Assembly: GCA_949126835.1 (NCBI GenBank)
Contig: OX421507.1
Span: 30,511,382 to 30,575,381, forward strand
Length of the DNA stretch: 64,000 nt
Direction: 5' to 3'
Source: Anisus vortex
Taxonomy: Eukaryota; Mollusca; Gastropoda; Planorbidae
Numbering within the stretch: position 1 is the stretch's first letter; each line of letters starts with the position of its first letter. Both the position numbers and the translations under genes were made by a program. The notes beneath the pieces are model-generated. The model was not told where the DNA came from, ran no database searches, and was given only the letters and a program-made list of their open reading frames with translations. This document shows, piece after piece, positions 1 through 64,000 of this stretch.

Positions 1-650
1 ATAAATAATACATGAACATCAAAATGTAATAAAAAATAAAACATGAACATCAAAATGTAATAATAAATAGTACATGAACATCAAAATGTAATAATAAATA
101 GTACATGAACATCAAAATGTAATAATAAATAATACATGAACATCAAAATGTAATAATAAATAATACATGAACATCAAAATGTAATAATAAATAATACATG
201 AACATCAAAATGTAATAATAAATAATACATGAACATCAAAATGTAATAATAAATAAAACCTGAACATCAAAATGTAATAATAAAAAATACATGAACATCA
301 AAATGTAATAATAAATAATACATGAACATCAAAATGTAATAATAAATAATACATGAACATCAAAATGTAATAATAAATAATACATGAACATCAAAATGTA
401 ATAATAAATAATACATGAACATCAAAATGTAATAATAAATAATACATGAACATCAAAATGTAATAATAAATAATACATGAACATCAAAATGTAATAATAA
501 ATAAAACATGAACATCAAAATGTAATAATAAATAATACATGAACATCAAAATGTAATAATAAATAAAACATGAACATCAAAATGTAATAATAAATAAAAC
601 AAGAACATCAAAATGTAATAATAAATAAAACAAGAACAGCTAAATGTAAT
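1..650. repeat. 31-bp AT-rich minisatellite
   Basis: About 21 head-to-tail copies of a 31-bp unit with core ACATGAACATCAAAATGT followed by AATAATAAATAAT. Copies are nearly identical except near the right edge, where they decay (ACAAGAACAGC). The array runs off the left edge of the window, so its full length is unknown. Confidence 0.95.
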
Positions 651-660
651 AATCAATAAC

Positions 661-1638
661 AGAAAAAAACTTAACATATCAATAACTAATAACACAAGAC
701 CATCCAAGAGGGCAACAACCAAATTCTCATACCTTATAATGAGTTGAACATTCTTTTGTTTTAACTTTCTACTTTCCTTAGGCTTACTACAAAAATGATA
801 AATATTGTCAGTGAAAAAGGCAAGCCTGTATCCTGCTGATTTATTTTACTTATGTTTTAATAAGATAACTTATTTAGTCTGATGTATTCAACAAAACTTA
901 ATCATTGTTTCAAAAATGGGATCTAGAGGCCGAAAAAACAAAACCTTTGGTTGACAATTTTCTAGATTTTAAATATTTAAAATGAATAATTATCTAAACT
1001 GTATAGATAAAAGTCAAATTTTTGTTAGTTTACCTATTAGATAATTCTAAGCCTTTTAAGTTAAAAAATGACCTTTTGCAAAAATGTTCTAACTGTTCTA
1101 ATTTTTTTTTTTTTATTCACACATGTTAATGTATGTAGTCATTGTTACAAACTTGAATTATAAAAAAAGAAAAATTGCAATAAAACAGTGACCCTTCACT
1201 GTGCACCTTAGAGTCCATGGGGAGAGGGGGGTGATGACCCAGTGAATGTCGAGGTTTTGGCTCGCTTGAAAGTCTGTAGACTAACTTTCTGAACTATCAA
1301 AAAAAAAAAAACATGATTTTAGGCTATCGACCAATCTGGGGTAACCATTCATATTTGTAGAACTTTTGTACGGCGTGGGATTTAACCTTAATTTTAGTCA
1401 GTTCTTCTTTAGCACTGACAGTGCTCACATGAATATTTTTTATCTTGGGCTTGTTTCCACATGATCTAATGATGTTTGAACTTAATTGTCACATTGTTCT
1501 ACACAATTTGTTTGAATTGATGCAACTTCTGAATGAGATTGAATGCAAGACAAATGTTATTTTATTATCTGCTAATAATTAAAGGAAGTTGGAACCCTTA
1601 GCAGTGACGTCATCCAAATAGAACAGACTTGGAGCATT
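661..1638. other. Unannotated AT-rich stretch
   Basis: No open frame, RNA gene or repeat was recognised. It contains homopolymer runs (T-run near 1107, A-run near 1299). If the candidate minus-strand exon at 2277-2446 is real, this stretch would be intron or further gene body. Confidence 0.5.
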
Positions 1639-2197
1639 ATTGACAAGTCTTAATGAGGTGTGACCTTTTCAAATGGAAGAGATCATAAATCTCCGGTGAC
1701 ATTTCCAGCCATTTTCATAAACAAAAACCATGATTTTTCTGGTGTTTGATAATTGATTTCAACCTCAACAGACAGTTCTGGTCTTTTAGAAATATACAAA
1801 GCATACAAGATTCGTTATGAGAAAACCGTTTTTATCATCAAAAGTGAGTAGGCGATAATTAATACTCGATAGTCGCGTTAGGTTAAATTTAGCTTTGTTT
1901 ATAAAATAAATTAGTCAAGAGTTGCGTCCTTGGTTATTAAAAAAACACAATGCGTAGATTCACAAAAAATAAAATTCTTTTTGATCAAGCAATTAGTTTG
2001 GAATTATAAATAGGTGATTCTTCAAATCTGACATCCACAATCAATCGTTTTCTTTTGGAAATGAAACATAATTTAATCCCATACAACTTTTAGTACAACC
2101 AGTAACGTCGCACATAGACATGTTTCAAATTGAATGAGACTGGAAATGTTTTTCTTGTCGACCATTTATGCATGCATAACCGTTAAGACTTGTCAAT
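1639..2197. mobile_element. MITE family A, copy 1
   Basis: The 559-bp element starts with ATTGACAAGTCTTAA and ends with the reverse complement of that 15-mer, so it has perfect terminal inverted repeats. It is alignable along almost its whole length with 21826-22413. Shared internal landmarks are GGTGTGACCTTTT, GTGAGTAGGCGATAATTAAT and AGTCAAGAGTTGCGTCC. No transposase is encoded. The superfamily is not assigned because the target duplication is ambiguous. Confidence 0.8.
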
Positions 2198-2276
2198 TGC
2201 CATGCAAGGTGAATTTGAACCCAATAGACATGACATAATATTGAGAATTTTCTAATGGAATAATTTATTTACATAC

Positions 2277-2446
2277 ATAATCTGAACGTCGTCATCTTCG
2301 TCTGCAGCACCGACATGAAGTTTTGCATCAGGAGGCAAAGGTAGCTTTTTGCTCTTCTTGTTTTTTTTCTTTTTCGTGTGTCTTTCTGGACTTGATTTTA
2401 ATTCCCCTTGCTCATAGGGGCTTTTTTGTCTTTTGGAGTCAGACAT
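2277..2446 (-). CDS. Candidate first coding exon, basic/acidic protein
   Basis: On the minus strand an ATG at 2446 opens a frame beginning MSDSKRQKSPYEQGEL. A Lys-rich tract (KKKKNKKSKK) follows, then an acidic patch (ADEDDD). The frame then reaches TTAT|GTATGTAAAT, a good 5' splice donor, at 2277/2276; reading on adds only a short AT-rich tail before a stop. Composition is unlike the surrounding AT-rich DNA and resembles the disordered N-terminus of a nuclear or RNA-associated protein. I do not recognise the family. Downstream exons would lie at lower coordinates, partly outside the window. MITE family A at 1639-2197 would then sit in intron 1. It could be a chance ORF; conservation would decide. 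Confidence 0.4.
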
Positions 2447-2654
2447 TTTTGTGAGTAAGCTTTTGGAAATAAAAAAAAAATGGTTTAATAAAATAAATAA
2501 TTTCATATTAGTAAATGGTATTGATATATATATTTTATATATTATTATATGCATACAAGAAATGCTGACTAAATATTACAAATTACAGAGGGCCCAAGAA
2601 ATTATCAACATTGGATCTTAATGGGCAGAGACCTTTATCTATATATAGATATAC

Positions 2655-2655
<1 letters not shown>

Positions 2656-2685
<30 letters not shown>
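2656..2685. repeat. (GATA)n microsatellite
   Basis: About seven uninterrupted GATA units flanked by ATATAC. Confidence 0.9.
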
Positions 2686-2964
2686 TACATAAACCTGATA
2701 CCAGAGCCCACACAAGCCTATGTAGCGCCCCAGGGCAAACGTTTCAGCGATGCCCCCTTGCATACTGTAACTGCTTTCTTAGTACCATATTTAGACTATA
2801 TTTGCCGTGACTAGAAGTGTCGCCCTCGGACATATGCCCCCTCCCCCCATCTGAGGGCACTGCCCGATACATGTATGTATATAAAGTTGGCTGTAATACT
2901 TAATACTGTAATGTAACAATGCTTTTTAAGAATCTTTTCCTAAGACCATACTATATCAATATTT

Positions 2965-3090
2965 AGGCAGGCTGGTTCTGCAGTTAGTTCACCGGACTGT
3001 CAACCACGACAGCCCGGGTTCTTATCATGCCGCCAACCGATCCCTGAGCCCTGCAGTAGATTTAGGCTAAGTGGACATAATAAATTATTA
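2965..3090 (+). mobile_element. Possible tRNA-headed SINE fragment
   Basis: TTAGTTCACCGG resembles an A box. About 40 nt downstream GGGTTCTTATCATGC resembles a degenerate B box, followed by a body ending in an A/T-rich TAATAAATTATTATTAA tail. It is a different family from the SINEs at 45.9, 50.7 and 53.5 kb. No target duplication was established. Confidence 0.35.
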
Positions 3091-3099
3091 TTAAATAAT

Positions 3100-4911
3100 C
3101 TTCTATTCTAGAAGGAACATCCCAGGACGTCTGTAAACTTATTTATTATAAACTTAACTTAAACATTCTAATATTACTAGTAATGGAATGGCATTGGTTA
3201 TTTTATCGAAGTGGCTATTCAGACTCGATAGACTTAGTTAGTATGCTATCTCAGCATCTGTTAGTTTAAAGGCCTATAATTCTATAATGGCTATAATCTA
3301 TAACTATAGGGTCTATAGTCTATAGGATAGGTTAGGGATGGCTAAGCTTTGTACTGTAGTATTTTTTGTAGGCTTTGTTTTTTGTAATGGAAGTTAGTAT
3401 TGGTTAGGTGAAATCAGATAGGGATAGATTTGGTGTTGTTGTTTTTTTTTAAAAATGTTTGTGCTATTTCTTATAACATATGGTAAGAATTATAGTAGGC
3501 CTATTTAGTGTGTTTTTTCCACTCTTTTTTTTTTACTTTTTATGTAATATATTTTTTATAGGCTAAATTGGTTCTAGTTCTAGGCTAGTGATTCCGACTG
3601 AAGCTGTGTCCAAATAGCCATTTCATTCTTAAGTAGACTAAAGTCTAAAGGGACCCGAGTCCAAATAGCCGCAGCCTCTTTTATTTTTAACAGGTATAGC
3701 GATAGGCAAAAGCCCTCTATGACAGTAGGCCTAGGCCTATGCTATACTAGATCTATAGGCCTATAATTTTAGTAGGCCTATTTCATTTTATTTCATTATA
3801 ATATTAAATAAAATATTAGGCTATCGATAACAGATTATTAGGCCTACCTGCAACTTTATGTAAGAGCTAAAATGCTGATTTAAAGCTTTGAAGAAAACTA
3901 GCTTTAATTTTAATGTTTTAATAAAGAGGAACCTTGCCACCATAGTATTAATGAATATAATTTTATAATTAAAAATAATATTAATTCCTAGTTGTGTCTC
4001 ATATCAGAGAAATTGGAAAAAATATAATTGTCTATTACCGAACGTTTTCAATCTTTTGTCGTAAGAGTTTCAGAAAAGCCAAGTTGAGCTTTTGAAAAAC
4101 CCCAGAAAAGTCAAGTTTTAATTAAAATAGTATTTGTGTTCAACTATGTGCACCGAATCGTTTAGGGTGAAATCATGCTTCCCAAAACCGTCTTCTATTT
4201 TTCCTTTTGCTAAATTTTGCACACTCCCCACCCCTTTATAGGCTTTATAGGCCTACTATTGGATTACCCTTTGCCCCCCCCTCTTACCCCTCCCTACTAA
4301 TTTACACCATTTGTCTCTCCTCGAATCCCACCTTGTATTGTTTTCTTTTGTCTGAACTTCTTACAGTTTATAACCTTTATAGTCATATAGTGTAAAGAAA
4401 CCACATGTCAATAAGGGATCACAAAAATAAACAAATTTCGTTAGTTTAATTAGACCCACACACAAGCTACTTTATATATATAGATAGGCCTACGGTAATA
4501 AATAATGTCCCAATACTTCTTTTTTTTTTCAAAAGTGTTTATTTTCATTTACGCATGTAGGCCTACAATTTTTTTCAATTCAATACAAAAGTTTTAAATT
4601 AAAGAAAAAGGATATGAGACAAATTTATTCATTTTTTTTTACAAAAAGGGATAGAAGACAGCAAGGAGATTTATATCTAACATTTGTGTGATTATGTCCC
4701 CTATTGGTGTTTCGATACATGTATAACTTTTTATGATCAAGGATATATAAACTCATACTTCAATAATTTGTTTTTCATATGTATAAATTTGAAAATATGA
4801 GGGTTCACATTTAGAAAAAGGAGAGAAAACACTTTTATTTTATTACATTTTATTCAAACAAAACCAAAGATAAAAAAGACAGCAATAGAAATTCATGTAC
4901 ATTGTTTATTA
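3100..4911. other. Gene-free AT-rich DNA rich in AGGCCTA
   Basis: No coding exon was recognised. The short palindromic word TAGGCCTA and variants recur many times between 3480 and 3850 and again near 4250, 4490 and 4560. Poly-T runs are frequent. A 62-codon open frame at 4207 has low-complexity composition and no start context worth annotating. Confidence 0.5.
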
Positions 4912-4992
4912 TTAACCCTTATAGTCCCGGGCGCGTATATAGCGGAACTGAAGGCAGCATAGATAGAAGTAGGTCGGTACGGGAAGGGTTAA
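4912..4992. mobile_element. piggyBac-like mini-MITE, 81 bp
   Basis: It begins TTAACCCTT and ends AAGGGTTAA, so the inverted termini include the TTAA that piggyBac elements use as target. Subterminal sequence is also inverted (CCCGGG near 4927, ACGGGAAGGG at the right). No coding capacity. Confidence 0.65.
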
Positions 4993-5059
4993 GTTGGTTT
5001 TGTTGTAAAAGGTAGTCTTTAATTTTTTTTTAATTTTTTTTTGTATCACATTAGCTCAG

Positions 5060-5221
5060 AAGAGACGTTTGCGTCGGCACAAAGCAAGTCTAAGGGAACT
5101 TAAAATTACCAAAAAGAAATTGACGGTGAAAAGACGAATGCAGATTTTGCAACAAGGCGGTTTTATCGGTGCATTATTGGGACCCGTCATTAACGTGCTT
5201 AAAGGCGTCTTGGGTTTTTAA
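5060..5221 (+). pseudogene. Polinton small basic ORF, C-terminal part
   Basis: The open frame is rich in Arg/Lys and ends with the Gly-rich hydrophobic tail QQGGFIGALLGPVINVLKGV before TAA at 5219-5221. Basic proteins with a GGF-hydrophobic C-terminus are common in Polintons and their adenovirus-like relatives. The N-terminus is missing: upstream sequence is T-rich and non-coding. Its function cannot be assigned from sequence alone. Confidence 0.5.
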
Positions 5222-5223
5222 CA

Positions 5224-5535
5224 ATGGCCAAGAAAATGATTTTGATCGACCCTCGTTTTTTAGAGTATATGAACCAAAAACCCTATGTACCACCTGATAG
5301 CCTACAAGACTTGGGTATGCAAATGCAACATGTTCAAGACAGAGAAGACTTGTCACCACGCGACAAAGTGAAACAATATCAACAAACACTACAGCTCTAT
5401 ACGAATCGCCTCGCCGAGTACAGACACAAACCATTAGGATTAATCGATATGAAACCACCTCTAGCCCAAACAATACAATCAATTACACCAACGGTTACAG
5501 ACGAAACACACAAAATAAATAACAGTCGAACCTAA
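5224..5535 (+). CDS. Polinton accessory ORF, 103 aa
   Basis: ATG at 5224 lies 2 nt after the stop of the previous ORF, giving virus-like compact spacing. The protein starts MAKKMILIDPRFLEYM and has a charged, probably helical middle (LSPRDKVKQYQQTLQLYTN). Its position, just upstream of the integrase, and its character match an unnamed conserved Polinton ORF. The reading frame ends at 5533-5535; the sequence to 5660 is out of frame and Pro/Lys-rich, suggesting that a frameshift truncated a longer protein. Intact start, uncertain end. Confidence 0.55.
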   Translation: MAKKMILIDPRFLEYMNQKPYVPPDSLQDLGMQMQHVQDREDLSPRDKVKQYQQTLQLYTNRLAEYRHKPLGLIDMKPPLAQTIQSITPTVTDETHKINNSRT

Positions 5536-5662
5536 AACAGAAGACGCGATCGAAATATTCGACTCGGCAAATAAAAACACCAACGAAATACCCACACCAA
5601 GACAATTCACCTCCAGCTAAAGATACTAGAAGTAAGAAGAGTAAGATACCAACCCCTGTCAA

Positions 5663-6734
5663 ATGGGACGGATGGCAACAGACCAAACACTAAGAAAGCA
5701 TTACTTCGACCCCAGTCGAGAGGGGGCCTATGGAGGGGTATTTAAACATCAAAAAATCGGAACCGAACAAATTAAAGAATGGCTAAGTCAGCAGGATACC
5801 TATACTTTGCATAAACCAATTCGGAGACGCTTTCAAAGGCGCGCCACCATAACAGGCGGTAGGCCTATAAAGCAACAGTTTCAAGCTGATCTAATAGATA
5901 TGCGAACCTTACGAAATGCCAATGACTGTGTATCTTACCTTGTGACCTGTATCGACGTGTTTAGTAAATTTGCCTGGGCTATTCCTATAAAGACAAAAAC
6001 TGGTATTAAAAGCGTTAGTGAAGGCAGTGCGTACAATTTTTGCGTCTAGCAAGTCGACTAGTTTTCAAACTGACAAGGGGTCTGAGTTCGTCAACAAAAC
6101 ATTCTTAACATTTCTTAAAGATGAGGGTGTGCATTTCTTCACCACGGAGAATGAAGATATCAAGGCCTCAATCGTGGAAAGATTCAACCGAACCTTAAAG
6201 GAAAAAATGTGGCGATACTTTACAAAAACAAACCGTCTTAGTTACATCGATGTAATTGAACGGTTGGTTCAAAATTGTAATCATTCCTATCACAGGAATA
6301 TTCGCATGGCCCCCATAGAGGTTAATTTGGACAATCAGGAGAGTGTGTGGAATACTTTATATGCACCCCTTGACATCCCTGACCGAAAAGTGTTTAAATA
6401 AGGGGACTGAGTCAGGATCGCCCCAAGCAGACAGAATTTTAAAAAGGGTTATACACCTTCTTGGACGGAAGAGTTGTTTACAGTTAGCCGCGTGAATTCA
6501 AGGACAAAACCAATAACGCATGAATCGAAAGATGATTCAGGTGAGGAGTTGAAAGGTTCGTTTTACAATAAGGAGCTTCAGAAAGTGGGAGACAAACAAG
6601 TGTACCGCATTGAGCATATTATACGAGAAAGACAAGGGGCCGGGGGTAAAGAATATTTAGTCAAGTGGTTTGGTCATAATCCGTCATTCAACAGTTTGAT
6701 TTCAGACAGGCTCCTTTCGAAATATAAAAACTAG
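5663..6734 (+). pseudogene. Polinton integrase with chromodomain, broken
   Basis: The retroviral-type (rve) DDE integrase core is visible in two overlapping frames. The first acidic residue is in QADLIDM, the second in FQTDKGSEF, and the catalytic Glu in SIVERFNRT. Polinton integrases use this core to insert the element into host DNA. A C-terminal chromodomain (VYRIEHIIRER, then EYLVKWFGHN) would guide it to chromatin. The gene is dead in this copy: a one-base frameshift lies near 6020-6045, and in-frame TAA and TGA stops lie around 6399-6410 between catalytic core and chromodomain. The frame resumes and closes after LLSKYKN. Confidence 0.8.
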
Positions 6735-6894
6735 CACTGACGATGACTGATACAGTGTTTGAGGAAACCATCAGCTCAATAGTTGTGGTGAAGCGAGACA
6801 AGTCTCCTCAGCGCCTAAAACATCCGTATCATCCACAATCTCGATTTGGTTTGGTAAACTAAAGACACGACCCGAAATTGTTTTCATTTCTCAA

Positions 6895-7155
6895 ATGCTA
6901 GTTATATATGTCGTCATCGGCTTTTCATTATTTAATCTGACTCGAGGAACCGCCGACGCGAACGAAGGAAAACTCTGGCTCGTGCTACTGTCAAGCTGTA
7001 TAGCCGTGTGTTTGTATTGTCATGTATATTGTTTTTCCAAGAATTGGAACACGCAATGTTTATTCTTCTCTCTCTCTCTTTTCTTACTACACACAATATT
7101 AGGACGTTTAGTAGGAAAACAAAAGGTTCTAGGTAATGTTGGGATTCTGTGTTGA
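6895..7155 (+). pseudogene. Polinton short membrane ORF, decayed
   Basis: Hydrophobic frame: VIYVVIGFSLFNLT, then LWLVLLSSC. The pairing of a Phe-Asn-Leu-Thr motif with LW-x-x-LLSSC recalls a small conserved membrane ORF that I associate with Polintons. After LLSSC the expected continuation is lost and Cys-rich sequence follows, so a frameshift is likely near 7000. Role unknown. Confidence 0.4.
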
Positions 7156-7160
7156 TCTCA

Positions 7161-7688
7161 AATTCTCAGGGTCTGGGAACGACTCATTATTTAATAGGGG
7201 AAGTTCCTATCGTTTTGTTATGAGTTTTGTAATGATACCATGATTTTCACCCCTACTGGTAATGGGTCTGTCCCTTGCACCACTCGGATAGTATTTAATG
7301 ATTTGTTTTGTCTGAAAGACAGAGAGTTTCAAAATATGTTCCTTTGAGAACGTTTGTGTTTGCAGTATTTTATTCTAACTGTACATAATAGATATATTGT
7401 ATATATTGAACATATCACCTGAAATAAACTATCAACAACAGTTACACTGAAGCTTCCTTGTCAAGTTACTATTCTATTGTGTTGTACACATTACTATAAG
7501 ATTTATCTACTACTCTAATGCCCAAGAAAGGAAATGTTGGAATACAAATACTGAGTTTGTGCCCAGGACTATAAGAAGAGTTCGTGTAATACTGAAACAT
7601 AAATATTAATAATTAAAGTCTCCCCTAGGACTAACGAGAATTATCAGCAAGATCTACACAGCTCTGGCCACAAGGGGATTGTGGACGT
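7161..7688. other. Unassigned flank between Polinton and satellite
   Basis: No gene was seen. The part from about 7533 (TGTTGGAATAC) to 7691 (GACGTAACA) has a TG...CA outline like a short solo LTR, but no partner copy was found in the window. Confidence 0.3.
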
Positions 7689-9650
7689 AACAGTATGTTT
7701 GTAATTTATATCACCGCCGTGTGTTTGTTTGTTTTTAATTTAATATATCACAGTCTTTTGTTTGTATGTTTGTAATTTATATCACTACCATGTGTTTGTA
7801 TGTTTGTAATTTATATCACCGCCGTGTGTTTGTATGTTTGTATTTTATATCACCATCCTTTGTTTGTAATTTATATCATCGCCGTGTATTTGTATGCTTG
7901 TAATTTATATCACCGTCCATTGTTTGTTTGTTTAAAATTCATATCATCACCGTGTGTTTGAATGTTTGTAATTTATATCACCGTCCTTTGTCTGTACGTT
8001 TGTAATTTATATCACTCCCATGTTTTTATAGGTTTATAATTTAAATCACCGCCGTGGTTTTGTATGTTTGTAATTTATACCACCACTGTGTGTTTTTGGA
8101 TGTTTGTAATTTATATCATCGCCGTGAGTTTGTATATTTGTAATTTATATCACTGCTGTGTTTTTGTATGTTTGTTTTTTATATCACCGCCGTGTTTTTG
8201 TATGTTTGAAATTCATATCACCACCGTGTTTTGTATGCTTGTAATTTATATCTATGCCGTGTGTTTGCATGTTTGTAATTTATGTCACTGTCCTTTGTTT
8301 GTATGATTGTAATTTATATGAACACCGTGTGCTTGTATATTTGTAATTTATATCACCACCGTGTGTTTGTATGTTTATAATTTATATCACCACCGTGTAT
8401 TTGTATGTTTGTAATTTAATTAACCGCCATATGTTTGTAATTTATATGACCGCCGTGTGTTTTTATATTTGTAATTTATATCACCGCCGTGTGTTTTTAT
8501 TTTTGTAATTTATATCACCGCCTTGTGTTTGTATGTTTATAATTTATATCACCACCGTGTATTTGTATGTTTGTAATTTAATTAACCGCCACATGTTTGT
8601 AATTTATATGACCGCCGTGTGTTTTTATATTTGTAATTTATATCACCGCCGTGTGTTTTTATATTTGTAATTTATATCACCGCCGTGTGTTTTTATATTT
8701 GTAATTTATATCACCGCCGTGTGTTTGTATGTTTGTATTTTATATCACCATCCTTTGTTAGTAATTTATATCATCGCCGTGTTTTTGTATGTTTGTAATT
8801 TATATCACCGTCCTTTGTTTGTATGTTTGTAATTTATATCACCGCCGTGTTTTTGTATGTTTGTAATTTATATTACCATCCTTTGTTTGTATTTTTGTAA
8901 TTTATATCAACGCCGTGTGTTTTGTATGTTTGTAATTTATATCATTATTCTTTGTTTCTATTTTTGTCATTTATATCACCGCCGTGTGTTTGTATGTTTG
9001 TAATTTATATCACCGTCCTTTGTTTGTATGTTTGTAATTTATATCACAGCCGTGTGTTTGTGTGTTTGTAATTTATATCACCGTCCTTTGTTTGTATGTT
9101 TGTAATTTATATCACAGCCGTGTGTTTGTATGTTTGTAATTTATATCACCGTCCTTTGTTTGTATGTTTGTAATTTATATCACAGCCGTGTGTTTGTATG
9201 TTTGTAATTTATATCACCGTTCTTTGTTTGTATGTTTGTAATTTAAATCACAGCCGTGTGTTTGTATGTTTGTAATTTATATCACCGCCTTGTATTTGTA
9301 TGTTTGTATATTATATTACCACCGTGTGTTTGTATGTTTGTAATTTATATCACCGCCTTGTATTTGTATGTTTGTATATTATATCACCTCCGTGTGTTTG
9401 TATTTTTGTAATTTATATCACCGTCCTTTGCTTGTATGTTTGTAATTTATATCATCACCATGTGTTTGTATGTTTGTAATTTATATTGCAGTCCTTTGTT
9501 TGTATATTCTTAATTTATATGACCGCCGTGTTTTTGTATGTTTGTCATTTATATCACTGCAGTGTGTTTGTATGTTTGTAAATTATATCACCACCGTGTG
9601 TTTGTATGTTTGTAATTTTTATCACTGACCTTTGTTTGTCTGTTAATAAT
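7689..9650. repeat. ~35-bp satellite array
   Basis: About 55 imperfect copies of a 34-36-bp unit with core GTAATTTATATCACCGCCG then TGTGTTTGTATGTTT. Two main variants alternate in places (CCGCCGTG and CCGTCCTT, e.g. 9000-9260), suggesting a higher-order dimer. The array decays to the right into related CTGCCATGTGTTTGTC units up to about 9870. Short frames here are repeat translations. Confidence 0.95.
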
Positions 9651-9870
9651 GTATTTCACCGTCATGTTTTTTTTTAGCTAGCATTGTTTTTCACTGCCAT
9701 GTGTTTGTCAGTTAGTAATGTATTTCACTGCCATGTGTCTGTCTGTTAGTAAGGTATTTTTCCGCCGTCTGTTTGTTGGTTATTTCTGTTATTTTGTTAT
9801 TATTGTATTTCTCACTTAGTAATGTAATCACTGCCATCTGTTTGTCAGTTAGTAATTTTGCCGTATGTAG

Positions 9871-10160
9871 ATACTTTTATACTTATAGGGAAAAAATACA
9901 TAGATAAAATATTTTTAGTAAATCTTTTATATAAAATACTAACACATTAACAAGTTCAGAGTTGATTTTTGTTTTTACTAACATGCAGTAGAAATATATT
10001 ATTATATTAAATATAAATAAATACCTTATGAAAATGTTCATTTCTAATTTATGTGGAATAGTATATCATGTAAAAAATCAATTTCTCATTTCTTTGTAAC
10101 CTTTCAAGATTCTATAGAGTAACATTAATTGAATAATAAAAGCAAATAGTTTTTTGTAGA
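9871..10160. other. AT-rich spacer
   Basis: No recognisable feature; simple AT-rich sequence between the degenerate satellite edge and the G-rich tract. Confidence 0.5.
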
Positions 10161-10164
10161 AAGA

Positions 10165-10372
10165 ATGTGAGGCGGGAGGGTGGGGTCGGTCGGTGGTAGG
10201 GGAAGGAAGGGTTAGTTCGAGGTGGGGGGATGGAAGGAAGTGGGGGGGGGGAGGGAAGGAGGGCGTCGGGATGGGGCGAGGGAAGGGAGGTCGGGATTGG
10301 GGAGATGGTAGGGAAAGGGGCGCCTTGATGGGGGGGGGGGGGAAGGCGGGGTATGAGGATGGAAGGGTGGGG
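10165..10372 (+). other. G-rich strand-asymmetric tract (G-quadruplex potential)
   Basis: About 200 bp are almost all purine with many runs of three or more G, including runs of about 10-14 G near 10242 and 10330. Several four-run clusters satisfy the G3+N1-7 rule for intramolecular G-quadruplexes. The open frame across it is a low-complexity Gly/Arg translation and not a gene. Confidence 0.8.
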
Positions 10373-10629
10373 GATATTGAACTTTATTATATGACAGTTG
10401 AATTAATAAAACATAGTTGTTTTCGTTAGTTTAGATTTATATGAATTGTTATTTTTAGCTATATCTCTTTTTTAAAATATTAACCTTAAGGTAGCTGATT
10501 CTATGTCAATCAGATCTTGAATACACAGTAAACTTCTATTGTAAAAAGATGCTTTTGTTTTTTAATGAGGCTTTACAATGTTTACAAATCGTATATAATT
10601 TAGAAGATACTCCTGTCTGTTTTGTTGCC

Positions 10630-11001
10630 ACCCATACACTAACATAACCCAACTATTACATGTTAAATATTTGGATACATGTATGGCGGTGTACTACACC
10701 CATATACTAACATAACCCAACTGTTACATGTTAAATATTTGGATACATGTATGACGGTATGTACTACACCCATACACTAACATAACCCAACTATTACATG
10801 TTAAATAGGAGGATACATGTATGGCGGTGTACTACACCCATATACTAACATAACCCAACTGTTACATGTTAAATATTTGGATACTTGTATGACGGTATGT
10901 ACTACACCCATACACTAACATAACCCAACTATTACATGTTAAATATTTGGATACTTGTATGACGGTATGTACTACACCCATACACTAACATTACCCAACT
11001 G
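10630..11001. repeat. 68-70-bp minisatellite, ~5.5 copies
   Basis: The unit begins ACCCATACACTAACATAACC and includes ACATGTTAAATATTTGGATAC. Length alternates between 68 and 70 bp according to GGCGGTGTAC versus GACGGTATGTAC. Confidence 0.9.
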
Positions 11002-11181
11002 TTGGCTCTAATCGGGACGGGTATCTTGTCACGCAAAACAGTGGATAATTGGATGCTCCTTTAGGATTTTAATTTTTGGCTTATTGTGATAATGAACTAA
11101 AAAGCAATAAAAATGAACATATTCTCTTACAAAAGATGCCCTTTGATGCAGAAACTTAAAAAAAGGAAGATCCATGCAGAA

Positions 11182-11645
11182 CAGGCAACAATTGAACCAT
11201 ATAGAAGATAAGATACACAGACGCAACAATTGAACCATATAGAAGATAAGATACACAGACGCAACAATTGAACCATATAGAAGATAAGATACACAGACGC
11301 AACAATTGAACCATATAGAAGATAAGATACACAGACGCAACAATTGAACCATATAGAAGATAAGATACACAGACGCAACAATTGAACCATATAGAAGATA
11401 AGATACACAGACGCAACAATTGAACCATATAGAAGATAAGATACACAGACGCAACAATTGAACCATATAGAAGATAAGATACACAGACGCAACAATTGAA
11501 CCATATAGAAGATAAGATACACAGACGCAACAATTGAACCATATAGAAGATAAGATACACAGACGCAACAATTGAACCATATAGAAGATAAGATACACAG
11601 ACGCAACAATTGAACCATATAGAAGATAAGATACACAGACGCAAC
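11182..11645. repeat. 38-bp minisatellite, ~12 copies
   Basis: Virtually identical 38-bp units (GCAACAATTGAACCATATAG then AAGATAAGATACACAGAC). Because 38 is not a multiple of 3 and the unit lacks stops on the minus strand, all three minus frames are open for more than 160 codons. These are repeat artefacts. Very low divergence implies recent expansion. Confidence 0.95.
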
Positions 11646-11679
11646 ATAAAAAAAACAACTGAATAGCTATAAGGACACA

Positions 11680-11925
11680 TCTCAGATAAACATAAAGACA
11701 AAAACACTTTCCTTATCCCTTATGTGAGAACAAATGCATATAAGTACTCTTTCTTCCCGAGTGGCATTCGGGAATGGAATGGGTTGCCTGAACAAACCAG
11801 AGAAACCAGTAGCTTAACATCATTTAAAACTTTAATAAAAATGCAAGACTAGACTCGGACCACGGAGGAGGGTATGACGCAATAATCTTCTTTATAGAAG
11901 GAGCGTCTGTAATGTATAAGATAAG
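11680..11925 (+). mobile_element. LINE-A 3' fragment with target duplication
   Basis: Plus-strand copy of the 3' end of the LINE at 54030-55510: frame remnants of the same C-terminus (TNAYKYSFFPSG region), the same 3' UTR and the same terminal GTAATGTATAAGATAAGATA. It is flanked by the 11-bp direct repeat ATAAGGACACA at 11669-11679 and 11926-11936, proving a 5'-truncated retrotransposition. Confidence 0.9.
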
Positions 11926-11936
11926 ATAAGGACACA

Positions 11937-12665
11937 ATAGCTATAGGGCGTTTGCAATCACGTGACAAAAAGCACGTGATTTTTGTTTACTTTGTGTAGT
12001 GGTGTACACAATGGCCGCTGTATCAATAAAGTTTCATATAGGCTCGAGCTTGTTTTTAAATGAAGTTTTGTGTTTTAAGTCTTATTAAGATTTAAGCTGT
12101 ATTAGGTCTATTATCATAGACATAGATCATAGACGATGTGAGCCTATTAGTGACTTGACTAAATATTCACCAACACTATCACTTGGAATCGTAGCTGCCC
12201 TACTTAAGCCTTTAAATTGGGCGTAAAATGTTGAAAATCGTTGGGAAAATACCATGTCAGGCTTTCTCTTGTACTAGGAAGATGATCTACTACTATTTAT
12301 CTCCTTATTTTTTAGTAGGATAGCCAATATTCATATGTGAATTTGGCATGATAAAGAACAACTTCGACATATTTGTTCCTCAAGTAAGTGGCTTCTATTT
12401 ACAAATGACGTCACTAAAAAACTTAAGCTCCGCCCATTGCAAACGCTCTATAAAGTATAAATTCATAAGTCCATTTAAAGTTTTAAACATTACAGTTCAA
12501 CACCAAATAAAAACAAGTCCTCTCACATCAAAATCCAATTTATTTAATCGTAATTAAACTTTTCCTGAACGGTAAATAGTCTAATTTATTATTTAGATTT
12601 TTATTAAAAATTTAATCGAAATGTGAATTAATGATTTATTTGTTGATTTTATTCTTTTATTTTTG
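11937..12665. other. Unassigned DNA, includes an inverted CACGTGA word
   Basis: No exon was recognised. It opens with CACGTGACAAAAAGCACGTG (two E-box words) followed by TTTGTTTACTTTG and ATGGCCGCTG, which looks promoter- or LTR-like, but nothing downstream supports a gene. It lies 3' of the minus-strand gag ORF, where a 3' LTR would be expected; no matching 5' LTR was identified. Confidence 0.35.
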
Positions 12666-14682
12666 TTAATGGGTGTCAGTGATTGAAATAGAACATAATT
12701 TCTGAATTTCTTTTATATCTAGTCTATTCCTAATCCATTCTTCAAAAATGTGTACTGAATTGTCTGGTTTAACATTGGTTGCATTACCTATGATAAGTGG
12801 AGCGGTGCATTTGGGCATTACGACAGCTTTTACTTTCCCTGCGATCCAAGGGGTGTCAATTAAAATATTTGCACATTTGCATGTAATGGAACTCCCATCA
12901 CCTAGTGTAATTACTTCTATGTCATCAATATATTGATCAGACTCAACTAGATTAGCTTGTACTATTAAGCACGAGCACCCAGTGGCTCTCAATGTCATGG
13001 TCTGAATATGATTAACATAAGAAGGGAACAAGTATAACTGTTTACCTGCTTCATGTATGTTAGTAAAGTATTTTTCAGTATTAGATTTTGGTGCTACAGT
13101 TGAAAAATTGTTACTTTGAGAAAAGTTACTGTCAAACAATTGTTTAGGTTCAGTTTGTTGGCCCTGAAACGGTGATGAACAATCATAAGATATGTGCCCA
13201 TAACCCTGACAATTATAACATCTTATTGATGTAGGATTATCATTGACCCTATTGCTATTGCCTCTAGACTGATTGTAAGAATCTCTACTATTATCGCCAC
13301 TATAATAGCCTCTGTTGTTGTTACCTCTAGTTTGTTTAAAGTAACCTCTATTATTATTATAGTAACCTCTATTATTGTTGTTACCTCTATTGAAAAATCT
13401 ACCATTATTTTGGTTATTAGAATTAGTGTTTCTTGTGGGTGACAAACTATGTCTTCTGAAAGGATAGTTAGTGTTCCTAGCATTACTCCTATTTTGGTTT
13501 CTTGGTCTGTTGTCCTGATTTTGATATGCATTGAAAACATTCAAGTTGTTTTCAAAAGCATTCAAATTATTTGTATCTTCATTTTTACTAAGTGCCACAC
13601 CAGGATGACTGTCCTTGTAATTATTTAAGGCTATTTTCAATTCCTCTACATTTCTAATGTTTCTTTCTTTAAGATATGTAAATAGTTCTGGAGTGGCCAT
13701 TGTGAGAATTTTATCAATAATTATCATGTCTAATATATGTCTGGGATTATTTATGTCCACTTTACTTAGTGTTAACCATTTTTCTAGGTATTGGCTTATG
13801 TCATTAATGAACCTATCAGTGTTGTCACTAGCTTCCAATCTAACCTTATGAAATTGTTTTCTATAATGATCAGGTGTAAAATTATAAAAATTGAACATTG
13901 CTGCTTTTATTTGATCATATGTTCTACCAATTCCTTCACCTACTGCTTTTAGCCCCTTTTCTTTAACTGCTCCTAATAATTTAGCAGCCCATTTATCTTT
14001 TGGTAAGTTATTAGCTATACAATTTTCCTCAAAAATAGATAAGAAACTATCTAAATTATTTTCATTTCCATCAAAGGGCTGTACGTTAAATTTGTCATTA
14101 ACTTTATGAGTGTAAGATTTTGTGACCTTCATTTTTCCTAACTCTAATTCAGTTTCATACCTTTTATGTTCTAATTCTGTGTGCTGAGCTATTTTCAATT
14201 TTTCAATTTCTCTATCTTCTATGTGCTGAGCTATTTTCAATTTTTCAATTTCTCTATCTTCTGTGTGCTGAGCTATTTTTAGTTTTTCAAATTCTCTATC
14301 TTCAGCTATTTTTAGTTTCTCAATTTCTTGAGCTCTTGAGTCAATTTCTGTTTGTTGAGCTATTTTTAGTTTTTCAAATTCTCTATCTTCAGCTATTTTT
14401 AGTTTCTCAATTTCTTGAGCTCTTGAGTCAATTTCTGTTTGTTGAGCTATTTTTAGTTTTTCAAATTCTCTATCTTCAGCTATTTTTAGTCTTTCAAATT
14501 CTCTATCTTCAGCTCTTTTATCTCTTTCCTTATTTTCTATCTCTTTTTGTTCTTGTTTTTGTGCTAAAGTCCAAGCCTGAACTTTTTCTTCGATAAATTT
14601 CATCATGTCTTTTTTTTCTATTTCATATTCCATAGCTAATTCTTTAGCCCTGGCATACATTTGTGCATTAGTTTCAAACGAA

Positions 14683-14687
<5 letters not shown>
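12666..14687 (-). CDS. LTR-retrotransposon Gag-like ORF, 673 aa
   Basis: Intact ORF from ATG at 14687. Residues ~25-190 form a charged coiled coil built of repeated blocks (EDREFEKLKIAQ, then QTEIDSRAQEIEKLKIA). A Gag capsid-like helical region follows at ~200-370. Then comes an Asn/Arg/Gly/Tyr-rich linker, and one CCHC zinc knuckle (CYNCQGYGHISYDC) near residue 490 that would bind element RNA. After it LRATGCSCLIV resembles a retropepsin active site in which the catalytic Asp is Ala, with a matching PLIIGN segment near the end. No protease-active site, reverse transcriptase, RNase H or integrase follows. This is either a gag-only remnant or an immobilised Gag-derived gene. Metaviridae/Gypsy-like affiliation is likely but unproven. 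Confidence 0.8.

Positions 14688-14720
<33 letters not shown>
14687..14720. repeat. T34 run abutting the gag ATG
   Basis: Uninterrupted T run on the plus strand, an A run immediately 5' of the gag ATG on the coding strand. The run flows directly into the start codon, which is unusual for a 5' leader. Confidence 0.95.
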
Positions 14721-14722
<2 letters not shown>

Positions 14723-17281
14723 TTGCTTATTTGTCCAGTGTTATTATGTATTTGTTATTATACAATTTTTAAAGTATGTTTTATTTATTACACAAATTCA
14801 ATTTATTTGTACTGTGACCAACTTAATCATATACTGATATGATCAATAACACAGATTCTATATATTAGTTATACTAAAATGTGACCCAATGATAATCAAA
14901 GCTTGATGACTTACATGATTATTTGTTCACATTTATATTTTTATAGAGTTCGTCAAAGCTTGATGACTTATATGACTAGTCTCTTTCTTGACCTAATCAC
15001 ACTAAGTTCCTACGGTAGGACAATAAATGTGCAATGACAAAATAATTTATTTACTCACCATAAATTACTTGAGTCAACTTCTGGACCACCCCAAAATTTA
15101 CTGTGTTACAAAGCTTATTTTATGACTATTTATACAATGTACTGAATCTGTATGTGCGCAATATTATGTTACCTCACAAGTATGTTATTGCATCTTTTAA
15201 AAGAATTCAAAACTTAATTATATTATTTACAGTACTCCAAAGTTATTTGCATAATAAATTATTTGCTACTTTACAAATAATGCATATGAACACAAAAAAC
15301 GAAATAATTGCTGCTTTAAATAGACAATACCAAGAGAAATTCAACAATAGAATTACAATATATAAACATTGACCAAACAATATGATGTTTTAATAACAAT
15401 ACAACAATTATTTACGATCACAAACAAGACTTACACAGCTAACGACTATATTTGTAAATAAAACAAATATCCCTATAGAATCATCTACATTAAAACCTCG
15501 AAAAGAAACAGAATTAGAGTAAAGACAGAAGTAAAAGTATTGAGGTCTTAACATAGACTACCTCCAACCTCCCACACATATATTGTATACATATAACATG
15601 AAATTATTATATTTAACAAAGTAATTACTGATAAAGAAAGGCAGTAATTACACATAAGAAAGAGGATATAGTAACGATCAGTGTCAGTTTCTTCAATGAC
15701 TTGATGTAACGATAGTAACGATCAGTGTCAGTTTCTTCAATGCCTTGATGTAATTTTAACACAATATTCCGACTATGACGAGTCTGAAAGTTTTACATAT
15801 CCATGTATGACTAGCATACGGTAGGCACACTATGACAATTGTGTGATCTGTCTTCACTTCACGTGAAATCTGCCATCTCCGATGGGAACTGGATATTTAA
15901 AATAGGTACTGTGTATATCACAAGAGCTTTACATCTGACTTCCGGCTAATCTGTTTACTGACATTCACTGTCACGTCGGGATGTATATGTATAATAAAAC
16001 AATTAGTCAAAGTTGAAGTTGAACTGCAGTTATGTTGAAACAAGGAGACTTCCAATCACAACAGTGCGCCGCCATTTTGAATTTGTTAGTGCGCCATCTT
16101 GCTCTGATATAAAAATAAATTCAGTCACTGGTAGAATAAAATGTCTTTTCCTGTCTTAAAATTTTCAGATGACAAATGATTATTATTTATGAATTGACTT
16201 TATAATTGTCATTGCTGTTTGCTGTATCATTTTAGTACTCGAGCTTACAAGAAGTTGAAGTATACACTTGTAATAAAATATTCAGGGTCGACAAATTTTT
16301 CATGCCCTGGGCCTCCACTGCATAGGACGTATTGTACGACGAACGAAAATTTTGATTTTTAGTACTTGCCAACGTTTTTTCTTTATGGTAGTTTCCGCTT
16401 GCCACCAGTTGTAAGTTGCTATTTAGTGACTGTTAGACACTTTCATTAACAATCTCTTCGAGGCTTTGACAAAGTTAATAACACTCTCCAGGAACAGTAA
16501 AATGTATAGATATAAATTTATTCACACACATATAATTTTATGTCCTCACAATTCATATGAATATCCATGCACAATGATATCTGTATATATATTCACTCAA
16601 TAGCAGTGCAATACACATAGCATAATTTACAGAATAGATTCACAGAGATCTCTCCTATTATCTCCATTACAAAATCTCCACATAAAAATACAGCTCCTCT
16701 CTCCACAAAAACTGAATGCCCACTACTCTACCAATGTCAAGTCTCGTAACCTTTCCTCCGATCTTTTCTAACCTAACACGTGAATTAACACAACTGCGCA
16801 ATTATTATAGTCTCCCTCAGCTTTTGCTATACAAGGTCAAGGTCTACTCTTCTTTTCATTGGTTATCTCTCTTTGACCATAGACTATTTATTATTTTCTT
16901 TTTGAATCACTGACAATGGGCCGTATGCTTAACACCCTTGCCCCATTTACAATTCAATCTTTTATGACAACAGTTAACCATTTTCATTGTTCTCTCCCTT
17001 ATATTATTTTAAATTTTTAAGGTAGACAACTAATCTTTTGATAAAAAGTTAAATCACATTTCTTTTATTAATTTTAAATTTCTTTAGCTTCATATTTAAA
17101 TCTAAACGTGTATATAATTTATGACATTTGTTTTCTTTTATAAAATAAATTCTTTTAATTAATTATTTTATAATATAGAAAAAACATTGCCAAATGACCT
17201 AATGTCGATACATTTTCTGACAATTTTTCTATTCAAGATTAATAAACCTAAAACTAAAGAATTAGATTATGTACAACTTTA
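14721..17281. other. Region upstream of gag, probable element leader
   Basis: No confident gene. On the minus strand at 15110-15060 the sequence TTTTGGGGTGGTCCAGAAGT just inside a TGTAACACAG end looks like an LTR boundary and primer-binding area. A second LTR was not located. A CT-rich segment at 16630-16960 might be LTR or unrelated. Confidence 0.35.
15671..15754. repeat. 44-bp tandem duplication
   Basis: Two near-identical copies of GTAACGATCAGTGTCAGTTT plus CTTCAATG(A/C)CTTGATGTAA, differing at one base. Confidence 0.9.
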
Positions 17282-17398
17282 CTTACTTACTTACTGCCCG
17301 TAACGCCGTTGGCGCATACGACAGCAGCAAAGTCTTTCCATCTTTTTCTGTCACGTGCGACAATTCCGATCGTACCCCAGTAGTGACCACATTCTTTT
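17282..17398 (-). pseudogene. LINE-C ORF2 C-terminal end (3' part)
   Basis: The minus strand reads KECGHYWG, then ARDRKRWKDFAA to a stop after TGSK, followed by a (TAAG)n tail at the left edge. This is the end of a LINE ORF2. Its upstream half lies at 19376-19610; the two are separated by the LINE at 17399-19375. Confidence 0.7.
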
Positions 17399-19375
17399 AA
17401 TAATAATTGGTCATTTATATAGCGCCTCGCTCCATGCTAATGCAAGCATGCTCAGCGCGCTCACAAAAACGAAACGACAATAACACTCTAAAATAGTTTT
17501 AAACAAGGTTTCGACCGATGGAGGCACGAAACGACAATAACATTTTAAAATAGTTTTAAACAAGTATTTTGCTGATGGATGTGTACTTCATCAACTTAGT
17601 TGAAAAGAAAAGTCTTCAAATTCTTCTTGAATGCTTTTCTTGACAACGAGTTTTTCAGTGTCTCAGGTAAGCCATTCCACAGTGTAGGCGCCACAGATTC
17701 AAACGAGCGTACACCAAGAGTCTTTTTTCTGTGACCTTCCAAACCTGGAATTTCCAGGAGAGATTGTGTTGAAGATCGCAGCATCCTTAACGGGACATGC
17801 TTCGGTATAAGCTCTTTGAGATATGCAGGTGCTGAGCCTTCCACGCATCCATAGGTATGGGACATAATCTTATGATCGATGCGCTTCGTCACAGGGAGCC
17901 AGTGGAGCTCTTTGAGAATTGAAGTGATAATGTCATGCTTCTTTACTTGTGACACAATGCGTGCTGCAGTATTTTGAACTTTCTGAAGTCTATCCATTTG
18001 TTTATGGGGTAAACCCCAAAGGCAACTGTTACAATAGTCTAGTCTTGACTGTATTGTTGCAACAGCAAAAGCATTGGCTGTTTTTTATTAATTAGGGGTT
18101 GCAGCTGACCCAGGGCACGAAGATGGAAGGAGCAGGCCCTAACCACAGTACTGATGTGTGGACCCATTGTTAATTTACTGTCAATGATAAAGCCCAGGTC
18201 TCTGACAGTGTTAGACAAAAAGATATGAGAGGCCCCTACTTTAATAGATGGAATATCGACTTTTCTAAGATTGAAGTTTGAACCGCACAGAATTGCCTCA
18301 GTCTTGTCGTCATTTAGTTTGAGTTTGTTGGCAGTCATCCTCGCTTTCACCGCTAGACAGCAGTCTTCCACTGCATTAACAGTGGCAGCACAAGCATTAT
18401 GATCAGGATGGAAGCTTATGTACAGCTGGGTATCATCCGCATATAGTTTGCGAGATAATCCTTGGCTATCAATTATTCTGCCAAGCTGGCTAGTGTAAAC
18501 AGCAAAAAGGATAGGCCCTAAAACTGATCCTTGAGGTACGCCACAGATGAGAGAAGTGGCTTTTGATAAGGTCTGATTGATAGAAACTCTCTGAGACCTG
18601 TCTGCCAAGTAGGAAGTAAACCAATGAAGTGCAGTATCAGTGATGCCCATCTCGTATTGAAGTCTTGATAAAAGTAAGTCATGGTTGATAACATCAAAGG
18701 CAGCACTGAGGTCCAACAGAACTAAGATAGTCAAATCACCACGGTCAGCACTACATAGAACATCATTCATAACACGCAATATTGCCGTCTCACAACTATG
18801 CCCAGGACGATAGGCAGATTTAAATTTATCAATCAGGCCATGTGTGGTTAAATGTTGTAAAAGCTGCTGAGAGACAACCCTCTCAAGAAGCTTCGATACA
18901 TAGGGAAGGTTAGATACTGGGCGAAAACTCTTGCAGTCACTAGGATCGAGCCCCTTTTTCTTTAATTATATAAACTTTAATGACAGCAGTCTTAAACATT
19001 TGTGGGACTGTGGCTTACTCCAGGCTACCATTTATGATCCGTACTAAAACTGGAAGCAGAATTTCAAGGCAGTCCAACACAATCTTCGTTGGAATGGGGT
19101 CAACTATTGAGGATGTAGGTTTAGATGCAGAAATAAGACGCCTCAACTGCTCTTCGGAAACTGGGAGGAAATTTGTCAAAGAAATTCCAGAAAATGACTT
19201 CTCCACAGTGGGTGGAGTAGTATGATTATCAAAGCTGTTTCTAATCGTCTCGACTTTTTCATTAAAAAATTCATTAAGAGCCTCCGCAGCCTGCTCGCTG
19301 CTCATGTCAGGCAAAATTGGACTTAATTCATTTTTTCCAAGAAGATTCTGCACTAGGGAAAACAATGTTTTGTTT
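17399..19375 (-). mobile_element. LINE-B (CR1/L2-like), 5'-truncated, decayed
   Basis: Minus-strand reverse transcriptase in three pieces. At 19365-19015 are fingers-type motifs (EEQLRRLISA). At 18779-18039 the palm has LLDLSAAFDVINH, GVPQGSVLGPILFAVYT and the catalytic YADDTQLY. At 17997-17596 is the C-terminal domain (LQKVQNTAARIV, LHWLPVTKRIDHKI). No endonuclease or ORF1 is present, so the copy is 5' truncated. Frameshifts separate the pieces. The 3' end has an (ATT)n-type tail next to 17400. The LDLSAAFD and GVPQGSVLGP motifs place it in the CR1/L2/Jockey group. Confidence 0.85.
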
Positions 19376-19610
19376 TAAATCCTGCTCTACTGTTCTGCGC
19401 CAGGTTACTTTTGGTCGACCTCTCTTTCTTTGTCCTCCTGGAGTCCAGTGTAGGGCTGTCTTGCAGATGTTCCCTCCCTATCTATCATCACATGGCCAAT
19501 CCATCGCCAACGCTTTTTCATTATGATAGTGCCTATGTCTTCGTGGTTGCATCGGGACATTAATTCTTTGTTGGATATTTTCTTTGGCCAAAAAATGTCT
19601 TGTGGTGATG
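19376..19610 (-). pseudogene. LINE-C ORF2 C-terminal end (5' part)
   Basis: The minus strand reads DIFWPKKISNKELMSRC, then KKRWRWIGHVM and KERGRPKVTWRRTVEQD. The R-W-R-W-I-G-H and R-G-R-P-K-x-T-W-R-R motifs typify the distal end of RTE-like and related LINE ORF2 proteins. The frame stops at EQD and resumes with KECGHYWG at 17398. The left LINE insertion therefore split this older LINE. Confidence 0.75.
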
Positions 19611-21266
19611 TTATCTGGGCAGATATCTCTCTATCAACTTTATCTGGACAGACATCTCTCTATCAACTTTATCTGGGCAGACATCTCTCTATCAACTTTA
19701 TCTGGGCAGACATCTCTCAATCAACTTTATCTGGGCAGACATCTCTCTATCAACTTTATCTGGGCAGACATCTCTCTATAAACTTTATCTGGGCAGACAT
19801 CTCTCAATCAACTTTATCTGGACAGACATCTCTCTATCAACTTTATCTGGACAGACATATCTCTATCAACTTTATCTGGACAGACATCTCTCAATCAACT
19901 TTATCTGGGCAGACATCTCTATATCAACTTTATCTGGGCAGACATCTCTCTATCAACTTTATCTGGGCAGATATCTCTCTATCAACTTTATCTGGGCAGA
20001 CATCTCTCTATCAACTTTATCTGTATTGCCCTGTTTATCTTGTAGTCATGTTATCTGGGCAGACATCTCTCTATCCACTTTATCTGGGCAGACATCTCTC
20101 TATCAACTTTATCTGGACAGACATCTCTGTATCCACTTTATCTGGGCAGACATCTCTCTATTAACTTTATCTGGGCAGACATCTCTCTATCAACTTTATC
20201 TGGGCAGACATCTCTCTATCAACTTTATCTGGACAGACATCTCTCTATCAACTTTATCTGGGCAGACATCTCTCTATCAACTTTATCTGGGCAGACATCT
20301 CTCTATCAACTTTATCTGGACAGACATCTCTCTATCAACTTTATCTAGGCAGACATCTCTCTATCAACTTTATCTAGGCAGACATCTCTCTATCAACTTT
20401 ATCTGGGCAGACATCTCTCTATCAACTTTATCTGGGCAGACATCTCTCTATCAACTTTATCTGGGCAGACATCTCACTATCAACTTTATCTAGGCAGACA
20501 TCTCTCTATCAACTTTATCTGGGCAGACATCTCACTATCAACTTTATCTAGGCAGACATCTCTCTATCAACTTTATCTGGGCAGACATCTCTCTATCAAC
20601 TTTATCTGGGCAGACATCTCTCTATCAACTTTATCTGGGCAGACATCTCACTATCAACTTTATCTAGGCAGACATCTCTCTATCAACTTTATCTGGGCAG
20701 ACATCTCTCTATCAACTTTATCTGGGCAGACATCTCTCTATCAACTTTATCTGGGCAGACATCTCACTATCAACTTTATCTAGGCAGACATCTCTCTATC
20801 AACTTTATCTAGGCAGACATCTCACTATCAACTTTATCTAGGCAGACATCTCTCTATCAACTTTATCTAGGCAGACATCTCTCTATCAACTTTATCTGGG
20901 CAGACTTCTCTCTATCAACTTTATCTGGACAGACATCTCTCTATCAACTTTATCTGGGCAGACATCTCTCTATCAACTTTATCTGGGCAGACATCTCTCT
21001 ATCAACTTTATCTGGGAAGACATCTCTCTATCCACTTTATCTGGGCAGACATCTCTCTATCAACTTTATCTGGGCAGACATCTCTCTATCAACTTTATCT
21101 GGACAGACATCTCTCTATCAACTTTATCTGGGATGACATCTCTCTATCAACTTTATCTGGACAGACATCTCTCTATCAACTTTATCTGGGCAGACATCTC
21201 TCTATCAACTTTATCTGGGCAGACATCTCTCTATCAACTTTATCTATGTAGCCATGTCTGTCTTGT
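19611..21266. repeat. 29-bp satellite array, ~56 copies
   Basis: The unit is TCTGGGCAGACATCTCTCTA plus TCAACTTTA, with GG/GA and AG/GG variants. One interruption at about 20021-20053 (TTGCCCTGTTTATCTTGTAG) is a rare higher-order variant, repeated in similar form at 21241-21274. Long plus-strand frames here (e.g. 19523, 20026) are repeat artefacts. Confidence 0.95.
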
Positions 21267-21825
21267 AGTCATGTCAGGGCCGGATTTCCCTATAGGCTAT
21301 CAAGGCTTCAGCCTAGGGCCTCAAGATCAAGTGTGGCCTCAAGATCAAGAGGGGCCACAAGATCAAGAAGGGGCCTATATTCAAATTGTTTGCACAATTT
21401 TAATTTACACTATTCTAAAAACAGTGAACACTAAAACACTGGACTGAAAATACGGAGAAATAAAATTCAATAAAGTTCTGAAAGTTCTGAAATCATATTT
21501 GAAACCTCATTTGAAGGGGCCTAAATATTTTTCAGACACTAGGTGGGAGGCACACTAAAAAGCTACATAAGCTATTTTAGACAATTACAATGATATCATC
21601 CATGCACTCAATTATTTACATTCAGATAATAATACAAAGGTAGGCTATAAATAGATTGCGGCCAACAATCTTTTAGATAAAATGGAAGAATTTGAATTCG
21701 TGTTTATGCTCCATTTTCGGAATCGAATAAATTTTTCAAGAGTAAATAAAATTCTTCAATGCCCTAATATTTTACTTTGTATTTGTGCAGATTGATACAG
21801 GTCACTTTTGGATATTTTATGTGAA

Positions 21826-22413
21826 ATTGACAAGTTTTAATAAGGTGTGACCTTTTAAAATGGAAAAGATCATGAACTTCCGTTGATATTTCCCGCCATT
21901 TTCGTAAACAAATACCATGCTTTTGGTGGTGTTTGACAATTGATTTCAACCTCGACGGCCAGTTCTGGTCAACGGCTACAATATTAGTTATGAGGAATCC
22001 GTTTTTAACATCAAAAGTGAGTAGGCGATAATTAATACTCAAAGTGTTGGTCGCCTTAGGCTAAATGTAGCTTTTGTTTATAAAATAAATTAGTCAAGAG
22101 TTGCGTCCCTGGTAATTAAAAAACACAATGCGGAGATTCATAAAAAAACAACAACACAAAAATTCTTTTGCATCAAGCAATAAGTTTGGGATTATAAACA
22201 GACTAGGGGATTCTTCAAATCTGACATTCACAAGCCATCGTTTTCTTTTTGTCGCCATCTTTTGGAAATGAAATAAAAATTTAATTATCTACATATTTTG
22301 GAACAACCAGTAATGTAGCACACAGACATGTTTCGAAGTAAATGATCGAATAAGACCGGAAATGTCTTTTTTGTCGACCTTTTATGCATGCATATTTGTT
22401 AAGACTTGTCAAT
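21826..22413. mobile_element. MITE family A, copy 2 (nested)
   Basis: 588 bp, with the same termini and interior as 1639-2197. It sits inside the hAT transposase coding region: coding continues on the right with REDFDALEQ. It is therefore younger than the hAT copy. Confidence 0.85.
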
Positions 22414-23127
22414 TAGAGAAGATTTTGATGCACTTGAGCAACAATAAAAAAAACACATTGCCAAATACTGAATATAGAACTGTCAGAAGGATAATAAGAA
22501 GTAAAAGGCAAGGGAATTACGAAAATTCATCTGACCCTGGTGATGCCTTACGAACTCTCTTCAATGGATAAATTTAGGATCAAATCATTTATTCCTATAT
22601 TAGATGCATTCGAATCAAATTTAGGAAGAAGAGCTTCTGTTTATGATGATGTAGTGAAAATATTTTCCTTTCTTGCCGATCTTACATTATCAAAGGTAGA
22701 ACTTCAAAGAGGTAGTGAGCTGTTAATGCAAGATTACCCAGAAGATTTCAACCAAAATCTTATTGAAGAACTATTTCATTTCCACACATATGTGACACAA
22801 ACGCATAAGCCTTTACAAAATTCCACATCGTCGCACAGACTTGTATCAAACAATATTCAAAGAACATATTCAAGTGGCCTTCCCCAATGTGAAATCAATC
22901 TTAAGGCTGTTTCTCAGTTTAATAGTCACTAATTGTACAGGAGAAAGGTAGGCTAATTTTCAAGACTTAAAAATACCAAAAATCAATTAAGAAGCACAAT
23001 GCCCCTGACGAGGTTGTCTGTATTGAGTATTTTGTGCATCGAAAATGAGACCTTCAGAAAAAATAGATTTTGATGAACTTATAGAAGAATTCTGTGTGAA
23101 AAAGTTTAGAAAGAAATTCTTCTAATC
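22414..23127 (+). pseudogene. hAT transposase C-terminal remnant
   Basis: Frames read REDFDALEQ, then FRIKSFIPILDAFESNLGRR, SVYDDVVKIFSFLADLTLS and YPEDFNQNLIEELFHF. Later pieces in shifted frames are GERSFSRL-like sequence, NTKNQLRSTM, RLSVLSILCIENETF and FDELIEEFCVKKF before TAA at about 23123. This order is characteristic of ZMYM1-type (DUF4371 plus hAT C-terminal dimerisation) transposases. At least two frameshifts and stops near 22930 make it inactive. The catalytic N-terminal half is absent. Confidence 0.8.
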
Positions 23128-23656
23128 TAGACCATGCTATTTCGTTTTAAATGTATACTTGGATTGAATCAATTCTTAAATAAAATAACTATTGACATAA
23201 AATTGAATATGATATACAATTTGATATTTTCTTTTTTGTGATCTGGATTTTGTTTGAATAAAGTTCCATTTTTGGTTTAATTTAAGACTTCAAATTCATA
23301 ATTCATACTTAAACTTTAAATGCGAATTATTATGAAAAAAATTATCTGAATTGAATTTGGTTTAATCTTCAATGTATTGAATAAGCTTATATTTAATTTA
23401 ATTTGAAAGAAAATATAATTTTTATTGCGTATTTAAATTTTGTAGTCAAAGATTGTCATGATTTTGTTTTTTTGTAAATGTTCTGTGTTATGTTTGATTA
23501 GTTATTGCTACAAGTACTATATATGGTGCTGTTAATAAATGATGTATTTTATTCTCTCTGATGTAATTTACAAAACTTAAACATCAGAGGTGAAAGGGCC
23601 TCATAAGTGGAATAGCCTAGGGCCTTTTTTCATCTAAATCCGTCCCTGAGTCGTGT

Positions 23657-23829
23657 TATCTGAGAATACATCTCTCTATCCACTATATTTATATATCCCT
23701 GTATGTCTTGTGATTGTGTACCATAAGCCTATCAGCACGTGATTGCGAAGTTGATTTTGCTACCAACAGTCGTCTATTTTTTATCGAATTGTAAATAAAT
23801 ACCTCGCGCCCTCTCCACCTTGTCAACAA
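23657..23829. repeat. Right remnant of the 29-bp satellite, then spacer
   Basis: TTATCTGAGAATACATCTCT continues the satellite phase after the hAT insertion, degenerating by about 23710. Confidence 0.7.
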
Positions 23830-24605
23830 CTACGAATTAACTGGATTGCCTCTGTTTTCGTTGACTTCGAAATTCGCCCATGGATAAATTATGGACAATT
23901 AATTACTGAGCTAAGACTGTATAATTTATTTTTGTATCTCTTAACAGTTGACCTAGTTAGCACCTCGTCACGCAAGGGCAGGCAACAATGCAATGTTTAC
24001 GAAACCGGACTTACAGTGCGATTGGATCTTATACTGCACACCTTGCAACTCATATGTCAGTAGCGGATATGTCAGTAGCGAATATGTCAGTAGCGAACTA
24101 TATTTCTTTTGACACAGGTACGATTCTATATGTCTTTGTTTGTAAATGTATAACAATATTCTTGATACTTTTCATACTGTTGTATATATATGCATGCGCA
24201 TAATACTAGTCTATAGTATATTGTGTATTATTATTATAATTAAACATTTTAGCTCTAACCTATATAGTTGCGTGTAAGTATAAGCCTACAATAATAATTA
24301 GGCCTAATTGTCATAGGCTATGCGTATCACCTTTATAACACAAATCATAAAAAAATAACTTTCCGTTATTCGCTTCTTTTAATTTCTTCCTGTCCATCTA
24401 CGGTTATTATATGTTTTAAGTTTGAATCTATATTATATTGAATATTGACCTAGAATCTGTACTGAACTTAAATAAAACGATCACATCTTTAATTTGTGAG
24501 TTTAGAAAAATATTGATCGCGCAGCGTGCATTTTCAATGGGTCGCGAGTAACTCGCGAGAGGTCGTTCTATAAAAAAAGTGTGACATCACTGCCCTAGAT
24601 ACCGC
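23830..24605 (+). repeat. Dispersed repeat family D, copy 1
   Basis: Alignable in the same orientation with 55530-56175. Shared landmarks: CGTCACGCAAGGGCA, CTGCACACCTTG, TTTGTTTGTAAATGTATAAC, TTGACCTAGAATCT, and a right-hand block containing GGTCGCGAG and GTGACATCACTG. A TATAAAA-like word before GTGACATCAC suggests a solo LTR or a Pol II-driven element, but termini are not resolved. Confidence 0.65.
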
Positions 24606-25087
24606 TCCAACAATGAACAATGAACAATGAACAATATTTATTAGCCACATAGTACATAGGTACAATAAAGGCATAGTCAAAAACATAAGAAAATTATAGC
24701 ATTTGTGAATAATAAATTGAACAATAATAGTAATACCAATATTAGTGATAAAAATGAAGGTAATAGAAAATTTATTAATTAAAGGTATCCTAAAAGAAAA
24801 TTCAGGGGGGATAATTTAGTTTATAATACAATTTTTGGGGGAAAAAAACTAACAAAGAAAAAAAAAAAAAAAAAAAAAAAAAAACAACTTAATTTACTAA
24901 CATAGACATACAAGTACATCATTTTCATTAGACCTGCACAGCATTAACATAGTGAGAACAAACATTTAAGAAATCATTCACAAATTTTTCTTGCGGCTTA
25001 GTATATTACATTTCTTCTACGACTATCTCTCATTAGCATAGTGACAAACCAACAAGTTAAAATACTTAAACATTTCTAACCTATTTT

Positions 25088-28000
25088 TCATTTTTTAAAA
25101 GCAGATACTAATATTTTTGAAAATATGCTTAGTTTTTTAAGTTCTTTTAGAGAGCTAGAATTAAGCAGTTCCGACATTTTTTCTACATTAGGTCTGTTAT
25201 AGTAATATTTTTTTAGATACATTTTTCGTTGGGCATTGAAGTGCACACATTGAAGTAAATAGTGAAATCCATCTCCTATATCTTTTAAGCAAAGGGGACA
25301 TAATCTTAAATTATAATCTATTCTGGAGTGGCGACCCAGTTCAACAGGGAAATTATTGTTACTTGTTCGTATTTTTAATATATAGATAGCTTCTTTCAGA
25401 TGTAATTTATTTAAAAAGGGTGGAATAATTTCCCAGTCAGATTTATATTTTAGAGCGCTATATAATTTACCTTTATTGCTTTTTTGCATACTCTCATAAA
25501 GTTCTTGTTTACTTTGATCATTTATACGTAAGTTAATTATTGATTTTGAAAGTTTAGTATCTATTATATACTGTTCTAACCAAAAATATCCCAATCCTAG
25601 TTGTTCCAGTTGTAACTTTATATTGGCGGACCATTTGCATTTTTCAACCAAGTGCTCTTTAAGTAAAATGTTATAAATTATTTTAGAAATCCTGCTTTCT
25701 TTGCCGGTCGCTATTTTGATCCAGAAGTGTAACATTCTTTTTTTAATAAATGATCTTATATAAAGTTTGCCTGTTTCGCCTAAGACTACATAATTTGGTG
25801 TTTTTGTGTTTAATTTTAAAATCATCTTAAAATATCTTAGTCTAATATTTTCTAAAATGTCACAATTTTCCATACCCCATAGTTTTCCATACCCCATAGT
25901 TCGCAGCCGTAGGTTAGTATAGGTAGTACTGTTTGATCAAATAGATCAATTTGACTATCTATGGGCAAGCTTAGTGTATGGCATTTTCTGAGAAGATTGA
26001 ACATAGCATTAGTACCTTTCATCTTACAATATTTCCTGTGTTCTGAGAAAGAACCGTTAGCTGAGAAGATTATTCCCAGGTATTTAAATTTAGAAACTAT
26101 TTCTATAATATTATTATTTAGTACAAATTTCTGATTTCCTACCCTACCCTTTCTACCGAATATCATTATTTTGGTCTTATCTTCATTTATGTTTAAGTGG
26201 TTCTCCTTGCAATAGTTACTGTAAATGTTTAAGTTATTCTGTAATTCTTTTGCGGTTTTAGCTAGGATTGTTGTGTCGTCAGCATATAATAATGTGAATA
26301 TTTTTAGTAAATCTGCGTTGTTATCGTTGCTGATAGTTAAGCTACTTGCGCCTTTTAGTTCTAAATAAGAATCTAAGTCATTAATAAACATAGAAAATAA
26401 TAGAGGGCTCAGATGTTCTCCCTCTCTTAGTCCTGCTTCGCAGTTAAATAACGGTGACAGGTTTGTATTTAATTTTACTGTCGATTTAATATCTCTATAT
26501 AACCCCTGTATACATTTAAGGAAAATTCCATCTATGCCTATATCTAACATTTTCGCCCAGAGTAATTTTCTTTTAATAGACGGGAAAGCTCTTTTTAGAT
26601 CAATGAAGGCACAGAACAGTTTGTCACCTTTATTTTTTATTAAAAAGCTCAGCGCATATAGTATAAATGATGCTTCCGTTGTAGAATAACCTTCTCTAAA
26701 ACCCATTTGATTCTCGTTTAATAAGTTGTGCTCTTCAAGGAACATCTCCATTCGTACATTAAGGATGGATGAGAATAGTTTACCTAAACATGATAATAAG
26801 GTAATTGGTCTAAAGTTTTCGGGCTTTGCCTTGCTGCCTTTATTTTTATATATTGGACATATCATCCCTAGTGACCAGCTTTCGGGGAAAATTCCATCTT
26901 TTAGGATAACATTAAATAGTTTTACGTATGTGGGTATCATTATAACCTTTGTGCATTTTATATATTCATTAAAAATTTTATCGTGTCCGCAGCTTTTATT
27001 ATTACTTGTTTTATTGATGGCTGATAACACTTCATTATATGTTATTTCACCATTAAGTCTTGTCGTATCTAAGTTAGGTGCGGTTAAATTGGTTTTTATT
27101 GGGTTCATGCAACAGTTGTCTGTTGTTTCGTTTTGGGATTTGAAAAAATGGAACAATTCGTCAATACTAATTTCATTATAATCTTCTTTTCTGTTTTTAT
27201 CCTTTAGGATACGCCAATATTCTTTTGGATTCTTTCCTTTCAGATTTTTTATTTTATTTCTCATTTTGTTTTCATATTTATTTATAGTGGTGTTCATTTC
27301 ACGCTTGTAGTTTTTACTGTGTTTTTATACTTTCAAGTGAGCCTTTGGTTTTGAGGATACTATTCATTCTTCTTGCTTTAAGGTATAATCTTCGTTTTTG
27401 TCTACATATAAGTGTAAACCAGGGTTTATTTTTTTTTAGGTTATTTTTATCATTAGGGTATCGATTTGTGCCAAATATTTCAGTTGCAGATTGTATTAAT
27501 ATTTTATTTATTTCCTCTACTATGTTATTTATTTCTTGTTTTTTGTTTTCAGGGGAGTTACAAAGGTCACTTCTCTCTAGTAATTCGTCTAGTTTCAGAT
27601 TTATGCTGTTTTTGTTTTGTTTTTCTACCATTTCAAAATAGTTCTTAGATTTAGTTTGCACCCACGGTTTAATTATCTCTACCACTGGTGTATCATTTAG
27701 TTGTCTACTCGCATTTCCAGGTTTATTTGCTCCACCAATCTCAATCTCATATTCACATGATATTAAACAATGGATATCTGAGAATAGGTGATCAAAGTCG
27801 TGGATTATTAGATTCCTAATTTTGTGAAAGAGGTCATTGTCTGCTAGTACGTAATCGATTACTGTGCTAAATGTAGTCGTAGGTTTATGTGACAGTAACC
27901 CCTTCCTTCCATTCATTATTAACATGTTTGTGTTTTTACATGTTTCGATTAGTTTGCGGCCCCAGTTATTCGGTATTGTCGTATCTACGTTTATACGTTT

Positions 28001-28606
28001 GAGTGGAATGTCTTTTCTTTTAAGCGTTTCTTCTGTCTGGGCACTTATTTCTACATAGAGTTCGTGGGGACCTGTTATGGAGTCTATAATGTAATCTTCT
28101 CTTTCTTTGGTATGAGCGTTAAAATCACCCATTATGATTATATTGTTAGTGATATTTCTTTTATCGATTATTTCCATTTCTAGAATATTGAAAAAATCAG
28201 GTTGAGCATATGGGGAATTCTCGGGTGGGGTATAAATAATTAGAATTAATAAGGGATTGTTTTCTGCTCCTATTTGTAGCCAAATCATTTCATTATTGTC
28301 ACATCTTAATATTTTAGTTTTATCAACTAGGTCATTTTTTATGGCTACACTCAGTCCCCCCGATCTACTATTGTTATTAGGATGTTTAAATTTGTGGAAA
28401 AGGGTAAAGTGTTCTATACTTATAGTATCGATATCTTCCACCTTGTCATTATTAAGTTTTGTTTCCGAAAGACCTATAACATCAAACAAATTTATCTTAT
28501 CAACAAACTCTGGATACATCATTCTCCTCACCAGGCCACATACATTTACATAGGCTAACCTTAAAAAGCGTTTTTGGTTTTGTTCACCTATGCTAATGCC
28601 ACTGTC
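25088..28606 (-). pseudogene. LINE-N ORF2: endonuclease-reverse transcriptase
   Basis: In-frame with ORF1 directly after its UAG. The apurinic-type endonuclease starts at LAYVNVCGL and continues with GLSETKLNND, MGDFNAHTKE, VIDYVLADND and SDIHCLIS. A one-base shift in an A-run near 27310 leads to the reverse transcriptase: FRPITLLSCLGKLF, FIDLKRAFPS, GLREGEHLSPLLFSMFINDL, LLYADDTTIL (catalytic DD) and FKYLGIIFS. A 17-bp direct duplication at about 25867-25900 shifts the frame after CELWGMEN. The C-terminal domain then continues to the CPLCLKDIGDGFHYLLQC finger and stops at 25088. The enzyme would nick DNA and prime reverse transcription; as read, this copy cannot make it. Confidence 0.85.
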
Positions 28607-30412
28607 CTACAGCATCGTGAGCGTTACGCAGTCTTCCGAGGTCGTACCACCCTCCTGATGCATCTGTTGTTGCTGGTATTGTTGTTCTTTCTGCTGATGT
28701 TGAGGCTGTAGCTGGAGTAGCTGGGGTTGTGGTTGCTGCTGCAGTTGCTGATGGTACTGCTGATGTAGTTGCTGCTGTTGGTATTGAGGTTGTTGTTGGA
28801 TTTGCTGCTGATGATGATGAGAGGGATGCTGCGGCTGCTGGTGTTGAGGTTGTTGCTGGTGTTGGTGGTGCTGCTGCTGTGGCAACTGATGCTGCTGATG
28901 TTGAAGATGATGTGATTGCAGGTGCATTTGCTGTTGTTGCTGATATTGTTCTTGGTGATATTGTTGTTGTTGCTGCGAATGTTGAGGTGGTCCCGTGGGA
29001 TAATCTCGTTGTCGTTGTAGGTATAGTTCTGGAGCCTGCTGTTGTTGTTCTTGTTGTTCTTGTTGGTATTGCTGATGGTGAGGCTGTTGCTGAGGCTGTT
29101 CTTGTTGTTGATGCTGTCGTTGTTGTTGCCGTTGATCATGTCCGTGTTGATGCCGCTGTTGTTGCAGATTCAATAGTTTTTGATGGGGTTGGTAAGATTG
29201 TTTTTCTTGATCATTCAGTTCTTGCTGGATATGTTGAGACCGATACAGTAGTTCTCGCTGATGTTGTTGCTGGGGTTGCCATAATTGTTGATTATGACGC
29301 TGGTTCTGTTGAGGCTGTTGTTGTTCTCGTTGTATGTTTTGTTCATGGTGAGGTTGTTGTTGTCGAGTTTGCTGTTGTTGTTGTTGTTGTTGTTGTTGTG
29401 AGGGTTGAGAGCGGCTCGATTGCTGTCGGTGTTGATCTTGACTTCGCCAGGGTCGTTGTTCGTCCGGTGCTCTGAGGGCAACAATTTCGCCTTGACTGTC
29501 AACCCTCCAAGACCCTTCCGGAGAGGTCAGGATGTCATTTTTAAGGAATACGTTTCGACCATATTTTTCCTTTAGATCCTTTAGTTTAGGTAAAAGGATT
29601 TTTCTTCTTTCGTTTACTTTCTTCGGGAGATGATCTCTTATTCCAAAGGGTTTTCCAGCCAGTTTGTAAGCGATTCTTCTAATTGAGTTTTTGTCATATA
29701 GATGGAGGAAGGTCACCACAATAGGTCTTTGCTGTCCTCTGTGATAGCGTCCCAATCTATAGCAGCCTTCAATCGCGAGTTCATGGTCTATCCCCAAGTG
29801 GTCATGAAGGAACTGATTAACCGTGCTGTAGCAGTCTTCGTCTCTTCCGACTTCTTCTAAACCAGTTAGAAGTAGATTGTTTATTAGATCCTTGGTCTCG
29901 AGCGATAGAGTACGCTCCTCAAGTTCGTTCAACGATTTGTTGAGCTGACCAAGGTCCTCTTCGTGCTTCTTTAAGGTGGTGATGTTTTCAGTTGAAATCT
30001 TATCTACTATACTGATTTCTTGTTCAACTGCGGTCACACGCTCATTCAGTTGCTTTACCATTCCAATCTCCTCGCTAATCTTCTCCACCCTAGCTACTAA
30101 CGTGTCTAGAGAAGCTTGAAAGGTTGGAAAAATTTGCAGGTGTTGCATCATGGCTTCTATTTTCAAGCTACTCTCTGATATTGAGAGCTGAACGTTAGTA
30201 AATGCCTGCAAGATTTTGTTATTGAAATCCTGCTGTGGCCCATTAATGGTTGTTTGCTCAGAGATATCCAAGCAACAACCATTAAATGAAGAGGAGCGAC
30301 GCAGCCTTTTTTTATTTTTTCCACCAGCCTGCTTAACATCCCCAACAGCGTCTAGTACTCCAGTGCTACAATCACTACCAAACGTAACATCAGACAACTG
30401 CACACATGCCAT
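28607..30412 (-). CDS. LINE-N ORF1, RNA-binding protein with Gln/His-rich tail
   Basis: 601 aa from ATG at 30412. An N-terminal basic stretch (KNKKRLRRSSS) is followed by a coiled coil at roughly residues 80-175 (VARVEKISEEIGMVKQLNER). Then comes an L1-ORF1-like (Transposase_22) RNA-binding region at about 178-325 (LLLTGLEEVGRDEDC, CYRLGRY, RPIVVTFLHLYDKNSIRRIA). The last ~250 residues are Gln/His-rich low complexity. ORF1 proteins coat LINE RNA and act as nucleic-acid chaperones. Most unusually, the TAG stop at 28607-28609 is followed in the same frame by ORF2. The antisense Val/Ala-rich frame over the Gln tract is a shadow. Confidence 0.85.
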   Translation of the reverse strand: MACVQLSDVTFGSDCSTGVLDAVGDVKQAGGKNKKRLRRSSSFNGCCLDISEQTTINGPQQDFNNKILQAFTNVQLSISESSLKIEAMMQHLQIFPTFQASLDTLVARVEKISEEIGMVKQLNERVTAVEQEISIVDKISTENITTLKKHEEDLGQLNKSLNELEERTLSLETKDLINNLLLTGLEEVGRDEDCYSTVNQFLHDHLGIDHELAIEGCYRLGRYHRGQQRPIVVTFLHLYDKNSIRRIAYKLAGKPFGIRDHLPKKVNERRKILLPKLKDLKEKYGRNVFLKNDILTSPEGSWRVDSQGEIVALRAPDEQRPWRSQDQHRQQSSRSQPSQQQQQQQQQQTRQQQPHHEQNIQREQQQPQQNQRHNQQLWQPQQQHQRELLYRSQHIQQELNDQEKQSYQPHQKLLNLQQQRHQHGHDQRQQQRQHQQQEQPQQQPHHQQYQQEQQEQQQQAPELYLQRQRDYPTGPPQHSQQQQQYHQEQYQQQQQMHLQSHHLQHQQHQLPQQQHHQHQQQPQHQQPQHPSHHHQQQIQQQPQYQQQQLHQQYHQQLQQQPQPQLLQLQPQHQQKEQQYQQQQMHQEGGTTSEDCVTLTML

Positions 30413-30485
30413 AGTAAAAACAAAGTCTGAAGGTCCAAAGAAGAGAAAGGTTCTCTCCCTTGTTTACAGACGGTTCGTCTGTTAA

Positions 30486-31533
30486 CTGTTGATTGTTGAC
30501 TATTGACTGGAGGGTTGATATGCAGGCAGAGAGAGGGGAGGAGAGGGGAGGAGAAGGTTGATATGCCAGGTCAGGGGCTGCGGGGGACGATATGCGGTGA
30601 CAATGTCCAGCTCTCGTCCCACGTCTAGTTGGTAAGTGGCGTCCGATACCGAGCTATGTTTACACAAAATTCCAGGAGTAAAAGTTATATCATGTGTAGT
30701 ACACGGTACACAGTTGAATAAACTTGACAGTTTAGATTAAGAGTGGGAAAAAACACAGTGTTGTGACTAGTTGTGAGAACTGCTCAGTCACTTTGACTCT
30801 AACAATCTTAGCAAACTTAATAAAATGTTTAATAAAGTCGATTATACAAATTAGTCAATAATTGACTTAATTGTCGCGCAATGACCGAACAAAACACACA
30901 ATTTGAAAGATTAATTCACAACAAATCAACCAATATAAGTTTCACAATGAAGAGCGAAAAATGAAACCACAAACAATCATCAAATATGAAGAGACGAAAT
31001 ACACTGCTGCCTGCTGGCGCAACACACACATTCAGTTTCTGTAACAAAAGAACCAGTACGGAGTACGGTTAGATTCCGACACGCTTACTTACCTATTAGT
31101 CAATTGTATTAGTTCTCTGGAGAAATTAAAAAGGCGACGGGGAATGGTGTGGGAGCATGAACTGTTGATAGTGTTGTCTTTATAGTTAATCTTGAGTATG
31201 GTTTTTAGAACTAGATCTAGTTGTTTTTATCGACAAAATTTTTTAAAACATATCTAGGCTTAGAGTCGAGTTAAGACTAAGGGGCGTCTATTGAGTCTAC
31301 GGTTAATTTGTTAAACATAGGCTACAAATAAATACAATTTTTGATAGTTGTAAATATTTCTCTATTTAGAAATTCCAACAATTATTTTGTATTTATTTAA
31401 CTTTCTTTCTTGTTGCAATAAAAATCGTAGCGATTTCATCAAATATGAATAAAGTTTACATTTCGCCTTTATGTTTCACGGATGAATTAGAATAGATCTA
31501 TATGCTGTCAGTGAATTTGGATAGAGTCTAGAG
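30486..31533. other. Spacer, possible LINE 5' leader then AT-rich DNA
   Basis: It begins with purine-rich GAGAGGGGAGGAGAGGGGAG (near 30530) and GC-richer sequence, probably the LINE 5' UTR, then ordinary AT-rich DNA. No exon seen. Confidence 0.4.
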
Positions 31534-31748
31534 CAAGGGTCGTCAACCTTTTCATAATAGTGTACCAAAGTGGGATTTCTAATTCATTCAGCGTGACAAC
31601 ATCCTAAAAGTCATATACTGCTTTAGAACTCAATTCCTTGTAGAAGAGACTTAAGTAGCCTTTGGGGGGGGGGGGGGGCGTTCGCGTGCCATTGGAAATT
31701 GTTCTGCGTGCCAAGTCTGGAACGCGTTCGGTAGGTTGCCGACCCCTG
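31534..31748. mobile_element. hAT MITE (family G) with 8-bp target duplication
   Basis: Left end CAAGGGTCGTCAACC and right end GGTTGCCGACCCCTG are inverted. Flanks GTCTAGAG (31526-31533) and GTTTAGAG (31749-31756) differ at one base. The interior TTCATAATAGTGTACCAAAG is shared with 63564-63735 and with the left edge of 47137-49603. It contains a G12 run at about 31667. Confidence 0.85.
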
Positions 31749-31756
31749 GTTTAGAG

Positions 31757-31905
31757 TCCTCAGAAAGTTGCACTGCTAGTCCCAGGATTAAATCCAGTAT
31801 AACACCAGTATTTTTGGGGAGGTTCTGGGGTGTGTCACTGAGCTTAGCCCGCTCCGACGGTTACCTGAAATTAGTTAGGGGAAAATTAAAGGCACCTAAG
31901 CATAG
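31757..31905 (+). mobile_element. SINE-S fragment
   Basis: Degenerate SINE-S body: CCCAGGATTAAATCC (B-box-like), TGTGTCACTGAGCTTAGCCC and GACGGTTACCTGA correspond to the body of 53525-53795. Confidence 0.6.
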
Positions 31906-31934
31906 GCCTAGCGTTGGATTTACAATCTCTTCAT

Positions 31935-32413
31935 ATACTGACACTCTAGCAGGGTCTGTGGTGTCAAGATGTCAAATTTACTGACACTCTAGCAGGGTCT
32001 GTGGTATCAAGATGTCAAATTTACTGACACTCTAGCAGGGTCTGTGGTGTCAAGATTTCAAATTTACTGACACTCTAGCAGGGTCTGTGGTATCAAGATG
32101 TCAAATTTACTGACACTCTAGCAGGGTCTGTGGTGTCAAGATGTCAAATTTACTGACACTCTAGCAGGGTTTGTGGTGTCAAGATGTCAAATTTACTGAC
32201 ACTCTAGCAGGGTCTGTAGTGTCAAGATGTCAAATTTACTGATACTTTAGCAGGGTCTGTGGTGTCAAGATGTCAAATTTACTGACACTCTAGCAGGGTC
32301 CGTGGTATCAAGATGTCAAATTTACTGACACTCTAGCAGGGTCTGTGGTGTCAAGATGACAAATTTACTGACACTCTAGCAGGGGCTGTGGTGTCAAGAT
32401 GTCAAATTTACTG
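31935..32413. repeat. 43-bp minisatellite upstream of gene 1
   Basis: About 11 copies of TGACACTCTAGCAGGGTCTG plus TGGTGTCAAGATGTCAAATTTAC. The core CTGTGGTGTCAAGATGTCA aligns with the ~40-bp minisatellite in the same position before gene 2 (57165-57345). Confidence 0.9.
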
Positions 32414-32640
32414 AGATATCTTCCGCTTACGTTTGGAGTTATACTATCACCATGGTTGCTCTGAAGCGTCTATGAGCACACTGTAACCTCGTGTATATAT
32501 TACCATAGATGTTATTCATACACTCGTTGTGGCTACATAAATCTAGATTTATTTTATCACTAATATCTAGTTCGTCATTCATTCAATTGTCTTTTTATAT
32601 TTACAGAAGTCTATTTAAAGATAAAGGTAAAGGTGACATC
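32414..32640 (+). promoter_or_regulatory. Conserved 5' flank of gene 1
   Basis: Nearly the same block precedes both paralogs: GAGATATCTTCCGCTTACGT, then GCGTCTATGAGCACACTGTA, GTATATATTA (TATA-like) and CAATTGTC/CAATTATC. It ends with a pyrimidine tract and TTACAG|AAGTCTATTTAAAG before the ATG, which could be the acceptor of a 5'-UTR intron. Conservation between copies marks it as the likely promoter and 5' UTR. Confidence 0.6.
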
Positions 32641-32698
32641 ATGCACAGCTTGTTAGTCAAATTATGTGGATGTGGACTTCTTGTTATTTTATTTCAAA
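32641..32698 (+). CDS. Gene 1 exon 1 (signal peptide)
   Basis: ATG plus the hydrophobic CGCGLLVILF; donor AAA|GTAAGT. Identical in length to gene 2 exon 1. Confidence 0.8.
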
Positions 32699-34758
32699 GT
32701 AAGTCTAAGTTGGGCTTTGTTTCTCCAATAAAAATTTATAGCTTTAAGTTACTTCAATAAAAAAAATTATAGCCTTAAATTACGTTAATCAGAAATTATA
32801 AACTTAAGTTTCTTCAATCATAAATTATAGCTTTGTTAATTCAATAATAAATTAAGGCTTATAGCTTCAAGTTTACCTAAGGGCTATACTTTATGATTGA
32901 AGTAGCTTAAAGCTTTAATTTATCTGTAATGTATAAGATAAATTAAAACTTTAAGCTACTTCAATCATAAAGTATAGCCCTTAGGTAAATATCTCTATGC
33001 AAAAAAAACGTGTTTAGGAAGATATGTGTTTAGTTTTTAGGAATTTTAAATAACAACACTTAAATTTCTCTCTTTTCTGAATTATTAAAACTTTATAGAA
33101 CTAGGCTAAATAATTCTTATTTTATGAACTATTATACTTTCTAGAACTAAAATATATATTTTTATTTTCTTGAATTATAAAATTACTATAACTAGAACAA
33201 TTTATTATTTCCTGAAGTACTAAACTTTCTAAAACAAGAATATAGATGTATTATTCTCTAAATTATTAAACTTTCTAAAACTAGAATATAGATGTATTAT
33301 TCTCTGAATTATTGAACTCTCTAGGACTAGAATATAGATTTTAGTATTTTCTGAATCATTAAACTTTCTAGAAGAAGGACAATGTGCCACTGAAATCATT
33401 TCTGTTGCTGTTGGTCAGAACTTTAGTCTTCAAACAGACGTGGGATTTATGGCACAATGGTATGGCACCATAAGTGGTCAGAAAAGAATATTAGCATCAT
33501 GTGATAGCGATGGCTGTAGGAATTTTAAAACAGGTCAGTACACCTAGAAATTATTATCTTATACAAGCAAAATTGCCCGGCGTTGCCCGGGGCATAATTA
33601 AATAGGCCTGTGTAAGCTACATATATAAAGTTTATAAACTACAATGAAATGAAAGCTATAAGTATATTATATATATATATCAACATATATAATTACCGTG
33701 AGTTTGTTTATATGTTTGTTTATACATTTATTTATATTATATAAATGACGGAGAAACTAATGACTACAATGTGTTTTGTGAAGAGACAAAGAAAAGAGAC
33801 TATTACAATAAATACAATGAACGTTTCTTTTCGGTATTTAGTTTTTGTTATTTTTAATTGTTTCTGGTCGCCCTGATCCTGGCATATGCATAATAATTGT
33901 TACTGTCAAGCTTCTGTTATTAAAACGTAGCGAACAGTTGTGTTGACTTGACTTGTTATTAATAATAGCCTATTAAATTAACAATAATAGGCCTATACTA
34001 TTTAAAAGAAAAAAAAAACACAATACCAAAAAATAAAAAGGTAAATAATAAAAAAGCGTAGAAAATAATATTATTTCAACACCATAAAAACTAAAGTGAG
34101 AACGATTTTTTTCGGTATTTAATTTTTATTCTTGCTTATTGTATTAATAAAACAGTGTTGATAGTGTTTCTTTCGGTATTTAGTTTTTGTTATTTTTAAT
34201 TGTTTCTGGTCGACCTGACCCTGGCATATGCATAAGAATTGTGGCCCCAAGGACTGGCGTAGTGTGTAAACTGCCGATACATTCCCATTAAGAGTACACT
34301 GGCGGGCGAACGCATGGGGCACAGCCCCCGCAGCGGGTCCGAGGTCCATTACACTGCCGAGAGGCCACTGGTCTCGGTGGGGAGGAAGCAATGGACGCTG
34401 CAATCCCGTCTCGAGAACCACCCGGTGCCTGGATGCATGTACCTATAGTAGGCCTATAGGATTTATGCTACCGGGTGACAGTGCAGGTATACTGGCGAGC
34501 CACCACAATAATGATCCCTAGGGGAACCGCAGTGAACGATCGCTGGGCTGTGGAAACCTTCCCCGTTACAAGGCACGCCACGCCTTCGGCGTGTCGTTGG
34601 GTGGCTGAAGCCTAGACAGAGATTGCTCAATCCTAAGCGTTACGCCCTGGACACAAGAGCCGAAAGAGACTTAAGAGACGTTTAAATTCGATATTAAAAT
34701 GTAGCGAACAGTTGTGTTGACTTGCCTTGTTATTAATAATATTAAATTAACAATAATA

Positions 34759-34789
<31 letters not shown>

Positions 34790-35722
34790 AAGAGAAGAAT
34801 GGGCATTTCTATAGTAGTATAGCTCTTCTATCCATGCTATTAAATTAGCATGCTCATATACTATCTAAAAGAAAAAATATATATATAAATACAAAACAAT
34901 AAAAAAGGTAAATAATTTAAACAAAATTAGAAAATAATATTTCAAGGCAATAAAAACTAAATTGATAAAGATTTTTTCTGTATTTAATTTTTGTTCTTGC
35001 TTATTGTATCAATAAAACAGTACTGAGAATGTTTCTTTCGGTATTTAGTTTTTATTTTATATTGTTGCTGTCAAGCTTATGGTACCCGGTATTAGAAAGT
35101 AATCATTTATAGGCCTAACTTGTTTTTTTATCATTCGTATCATTTAATTTATAGAGTGTATACAGTCGCCTATTAAAGGATATTCTCAATAGTGACGTAA
35201 ATCCATTAAATAATTAAAACCTTTGGTTACTTTTTATTTAAAAGGATAATGCAAACATCAATAATGAAAAAATAAATAATTTGATAGACATTACGTCATA
35301 CGCTAGTATTTTTTAAAGTAAACAATTGAAACTCTCCAAGCCAAATTGCGGTGCGTAACTTATAAAAAAGGTCTCGCCACATTAAAAAAAACAACAGCAT
35401 AATTGGGGAAACCCGAAAAGACCCTCGCGTTCAACATACAAAATATCGCGTTCAACATAGTAATGAACGGAAATGGCCCTTTGCTATGTACGGTTATATT
35501 TAATTTGCATGGCTGGATCTAACATTTTGAATGTTTTAAATTAACACATTCATGATTATAAGTCATAAAATAAAATTATCTTTTGGAGTACGTTTCCGAT
35601 TTATACATTTAATTTTTTTCCCGATTAGTGAAACGGCTTAGGTGCCTATAGCGAACAAACATATATATATATATAAACAAACAAACAAACTCACGGCAAT
35701 TATATATGTTTGATGATATATG

Positions 35723-35815
<93 letters not shown>

Positions 35816-38800
35816 TGTTCGCTATAGGCTCCTAAGCCGTTTGACTATTCGGGCCAAAAATTAAATGTATAAATTGGAAACGTCCTCCAAAAGATAATTT
35901 TATCTTATCACTTATAATCATAAATATGTTGATTTAAAAAATCCAAAATGTCATATCCATCTATGCAAATAAATATAACGGTACATAACAAATGGCCATT
36001 TCCGTTCATTTACTATATTGAACGCGACATTCACTATGTTGAACGCGAGGGTCTTTCCGGGTTTTCCCAATTCTACTGTTGTTTTTTTAATGTGGCGAGA
36101 CCTTTTTTAAAAGTTACGCACCGCAATTTGGCTTAGAGAGTTTCAATGTTTTACTTTAAACAAAATACTAGCGTATGACGTAATGTCTGTGAAATTATTT
36201 TTTCATTATTGATGTTTGCATTATCCTTTTAAATAAAAGTAACCAAATGTTTTAATTATTTAATGGATTTACGTTGCTATTGAGAATATCCTTTAAAAGG
36301 CGACTTTATACACTCTATAAATTAAATGATACGAATTATAAAAAAACAAGTTAGGCTTATAAATGATTACTTTCAAATACCGGGTACCATAAGCTTGACA
36401 GCAACAATATAAAATAAAAATTAAATACCGAAAGAAACATTATCATTACCGTTTTATTGATACAATAAGCAAGAACAAAAATTAAATACCGAAAAAATCT
36501 TTCTCACTTTAGTTTTTATTTCATTGAAATATTATTTTCTATTTTTTTTAAATATTTTTTACCTTTTTTATTGTTTTGTATTTATGTTTTTCTTTTTCAG
36601 ATAGTATATTATTTTTAATTTAATATTATTAATAACAAGGCAAGTCAACACAACTGTTCGCTACATTTTAATATCAAATTTAAAAGTCTCTTTAAAACAC
36701 CCGGACTAGCCTTTCGGCTCTTGTGTCCAGGGCGTAACGCTTAGGATTGAGCAATCTCTGTCCAGGCTCAAGCCACCCAACGTGCCGTGTAACGGGGAAG
36801 GTTTCCGCAGCCCAGCGATCGTTCACTGCGGTTCCCCTAAGGATCATTATCGTAGTGGCTCGCCCGTATACCTGCACTGTCACCCGGTAGCACAAATCCT
36901 ATACTATAGGTACATGCATCCAGGCACCGGGTGGTTCTCGAGACGGGATTGCAGCGTCCATTGCTCCCCCCCCCCCCCCAGGGACCAGTGACCTCTCGGC
37001 AGTGTAATGGACCTCGGACCCGCCGCGGGGGCTGTGCCCCATGCGTTCGCCCGCCAGTGTATTCTTAATGGGAATGTATCGGCGGTTTACACACTACGCC
37101 AGTCCTTGAGGCCACAATTCTTATGCATATGTCAGGGTCAGGTCGACCAGAAACAAAAAAAAATAAAAAAAAATAAATACCGAAAGAAACATTCTCAACA
37201 CTGTTTTATTAATACAATAAGCAAGAACAAAAATTAAATACCGAAAAAATCGTTATCACTTTAGTTTGTATTGTATTGAAATATTATTTTCTACGCTTTT
37301 TTAATTATTTACCTTTTTATTGTTTGGTATTGTGGTGTTTTTTTTCTTAGATAGTATATTATTGTTAATTTAATAGGCTATTTTTAATAACAAGTCAAGT
37401 CAACACAACTGTTTGCTACGTTATAATACCAGACGCTTGACAGTAACAATTATTATGCATATGCCAGGGTCAGAAACAATTAAAAAGAACAAAAACTAAA
37501 TACCGAAAAGAAACGTTCATTGTAATAGTCTCTTTTCTTTCTCTCTTAACATTAATATTAACTTAACTAATATTGTAATATTGTAGTCGTTCGTTTCTCC
37601 GTCATTTTGACGGGCATAACCACTAGTATATATATATTACTGAAGACATTTAGGAGGTAATTTAAGATAAATATTGTAATCGGTTAAAAATAGATAGGCA
37701 AAGTCTTTTTACTTAACAAAAAGCTAAATTGCCAGGTGTTGCCCGTGGATTTACAATTTTTTGTTAAATGTGATATGAATTGAAAAAAAATATTTTTGTC
37801 ATGTGGACGGAGAATCGAACCCGGGTCGACCGCCTATCAATCCGATACGTAATCCACTAAGCTAGCGAGGACACATTTGCTAAGTCAAATTGCAAAGGTA
37901 AAAAAGCAATAAGGTCACGTGTCTTTAAATAAACCGATTTGATTGGTTAAACACACACACAGAGCCGTATAACGCCTCCCAAAGGAAAATGTAATCTACT
38001 CCACACACTGATAACCGTAGAACTTAGAACTGGCTAGGTTAAGGGGTGGGTTATTGGAGCAGGTGGCGCACACCAAGATCCTGTCCGAGATTAGCCGCCC
38101 CACAAAACGCCGATAGGGCGTGCCGCATAACATAGAGCACTACACTTCTATCACCACCTGCGGAATTCCCATTGGATCATTAACGTGGTGGATCGCTCGT
38201 TTACACGCACTGTCGCAAGGTAGCACAATTTCCAGAATATAGGCCCTGGACATCCAGACACCAAGGCGGTGTTTAGTGCGCTCATTGCTTCCAACCTCAC
38301 TGAGTCTCGGAGACTTTTAGGCAGTGCATTTGCCAATAGGTGTGATCTTAATGTCAGCGTATCGGTGGTTTACACACTTCTCCAGACTTTGAGGCTCATG
38401 ATTCGAACGTATTCTTGTTATAATAAAATGTAAACATAATAATATCATGAATAATAAACATTATATTGTTGTTTTTTGTTCTTAGGTTTTATTGCTAGCG
38501 TACGCAATGTTACAAGAAACTTGAAAGTGACATGGCACAAATATGTCTTGCAGGTGATCAATGTAAGTCCTACACTCACAAGAATTGATAATTTGGGCTA
38601 CACATGGGACATTGTTTTTATTGGTGAGTTCATGTGTTCGTATGCTCGTGTGTTCATGTGTGTGTGTTCATGTGTTCGTGTGTTCATATATTCGTGTGTT
38701 TATATGTTCACGTGTTCATGTGTACATATGTTCATGTGTTCATATTGTAATAAGCGCCTTACAGTGCTTAGGCTCGTTTATCGTCTGACTTGATTAACAC

Positions 38801-41800
38801 GAAACGAGTGTTGATTACAAAACTGTTTAATGAATGAAGAAATACAACTCAGAATAAATACATCACTTTGTAAGACATCAAAACTCGAACGAAAACTGTC
38901 AACATGTCGCACCTTTCAATCCAACACCGATTATATTTAGTGCACAACAAACAAGATAAAATACAGGGTGCGTACATGACAATATGTTCATGTGTTCGTG
39001 TGTTCATATGTTCATATGTTCATATGTTCATGTGTTCATGTATTCATGTGTTAATGTGTTCATATGCTCGTATGTTCATATCTTCGTGTGTGTCATATGT
39101 TCATGTGTTCATAAGTTCATATGCTCGTGTGTTCATATGTTCGTGTGTTCATATGTTCATATTTTCATATGTTCATATGCTCGTGTTTTCATATGTTCGT
39201 GTGTTCATATGTTCATATGCTCGTGTGTTCATATGTTCGTTGCGTTCATATGTTCATGTGTTCATATGTTCACGTGTTCATGTGTTCATATGTTTGTGTG
39301 TTCATATGTTCATGTGTTCATATGTTCATGTGTTCATATGTTCATGTGTTCATATGTTCGTGTGTTCATACTGTTATGGTTGGTTTACATTGGGATCAAA
39401 AGGAATCTTGCATTGTAATGAAAGCCTTTTGTACTTTCTATTAGACTTCTTCGTTAGTGGTTTGAACTTTAGTCAATATTAGATAATAACACTAGTCTTG
39501 CATTCAATCTCATTCAGAAGTTGCAGTTATTCAACTAATTGTGTAGAACAGTGTGAAATTTAATTTAGTTCAAAAACATCAATATCTATATAGTCTATAT
39601 ATACAAAAGCAATAAACTCTAGGGAGAATTGAATTGAATTGGTGAATTTCCGGCCCATCAACATCGAAGGTTATATAGGGCCTTTTTGATAACGTTGTTG
39701 TCATGTTTCTCTTGTATCCATTTTATTGTTCTTATATCTTTAAATACTGTTGTACAGTTGTATGTCTTTAATATATATATAATATAATTGTATTATATAT
39801 TTTGGTTTAAAGTTCATGAAGAGTTCTACAGTAATTGAATTTACGTCGAATTTCACCAAATGTATTGCATTCTACAAAATGTGAGGCACTTTTAAGTTGA
39901 CATTGCTAAGTGTTTCAAGTTATCAAATAGCAGAAATATCAAAGCACCCGGTCCATCTTGTTATAGTCTTTGATCAAAGCAACCGTTCCATCTTGTTATA
40001 GTCTTTGATCAAAGCAACCGTTCCATCTTGTTATAGTCTTTGATCAAAGCAACCGTTCCATCTTGTTATAGTCTTTGATCAAAGCAACCGTTCCATCTTG
40101 TTATAGTCTTTGATCAAAGCAACCAGTCCATCTTGTTATAGTCTTTGATCAAAACAATCGGTACATCTTGATATGGTCTTTGATCAAAGCAACCGGTCCA
40201 TTTTGTTATAGTCTTTGATCAAAGCAACCGGTCCATCTTGTTATAGTCTTTGATCAAAGCAACCGGTCCATCTTGTTATAGTCTTTGATCTAAGCAACCC
40301 GTCCATCTTGTTATAGTCTTTGATCAAAGCAATCGGTACATCTTGTTATAGTCTATGGTAAAACTAAGCCTCGACCCCGAGAGGTAAAAAGAAATCTCCT
40401 ACTTTGAATGTTCCCCCCCCCCAGGTGGATTGATAGCCAAGAATCACGTTTTTTTTCAATGTGTCAAAAAGTCCATCTACGACTTACAAACAAGCCATAA
40501 CATCGACTACTACGGGATTGACGTTACAATTTCCATTTAATTAAAAATAATATTTATTAATATCTCGAAGTGATCTCTCATTGCCCGATGCGCCGAAAGG
40601 CGCTGGAGAATCTAGGTCTAAGTCTCGAAGGTCATACCTCGCCGCCCCCCCCCCCCCCAATCTTCGCGGACAATGAAAGGTCACTGTTCAGTACATTTCT
40701 ACCATTTATAACTGAAGTTCGTAACACTGTCATAATAAGAAGATGTCTAGAATTTGAAACTACGCAGTTAGCTGGCCTTTAGTTGTAGTAGATGCAACGT
40801 CATTGAAAGAGGGCGGGGGAAGGGGTTGATGTAAGAAATGAAAACATTGCTCATATAATATTTAGAACATTTGTTTTTCCTACTTAAACAAATCTTATCT
40901 CCTGTCTGTAATGTATAAGATAGGATCTCATATACTACAGACACCCCTTCTGTAAAGAAGATTATTGCGTCCTACGCTCATACGTGGTCCGAGTCTAGTC
41001 TTGCATTTTGATTAGTGTTTTAAATGATGTTAGGTTACTTGTTTTCTCTGGTTTGTTTAGGCAACCCATTCCATGCCCGGATACCACTCGAGAAGAAATT
41101 GTAGGCCTACTGATATGCATTTTTTCGTCCAGATAGACTAAGAAAAGTGTTTTATCCTTATATTAATTTTTATGTGACCATTGTAAGAGATTGTTATTTA
41201 TTGTATTTCTAATTTAGAGTTTAATCTATTATGTATTATTACTACTTTTCTCTTTGCCCTTCTGTCCTCTATTGTTTTTAGGTTTAGTGATTTAACTAAA
41301 TAAAATTATAAAGAAATGTGTTTTGTAGATCTAACAGTAAGATATTATTTCTGTAGGAAATGAAGTATCTACACTTACACCTGGACCATTCATTCGGACT
41401 ACAGCATTGTTTGCTACAACACCCACACCAGTCACACCAGTATACATGACTACATCATTCTGGACAACTACACCTGCAACATGTTTTCTATGCAGCAACG
41501 ATTCACCTACCACCTACGGTTCTGGTGAACAGTACACCAGGTCTTCAAGTCCTCTTGTTTATGGACTTTCCATCGGCGTCCCCTGTCTGATAGTCATCAC
41601 TACATGCATATCATCACTATGCTGCATAGCCAAGCGCAAAAGAGCGGCCGGAACTCTGGGGCCTGTATCGCTTCAGCCGGGAGTCGCCTCGCGGCCGTAC
41701 ATCGTCCAGGCGAATGACACCCGTCCTCCAGTCTACGACCAGATATTAGTTTTTGGTGTCAGTCTGCCGATGAATCAGGTGCCAACGTCGCCCCAGCTGC

Positions 41801-44800
41801 TCCAGGAGTACGGGTCGCCCCCAGATTACGAGTCACTCCCTCCATCATACGAAAGTGTTGTCCACTTTTATAAACCTATCAATAACGGTGTGATAAAATA
41901 TATACCAGGTAAATATATCAAAAGAAGAATTTTTCTCCTTTTATATATATATATCGTATACATCACAGACACTTATCTTTTTTGTTATTCATTTCAAATG
42001 TATATATTTGGTGTCGGTTAGTAGATAAGACTATACCCTAAAACCATACCATAAAACTTTATTATTTAATATCCAATATTATTGCCTACCCTAAAACTAT
42101 ATCATAATAGCCCTAATATATATACCCTAAACTATACCGTCAAACTATACCCTAAGACTAAAGTCTAAAACTATATCTTAAATTTTACCTTAAAACTATA
42201 CCATAAAACTAAACCTTAAAACTATTGAAGAAGTAACATAGTATCAAAATATTAATAGTGAAATGTAAAATAGATTCATTAAATATTTCTTTTAAAGTAA
42301 TAACAGTAAGCAAAAAGGAAAAGACATTTTGTTAGGATTGCTGATGGCTGATGGCGTTGTTTTTAAAACAAAGATCAGTTCGGGTTCAAATATTATTCTT
42401 CATAATATACTGAAAGTGGCATCTGGTTTTAACAATTATACAGACTGAATAATTTCGAGTCGAATATACTTAGCATGAGTACACTCAGCTAAACAGGATC
42501 CAGTTGTTATCACATTTTTTGGAACCTTTTGAAAGTATATATTTGTTTTTCTCTCGTTCAACAACTCGTTGGGGAGAATTTAAAAAAGTTGTGCCAATCA
42601 CAGTGAAGAGGGAGTCTGAAACACGCTGGGGTGCACGATCAGAAGCTGATAAAGCTATTTATGAAGGACTAGATGAACTATTAGGGCTGTTGGAAAAATT
42701 TTCAGAAGATTCAACTATGACGCCTGACAAAAGAATTGATGCAGATACTTTGCTGGCAGGTATATTAAACTTTAACTTCCTAGCTTTGTTACATTTCTGG
42801 AACATAATACTTGGGAAAATTGATCGTGTCCAAAAAACGGTTGCAGGATCTTACTATGAATTTCATGGAAGCAGCAAGCATCTGATCTTGAATCACTGGA
42901 GCAATTTAACTTGTCAACATTCCTGATAATTTGAGCCAGGTTGCGGTAGACATTGGAAAAACAAGATGCACAACTTGGGGAATCGAGGTTGACAGAAGGA
43001 TTAGACGACAAAGGAGGATGCCTGGAGAATTAGCAAGAGATGCCGACTTTCTGCAGAAGAAGAAATTGCACGTGATATGAACAGCGTAATTGATAGACTC
43101 AGGAGATATCAATACGGTTTTTACGTCTAAAAAAAGCTAAACACCAAAATGAATTTTTACTAGACGTCAAAACTCTTCTTGCTGAGACAAATGTCGATAC
43201 ACTTCGTCAAATTTGCGAAATTTCTACGACACTGGCGTCAATGGTCACGAATTGTGCACAGCAATCGGAGTCTGCAAAATGCTTCTCGGTGCCCGGACTG
43301 AGGTTCTTTGGATCTTCTTGGTTTTGTTGTTTCATATGGAGATGACGTATTTCCGAATCTGCGCATTTCACTGCAAATACATCTAACAATTGCTGTATCA
43401 ATTGCAAGCTGTGAGCTGTCCTTCAGCAAACTGAAGCTTATTTTGTCGTATTTAATTCAATGGGACAAGATCGTCTGAGTCAGGGGTCGGCAACCTAGGG
43501 AACAGAGAACGATTTTTAATGGCACAGGAGTGACTTCCAAGAGGTGTTTTTTTTATTGAAGAAAAAAACATTTTCCAGTTCTGACTGTTGAAGACGATGT
43601 TTCTTAATGACAGAGCAACACATTTCATTTGGTTGAACGCATTTACAAGGACGGGTTAAATCAAGTGGGTTAAATGGACAAACAATTAATGCAGGAAATG
43701 TTTATTTACAACTGTTTAACGTAAATCAATTGTTTACTTCTATTAATAAAATAGTGTAATAAATACCATAATGCTGGATTTATAAGAAGAAATAATAATT
43801 AGTCAGTAATATTTATTTTATTACAAAACATAACTTGTTTGGTATGAATATTGAATCAAAATTAGAAACTTTATTTGAATTAAAGGGAGATAATTAGCCC
43901 GTTTTAATTATGCTATTATTTCTAATATTGTGTTTCTTTTTTTACTTTTAATAGACTAAATTGACTAAATGGTCTACAACTAATAACGTTATGATGACCA
44001 AACTGTAAAATGTAGTTGAAAATTATATAAAAATGAGATCTATATGACTAAAACATTGTATGCACATTTTTTAAACATTACATTAACTACCCAGTTTGTA
44101 TGATTACCACAAATAAATTCCGCTCTATTATAGTGTTGTGAGTAAGTGATTGTAGCATTGAGCAAATTAAAGACAATCTCAGTTAAACTGAGAATAAACT
44201 ATCATCAATAGGCCTATTATCAGTTGCTAGATCCTTATCTGGACAACCAAATGATAATGTTTACAAAATTATTACCAAAAAATGTGAAAGTTTGGTCATA
44301 TTATTTTTTTTGGTATAAATGCAAATAAAAAGGTTGATAATCACAAACGTTAATTATTGTTATTAAATATAAAACGCTTTACCGTTTTTTTTTCATAAAT
44401 GTCCTTTGCTTTTGGCCTTGGTCTTGCTACGGAGTTAAATTGTCTTATAAAAAAAATAAATAATAAAACAAGTATAATAAAGCAAGTTGACTTTTAGGCT
44501 GTGGCACGCTGAACGGCTTAGAAATCCTACTTTGGCATGCATTAGCAAAAGGTTACCAACCCCTGGTCTGTGTGATCTTGCACTCCTTAGCATCGAAAGA
44601 GAAACACTTGAGAAAATTAATTTTGACGACGTGGTTGACGAGTTTGCGACAGTAAAATCAAGGAGGATCAATTTGTTGTAGACTATGTCTATTCCAGTCA
44701 TGTATAATTAGTAGAATATATATTATTTTCAAATAAATTGTTTACAATCGCAAAGAGACTTATTAGTCTGTATTCTATTTCATTACAATATCAGATGCTT

Positions 44801-47800
44801 CAAAAATGAACCATATAAACCGTACAATTTCAAAATTTTATTGGGTGCTCAGTGAGCCTCCAGACTCTGTCGGTCCGAGAAAGGGCGCAGACTTTGTGTC
44901 ATGTCCCCGGGCGCAGATGACCCTAGCTACGCCACTGGTTATATAAAGTATGAAAATAGACATGTCTCAAAACATATGTTTACACTCACTCTACTATCAG
45001 GGGTCTCAATCTCGGATGAATCCATGTGTCATTTCATCACTTAAGAGATGTGTCATTTCATCACTTAAGAGATGTGTCATTTCATCACTTAAGAGATGTG
45101 TCATTTCATCACTTAAGAGATGTGTCATTTCATCACTTAAGAGATGTGTCATTTCATCACTTAAGAGATGTGTCATTTCATCACTTAAGAGATGTGTCAT
45201 TTCATCACTTAAGAGATGTGTCATTTCATCACTTAAGAGATGTGTCATTTCATCACTTAAGAGATGTGTCATTTCATCACTTAAGAGATGTGTCATTTCA
45301 TCACTTAAGAGATGTGTCATTTCATCACTTAAGAGATGTGTCAATCTCGGATGAATCCATGTGTCATTTCATCACTTAAGAGATGTCTCAATCTCGGATG
45401 AATCCATGTGTCATTTCATCATTTAAGAGATGTGTCAAGGGCCAGAGCAATGCCTTCACCCCAACACCCCGACGCTAGTAAACAAAAAAACACTTCATAC
45501 ATCTGAACTACTTTTACAAATTAGGGCCTATCACTAATAATATGCCAGTTTACAATTTAGACTTAAAGAATTATACCAAAGTTAACTATCATTATTAACA
45601 TTAACAAGTCTGTTACTTATATAAAATTAACAATAAAATTTGATGTGTATCAGTATTAGCTGATTTCACGAATAGGCCCTAGTAAATTTTTTTGTACGCT
45701 TACTGGCGGTCCACAACAATCTACTTGGTGGGCCGCATGCAGCCCGCGGGTCGCGTGTTGGAGACCCCTGATCTGAATAGACCATTTCTGTTCAATAAAC
45801 TTTTCACAAATTTGGTGGGTGGATTAAAATATTAAAGATTACTGAGTAGACCAAATTAAATGATGATTTTTTTGTTTGCGTGTGCTAATAAATTTGGACC
45901 TAGACTATAATATTGAGCACGGTGGTCGGCTGACGATACGAAGGTTCTGGAATCGAATCGGCTATGATTTTTTTTTCCGGGGACTTGGGGATGTCCCTGA
46001 GTCTACCCAGCTCGGGGCATTGTGCAGGCCACGCATCACCTAGTACGCCGTGGCCACAGAGACTGGGGAACGCTGCTTCACCGGCCCTATGATCAGTTCG
46101 GTTTGAAGGGTACTTTACTTAGACTATAATTGTTATATTTAGCGTTAAGTAAAACTTCTTAATTAATGGGCAAACCGCTGCCCAGTTCACAATATCCGAG
46201 AGTAACACATAGATCTATATGCAAATGTTTGCGATTTGAACATATAATTTATATAATATATATGTTTATGCCGTAAATGGTGATTGATAAAAAACAAAAC
46301 AATTATGACGATAAACAAGGTCACTTGAAATTAGAGGCTTACCGAACTTCGGTTTTGGTTTCGGCGTCGAAAGTAGGCAAATGGCCTATTAAGGCGTAGT
46401 TTCGTTTTCGGTCGATGCCAAAAAAAAAAAAGTTTTCGGTTTGCGTTCGGTTTTGGCCAAAACTAATATTGACTTTCGGTCATCAGCCGATTATCTACTT
46501 TAACTTTAAAAATTCAGACTGCAACGCTAGTGCTACATCTATTACTCTGCTTACTGATAATTTCTTTTAGACAATTAATAACAAAGTTAATAACATACGG
46601 ATTATTTAATTACCACAAAGAATGTAAAAAAATAGTGTAGGATTACTGCAGTCTTTTTAAATCCTTTGTTGGCAATTTCGATTTATATTTCGGTTTCGAC
46701 CGAATGTGTAGTTATGTTCAGTTTCGGCCAAAAATTTGGTTTCGGTCGGCCACTACTTGAAATCTCGCCATACGACTCCGATCATTTCAATAAAAGATGT
46801 TTTTGTTAAGTTTAGCTCTGATTTTAGTATTACGATTTGCAACATTCTCGCTGATAATATTATTTGTGGCCGTTTGATTTACGTTGTATTTAATTATTGT
46901 AGATAGATACATAAAATACATTATTGCACTCTTGTTTGACTATAAAAAAAAATACATCGACGCTAGTTAAAGGCTAAATGGTTTTATCAGTGATAGATTA
47001 ACCCAACAAATAACGTACCGTTACGTCAAAATTCAGTAATGGACGAACCCAGCAAATAACGTACCGTTACGTCAATAATCAGCGATAGACGAACCCAGCA
47101 AATAACGTATTGATACATCAATAATCCAGTCTAGTGAAGGGGACGATAACCTTTTGATAACAGTGTGCCAAAAAAAGATTTCTAAAACATTCAGTGTGTC
47201 AAACTAAGATTTCTAAAACATTCAGCGGGCCAAACTAAGAATTCTAAAACATTCAGCTTGCCAAACTAGGATTTCTAAAACATTGAGTGTGCTAAACTAA
47301 GATTTCTAAAACTTTCAGCGTGCCAAACTAAGATGTCTAAAACATTCAGCGTGCCAAACTGTGATTTCTAAATCATTCAGCATGCCAATCTGAGATTTCT
47401 AAATAATTCAGCGTGCCAAACTAGGATTTCTAAATCATTCAGCTTGCCAAACTAGGATTTATAAATCATTCAGCGTGCCAAACTGGGATTTCTAAATCAT
47501 TCAACGTGTCAAACTGGGATTTCTAAATCATTCAGCGTGCCAAACTATGAGTTCTAAATCATTCAGTGTTCCAAACTAGGATTTCTAAATCATTCAGCGT
47601 GCCAAACTGGCGTTTCTAAATCATTCAGCGTGCCAAACTAAGATTTATAAAACATTCAGCGTGCCAAACTGGGATTTCAAAATCATTCAGCATGCCAAAC
47701 TAGGATTTCTAAATCATTCAGCGTGCCAAACTAGGATTTCTAAATCATTCAGAATGTCAATCTGAGATTTCTAAATCAATCAGCGTGCCAAACTAGGTTT

Positions 47801-49922
47801 TCTAAATCATTCAGCGTGCCAAACTAGGATTTCTAAATCATTCAGCGTGCCAAACTGGGATTTCTAAATCATTCAACGTGCCAAACTAGAATTTCTAAAT
47901 CATTCAGCGTGCCAAACTAGGATTTCTAAATCATTCAGCGTGCCAAATTAGGATTTCTAAATCATTCAGCGTGCCAAACTAGGATTTCTAAATTATTCAG
48001 CGTGCCAATCTGGGATTTCTAAATCATTCAGCGTGCCAAACTGGGATTTCTAAATCATTCAGCGTGCCAAACTGGCGTTTCTAAATCATTCAGCGTGCCA
48101 AACTAAGATTTCTAAAACATGCAGCTTGCCGAACTGGAATTTCTAAATCATTCAGCGTGCCAAACTGGCGTTTCTAAATCATTCAGCGTGCCAAACTAAG
48201 ATTTCTAAAACATGCAGCTTGCCGAACTGGAATTTCTAAATCATTCAGCATGCCAAACTAGGATTTCTAAATCATTCAGCGTGCTAAACTGGGATTTCTA
48301 AAACATTGAGTGTGCCAAACTAAGATTTCTAAAATATTCAGTGTGCCAAACTAAGATTTCCAAAACATTCAGCGTGCCAAACTAAGATGTCTAAAACATT
48401 CAGCGTGCCAAACTAGGTTTTCTAAATCATTCAGCGTGCCAAACTAGGATTTCTAAATCATTCAGCGTGCCAAATTGGGATTTCTAAATCATTCTGCGTG
48501 CCAAACTAGGATTTCTAAATCATTCAGCGTGCCAAATTAGGATTTCTAAATCATTCAGCGTGCCAAACTAGGATTTCTAAATTATTCAGCGTGCCAATCT
48601 GGGATTTCTAAATCATTCAGCGTGCCAAACTGGAATTTCTAAATCATTCAGCGTGCCAAACTATGAGTTCTAAATCATTCAGTGTTCCAAACTGGGATTT
48701 CTAAATCATTCAGCTTGCCAAACTGGCGTTTCTAAATCATTCAGCGTGCCAAACTAAGATTTCTAAAACATGCAGCTTGCCAAACTGGAATTTCTAAATC
48801 ATTCAGCATGCCAAATTAGGATTTCTAAATCATTCAGCGTGCCAAACTGGGATTTTTAAATCATTTAGAAATGCCAAACTATGATTTCTAAATCATTCAG
48901 CGTGCCAAATTAGGATTTCTAAATCATTCAGCGTACCAAACTAGGATTTCTAAATCATTCAGCGTGCCAAATTAGGATTTCTAAATCATTCAGCGTGCCA
49001 AACTGGGATTTCTAAAGCATTCAGCGTGCCAAACTGGCGTTTCTAAATCATTCAGCGTGCCAATCTAAGATTTCTAAAACATTCAGTGTGCCGAACTGGG
49101 ATTTCTAAATCATTCAGCATGCCAAACTGGGATTTCTAAATCATTCAGTGTGCCAAACTAGGATTTTATATTTTTATATTTTTTTTATATATTTAATAAG
49201 AAATTAACGTGTTTGTGATTTTAATTCTTTTATATTTGAATTTACACCAAATAATCCAAAATGTTATTACAAAACTTTCACAATTTTGGTAGATCTAATT
49301 ATTTTGTAAAATTTAGTTGTCAAGGTAAGGATCTAGCAACCGCTACTATTAATTATATTTTGTTCTCAGTTTACCTAGATTTTCTTTAATTTGTTTAAAG
49401 ATTGTAAAAAGTAGAATCGAATGTCGTTAAGTGGAATTGATACGTAGTAATCATACAAACTGGGTAGTTAACACAGTCTGAAAATTTATTTGCATTAACA
49501 ATGCAACGAATGAAAAAAAATGCCGTTAGAAGCTCTTCGGGGCCACACTAAAATGCTTGGCGGGCCGTTTTGTGGCCCGCGGGCCGCCTGTTGCACACCC
49601 TTGGTCTAGAACATAACCTAACACTAAATTTTTTCATCAAGATCTCTCCCAGAGTCATATCTAACTAACGCGTCATAATTTATTGCGTCATACTTTATTG
49701 CGTCGTACTTTATTGCGTCATACTTTATTGCGTCATAATTTATAGCGTCATACTTTATAGCGTCATACTTTATTGTGTCCTACGTCACAACTTTATTTTC
49801 TAGTTTATATTTATGTTTGAGATTAATCAAATGCCATACATTGAATTTATCTCTAATGTTTTTATGAGATGTTAACGATTATTTTTTTTTTGTTCTTTCT
49901 TTCAAAAGATCCATCAACATGA
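32641..49922 (+). CDS. Receptor-like gene 1: single-pass membrane protein with PPxY tail
   Basis: Spliced CDS: 32641-32698, 33372-33533, 38486-38623, 41357-41908, 49909-49922. Total 924 nt, 307 aa, every intron GT-AG and phase 1. Residues 1-19 are a signal peptide. The ectodomain (20-120) has sequons at N36, N81 and N99, Cys 24, 63 and 68, and Trp 49, 90 and 114; it may be a divergent Ig-like fold but lacks a clear Ig signature. A Thr/Pro stalk with CFLC (162-165) leads to a transmembrane helix at ~186-210, then KRKR. The tail has PPVY (243-246), PPDY (274-277) and PPSY (281-284), ligands for WW domains such as those of Nedd4-type ubiquitin ligases. It ends YIPDPST. No known family was recognised. 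The clean exon joining and the equally clean second copy argue that it is real and probably functional. Confidence 0.8.
32872..32989. repeat. 54-bp hairpin in gene 1 intron 1
   Basis: Arms 32872-32925 and 32936-32989 are inverted copies with one mismatch, separated by the 10-nt loop GTAATGTATA. Around it, short direct repeats of ATAAATTATAGCTTTAAGTT occur at 32730-32860. Confidence 0.9.
33372..33533 (+). CDS. Gene 1 exon 2 (ectodomain part 1)
   Basis: Acceptor CTTTCTAG, donor CAG|GTCAGT. Encodes QCATE, NFSL, AQWYGT and SCDSDGC. Too short to stand out as an ORF. Confidence 0.8.
34211..34680 (-). repeat. Family C repeat, left palindrome arm
   Basis: Inverted partner of 36690-37140. Shared words include TCCGAGGTCCATTACACTGC and GCATGGGGCACAGCCCC. 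GC-rich compared with the surrounding intron. Confidence 0.8.
36690..37140 (+). repeat. Family C repeat, right palindrome arm
   Basis: Same family as 38045-38425 and 59170-59580: GTGGCTCGCCCGT, GCACTGTC-CC-GGTAGCACAA and CGGTTTACACACT recur in the same order. An open frame at 37007 is not supported as a gene. Confidence 0.8.
37800..37876 (-). mobile_element. tRNA-like SINE head
   Basis: On the minus strand TAGCTTAGTGG (A box) and GGGTTCGATTCTCC (B box) are about 35 nt apart inside a 70-nt tRNA-like segment beginning GTGTCCTCGC. No acceptor-stem closure with a discriminator was found, so it is SINE-derived and not a tRNA gene. Confidence 0.6.
38045..38425 (+). repeat. Family C repeat in gene 1 intron 2
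   Basis: Shares position and flanks with 59170-59580 in gene 2 (GGTGGGTTATTGGAGCAGGT before, exon 3 acceptor after), so it was present before the genes duplicated. Confidence 0.85.
38486..38623 (+). CDS. Gene 1 exon 3 (ectodomain part 2)
   Basis: Acceptor TTGTTCTTAG, donor TTG|GTGAGT. Encodes FIASVRNVTR, KYVLQVINVS and TLTRIDN. Confidence 0.8.
38630..38745. repeat. (TGTTCATA/TGTTCGTG)n array, left part
   Basis: Degenerate 8-10-bp units beginning right after the exon 3 donor. Interrupted by unrelated DNA at 38746-38984. Confidence 0.85.
38746..38984. mobile_element. Possible small insertion splitting the array
   Basis: A 240-bp non-repetitive block with ends CATATTGTAAT and, inverted, CATATTGTCAT. 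No coding capacity; possibly a MITE. Confidence 0.35.
38985..39372. repeat. (TGTTCATA/TGTTCGTG)n array, right part
   Basis: Continuation of the array; Cys/Val/His-rich open frames across it in all plus frames are repeat artefacts. Confidence 0.9.
39950..40360. repeat. 35-bp minisatellite in gene 1 intron 3
   Basis: About 12 copies of TTTGATCAAAGCAACCGTTC plus CATCTTGTTATAGTC. Each unit contains the palindrome TTTGATCAAA. Confidence 0.9.
40361..40904. other. Intron 3 spacer, shared with gene 2
   Basis: Contains a C14 run near 40645. From AGATGTCTAGAATTTGAAAC at 40741 it aligns with gene 2 intron 3 from 60301, so this part predates the duplication. Confidence 0.7.
40905..41330 (-). mobile_element. 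LINE-A 3' fragment in intron 3 of gene 1
   Basis: Minus-strand LINE-A end: CTGTAATGTATAAGATA tail, AAGAAGATTATTGCGTCCTA, CCATTCCATGCCCGGAT. It sits directly before exon 4, exactly as the fragment at 60445-60850 does in gene 2. Ancestral insertion. Confidence 0.85.
41357..41908 (+). CDS. Gene 1 exon 4 (stalk, membrane helix, tail)
   Basis: Acceptor ATTTCTGTAG, donor CCAG|GTAAAT. Holds the Thr-rich stalk, the transmembrane segment and nearly all of the cytoplasmic tail. Reading past the donor gives intronic AT-rich sequence. Confidence 0.85.
42020..42235. repeat. Degenerate (ACTATACCCTAAA)n
   Basis: Imperfect 11-14-bp repeats of ACTATACC(C/T)TAAA at the start of intron 4. Confidence 0.65.
42504..43472 (+). 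pseudogene. hAT transposase, middle part
   Basis: Reads FESIYLFFSRSTTRWGEFKK, ESETRWGARSEADKAIYEGL and LALLHFWNIILGKIDRVQK, then frameshifted pieces. The TRWxAR motif and LxxWNIIL are typical of ZMYM1-like hAT transposases. Multiple frameshifts and stops from about 42840 on. It ends GQDRLS, interrupted by the element at 43481. Confidence 0.75.
43481..44565. mobile_element. Non-autonomous hAT (family G) inserted in a hAT transposase
   Basis: Ends CAGGGGTCGGCAACC and GGTTACCAACCCCTG are inverted; flanks GTCTGAGT (43473-43480) and GTCTGTGT (44566-44573) are an 8-bp target duplication with one mismatch. The host frame resumes precisely after it. Confidence 0.9.
44574..44681 (+). pseudogene. hAT transposase, C-terminal end
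   Basis: DLALLSIERETLEKINFDD, then a VVDEFA motif to the stop: the terminal dimerisation segment that completes the frame broken at 43480. Confidence 0.8.
44998..45770. mobile_element. hAT MITE containing a 24-bp satellite
   Basis: Begins CAGGGGTCTCAA and ends GAGACCCCTG (perfect 10-bp inverted ends). The right side has GGGCCGCATGCAGCCCGCGG, typical of Charlie-like MITEs. No clear target duplication. Intron 4 of gene 1. Confidence 0.75.
45025..45440. repeat. 24-bp satellite, ~15 copies
   Basis: Near-identical TGTGTCATTTCATCACTTAA plus GAGA. The unit is a multiple of 3, so it is open in several frames on both strands. It starts 27 bp inside the MITE terminus; the terminus-proximal CAATCTCGGATGAATCCATG recurs twice at the right end. 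Confidence 0.95.
45912..46130 (+). mobile_element. SINE-S copy
   Basis: tRNA-like head (GGTGGTCGGCTGACG ... GGTTCTGGAATCGAATC), then GTCCCTGAGTCTACCCAGCT, CACCTAGTACGCCGTGGCCA and GAACGCTGCTTCACCGGCCC. Confidence 0.8.
46332..46755. mobile_element. hAT-type MITE with exact 8-bp target duplication
   Basis: Flanked by CTTGAAAT at 46324-46331 and 46756-46763. Ends TAGAGGCTTACCGAA and, inverted, TAGTGGCCGACCGAA. The interior is rich in TTTCGGTTTCGG. Confidence 0.85.
46975..47127. repeat. ~53-bp tandem repeat, 3 copies
   Basis: CAAATAACGTACCGTTACGT then CAATAATCAG. Each unit contains the near-palindrome AACGTACCGTTACGT. Confidence 0.8.
47137..49603. mobile_element. hAT MITE (family G) inflated by a 31-bp satellite
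   Basis: The left edge AAGGGGACGATAACCTTTTG plus ATAACAGTGTGCCAAA aligns with the left end of 31534-31748. The right edge GGGCCGCCTGTTGCACACCC ends in CTTG. Flanking GTCTAGTG and GTCTAGAA resemble a target duplication, though they match at only 6 of 8 bases. Confidence 0.65.
47160..49170. repeat. 31-bp satellite, ~65 copies
   Basis: The unit is CATTCAGCGTGCCAAACTAG plus GATTTCTAAAT, with many single-base variants and some higher-order blocks (47590-47650 is echoed at 48070-48200). The founder unit is visible once in other family G elements, e.g. 31561-31610. Confidence 0.95.
49665..49790. repeat. 15-17-bp repeat, ~8 copies
   Basis: (GCGTCATACTTTATT)n with TAATTTAT variants; upstream of the exon 5 acceptor of gene 1. 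Confidence 0.85.
49909..49922 (+). CDS. Gene 1 exon 5 (terminal DPST-stop)
   Basis: Pyrimidine tract then TTCAAAAG|ATCCATCAACATGA. The split codon becomes Asp, then Pro-Ser-Thr-stop. The same 14 nt and acceptor occur in gene 2. Confidence 0.75.
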
Positions 49923-50100
49923 AAGACGCAGCATTGAAGAGAAGAAACAAATTGTTTTCATAATGACTCGTACCAAAAAATACATTATGTATTAACATTG
50001 AACTATAAAGCCTAACTTGTGTAACTATTTAATAATACATATAAATAACAAATGAACAAAACTGTAATAAGTGTTACGTTTTGTGTATCTGTATTATAGT
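49923..50100 (+). other. Gene 1 3' UTR region
   Basis: Follows TGA. GACGCAGCAT is shared with the gene 2 3' UTR, after which the copies diverge. No canonical AATAAA is evident; AATAATACATATAAATAA is AT-rich. Confidence 0.5.
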
Positions 50101-50164
50101 GAAATGTTAGAGTTGACTAGAAAGCTGAGATCATACTATAATTGACTCTAACAAAAAACGGAAC

Positions 50165-50480
50165 TTATGTCATGGGCTTAGCGATGCCCGGCGGGTGGAC
50201 CAAAGGTGTGTGGGGGGGGGGGGGGGAAGACGCTAAGGTCCTGTCCAAGCGACAGCCACCACTATCGGCGTAACAAGTGGTAGGGTTGTCCGCAGCCAAA
50301 CATGCACTACATTACGTCCCCACTCCCCCCCCCCCCCCCACAGAAGGGGCTCTCCCCCGTGGCGTAAGCCCACCGGTGTGATATTGATGCAAGCGTAATG
50401 ATGGTCTCCACAATTCACCAGCGATGAGGCCCATGGGTACAGAAGTGGAAACCGGATCATCAAAGCAACATGGCAGGATA
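50165..50480 (+). repeat. Family C repeat, divergent copy
   Basis: AAGGTCCTGTCCAAG, ACCGGTGTGATATTGATGCA and GATGAGGCCCATGGG align with 59195-59570. Contains long G and C runs near 50212 and 50325. Confidence 0.7.
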
Positions 50481-50701
50481 GCCAAAATAATGGGGAATGG
50501 ATTACAAAGATACAAAGAGTTTGGTAAACGCCACAGAATATGTATATTATTCTTCAGACTACATAATTTAAAAATGATAATAATATACAGGAGCTAAATA
50601 TGACAACAATACATGAGATACATGTAGCATCTTTTAGGACAAATTATTGAATTTAAATATAAAAAAAAACTAATTCCGTATTGATCAGTAATAAAGAGTA
50701 A

Positions 50702-50990
50702 TACAGTGAGGTGGCCGAGCGACAGCGCCATTGGCTGGCGTACCGAAGGTCCTGGGTTTAAATCCTGGTGCAGGCTAGGCTTTTTCCTCGGGTCTGGAAG
50801 GTGTCCCTGAGTCTACCCAGCTCTGATGGTTACCTGACCCTGGTTGGGTTGCTGTGCATAGTGCTGGCCACACAATCACCTAGTATGCCGTGGCCACAGA
50901 AACTGGTGAACGCTGCTTCACAGGGCCTCCGGATTAGTTTGGTCCGCCGGGACATGGGAGCACAATATGACAACAATACATCAGATAGTA
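50702..50990 (+). mobile_element. SINE-S copy
   Basis: tRNA-like head: GTGGCCGAGCGACAGCGCCA and GGTCCTGGGTTTAAATCCTG; then the standard body to CCGGATTAGTTTGGTCCGCC. A 40-bp segment before it (50598-50650) resembles the sequence after it (50965-51010), possibly a long or divergent duplication. Confidence 0.85.
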
Positions 50991-50999
50991 TCTTTTGGG

Positions 51000-51454
51000 G
51001 AAAATTATCTAGGCTAAAAAGAATATAAAGATAAATTAATAATCTAACTATGTAAGTAGGCCTTTTTTATACATAATTGTTTAGACATATTTGGAGCTAT
51101 GGCGAACTTATGGATATGTGGGAATTCTGTATGAATTTCTTCCTTAACTATAAGTAACAACATTAATATAGTTTTGAAAGGTTAAAATAATGAAACATCT
51201 AGATTAAACTACAGTTAAAGTACGAGTCAAAAGAATATGGATAATTATTTAAAAGGTACAAATAATCGAGAACAAATTCAGATGTAGGGCTATACTTAAT
51301 ACAATAGAAATTTCTTTCACCGGAATTTTCCAATTTATGTATTTATTTGTCCCGTTCAAGAAAGAAAGCCCAATTAAGAGTCTTGTTATATGTGTGTATA
51401 GAATGTTATTGTTATAATAATTTTTTTTATTACTTTTTTTTGAAATTGTTTCGA
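51000..51454. other. AT-rich spacer
   Basis: No feature recognised. Confidence 0.5.
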
Positions 51455-51530
51455 CACAATCCCCTAGTACGCCGTGGCCACAGAAAATGGTGAACGCTCA
51501 ATTAGTTCCGACGGGTACTTTACTATGTCG
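51455..51530 (+). mobile_element. SINE-S 3' fragment
   Basis: CAATCCCCTAGTACGCCGTG then GGTGAACGCTCAATTAGTTC: the distal body of SINE-S only. Confidence 0.7.
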
Positions 51531-51630
51531 TCATTAAACAAGAAAACCGGAAGTAAAATAGTCTAGATCTACATCTTCACAACAGAAATTCGAAGTTCCT
51601 ACTCTTGTTGTTTTTTTCAACTAAAGTCAG

Positions 51631-52240
51631 TAATAATAATAATTCGATTTGCATAGCGCTGCCAACAAACATAATGTAAGCTCAGAGCACATTTAACATT
51701 AAGCAACAAACAACCAAGAACACTGATATAATTCTCTAGGCTAAAAAGGATATAAAGCTAATTTAGTAATCTTAAAACTTGACAAACATAGAACAAAGCA
51801 AATAAATGTAACGTTAACCGACCTAATAAAATATAAAAGTAACATTGTGTTTTTTAGTTCTAATTAAAAGTGACAATAGAACTTGTTCAGCTGAGTTGGT
51901 AAGTAGATTTCATATTTTCGGGCCAGATATTGAGAAGGCTAAGAAAGAAACGGGGCACCTCCAGAAGCGAGGAGTCGGCAGAAAGGATTGTTTTTTGCGA
52001 AATATAGGGTTTAATTAGTTCCCTGAGAAAGGACGGCATCGTTTTGTTATAAAGGCACTGATGGCAAAGTATCTCCACTTTGCATTCAATTCCGCCTTTC
52101 ACGGGGAGCAGACGCAGGAGAACTGTCGCAGAATTGCGCCTGGACTAAGGAATGACAAGCCGGATGGCAATGTTTGCAATACGCTGTAATTTGGTAACTT
52201 TATCGTCAGGTATGTCGATAAGCAGAGTAGAGTAGCCTCC
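51631..52240 (-). pseudogene. LINE-B 3' fragment
   Basis: The minus strand reads VTKLQRIANIAIRLV, VKGGIECKVEILCHQCLYNK and SFLRELIKPY, then LLEVPR: the post-RT domain of a LINE-B-like element. The 3' edge (TAATAATAATTCGATTTGCA on plus) parallels that at 17401. 5' truncated and frameshifted. Confidence 0.75.
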
Positions 52241-52613
52241 CTTCTCAATTACTCCTCCCTTCCCCCTTCTCCAAACACGGAAGTAACAGTGGTAGATCTA
52301 TTCACACTAAACATATTTCTAGGTAGTATAATTCATTGAATAGCAAGCTGGGACGGGTTGTCTGGAAAATACTAACAGGATATAAAGGGAGAGAAACACG
52401 CGTGTCTAGTGTTGTTGTTTTTATTATGCCTTTTAGAATTACTGAACCTGATCCAAATTATTAGTAGGGTCTATGGATGGGGAATTCCCCTTTCCAGACA
52501 CTATTTATATGCAACTTCCTCTCCCCCCCCCCCTTTTTTTTGTCACCATGTTAAATGTTCATTTATTCTTTACAATTATTATTTGTCTTTTTAATATTCA
52601 TTTCACATTAATT
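52241..52613. other. Spacer
   Basis: No gene; includes a C10 run near 52527. Confidence 0.5.
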
Positions 52614-52672
52614 AAAGGACGCAATTTTCTTCTTTATAGAAGGAGTCCCTGTAATGTATAAAATAAGATAAT
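52614..52672 (+). mobile_element. LINE-A extreme 3' end
   Basis: GGACGCAATTTTCTTCTTTA, GAAGGAGTCCCTGTAATG, then TATAAAATAAGATA. Confidence 0.75.
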
Positions 52673-52770
52673 TTCTAAATGTTTTTGTCATTCATTTTGT
52701 CTTCATTCTCAAGTGTATGTTAGAAGATTTAGACGACAAGCCCAATACTTGTCATAAACTGTGCATTGGC

Positions 52771-53125
52771 TGTCAGTTGCTCCAGTCCACCATACAGTTT
52801 ATCACTCAGGCCATGGGCCATTATATGGCTGTCAGTTGCTCCAGTCCACCATACAGTTTATCACTCAGGCCATGGGCCATTGTATGGCTGACAGTTGCTC
52901 CAGTCCACCATACAGTTTATCACTCAGGCCATGGGCCATTATATGGTTGTCAGTTGCTCCGGTCCACCATACAGTTTATCACTCAGGCCATGGGCCATTA
53001 TATGGCTGTCAGTTGCTCCAGTCCACCATACAGTTTATCACTCAGGCCATGGGCCATTATATGGCTGTCAGTTGCTCCAGTCCACCATACAGTTTATCAC
53101 TCAGGCCATGGGCCATTATATGGTT
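52771..53125. repeat. 59-bp minisatellite, 6 copies
   Basis: GTCAGTTGCTCCAGTCCACC, ATACAGTTTATCACTCAGGC, then CATGGGCCATTATATGGCT. On the minus strand each unit reads like a LINE ORF2 end (SDKLYGGLEQL). Plus frames are artefacts. Confidence 0.95.
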
Positions 53126-53215
53126 GACCGGATAGAGTGGTACATGGGGCAGGTTTGAAGGACATGTTCCGAGTTTTTGGGAGCTGTCCCGCAGGGGCAC
53201 ATTTCTTATGTCTCA
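53126..53215 (-). pseudogene. LINE ORF2 C-terminal scrap
   Basis: The minus strand retains the Cys-rich end (CxPAG...PKT...) seen more clearly at 59890-60100. It borders the 59-bp array it probably seeded. Confidence 0.5.
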
Positions 53216-53285
53216 ACTAGTAGTTAGCGTAAGAAGTTCTGACCTATCCTTAGGATGAAGATGATTTGTTGAAATTGGCGGGTAA

Positions 53286-53837
53286 AAAAAGTAAAGTATC
53301 CCGTCGGACCACATTGATCCATAGGTGCCGTTGAAGCAAAGTTCACCAGTTTCTGTGGCCACGATTTAGTAGGTGATTGTGTGGCCAGTACAATGCACTA
53401 CCGCCTTTACTTTACCCCAACTAAGGTCAAGTACCCACCAGAGCTGGGTAGACCCAGGGACAGCCTCCAGACCCGAAAAAAATCCTAGCCTGCACCAGGA
53501 TTCGAGCCCAGGACCTTTGGTACGTGGGACACGGTAGACGAGCGGCAGCGCGTTCGACTGGCGATCCAGGGGTCCTGGGTTCGAATCTTGGTGCAGGCTA
53601 GGATTTTTTCCCAGGATTTGAGGGTGTCCCAGAGTCTACCCAGCTCTGATGGGTACCTGACCTTAGTTGTGGTAAAGTAAAGTCGGCTGTGCATAGTGCT
53701 GGCCACACAATCACCTAGTATGCCAAGGCCACGGAAACTGGTGAACGCTGCTTCACCGGCCCTATGGATCAATTTGGTCCGATGGGATACTTTTTACCTT
53801 TGGTACGCTAGTCGAACGCACAGCTGCTCGGCCCCAT
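53286..53837 (-). mobile_element. SINE-S, outer copy, minus strand
   Basis: Flanked by the 15-bp direct repeats GAAATTGGCGGGTAA (53271) and GAATTTGGCGGGTAA (53838). Its tRNA-like head is interrupted by the SINE at 53525-53795. Confidence 0.9.
53525..53795 (+). mobile_element. SINE-S, full-length inner copy
   Basis: Flanked by exact 12-bp duplications ACCTTTGGTACG (53513-53524, 53796-53807). Head with A-box-like TAGACGAGCGGCAGCGCGTT and B box GGTTCGAATCTTGG. Body ends CGATGGGATACTTTTT. 271 bp, the best SINE-S reference in the window. Confidence 0.95.
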
Positions 53838-54029
53838 GAATTTGGCGGGTAAGTTTGTAGTAATCATCCTTTTTGGGGTTGTTTTTATGCGGCTCATATC
53901 ATCTTTGAATTTTATTTCTTTTGAGTATTACCTTGATTTCTTCAGGGTGCAGCAATACGGCCCATTCTTTTGATTAAAACAAAAACAAAAATTACTTCTT
54001 AAAAAAACGTGTTTTACGAATGAATTGGA

Positions 54030-55510
54030 TTTACTTATCTTATCTTATACATTACAGACGCTCCTTCTATAAAAAGGATTATTGCGTCCTACGCTCATCC
54101 GTGGTCCGAGTCTAGTCTTGCATTTTTATTAATGTTTTAAATGATGTTAGGTTATTGGTTTTCCTGGTTTGTTCAGGCAACCCATTCCATGCCCGAATGC
54201 CACTCGGGAAGAAAGAGTACTTATATGCATTTGTTCTCGCATAAGGGACAAGGAAGGTGTTTTTGTCTTTATGTTTATCTGAGCTTTGCAACAGATTGTT
54301 ATTGGGTTGTATTTCTAAATTAGAGTTTAATGCCTTATGTATTATTACTACTTTACTCTTTGCCCTTCTGTCCTCTAGTGTTTCTAGGTTTAGTGATTTG
54401 ACTAATGGTGTTACTCTTGTCAATGGGGCATATTCACTAGTTATAAACCTTGCAGCTCTTTTTTGAATTTGTTCTAATTTTTTAATGTTTTCTTTAGTAG
54501 ATGGGTCCCATACAGATCCTGCATATTCTAGTATAGGCCTAACTAATGTGAGATAGCATTTTAGTTTTATATTCTTATTACATTTGTAAAAGTTCCTTTT
54601 TATGAATCCTAATGTTTTGTTTGATTTTTTAATTACTTCATCAATGTGAGGGTTCCAAGATAACTTATCATTTATTATTACTCCTAGATACTTAGCATTG
54701 CTAGTTTGAGTTAGTTCTTTACCATGAATGAAGTAGTTTGTTATTATTTGTTTCCTTTTCTTGGATACCCTTATCAGTTGGCATTTTTCTGGGTGAAAAG
54801 ACATACTCCAGTTTGATTCCCATTTTTGTAGTTCATCTAGGTCTTTTTGTAAAAGTTCACTATCTTTTCCTGTCTTTATTATTCTATAAATTATGCAATC
54901 ATCGGCAAATAATCTTACTTTTGTGCCTGTGTTGATGCAATTTGGCAGATCATTAATGTAAATTAGAAATAGTAGGGGCCCTAGAACAGTTCCTTGTGGA
55001 ACTCCTGAGTTTACTGTTATTGGTGATGACTTAGAGCCATTTATTATCACTGTTTGTTCTCTGCCTATAAGAAAGTCCTTATTCCACCAATGTAAGGGAC
55101 CAGAGATGCCAAAATATTTAAATTTTTTAAGAAGACTAGAATGATGAACTTTATCAAATGCTTTTGAAAAATCTAGTAATATAGCATCAATTTGGTTGTT
55201 ATTATCTAATCCCTTAGACAAGTCATCTATTAAGCCTATCAATTGAGTCTCACATGATCTATTTTTCCTGAAGCCATGTTGGTGAGGGCACAGTGCATTT
55301 AGTTTGTCTAGATGATTTACTATACTACTATATATTATATGTTCAAGTAATTTACATGTTATGCTTGTTAGAGAAACAGGTCTATAATTTCCGGGGTCAG
55401 ATTTATCTCCTTTTTTGAAAAGGGGGGTTACATTGGCTAATTTCCAATCTTTGGGCACTTTGCCCTGGTTTAGAGAGGCCTGAAAAAGTATTTTAAAGAT
55501 CTTTACGATT
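54030..55510 (-). mobile_element. LINE-A, 5'-truncated with intact RT frame
   Basis: The minus-strand 3' half of a LINE. The RT frame runs open from about 55510 to TAG at 54112, then an 80-bp 3' UTR ending GTAATGTATAAGATAAGATA. It is the source family of the fragments at 11.7, 40.9, 52.6, 56.5, 58.1, 60.4 and 62.4 kb. Confidence 0.9.
54112..55510 (-). CDS. LINE-A reverse transcriptase, partial
   Basis: About 460 codons with no stop. The sequence enters at VPKDWKLANVTPLFKKGD, then YRPVSLTSITCKLLEHII, HGFRKNRSCETQL, LLDFSKAFDKVHH, SGVPQGTVLGPLLFLIYIND and catalytic LFADDCIIY. A thumb with AKYLGVIIND and LVRPILEYAGSVWDP follows, then the terminal SFFPSGIRAWNGLP. It copies LINE RNA at the nicked target. 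No endonuclease, ORF1 or start codon, so it is truncated but otherwise undamaged. CR1/Jockey-group by motif style. Confidence 0.88.
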
Positions 55511-55529
55511 CATTAAATAAATAAAATGT

Positions 55530-56175
55530 ATTGCCTCTATTTTTGTTGGTTTCGGGATTTCCCGTTGGATTAATGTATGGACGAATAATGAGCTAAGGTT
55601 GTATTTTGTTTAACATTTATTTACGGTTGACTTAGTTAGGGCATCGTCACGCAAGGGCACACAACAAGTCGTAATGCAATGTGGACTAAACCGGACGTAA
55701 AGTGTATTTAGATTCTACACTGCACACCTTGAATCTCATGACAGTAACAAAGTATATTTCTTCTGATACAAGTAGGAGACTATATTTCTTTGTTTATAAA
55801 TGTATAACAATAGTCTTAAAAGTTTCATAACTTTTATATATGCACATATTATAAAACATATTATTATAAAACAATTAAACTATAGGGTTAGGCTAATATA
55901 ATTATATACAGATAACTTTCAGTTATTTGCTTCCTTTATTTTCTTACTTTCAAGCTATAATTATCACAGGCTTACTGGTTAAATTTATACATTGACCTAG
56001 AATCTATATTACTGAACTTATAGAAAATGATAACTTCTTAAAATTTATATATCTTTTTTTTAAAAATATTGATTGCGCATCGTGCTTTCTCGTTGGTCGC
56101 GAGAAGTTCTATAAATAGAGTGTTTTGAGGTGACATCACTGACCAAAATACCAACTCCGTCGCGGTTGAAACAAA
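55530..56175 (+). repeat. Dispersed repeat family D, copy 2
   Basis: Aligns with 23830-24605 (GCATCGTCACGCAAGGGCA, TACACTGCACACCTTG, GTGACATCACTGACC). Here TATAAATAGAGTG is a clear TATA-like word. Confidence 0.65.
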
Positions 56176-56464
56176 AGAAACCCCATTGTCATTTTGAATT
56201 GTTAGATATTGATCTGCTTTTGTTACCTATAATAAATTGATAAATTAGGTGGCCTCAGAAATTGTTAAAAAAGGTGATGAAGCATCACTGTCGATATTTT
56301 GTATTATCTAGTTTTTAGGATAGATATTTTTGAGTTGAGGATAAAGAGTAAAAATAAAAGTAGTAATGATGTATAGGGGAGAGTGGGGATAAGTGGTCCA
56401 TGGGGATATGCGTATGCGGTCCACCGCCTTTTTAACGGGATGGGGTCACATTCTAGGCAGGCTC
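56176..56464. other. Spacer
   Basis: No feature recognised. Confidence 0.5.
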
Positions 56465-56760
56465 TCATAATATATATTCTATAAAGAAGATTATTGCGTT
56501 CTACGCCCATGCGTGCTGCGAGTATAGTCTTGCATTTTGATTTGTGCTTTAAATGATGTCACTTTAGTGGTTTTGCTGCTTTGTTCAGGCAAACCCATTC
56601 CATGCCCGGATACCACTTGCATATTGGAAAAGAAAGGGTTTTTATCCTAAGGTTATGTGAGCATTGTTACAAATTGTTATTATGTTGTAATGTTAAATAA
56701 ATTTTTGTATTCCTTATGTATGATTACTACTTTACTCTTTGCCCGTCTGCCCTCTTAACG
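56465..56760 (-). mobile_element. LINE-A 3' fragment
   Basis: TATAAAGAAGATTATTGCGT, CCATTCCATGCCCGGATACC, TACTTTACTCTTTGCCCGTC: diverged LINE-A. 3' tail lost. Confidence 0.8.
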
Positions 56761-56768
56761 TTCTATAG

Positions 56769-57160
56769 CATAGGTTCTCAACGGGGGCGATATCGATTGA
56801 TTCAATAATGATGCCGAACATGTTCTGTTTTGTAATATAAAAATATTGATGATTATTAGACCTAAGGCTTTTGCAACCAAAATTGATACAAAAATATAAA
56901 AATTGCTAACAACACACCAGGCAAACGATTCGCATTGATTTATTTAAACCTTTTGTTAAGGCAATTTTTTGATCTATTAATTCTTATAATATGTTTCCTT
57001 TTCAGTTTTTGTAAAGATAATTAATCACACAAAAAGTCTAATCCGCCTAAAAAAAATTGCTGAAACTATAGTCCAGATGGGCTGAAAGGGGAGGGGGAGG
57101 CGGTGAGCGGAAAAAAAAATTAAAAGGGGGCGGTGAGCCGAAAAAGGTTGAGAACCTATG
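56769..57160. mobile_element. hAT MITE with exact target duplication TTCTATAG
   Basis: Ends CATAGGTTCTCAAC and GTTGAGAACCTATG (14-bp perfect inverted). Flanked by TTCTATAG at 56761-56768 and 57161-57168. It inserted at the edge of the minisatellite upstream of gene 2. Confidence 0.92.
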
Positions 57161-57164
57161 TTCT

Positions 57165-57345
57165 ATAGTATCAAAATGTCACATTTTCTTAGTCTATTCG
57201 TTCTTTAGTATCAAAATGTCACTTTTTCTGAGTCTATACGTTCTGTAGTATCAAAATGTCACATTTTCTGAGTTTATACGTTCTGTAGTATTAAAATGTC
57301 TTATTTTCTTAGTCTACACGTTTTGTAGTATCAAATGTCAGATAT
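57165..57345. repeat. ~40-bp minisatellite upstream of gene 2
   Basis: 4-5 copies of GTTCTGTAGTATCAAAATGT plus CACATTTTCTGAGTCTATAC; counterpart of 31935-32413. Confidence 0.85.
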
Positions 57346-57587
57346 CTGAGATATCTTCCGCTTACGTTCGGAGTTTCACGATCACTACAGTCGCACTGGA
57401 GCGTCTATGAGCACACTGTAACCTCTTGTATATATTACATATTTCCTATGAGGTGCTATTCATACACTCATTGTGTATACATAAAATCTAGATTTTTTTT
57501 TATGACACGATATCTAGCTCATCATTCATTCAATTATCATGGTATACTTACAGAAGACTATTTAAAGGTAAAGGTAAAAGGTACGCC
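57346..57587 (+). promoter_or_regulatory. Conserved 5' flank of gene 2
   Basis: GAGATATCTTCCGCTTACGT, GCGTCTATGAGCACACTGTA, GTATATATTAC and CTTACAG|AAGACTATTTAAAG match the gene 1 flank in order and spacing. Confidence 0.6.
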
Positions 57588-57645
57588 ATGCACAGCTTGT
57601 TAGTCAAATTATGTGGATGTGGACTTCTTATTATTTTATTTCAAA
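57588..57645 (+). CDS. Gene 2 exon 1 (signal peptide)
   Basis: 58 nt; protein identical to gene 1 except V to I; donor AAA|GTAAGT. Confidence 0.8.
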
Positions 57646-60600
57646 GTAAGTCTAATTTGGATTTTGTTTATGCAATAATAATTTACAGCTTTAAGTTTCT
57701 TCAATCATAAATTATATCCTTAAGTTACTTCAATCATAAATTATAGACTTACGAAAATATAACCTTGCAAAAAAATGTGACGTTTGGGATGATATATGTT
57801 TAGTGTTAAAAACTAGAACTAGAATATAGATTTATTATTTTCTTGGATTATTAAATTTTTAGAACTAAAACAATCTATTATTTCCTAAATTATAAAACTT
57901 TCTAAAATTAGAATATAGATTTATTATTTTTTGAATTATTAAACTTTCTAGTTGAAGGACAATGTGCCAATGAAGTCCGTACTGCGGTTGGAAATAACTT
58001 TAGTCTTGAAACAGAAGTTATTGGATCCATTGTGGTATTTAAGGCACAATGGTATGGCACCCTAAGTGGGCAGAGAAGATTAATAGCATCATGTGATAGC
58101 GATGGCTGCGCAAATTATAAAACAGGTCAGTGCACTTTGAAATTTCTATCTTATATATTACAGACTATACTAGATAAATTTACTATAAAATTACTATAAA
58201 TAAATTAAAAAATATAAGTTTGTTCTATGCTCATCTGTGGTTCGAGTCTATTCATGCACTTTTATTTGTGTGTTAAATTCTGTTACTGGTTTTACCTGGT
58301 GCAGGCTGGGATGTTTTTCCGAGACTGGAAGGTGTCTACCCAGCACTGACGGGTACCTGACCTTAGTTGTGGTAAAGTAAAGGCGGCTGTGCATAGCGCT
58401 GGCCACACAATCACCTAGTATGCCGTGGCCATAGAAACTGGTGACGGCTGCTCACCGGCCCTATTGATAGAATTGGTCCGATGGGATACTTTTACTACGT
58501 TTGAAACTTACTTAAGAAAATAGATTTCGGTTATTATTTGTGTCTATGACAATGTAATTTGAACATTCTCTTTAGTAACAGCACATGTCACTCAAGAATA
58601 GTTTATGAATTTCTGTTGTACGTTTTGTTTAACTAACATTAGAATGTGAATCCAAGCCCAGTGATTATATTTGTCAATACAAAGCAATTTAAAAAAAGGA
58701 AAATGTCATCTACTACACACACTGAAAATGTCATATACTACACACACTGAAAATGTCATCTACTACACACACTGAAAATGTCATATACTACACACACTGA
58801 AAATGTCATCTACTACACACACTGAAAATGTCATCTACTACACACACTGAAAATGTCATCTACTACACACACTGAAAATGTCATCTACTACACACACTGA
58901 AAATGTCATATACTACACACACTGAAAATGTCATCTACTACATACACTGAAAATGTCATCTACTACACACACTGAACATTTCATCTACTACACACACTGA
59001 AAATGTCATCTATTACACACACTGAAAATGTCATCTACTACACACACTGAAAATATCATCTACTACATACACTGAAAATGTCATCTACTACACACACTGA
59101 AAATGTCATCTACTACACACACTGATAACAATAGATCTCAAAACTGGCGAGGTTTTTTGGGGTGGGTTATTGGAGCAGGTGGCGCACACCAAGATCCTGT
59201 CCGAGACTAGCCGCCCCACAAAACGCCGATAGGGCGTGCCGCATAACAGAAAGCACTACACTTCTATCACCACCTGCGGAATTCCCATTGGATCATTAAC
59301 TTAGTGGCTCGTTGCTCGCTCGTTTATCCGCACTGTCGCCAGGTAGCACAATTTCCAGAATATAGGCCCTGGACATCCAGACACCATGGCGGGGTTTAGT
59401 GCGCTCATTGCTTCCAACCCCACCGAGTCTCGGAGCCTTTTAGGCAGTGCAATTATCCTCGGACGAGCAACAGGGGGATGTCCTCCATGTGTTAGCCCAC
59501 CGGTGTGCTCTTTATGTAAGCGTATCGGTGGTTTACACACTTCTCCAGACTTGAGGCCCATGGTTCGAACGTATTTTTGTTATAATAATAAGTAAACATA
59601 ATAATATCACGAATAAAAAACATTCTATTGTTGATGTTGTTTTTGTCTTCAGGTTTTATTGCCAGCGTAAACAATCTCACCAGATCAGTCCCATGGTACA
59701 AATATGTTTTGCAGGTGATCAATGTAAGTCATACACTCACAAGAATTGAAAATTTTGGCTCCACCTGGAACATTGTTTTTATAGGTGAGTTCATTGTTTT
59801 GAGATTTTCAATCAACTCTGCTTCTTCTTCGTTCTCAATATTTGAAAATGGAGGGGTTCAAACAACAAAGTTTGTACAACCATGGTGAATTGCACGGTGG
59901 TTTCCAGGTCTGCCTCTTTTCCATACAGTTTCGAGGTGGTGAAGGTCATCTATGGTAAGAACCTGTTACGAGCTGTTTCAACTAGTGGACAGGCTTGGAG
60001 CACATGCTCTGTGTTCTCAGGAGTCATCCCACATGGGCAATCTTTACTGGTTCCTATGCCTAGCCTTCGGTACATATTTTATATTAGTCTGTTATTCCCG
60101 GTCCAGTGTCTAGACAATGAGCTCTATATCATGTGATGTAATAACAAAATAAATACCTTGACCTTGACCTAAAGCAGAAGTCGTCAAGTCACCGATTCTA
60201 GACTTGGCACGGCGAGATATTTTACAAGGCATGCGGAAAATTTAAAATGGAGCTCCAATTTCTTTTACGAGAAATTTAGTTCTAGAGCAAGATGACTTTT
60301 AGATGTCTAGAATTTGAAACTGCACAGTCAATGCTTTAGCCTGCCTGTAGTAGATGTAATGTCATATGAAGCGTGGAGGGAAGGGAGTTGATGTAAGAAA
60401 TGAAAACGTTGCTCGTATAATATTTCGAACATTTGTTTTTCTTACTTCAATTAAACAAATCTTATATCATATATTGCAGACGCTCCTTTTATAAAGAAGA
60501 TTATTGCGTCCTACTCTCATCCGTGATCCGAGTCTAGTCTGGCATATTGATTATTGTTTTAAACGATTTTAGGTTACTTGTTTTCCCTGGTTTGTTTAGG

Positions 60601-62671
60601 CAACCCATTCCAAGCCCGGATGCCACTCGGGAAGAATGAGTACGTAAATATACATTTTTTCTTGCAGATGGACTAAGAAAAGTGTTGTTAGCTTTATATT
60701 TATGAAATCATTGTAACAGATTGTTATTGTATTATATTTAAAGTTAGAATGTAATGCCTTATATATTATTACTACATGTACTTTCCTTTTTTGCCTTTCT
60801 GTTCTCTAGTAATTCTATATTTAGTGATTTAACTAAATCAAATTATAAGGAAATGTGTTTTGTAAGATATTATTCTTTTGTAGGAAATGAAATATCTACA
60901 CTTGATTCAGACGTTTGGGCTACATCACACGCCCCGTGTTTTCTATGCAGCAACGAGTTACCTACCACCGACGGCCCGCCTACCACCATCACCTACGACC
61001 CGTACACCAGGTCTTCAAGTGCTCTGTTTATTGGACTTTCTTTAGGCGTCCCTTGTCTGATGCTCATCACTATTTACATATCATTACGATTAAAACGATG
61101 GTGTATAGCCAAGCGCAAAAAAGTGGCCAGAACTCTGGGACCTGTATCGCCTCAGCCGGGAGTCGCCTCGCAGCTGTACGTCGTCCAGGCGAATGACGCC
61201 CTTCCTCCAGTCCACGACCAGATATTAGTTTTTGGTGTCAGCCTGCCGATGAATCAGGTGCCAACGGCGCCCCAGCTGCCCCAGGAGTATGTGTCGCCCC
61301 CAGATTACGAGTCACTGCCTCCATCCTATGAAAGTGTTGTCCACTTTTATAAACCTAACAAAGACGGTGTGATCAAATATATCCCAGGTAAATCTATTTG
61401 AAAACTAAAACTATATATGGTTGTTCATGTCACGAGGTGGGATGTATAAGAGCGAAACGGTTTAATATCGTCAGATAAATTTAGTGCAATATAAGCTCTC
61501 AAACAAATTCACCTACCCCCCCCCCCTTTAAATGAGACTGTGCTCACCCTGCCTCGTGCCTTGTCGAATTAGGGGCCGTTGTTTTCACGCGGGGCTTGAG
61601 GGGAGGGGGTGGTCATTGGTATCGGTGGACCTCGCAGAGAATTTACCGCCGGCACCATCAGGCTTTGGCCCGAGTCGAATGAAGGGCCATCCCGTCCGAG
61701 CGTCTTAGATAATTAGCACTTTGGCATGTATTGCATCATTAACAGTATAGCAACATTAACAGTATGGCGCCTTTAGCAGTATAGCGCCATTAGCAACTTA
61801 GCAGTATAGCACCATTAGCAACTTAGCAGTATAGCACCATTAGCAGTATGACGCCTTTAGCAGCATAGCGCCATTAGCAACTTAGCAGTATAGCACCATT
61901 AGCAGTATGGTACCATTAGCAGTATAGCGCAATTAGCAACTTAGCAGTATAGCACCATTAGCAGTATGGTACCATTAGCAGTATAGCGCAATTAGCAGTA
62001 TAGCACTCTTAGCAGTATATCGCCATTAGCAGTATAGCGCCATTAATAGTATAGCGTCATTAGCAGTAGGCTATAGCACTCTTAGCAGTATAGCGTCATT
62101 AGCAGTAGGCTATAGCACTCTTAGCAGTATAGCGTCATTAGCAGTAGGCTATAGCACTCTTAGCGGTATAGCGCTATTAGCTGTATAGCCCCATTAGCAG
62201 TATAGCACTCTTAGCGATAAAGCGCCAGTAGCACCATTAGCAGATTATGAAATTGTTGGCGTCTTTTGAATTTCCGAAAGCCGATCCTAACCTGTCCCGC
62301 CTTTGTATATAGGTATATTTATTCTGTGGTTATGACCTTTGAAAGAAGGAAATACAGGGGCGGACCACTCCTCCTGACAAATCATTGACGGTGGCTAATT
62401 TCTTGTGACAATTTTAACTCAGTTGGTCCTGAGAGTATCCTATTATCTTATCTTATATATTATTACAGACGCTCCTTCTATAAAGAAGATTATTGCGTCC
62501 TACACTCATCCGTGGTCTGAGTCTTTATTAATGTTTTAAATGGTGTTAAGTTGCTGGTTTTCTTGGTTTGTTCAGGCAACCCATTCCATGCCCCAATGCA
62601 ACTCTGATGCTTGTATGAGATGTTAACTATTTTTGATCTTTCTTCTTGTATCAAAAGATCCATCAACATGA
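57588..62671 (+). CDS. Receptor-like gene 2: single-pass membrane protein with PPxY tail
   Basis: Spliced CDS: 57588-57645, 57952-58125, 59653-59784, 60884-61387, 62658-62671. Total 882 nt, 293 aa, all introns GT-AG and phase 1. Signal peptide 1-19; ectodomain with sequons N35, N85 and N101 and Cys 24, 67 and 72; short stalk with CFLC (140-143); membrane helix ~168-189 followed by basic residues; tail with PPDY (260-263) and PPSY (267-270). The first PPxY of gene 1 is PPVH here. By hand count, exon 2 is about 68%, exon 3 about 78% and the main tail about 85% identical to gene 1. Exon 2 has 4 extra codons; the Thr-rich part of the stalk is much shorter. Both copies are open, so both may be expressed. 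Confidence 0.82.
57952..58125 (+). CDS. Gene 2 exon 2 (ectodomain part 1)
   Basis: Acceptor CTTTCTAG, donor CAG|GTCAGT. Carries the IGSIVVF insertion relative to gene 1. Confidence 0.82.
58149..58298 (-). mobile_element. LINE-A 3' fragment
   Basis: TATCTTATATATTACAGAC, TCTATGCTCATCTGTGG, TTCGAGTCTATTCATGCACT. The gene 1 intron keeps only ATCTTATACA at this point, where the palindrome begins. Confidence 0.7.
58299..58500 (+). mobile_element. SINE-S fragment (headless)
   Basis: GCAGGCTGGGATGTTTTTCC through CCGATGGGATACTTTTACTA; the tRNA-like head is missing. Confidence 0.8.
58703..59125. repeat. 25-bp minisatellite, ~17 copies
   Basis: ATGTCATCTACTACACACAC plus TGAAA. Gene 1 intron 2 has only one unit (ATGTAATCTACTCCACACAC at 37989). 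Confidence 0.95.
59170..59580 (+). repeat. Family C repeat in gene 2 intron 2
   Basis: Positional counterpart of 38045-38425. Its right part, GAGGCCCATGGTTCGAACGT, is less decayed than in gene 1. Confidence 0.85.
59653..59784 (+). CDS. Gene 2 exon 3 (ectodomain part 2)
   Basis: Acceptor TTTGTCTTCAG, donor ATAG|GTGAGT. FIASVNNLTR, KYVLQVINVS, TLTRIEN. Confidence 0.82.
59890..60165 (-). pseudogene. LINE ORF2 C-terminal fragment
   Basis: The minus strand reads KDCPCGMTPENTEHVLQACP, LVETARNRFLP, then KLYGKEADLETTVQF. The C-x-C-G...T-x-H-V-L-x-x-C finger is the C-terminal motif of several LINE ORF2 proteins. It sits in gene 2 intron 3 and was not found in gene 1. The plus-strand right edge has an AATAAATACCTTGACCTTGA tail. 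Confidence 0.7.
60301..60444. other. Intron 3 spacer shared with gene 1
   Basis: AGATGTCTAGAATTTGAAAC and GGAGTTGATGTAAGAAATGA align with 40741-40904. Confidence 0.75.
60445..60850 (-). mobile_element. LINE-A 3' fragment in intron 3 of gene 2
   Basis: Same fragment, orientation and distance to exon 4 as 40905-41330 in gene 1. Confidence 0.87.
60884..61387 (+). CDS. Gene 2 exon 4 (stalk, membrane helix, tail)
   Basis: Acceptor TTCTTTTGTAG, donor CCCAG|GTAAAT. The open frame begins upstream in LINE-A-derived intron, so the upstream residues are not protein. Confidence 0.87.
61720..62260. repeat. 17-bp-based repeat (TTAGCAGTATAGCGCCA)n
   Basis: Irregular array of 17-26-bp units with AACTTAGCAGTATAGCACCA and GTAGGCTATAGCACTC variants; intron 4 of gene 2. 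Confidence 0.9.
62445..62630 (-). mobile_element. LINE-A 3' fragment in intron 4 of gene 2
   Basis: TATCTTATCTTATATATTAT tail, AAGAAGATTATTGCGTCCTA, CCATTCCATGCCCC. No equivalent before exon 5 of gene 1. Confidence 0.85.
62658..62671 (+). CDS. Gene 2 exon 5 (terminal DPST-stop)
   Basis: TATCAAAAG|ATCCATCAACATGA, same 14 nt as gene 1. Confidence 0.77.
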
Positions 62672-62970
62672 GAGACGCAGCATAAAATGGACCAGCATTG
62701 AATTCTAAAAAGCCTTTAATTGTGGAACTATTTATAACAGATAGTTCTAAATAACGAAGGAAATTATTTAATTCTTACGTCCTATCATTCCATGTTTAAC
62801 ACAACTTGAAAACATTATTTGAAGATTGACCTTCGTTAAACATTGTTTGCTTACCAACTGTTTTACTCTTATATTAAGTCGGTAAATATTTGCTCTGCCA
62901 TATGTTGTTTTTTTTTTTTTTTTTTGTGTGTAAAGTTTTGAGTTTATCAAGTCGCTCTATCAAATAAATA
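62672..62970 (+). other. Gene 2 3' UTR region
   Basis: From TGA to AAATAAATAATT (AATAAA polyadenylation-type signal near 62964), passing a T20 run at 62909-62930. Confidence 0.45.
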
Positions 62971-63563
62971 ATTTATAATGTATATTTATTTAGCTTAAAT
63001 AATTATATCCGTGCTCTAGACCTATGCATGTTTTTGTTGCTCAATGTTAAATGCACTCTAAGCTTACATTATGTTTGTTGGCAGGGTTATATAAATATAC
63101 TTATACTTATTATTGTTATTATCTGTGTTAAAAAAAATGATTCAAAATGTACAATAAAAAACAACTATTATTTTCCTAATACTTAGATATATTTATTTTT
63201 CTTTAGATAATAAAAACGTATAAAAAAAAACTCTGCAAAATGTATAAAACCACAATTAGATATAATATATATATGTTTTTAGTGTAAAAAAAACGTATAT
63301 AAAAGTCTGCAAAATTTATAAAACCACAATGATAGTTTGAAATTGAAAAATAGTGTACAAGCAACTAAATAATTGTAACGTTTAAATATTACACACTATA
63401 TAGTATTATATGAACATGACAAAATTATAAACATATTTACACATACTGTATAGATGATAGCATCGTGGCTAAATAAACACAAAGTTTCGTGTGGTCAAGT
63501 GTTGTATTCTTCATTATGTTTGAAATGACATCATCGTCTGCTGCTTTCTTCCATCTCATAGAC
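62971..63563. other. AT-rich spacer
   Basis: No gene. Two related blocks (TCTGCAAAATGTATAAAACC near 63231 and TCTGCAAAATTTATAAAACC near 63306) form an approximate 75-bp tandem duplication. Confidence 0.5.
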
Positions 63564-63735
63564 CAGGTATCGGCAACCTTTTCATAATAGTGTGCCAAAG
63601 TGTGATTTCTAATTTATTCAGCGCGCCAACAGACTAAAAGTCATCCTGCTTTGGCACTCACTCACTTGCAAAAGATACTTCAATTTCCTTTTTTTAGAGT
63701 CTTTCACGCGCCAATGAAAATCGCTCTGCGATTAA
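63564..63735. mobile_element. hAT MITE (family G) fragment
   Basis: CAGGTATCGGCAACCTTTTC, then ATAATAGTGTGCCAAAG, as in 31534-31748. The right terminus is lost at the minisatellite. Confidence 0.75.
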
Positions 63736-63945
63736 AGACAATGACGAATGTTAATGATGAATGACTCAATGCTGAAGACAATGGCCAATGTTAATGATGA
63801 ATGACTCAATGCTGAAGACAATGACCACTGTTAATGGTGAATGACTCAATGCTGAAGACAATGACCAGTGTTAATGGTGAATGACTCAATACTGAAGACA
63901 ATGGTCACTGTTAATGGTGAATGACTCAATGATGAATCCACTTAT
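63736..63945. repeat. ~40-bp minisatellite, 5 copies
   Basis: AAGACAATGACCACTGTTAA plus TGGTGAATGACTCAATGCTG; starts at the broken edge of the hAT fragment. Confidence 0.9.
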
Positions 63946-64000
63946 CACTGTTGTTACGGTATATATCTAAGCTTATAGCATGTTTTAAGCGTTTTTATAT

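Follow-up and report, generated by a model that had tools for sequence, protein, structure and literature searches.

Two tandem paralogs of Anisus vortex encode predicted single-pass surface proteins with PPxYxxPhi tails and a possible V-type immunoglobulin ectodomain

Results

Two tandem five-exon genes

The window, a 64-kb stretch of Anisus vortex DNA, contains two tandem paralogs, here called copies A and B. The first-pass annotation had described two loci on the same strand, each with five exons joined through GT-AG phase 1 introns, giving 307 and 293 aa; re-derivation from the DNA agrees to the base, with the start at 32641 and the end at 62671. The coding frame is open in both predicted genes, which comprise 924 nt in copy A (307 aa) and 882 nt in copy B (293 aa):

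32641..32698, + strand: copy A exon 1, start codon and signal peptide (57/58 nt identical to copy B)
33372..33533, + strand: copy A exon 2, first half of the ectodomain with WY and CDSDGC (site of the nanobody-like profile match)
38486..38623, + strand: copy A exon 3, second half of the ectodomain (gene model)
41357..41908, + strand: copy A exon 4, S/T-rich stalk, CFLC, membrane helix and tail (gene model)
49909..49922, + strand: copy A exon 5, tail end (rest of Asp, Pro-Ser-Thr) and stop (shared 14-mer)
57588..57645, + strand: copy B exon 1, start codon and signal peptide (gene model)
57952..58125, + strand: copy B exon 2, first half of the ectodomain (gene model, profile match)
59653..59784, + strand: copy B exon 3, second half of the ectodomain (gene model)
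60884..61387, + strand: copy B exon 4, short stalk, CFLC, membrane helix and tail (gene model)
62658..62671, + strand: copy B exon 5, rest of Asp, Pro-Ser-Thr and stop (shared 14-mer)

All eight introns are GT-AG and cut the frame after the first codon base, and at each of the four equivalent introns the six-base donor is identical in A and B, as is the last exon of 14 nt. Exon lengths differ (B minus A) by 0, +12, -6, -48 and 0 nt, all multiples of three.

Divergence and selection

The two proteins are identical at 210 of 280 aligned residues. In the nucleotide alignments five of the seven exonic gaps have lengths divisible by three and the remaining two (71 and 1) sum to 72, whereas only 5/24 gaps in introns and 5' flank are multiples of three. 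The dN/dS ratio between A and B is 0.65 (bootstrap 0.45-0.98; 9/500 replicates at or above 1). Nucleotide identity is 84-86% in exons 2-4, 74-91% in several intron stretches, and 67% and 53% in the 3' flank; because exons 2-4 are no more identical than several intron stretches, purifying selection is only modestly supported. Taken together, the five-exon pattern kept twice, the frame-keeping indels and the dN/dS of 0.65 are more than chance.

The tail is the most conserved part, with 83 of 99 residues identical and a dN of 0.075, whereas dN is 0.135 across signal peptide and ectodomain and 0.27 across stalk and helix. Since the dN/dS values of tail (0.56) and ectodomain (0.62) are nearly equal, the slowness of the tail mostly reflects a lower overall rate. 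Positive selection was not seen: dN/dS is below 1 in all three regions. Further copies nearby, which the first-pass annotation had suggested looking for, were not found in the window: tblastn outside both loci returned only matches with E of 1.2 or worse.

Order of parts in the two proteins

Both translations contain, in the order given by the first-pass annotation, a signal-peptide-like start, a sequon-bearing ectodomain (three sequons per copy), an S/T-rich stalk with CFLC, a helix, a basic stop-transfer, a tail of 99 residues with PPxY motifs and a terminal DPST. The signal peptide was called by eye and hydropathy and the helix by hydropathy alone, with one hydrophobic helix in each protein. 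The Kyte-Doolittle 19-residue peak reaches 2.29 at residue 192 in A and 2.27 at residue 169 in B, and the helix is placed near residues 186-209 of 307 and 169-191 of 293, respectively. After the signal peptide, outer cysteines stand at positions 24, 63, 68, 162 and 165 in A and 24, 67, 72, 140 and 143 in B. Landmarks of the outer part and the membrane are:

33500..33517, + strand: copy A CDSDGC (translation)
41482..41493, + strand: copy A CFLC (translation)
41554..41625, + strand: approximate span of the copy A membrane helix (hydropathy maximum of 2.29 at residue 192)
58092..58109, + strand: copy B CDSDGC (translation)
60937..60948, + strand: copy B CFLC (translation)
61024..61092, + strand: approximate span of the copy B membrane helix (hydropathy maximum of 2.27 at residue 169)

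Gene structure, paralogy, part order and motifs are read directly from the DNA; they support a predicted surface protein that spans the membrane once and has a tail of the WW-binding type.

All five PPxY motifs have the PPxYxxPhi form

Copy A carries three PPxY motifs and copy B two, with PPVH in place of the first:

41725..41736, + strand: copy A PPVY, in PPVYDQI (motif scan of translation)
41818..41829, + strand: copy A PPDY, in PPDYESL (motif scan of translation)
41839..41850, + strand: copy A PPSY, in PPSYESV (motif scan of translation)
61204..61215, + strand: copy B PPVH, at the position of the first PPxY of copy A (translation)
61297..61308, + strand: copy B PPDY, in PPDYESL (motif scan of translation)
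61318..61329, + strand: copy B PPSY, in PPSYESV (motif scan of translation)

All five motifs (three in A, two in B) have the form PPxYxxPhi. When the tails were shuffled, the observed PPxYxxPhi count was reached in 1 of 200,000 shuffles for A (3) and 115 of 200,000 for B (2), for a motif chosen after the fact and for two copies that are not independent. PPxYxxL is the extended motif of ENaC and binds Nedd4-family ligases (PMC2582799). The sequence supports the WW-binding type of tail that the first-pass annotation proposed, and the PPxYxxPhi form of every PPxY motif strengthens the case. Lysines occur close to the motifs, in KRKR/KRKK at the membrane and in FYKP and IKYIP at the tail end.

A possible degenerate V-type immunoglobulin fold in the ectodomain

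The ectodomain had been called unrecognised. Pfam finds nothing in it, and no Ig model appears at E up to 10, but a profile search against PDB points to a possible immunoglobulin V-type fold in the exon 2 half. An HMM or structure search had been suggested for the ectodomain; in PDB, all eight profile matches are nanobodies/VHH (best E 0.041), whereas the decoys, one reversed and three column-shuffled profiles, gave eight matches in all, with no antibody among them and a best E of 0.73. These matches are what the analysis offers on V-set profile similarity with a C-strand Trp. The nanobody-like match spans the exon 2 half of the ectodomain only and rests on it, because the exon 3 half of copy B alone matches nothing in PDB. 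In the three of four printed alignments that reach it, the B-strand Cys position is occupied by Thr. The F-strand Cys position is Trp, as judged by eye only, and the canonical B/F cysteine pair is absent; D/E-x-x-x-x-x-W can be placed by eye on the F strand. These matches make a degenerate immunoglobulin domain of V type a possible reading of the ectodomain.

A single-sequence search of PDB with all of copy B yielded ten matches: six acetylcholine-receptor chains (E 0.14-0.27, residues 108-185, covering ectodomain end, stalk and helix), three nanobodies (E 0.2, 0.99 and 1.3) and one malate dehydrogenase. The six acetylcholine-receptor rows were judged to be chance. The weak Pfam matches of the ectodomain to Adeno_E3_CR1 (E 0.12) and Collagen_bind_2 (E 0.097) lie below those models' own cut-offs and were likewise set aside.

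Search for relatives

In the protein database nothing was found at E up to 10, either for full-length copy B (482 candidates scored) or for the A+B alignment (7,997 candidates sharing most words). This empty search has some meaning because the database holds some mollusc proteins: two Pinctada and one Saccostrea row are among the best 120 of 7,949. Pfam was negative for the whole proteins and the copy A tail, Rfam gave no match at the gathering threshold, and two peptide patterns found no relative in viral_contigs. An endogenous viral envelope was set aside because of the five phase-1 exons and the absent viral_contigs match. Pfam detected neither the Gla domain of the PRRG family nor the fibrinogen domain of FREPs, and the outer cysteines do not fit the Shisa-like pattern C*C*CC*CC. 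Mollusc or snail literature with the term 'PPxY' was not among the matches listed and may still exist elsewhere.

Discussion

Proposed mechanism and alternative readings

The reading that we prefer, at about even confidence, is that of a type I receptor with a divergent V-like Ig domain, whose abundance at the surface is controlled through WW/Nedd4-type ubiquitylation and through endocytosis. Each protein would be a type I membrane glycoprotein, in which a signal peptide precedes one divergent V-like Ig domain without the canonical B-F disulfide, followed by a mucin-like stalk of variable length that bears CxxC, one helix and the 99-residue tail. The tandem PPxYxxPhi motifs would recruit WW domains, most likely those of a Nedd4-family ubiquitin ligase, which could lead to ubiquitylation of the protein itself or of a partner receptor and then to endocytosis, so that the ligase would set the amount of receptor on the surface. 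What we infer here is that the ectodomain has an Ig fold and takes part in recognition, that the tail binds WW domains, and that turnover follows.

Errors in part of the gene models, or silent copies, are improbable. Exon 5 would be the most doubtful part, as it encodes merely the end of Asp, Pro-Ser-Thr and a stop, and exon 4 might be read through instead of spliced, adding 4 codons in B and 37 in A according to the ORFs; moreover, the A/B similarity extends through non-coding flanks and intron 4 of copy A, of 8,000 nt, contains a 31-nt tandem array. However, exon 5 and its acceptor are present at both loci behind the same donor, and the indels keep frames that are open in both copies. The genes look real, with functions that are inferred. 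There is an appreciable minority chance that the ectodomain is an unrelated small domain whose nanobody matches reflect chance WY...GQxR similarity. The best E of only 0.041, the negative Pfam result, the absent canonical cysteines, the unmatched exon 3 half and the acetylcholine-receptor rows that lead the single-sequence search would all agree with this, but profile matches to one fold in eight of eight cases, against none of eight for the decoys, as well as the Thr aligned with the B-strand Cys and the F-strand fit of D/E-x-x-x-x-x-W by eye, argue for an Ig domain. A non-Ig ectodomain overlaps with the other readings, and the tail mechanism would stand regardless.

PPxY binds many WW proteins, and the partner might be a non-Nedd4 protein in Yorkie/WWOX-like signalling, or the tail might serve as a budding late domain that loads vesicles. 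NEDD4 does recognise PPxY late domains (PMC6803667), but no feature here points to vesicles and all five motifs share the PPxYxxPhi form of ENaC, a Nedd4-2 target, and these roles are regarded as a long shot. An unlikely but better candidate is a Commissureless/PRRG-like trafficking adaptor, whose PY tail would bring membrane cargo to Nedd4 and the lysosome and whose ectodomain would find cargo in cis and sense nothing outside. The short single-pass form and the tandem PY motifs would suit such an adaptor, and the last motif, LPPSYESVV, resembles GLPSYDEAL of Comm and GLPSYEQAV of PRRG4 in PSY followed by acidic and hydrophobic residues (PMC5578492). It fits poorly with a signal peptide and a sequon-bearing, possibly Ig-like ectodomain of ~100 residues on a mucin-like stalk; Comm reportedly has no signal sequence (PMC5578492), and the PRRG-type Gla domain is absent here (Pfam). 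In addition, the action of Comm on Robo at the midline is described as independent of Nedd4 binding (PMC5578492).

Beyond the preferred receptor reading, it is conceivable, if rather doubtful, that these are lineage-specific receptors, wired directly to Nedd4-type ligases through composite PPxYxxPhi motifs, in which a local CDSDGC bond has replaced the B-F disulfide of a V-like Ig domain. Because motif number (three versus two) and stalk length differ between the paralogs, surface half-life and ligand reach might then be tuned per copy. Such tuning can be likened to a rapidly evolving immune receptor cluster.

Comparison with known systems

New in this analysis are an ectodomain that may be a V-type Ig domain and the PPxYxxPhi form of all five PPxY motifs, the latter resembling the Nedd4-family site of ENaC. 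Clusters of single-pass proteins, many of them with no recognised domain, are linked to schistosome resistance in Biomphalaria (PMC4361660, PMC7494358), and in passages of that work recognition and outside-in signalling are proposed with the pathway unnamed. If the present family belongs to such a kind of locus, the tail would provide a direct, testable link from receptor to WW/ubiquitin machinery, with a hidden Ig domain in place of an unknown one outside; if not, it is a duplicated gene with an uncharacterised product.

The comparison with the Biomphalaria GRC/PTC clusters offered by the first-pass annotation holds for three coarse features. Like GRC (PTC1) and PTC2 of Biomphalaria glabrata, whose clustered products cross the membrane once and have long parts on either side of it (PMC4361660, PMC7494358), both copies have a single predicted pass; by hydropathy they have more than 50 residues on each side of the helix, as in the TM1 class, which is defined by one helix with >50 residues on each side (PMC4361660); and the outer part, signal peptide counted, makes up more than half of the protein (~60% in A, 57% in B). 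The outer part of GRC/PTC TM1 proteins is rich in beta strand, of which the V-like profile match is the sole hint here. Unlike in the present proteins, fibronectin III domains occur in four of seven GRC genes (PMC4361660) and TMEM154 in some. A similarity is that PTC2 proteins are described as having no known domains (PMC7494358); the term 'WW domain' is absent from PMC7494358. The Ig-only genes in polymorphic clusters of Biomphalaria sudanica are likewise single-pass and clustered, and their Ig domain has a possible counterpart here (PMC10875847), but there the Ig domain was found by domain prediction, whereas Pfam is blank here; the term 'PPxY' is absent from PMC10875847.

For the tail, Commissureless/PRRG4 are alike in the single pass, the tandem PY motifs and the extended motif (PMC5578492); the Comm/PRRG feature of an extended L/PPxY followed by acidic and hydrophobic residues is seen by eye in LPPSYESVV of both copies, with one extra Pro. 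The present proteins differ from them in a signal peptide, a possible Ig-like ectodomain and a stalk, and in having no Gla domain. ENaC, an ion channel, is comparable in the motif alone: its PY motif has the extended form PPxYxxL, a Nedd4-family site (PMC2582799), and the +3 residue here is Ile, Leu or Val.

Gene structure of the tandem copies

Two paralogs lying in tandem on the same strand, copies A and B, were rebuilt from the DNA, which re-derived the two five-exon genes with phase 1 GT-AG introns that the first-pass annotation had proposed:

32641-49922: copy A, five exons, spliced length 924 nt, 307 aa
57588-62671: copy B, five exons, spliced length 882 nt, 293 aa

Each of the eight introns is GT-AG and phase 1, and the donor series gtaagt, gtcagt, gtgagt, gtaaat has the same order in both copies. 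Exon 5, present in both loci, completes an Asp codon and then encodes just Pro-Ser-Thr before the stop codon. Its 14-mer preceded by AG occurs twice on the plus strand of the 64 kb, each time 3' of an exon 4, and a search of both strands for a 26-nt pattern, allowing no more than 3 mismatches, gave 2 matches compared to 0.00 expected. Copy A intron 1 ends in a 46-nt tandem array of 6.6 copies (33073-33373), the unit of which includes acceptor-like CTTTCTAG; the predicted exon 2 acceptor is the last copy of this array, and decoy acceptors therefore lie upstream.

Divergence between the copies

In the protein alignment 210 of 280 residues are identical (signal and ectodomain 89/116, stalk and helix 38/65, tail 83/99), with an NG86 dN of 0.141 and dS of 0.217. 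The bootstrapped dN/dS was 0.45-0.98 and reached at least 1 in 9 of 500 replicates. Exon lengths differ by multiples of three; five of seven exonic gaps are divisible by three, the remaining two (71 and 1) total 72, and only 5/24 gaps are divisible in introns and 5' flank. Exon 1 is identical at 57 of 58 nt. Identity in exons 2-4 is 84-86%, similar to the 74-91% of intron and 5' stretches, so that the duplication looks fairly recent and constraint on the coding sequence is only modestly shown. Identity in the 3' flank is 67%, then 53%, and the final common block stops at 49934 (A) and 62683 (B), 12 nt past the stop codon. The 400 nt before exon 3 (38086-38485 in A, 59253-59652 in B) share 91% identity across 348 aligned positions, more than exons 2-4, possibly through conversion or a shared repeat.

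Surrounding repeats

Transposon debris and tandem arrays are abundant in the window, with 17 tandem-repeat rows scoring at least 300.

12666-14726, 18039-18965, 25852-28606, 54112-55509, minus strand: retroelement ORFs (zinc-knuckle gag-like, three reverse transcriptases)
1-659, 7693-9776, 19611-21245: tandem arrays of 31-, 34- and 29-nt units
47161-49166: 31-nt tandem array, ~65 copies, copy A intron 4
42474-42926, plus strand: 150-residue ORF, copy A intron 4

Ten scanned ORFs included three reverse transcriptases, one adjoining the single endonuclease ORF, and one zinc knuckle. For one reverse transcriptase the best three database matches, which carry no organism names, were 77-85% identical; bivalve molluscs (50-53%), Candidatus Thiodiazotropha assemblies (51-52%) and a bird (36%) were among the named entries of the 120 matches listed, which would fit a molluscan source but does not settle it. 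The 42474-42926 ORF had no Pfam match and reads like a transposase-derived fragment. Copy A intron 2 carries a large fold-back element (33873-37473), in which six inverted pairs, 117-342 nt long and 85-95% complementary, are nested around an AT microsatellite. Copy B intron 2, at 1,527 nt, could not accommodate this element, but one stretch of ~290 nt in that intron (59274-59558) is 69% like part of it.

Protein organization and tail motifs

Both copies have the order described in the first-pass annotation: a signal-peptide-like N-terminus (exon 1), an ectodomain of ~100 residues (exons 2 and 3) bearing sequons at N36, N81 and N99 (A) or N35, N85 and N101 (B), an S/T-rich stalk including CFLC (65 residues with 25 S/T in A, 46 with 15 in B), a single helix predicted by hydropathy, a basic segment (CIAKRKR or CIAKRKK) and a 99-residue tail. 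The PPxY tail, which can be predicted to bind WW domains, has three motifs in copy A (PPVYDQI, PPDYESL, PPSYESV) and two in copy B, where the first is PPVHDQI. When each tail was shuffled 100,000 times, a fraction of 0.0002 (A) or 0.0076 (B) of the shuffles contained at least as many PPxY motifs, and the number of PPxYxxPhi, the form with a hydrophobic residue at +3, was attained in 1 (A) and 115 (B) of 200,000 shuffles. The tail tyrosines also match YxxPhi sorting motifs, so that phosphorylation could, speculatively, switch both. In ENaC the extended motif PPxYxxL is bound by ligases of the Nedd4 family, with ubiquitylation and endocytosis as the outcome (PMC2582799). LPPSYESVV, the last tail motif, has a pattern like that of GLPSYDEAL in Comm and GLPSYEQAV in PRRG4 (PMC5578492).

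Ectodomain

The ectodomain had been called unrecognised, and indeed Pfam gave no Ig match. When a profile of the two ectodomains was compared with PDB sequences (E up to 10), however, all eight matches were nanobodies or other VHH (best E 0.041), whereas the reversed and three column-shuffled decoys gave 0, 3, 1 and 4 matches (best E 0.73), with no antibody among them. The C-strand WY of nanobodies pairs with the ectodomain WY in the printed alignments, and Thr stands opposite the B-strand Cys in 3/4, the three extending that far. By eye, D-N-L-G-Y-T-W/E-N-F-G-S-T-W would be the F strand, with Trp in the expected Cys position, and CDSDGC may supply a replacement bond. Against an Ig fold, the exon 3 half of copy B alone had zero PDB matches, and full-length copy B was led by acetylcholine-receptor rows (6/10, nanobodies 3). 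On balance we judge from sequence that the ectodomain is probably a degenerate V-type Ig domain.

Comparison with snail receptor clusters

No protein relative was scored among 482 candidates in one search or 7,997 in another, from 5.8 billion proteins, nor in one viral-contig scan. The first-pass comparison with Biomphalaria GRC-type resistance clusters was taken as far as the class description in PMC4361660, of which three traits are predicted here: a single pass, more than 50 residues on either side of the membrane, and an outer part that makes up over half of the protein. In the passages concerned, GRC genes have FN3, TMEM154, or chitinase and phosphatase matches (PMC4361660, PMC10875847), PTC2 genes are without known domains or homology beyond gastropods (PMC7494358), and B. 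sudanica clusters include Ig-only single-pass genes (PMC10875847); this kind of locus is therefore already known. The combination of a probable hidden Ig domain and a PPxYxxPhi tail is absent from the parts of the GRC, PTC2 and B. sudanica descriptions compared. Copies A and B are intact-looking tandem genes for a surface protein, possibly Ig-like, with a predicted WW-binding tail and a function that we infer, and they may offer a handle on signalling by snail surface-receptor clusters.
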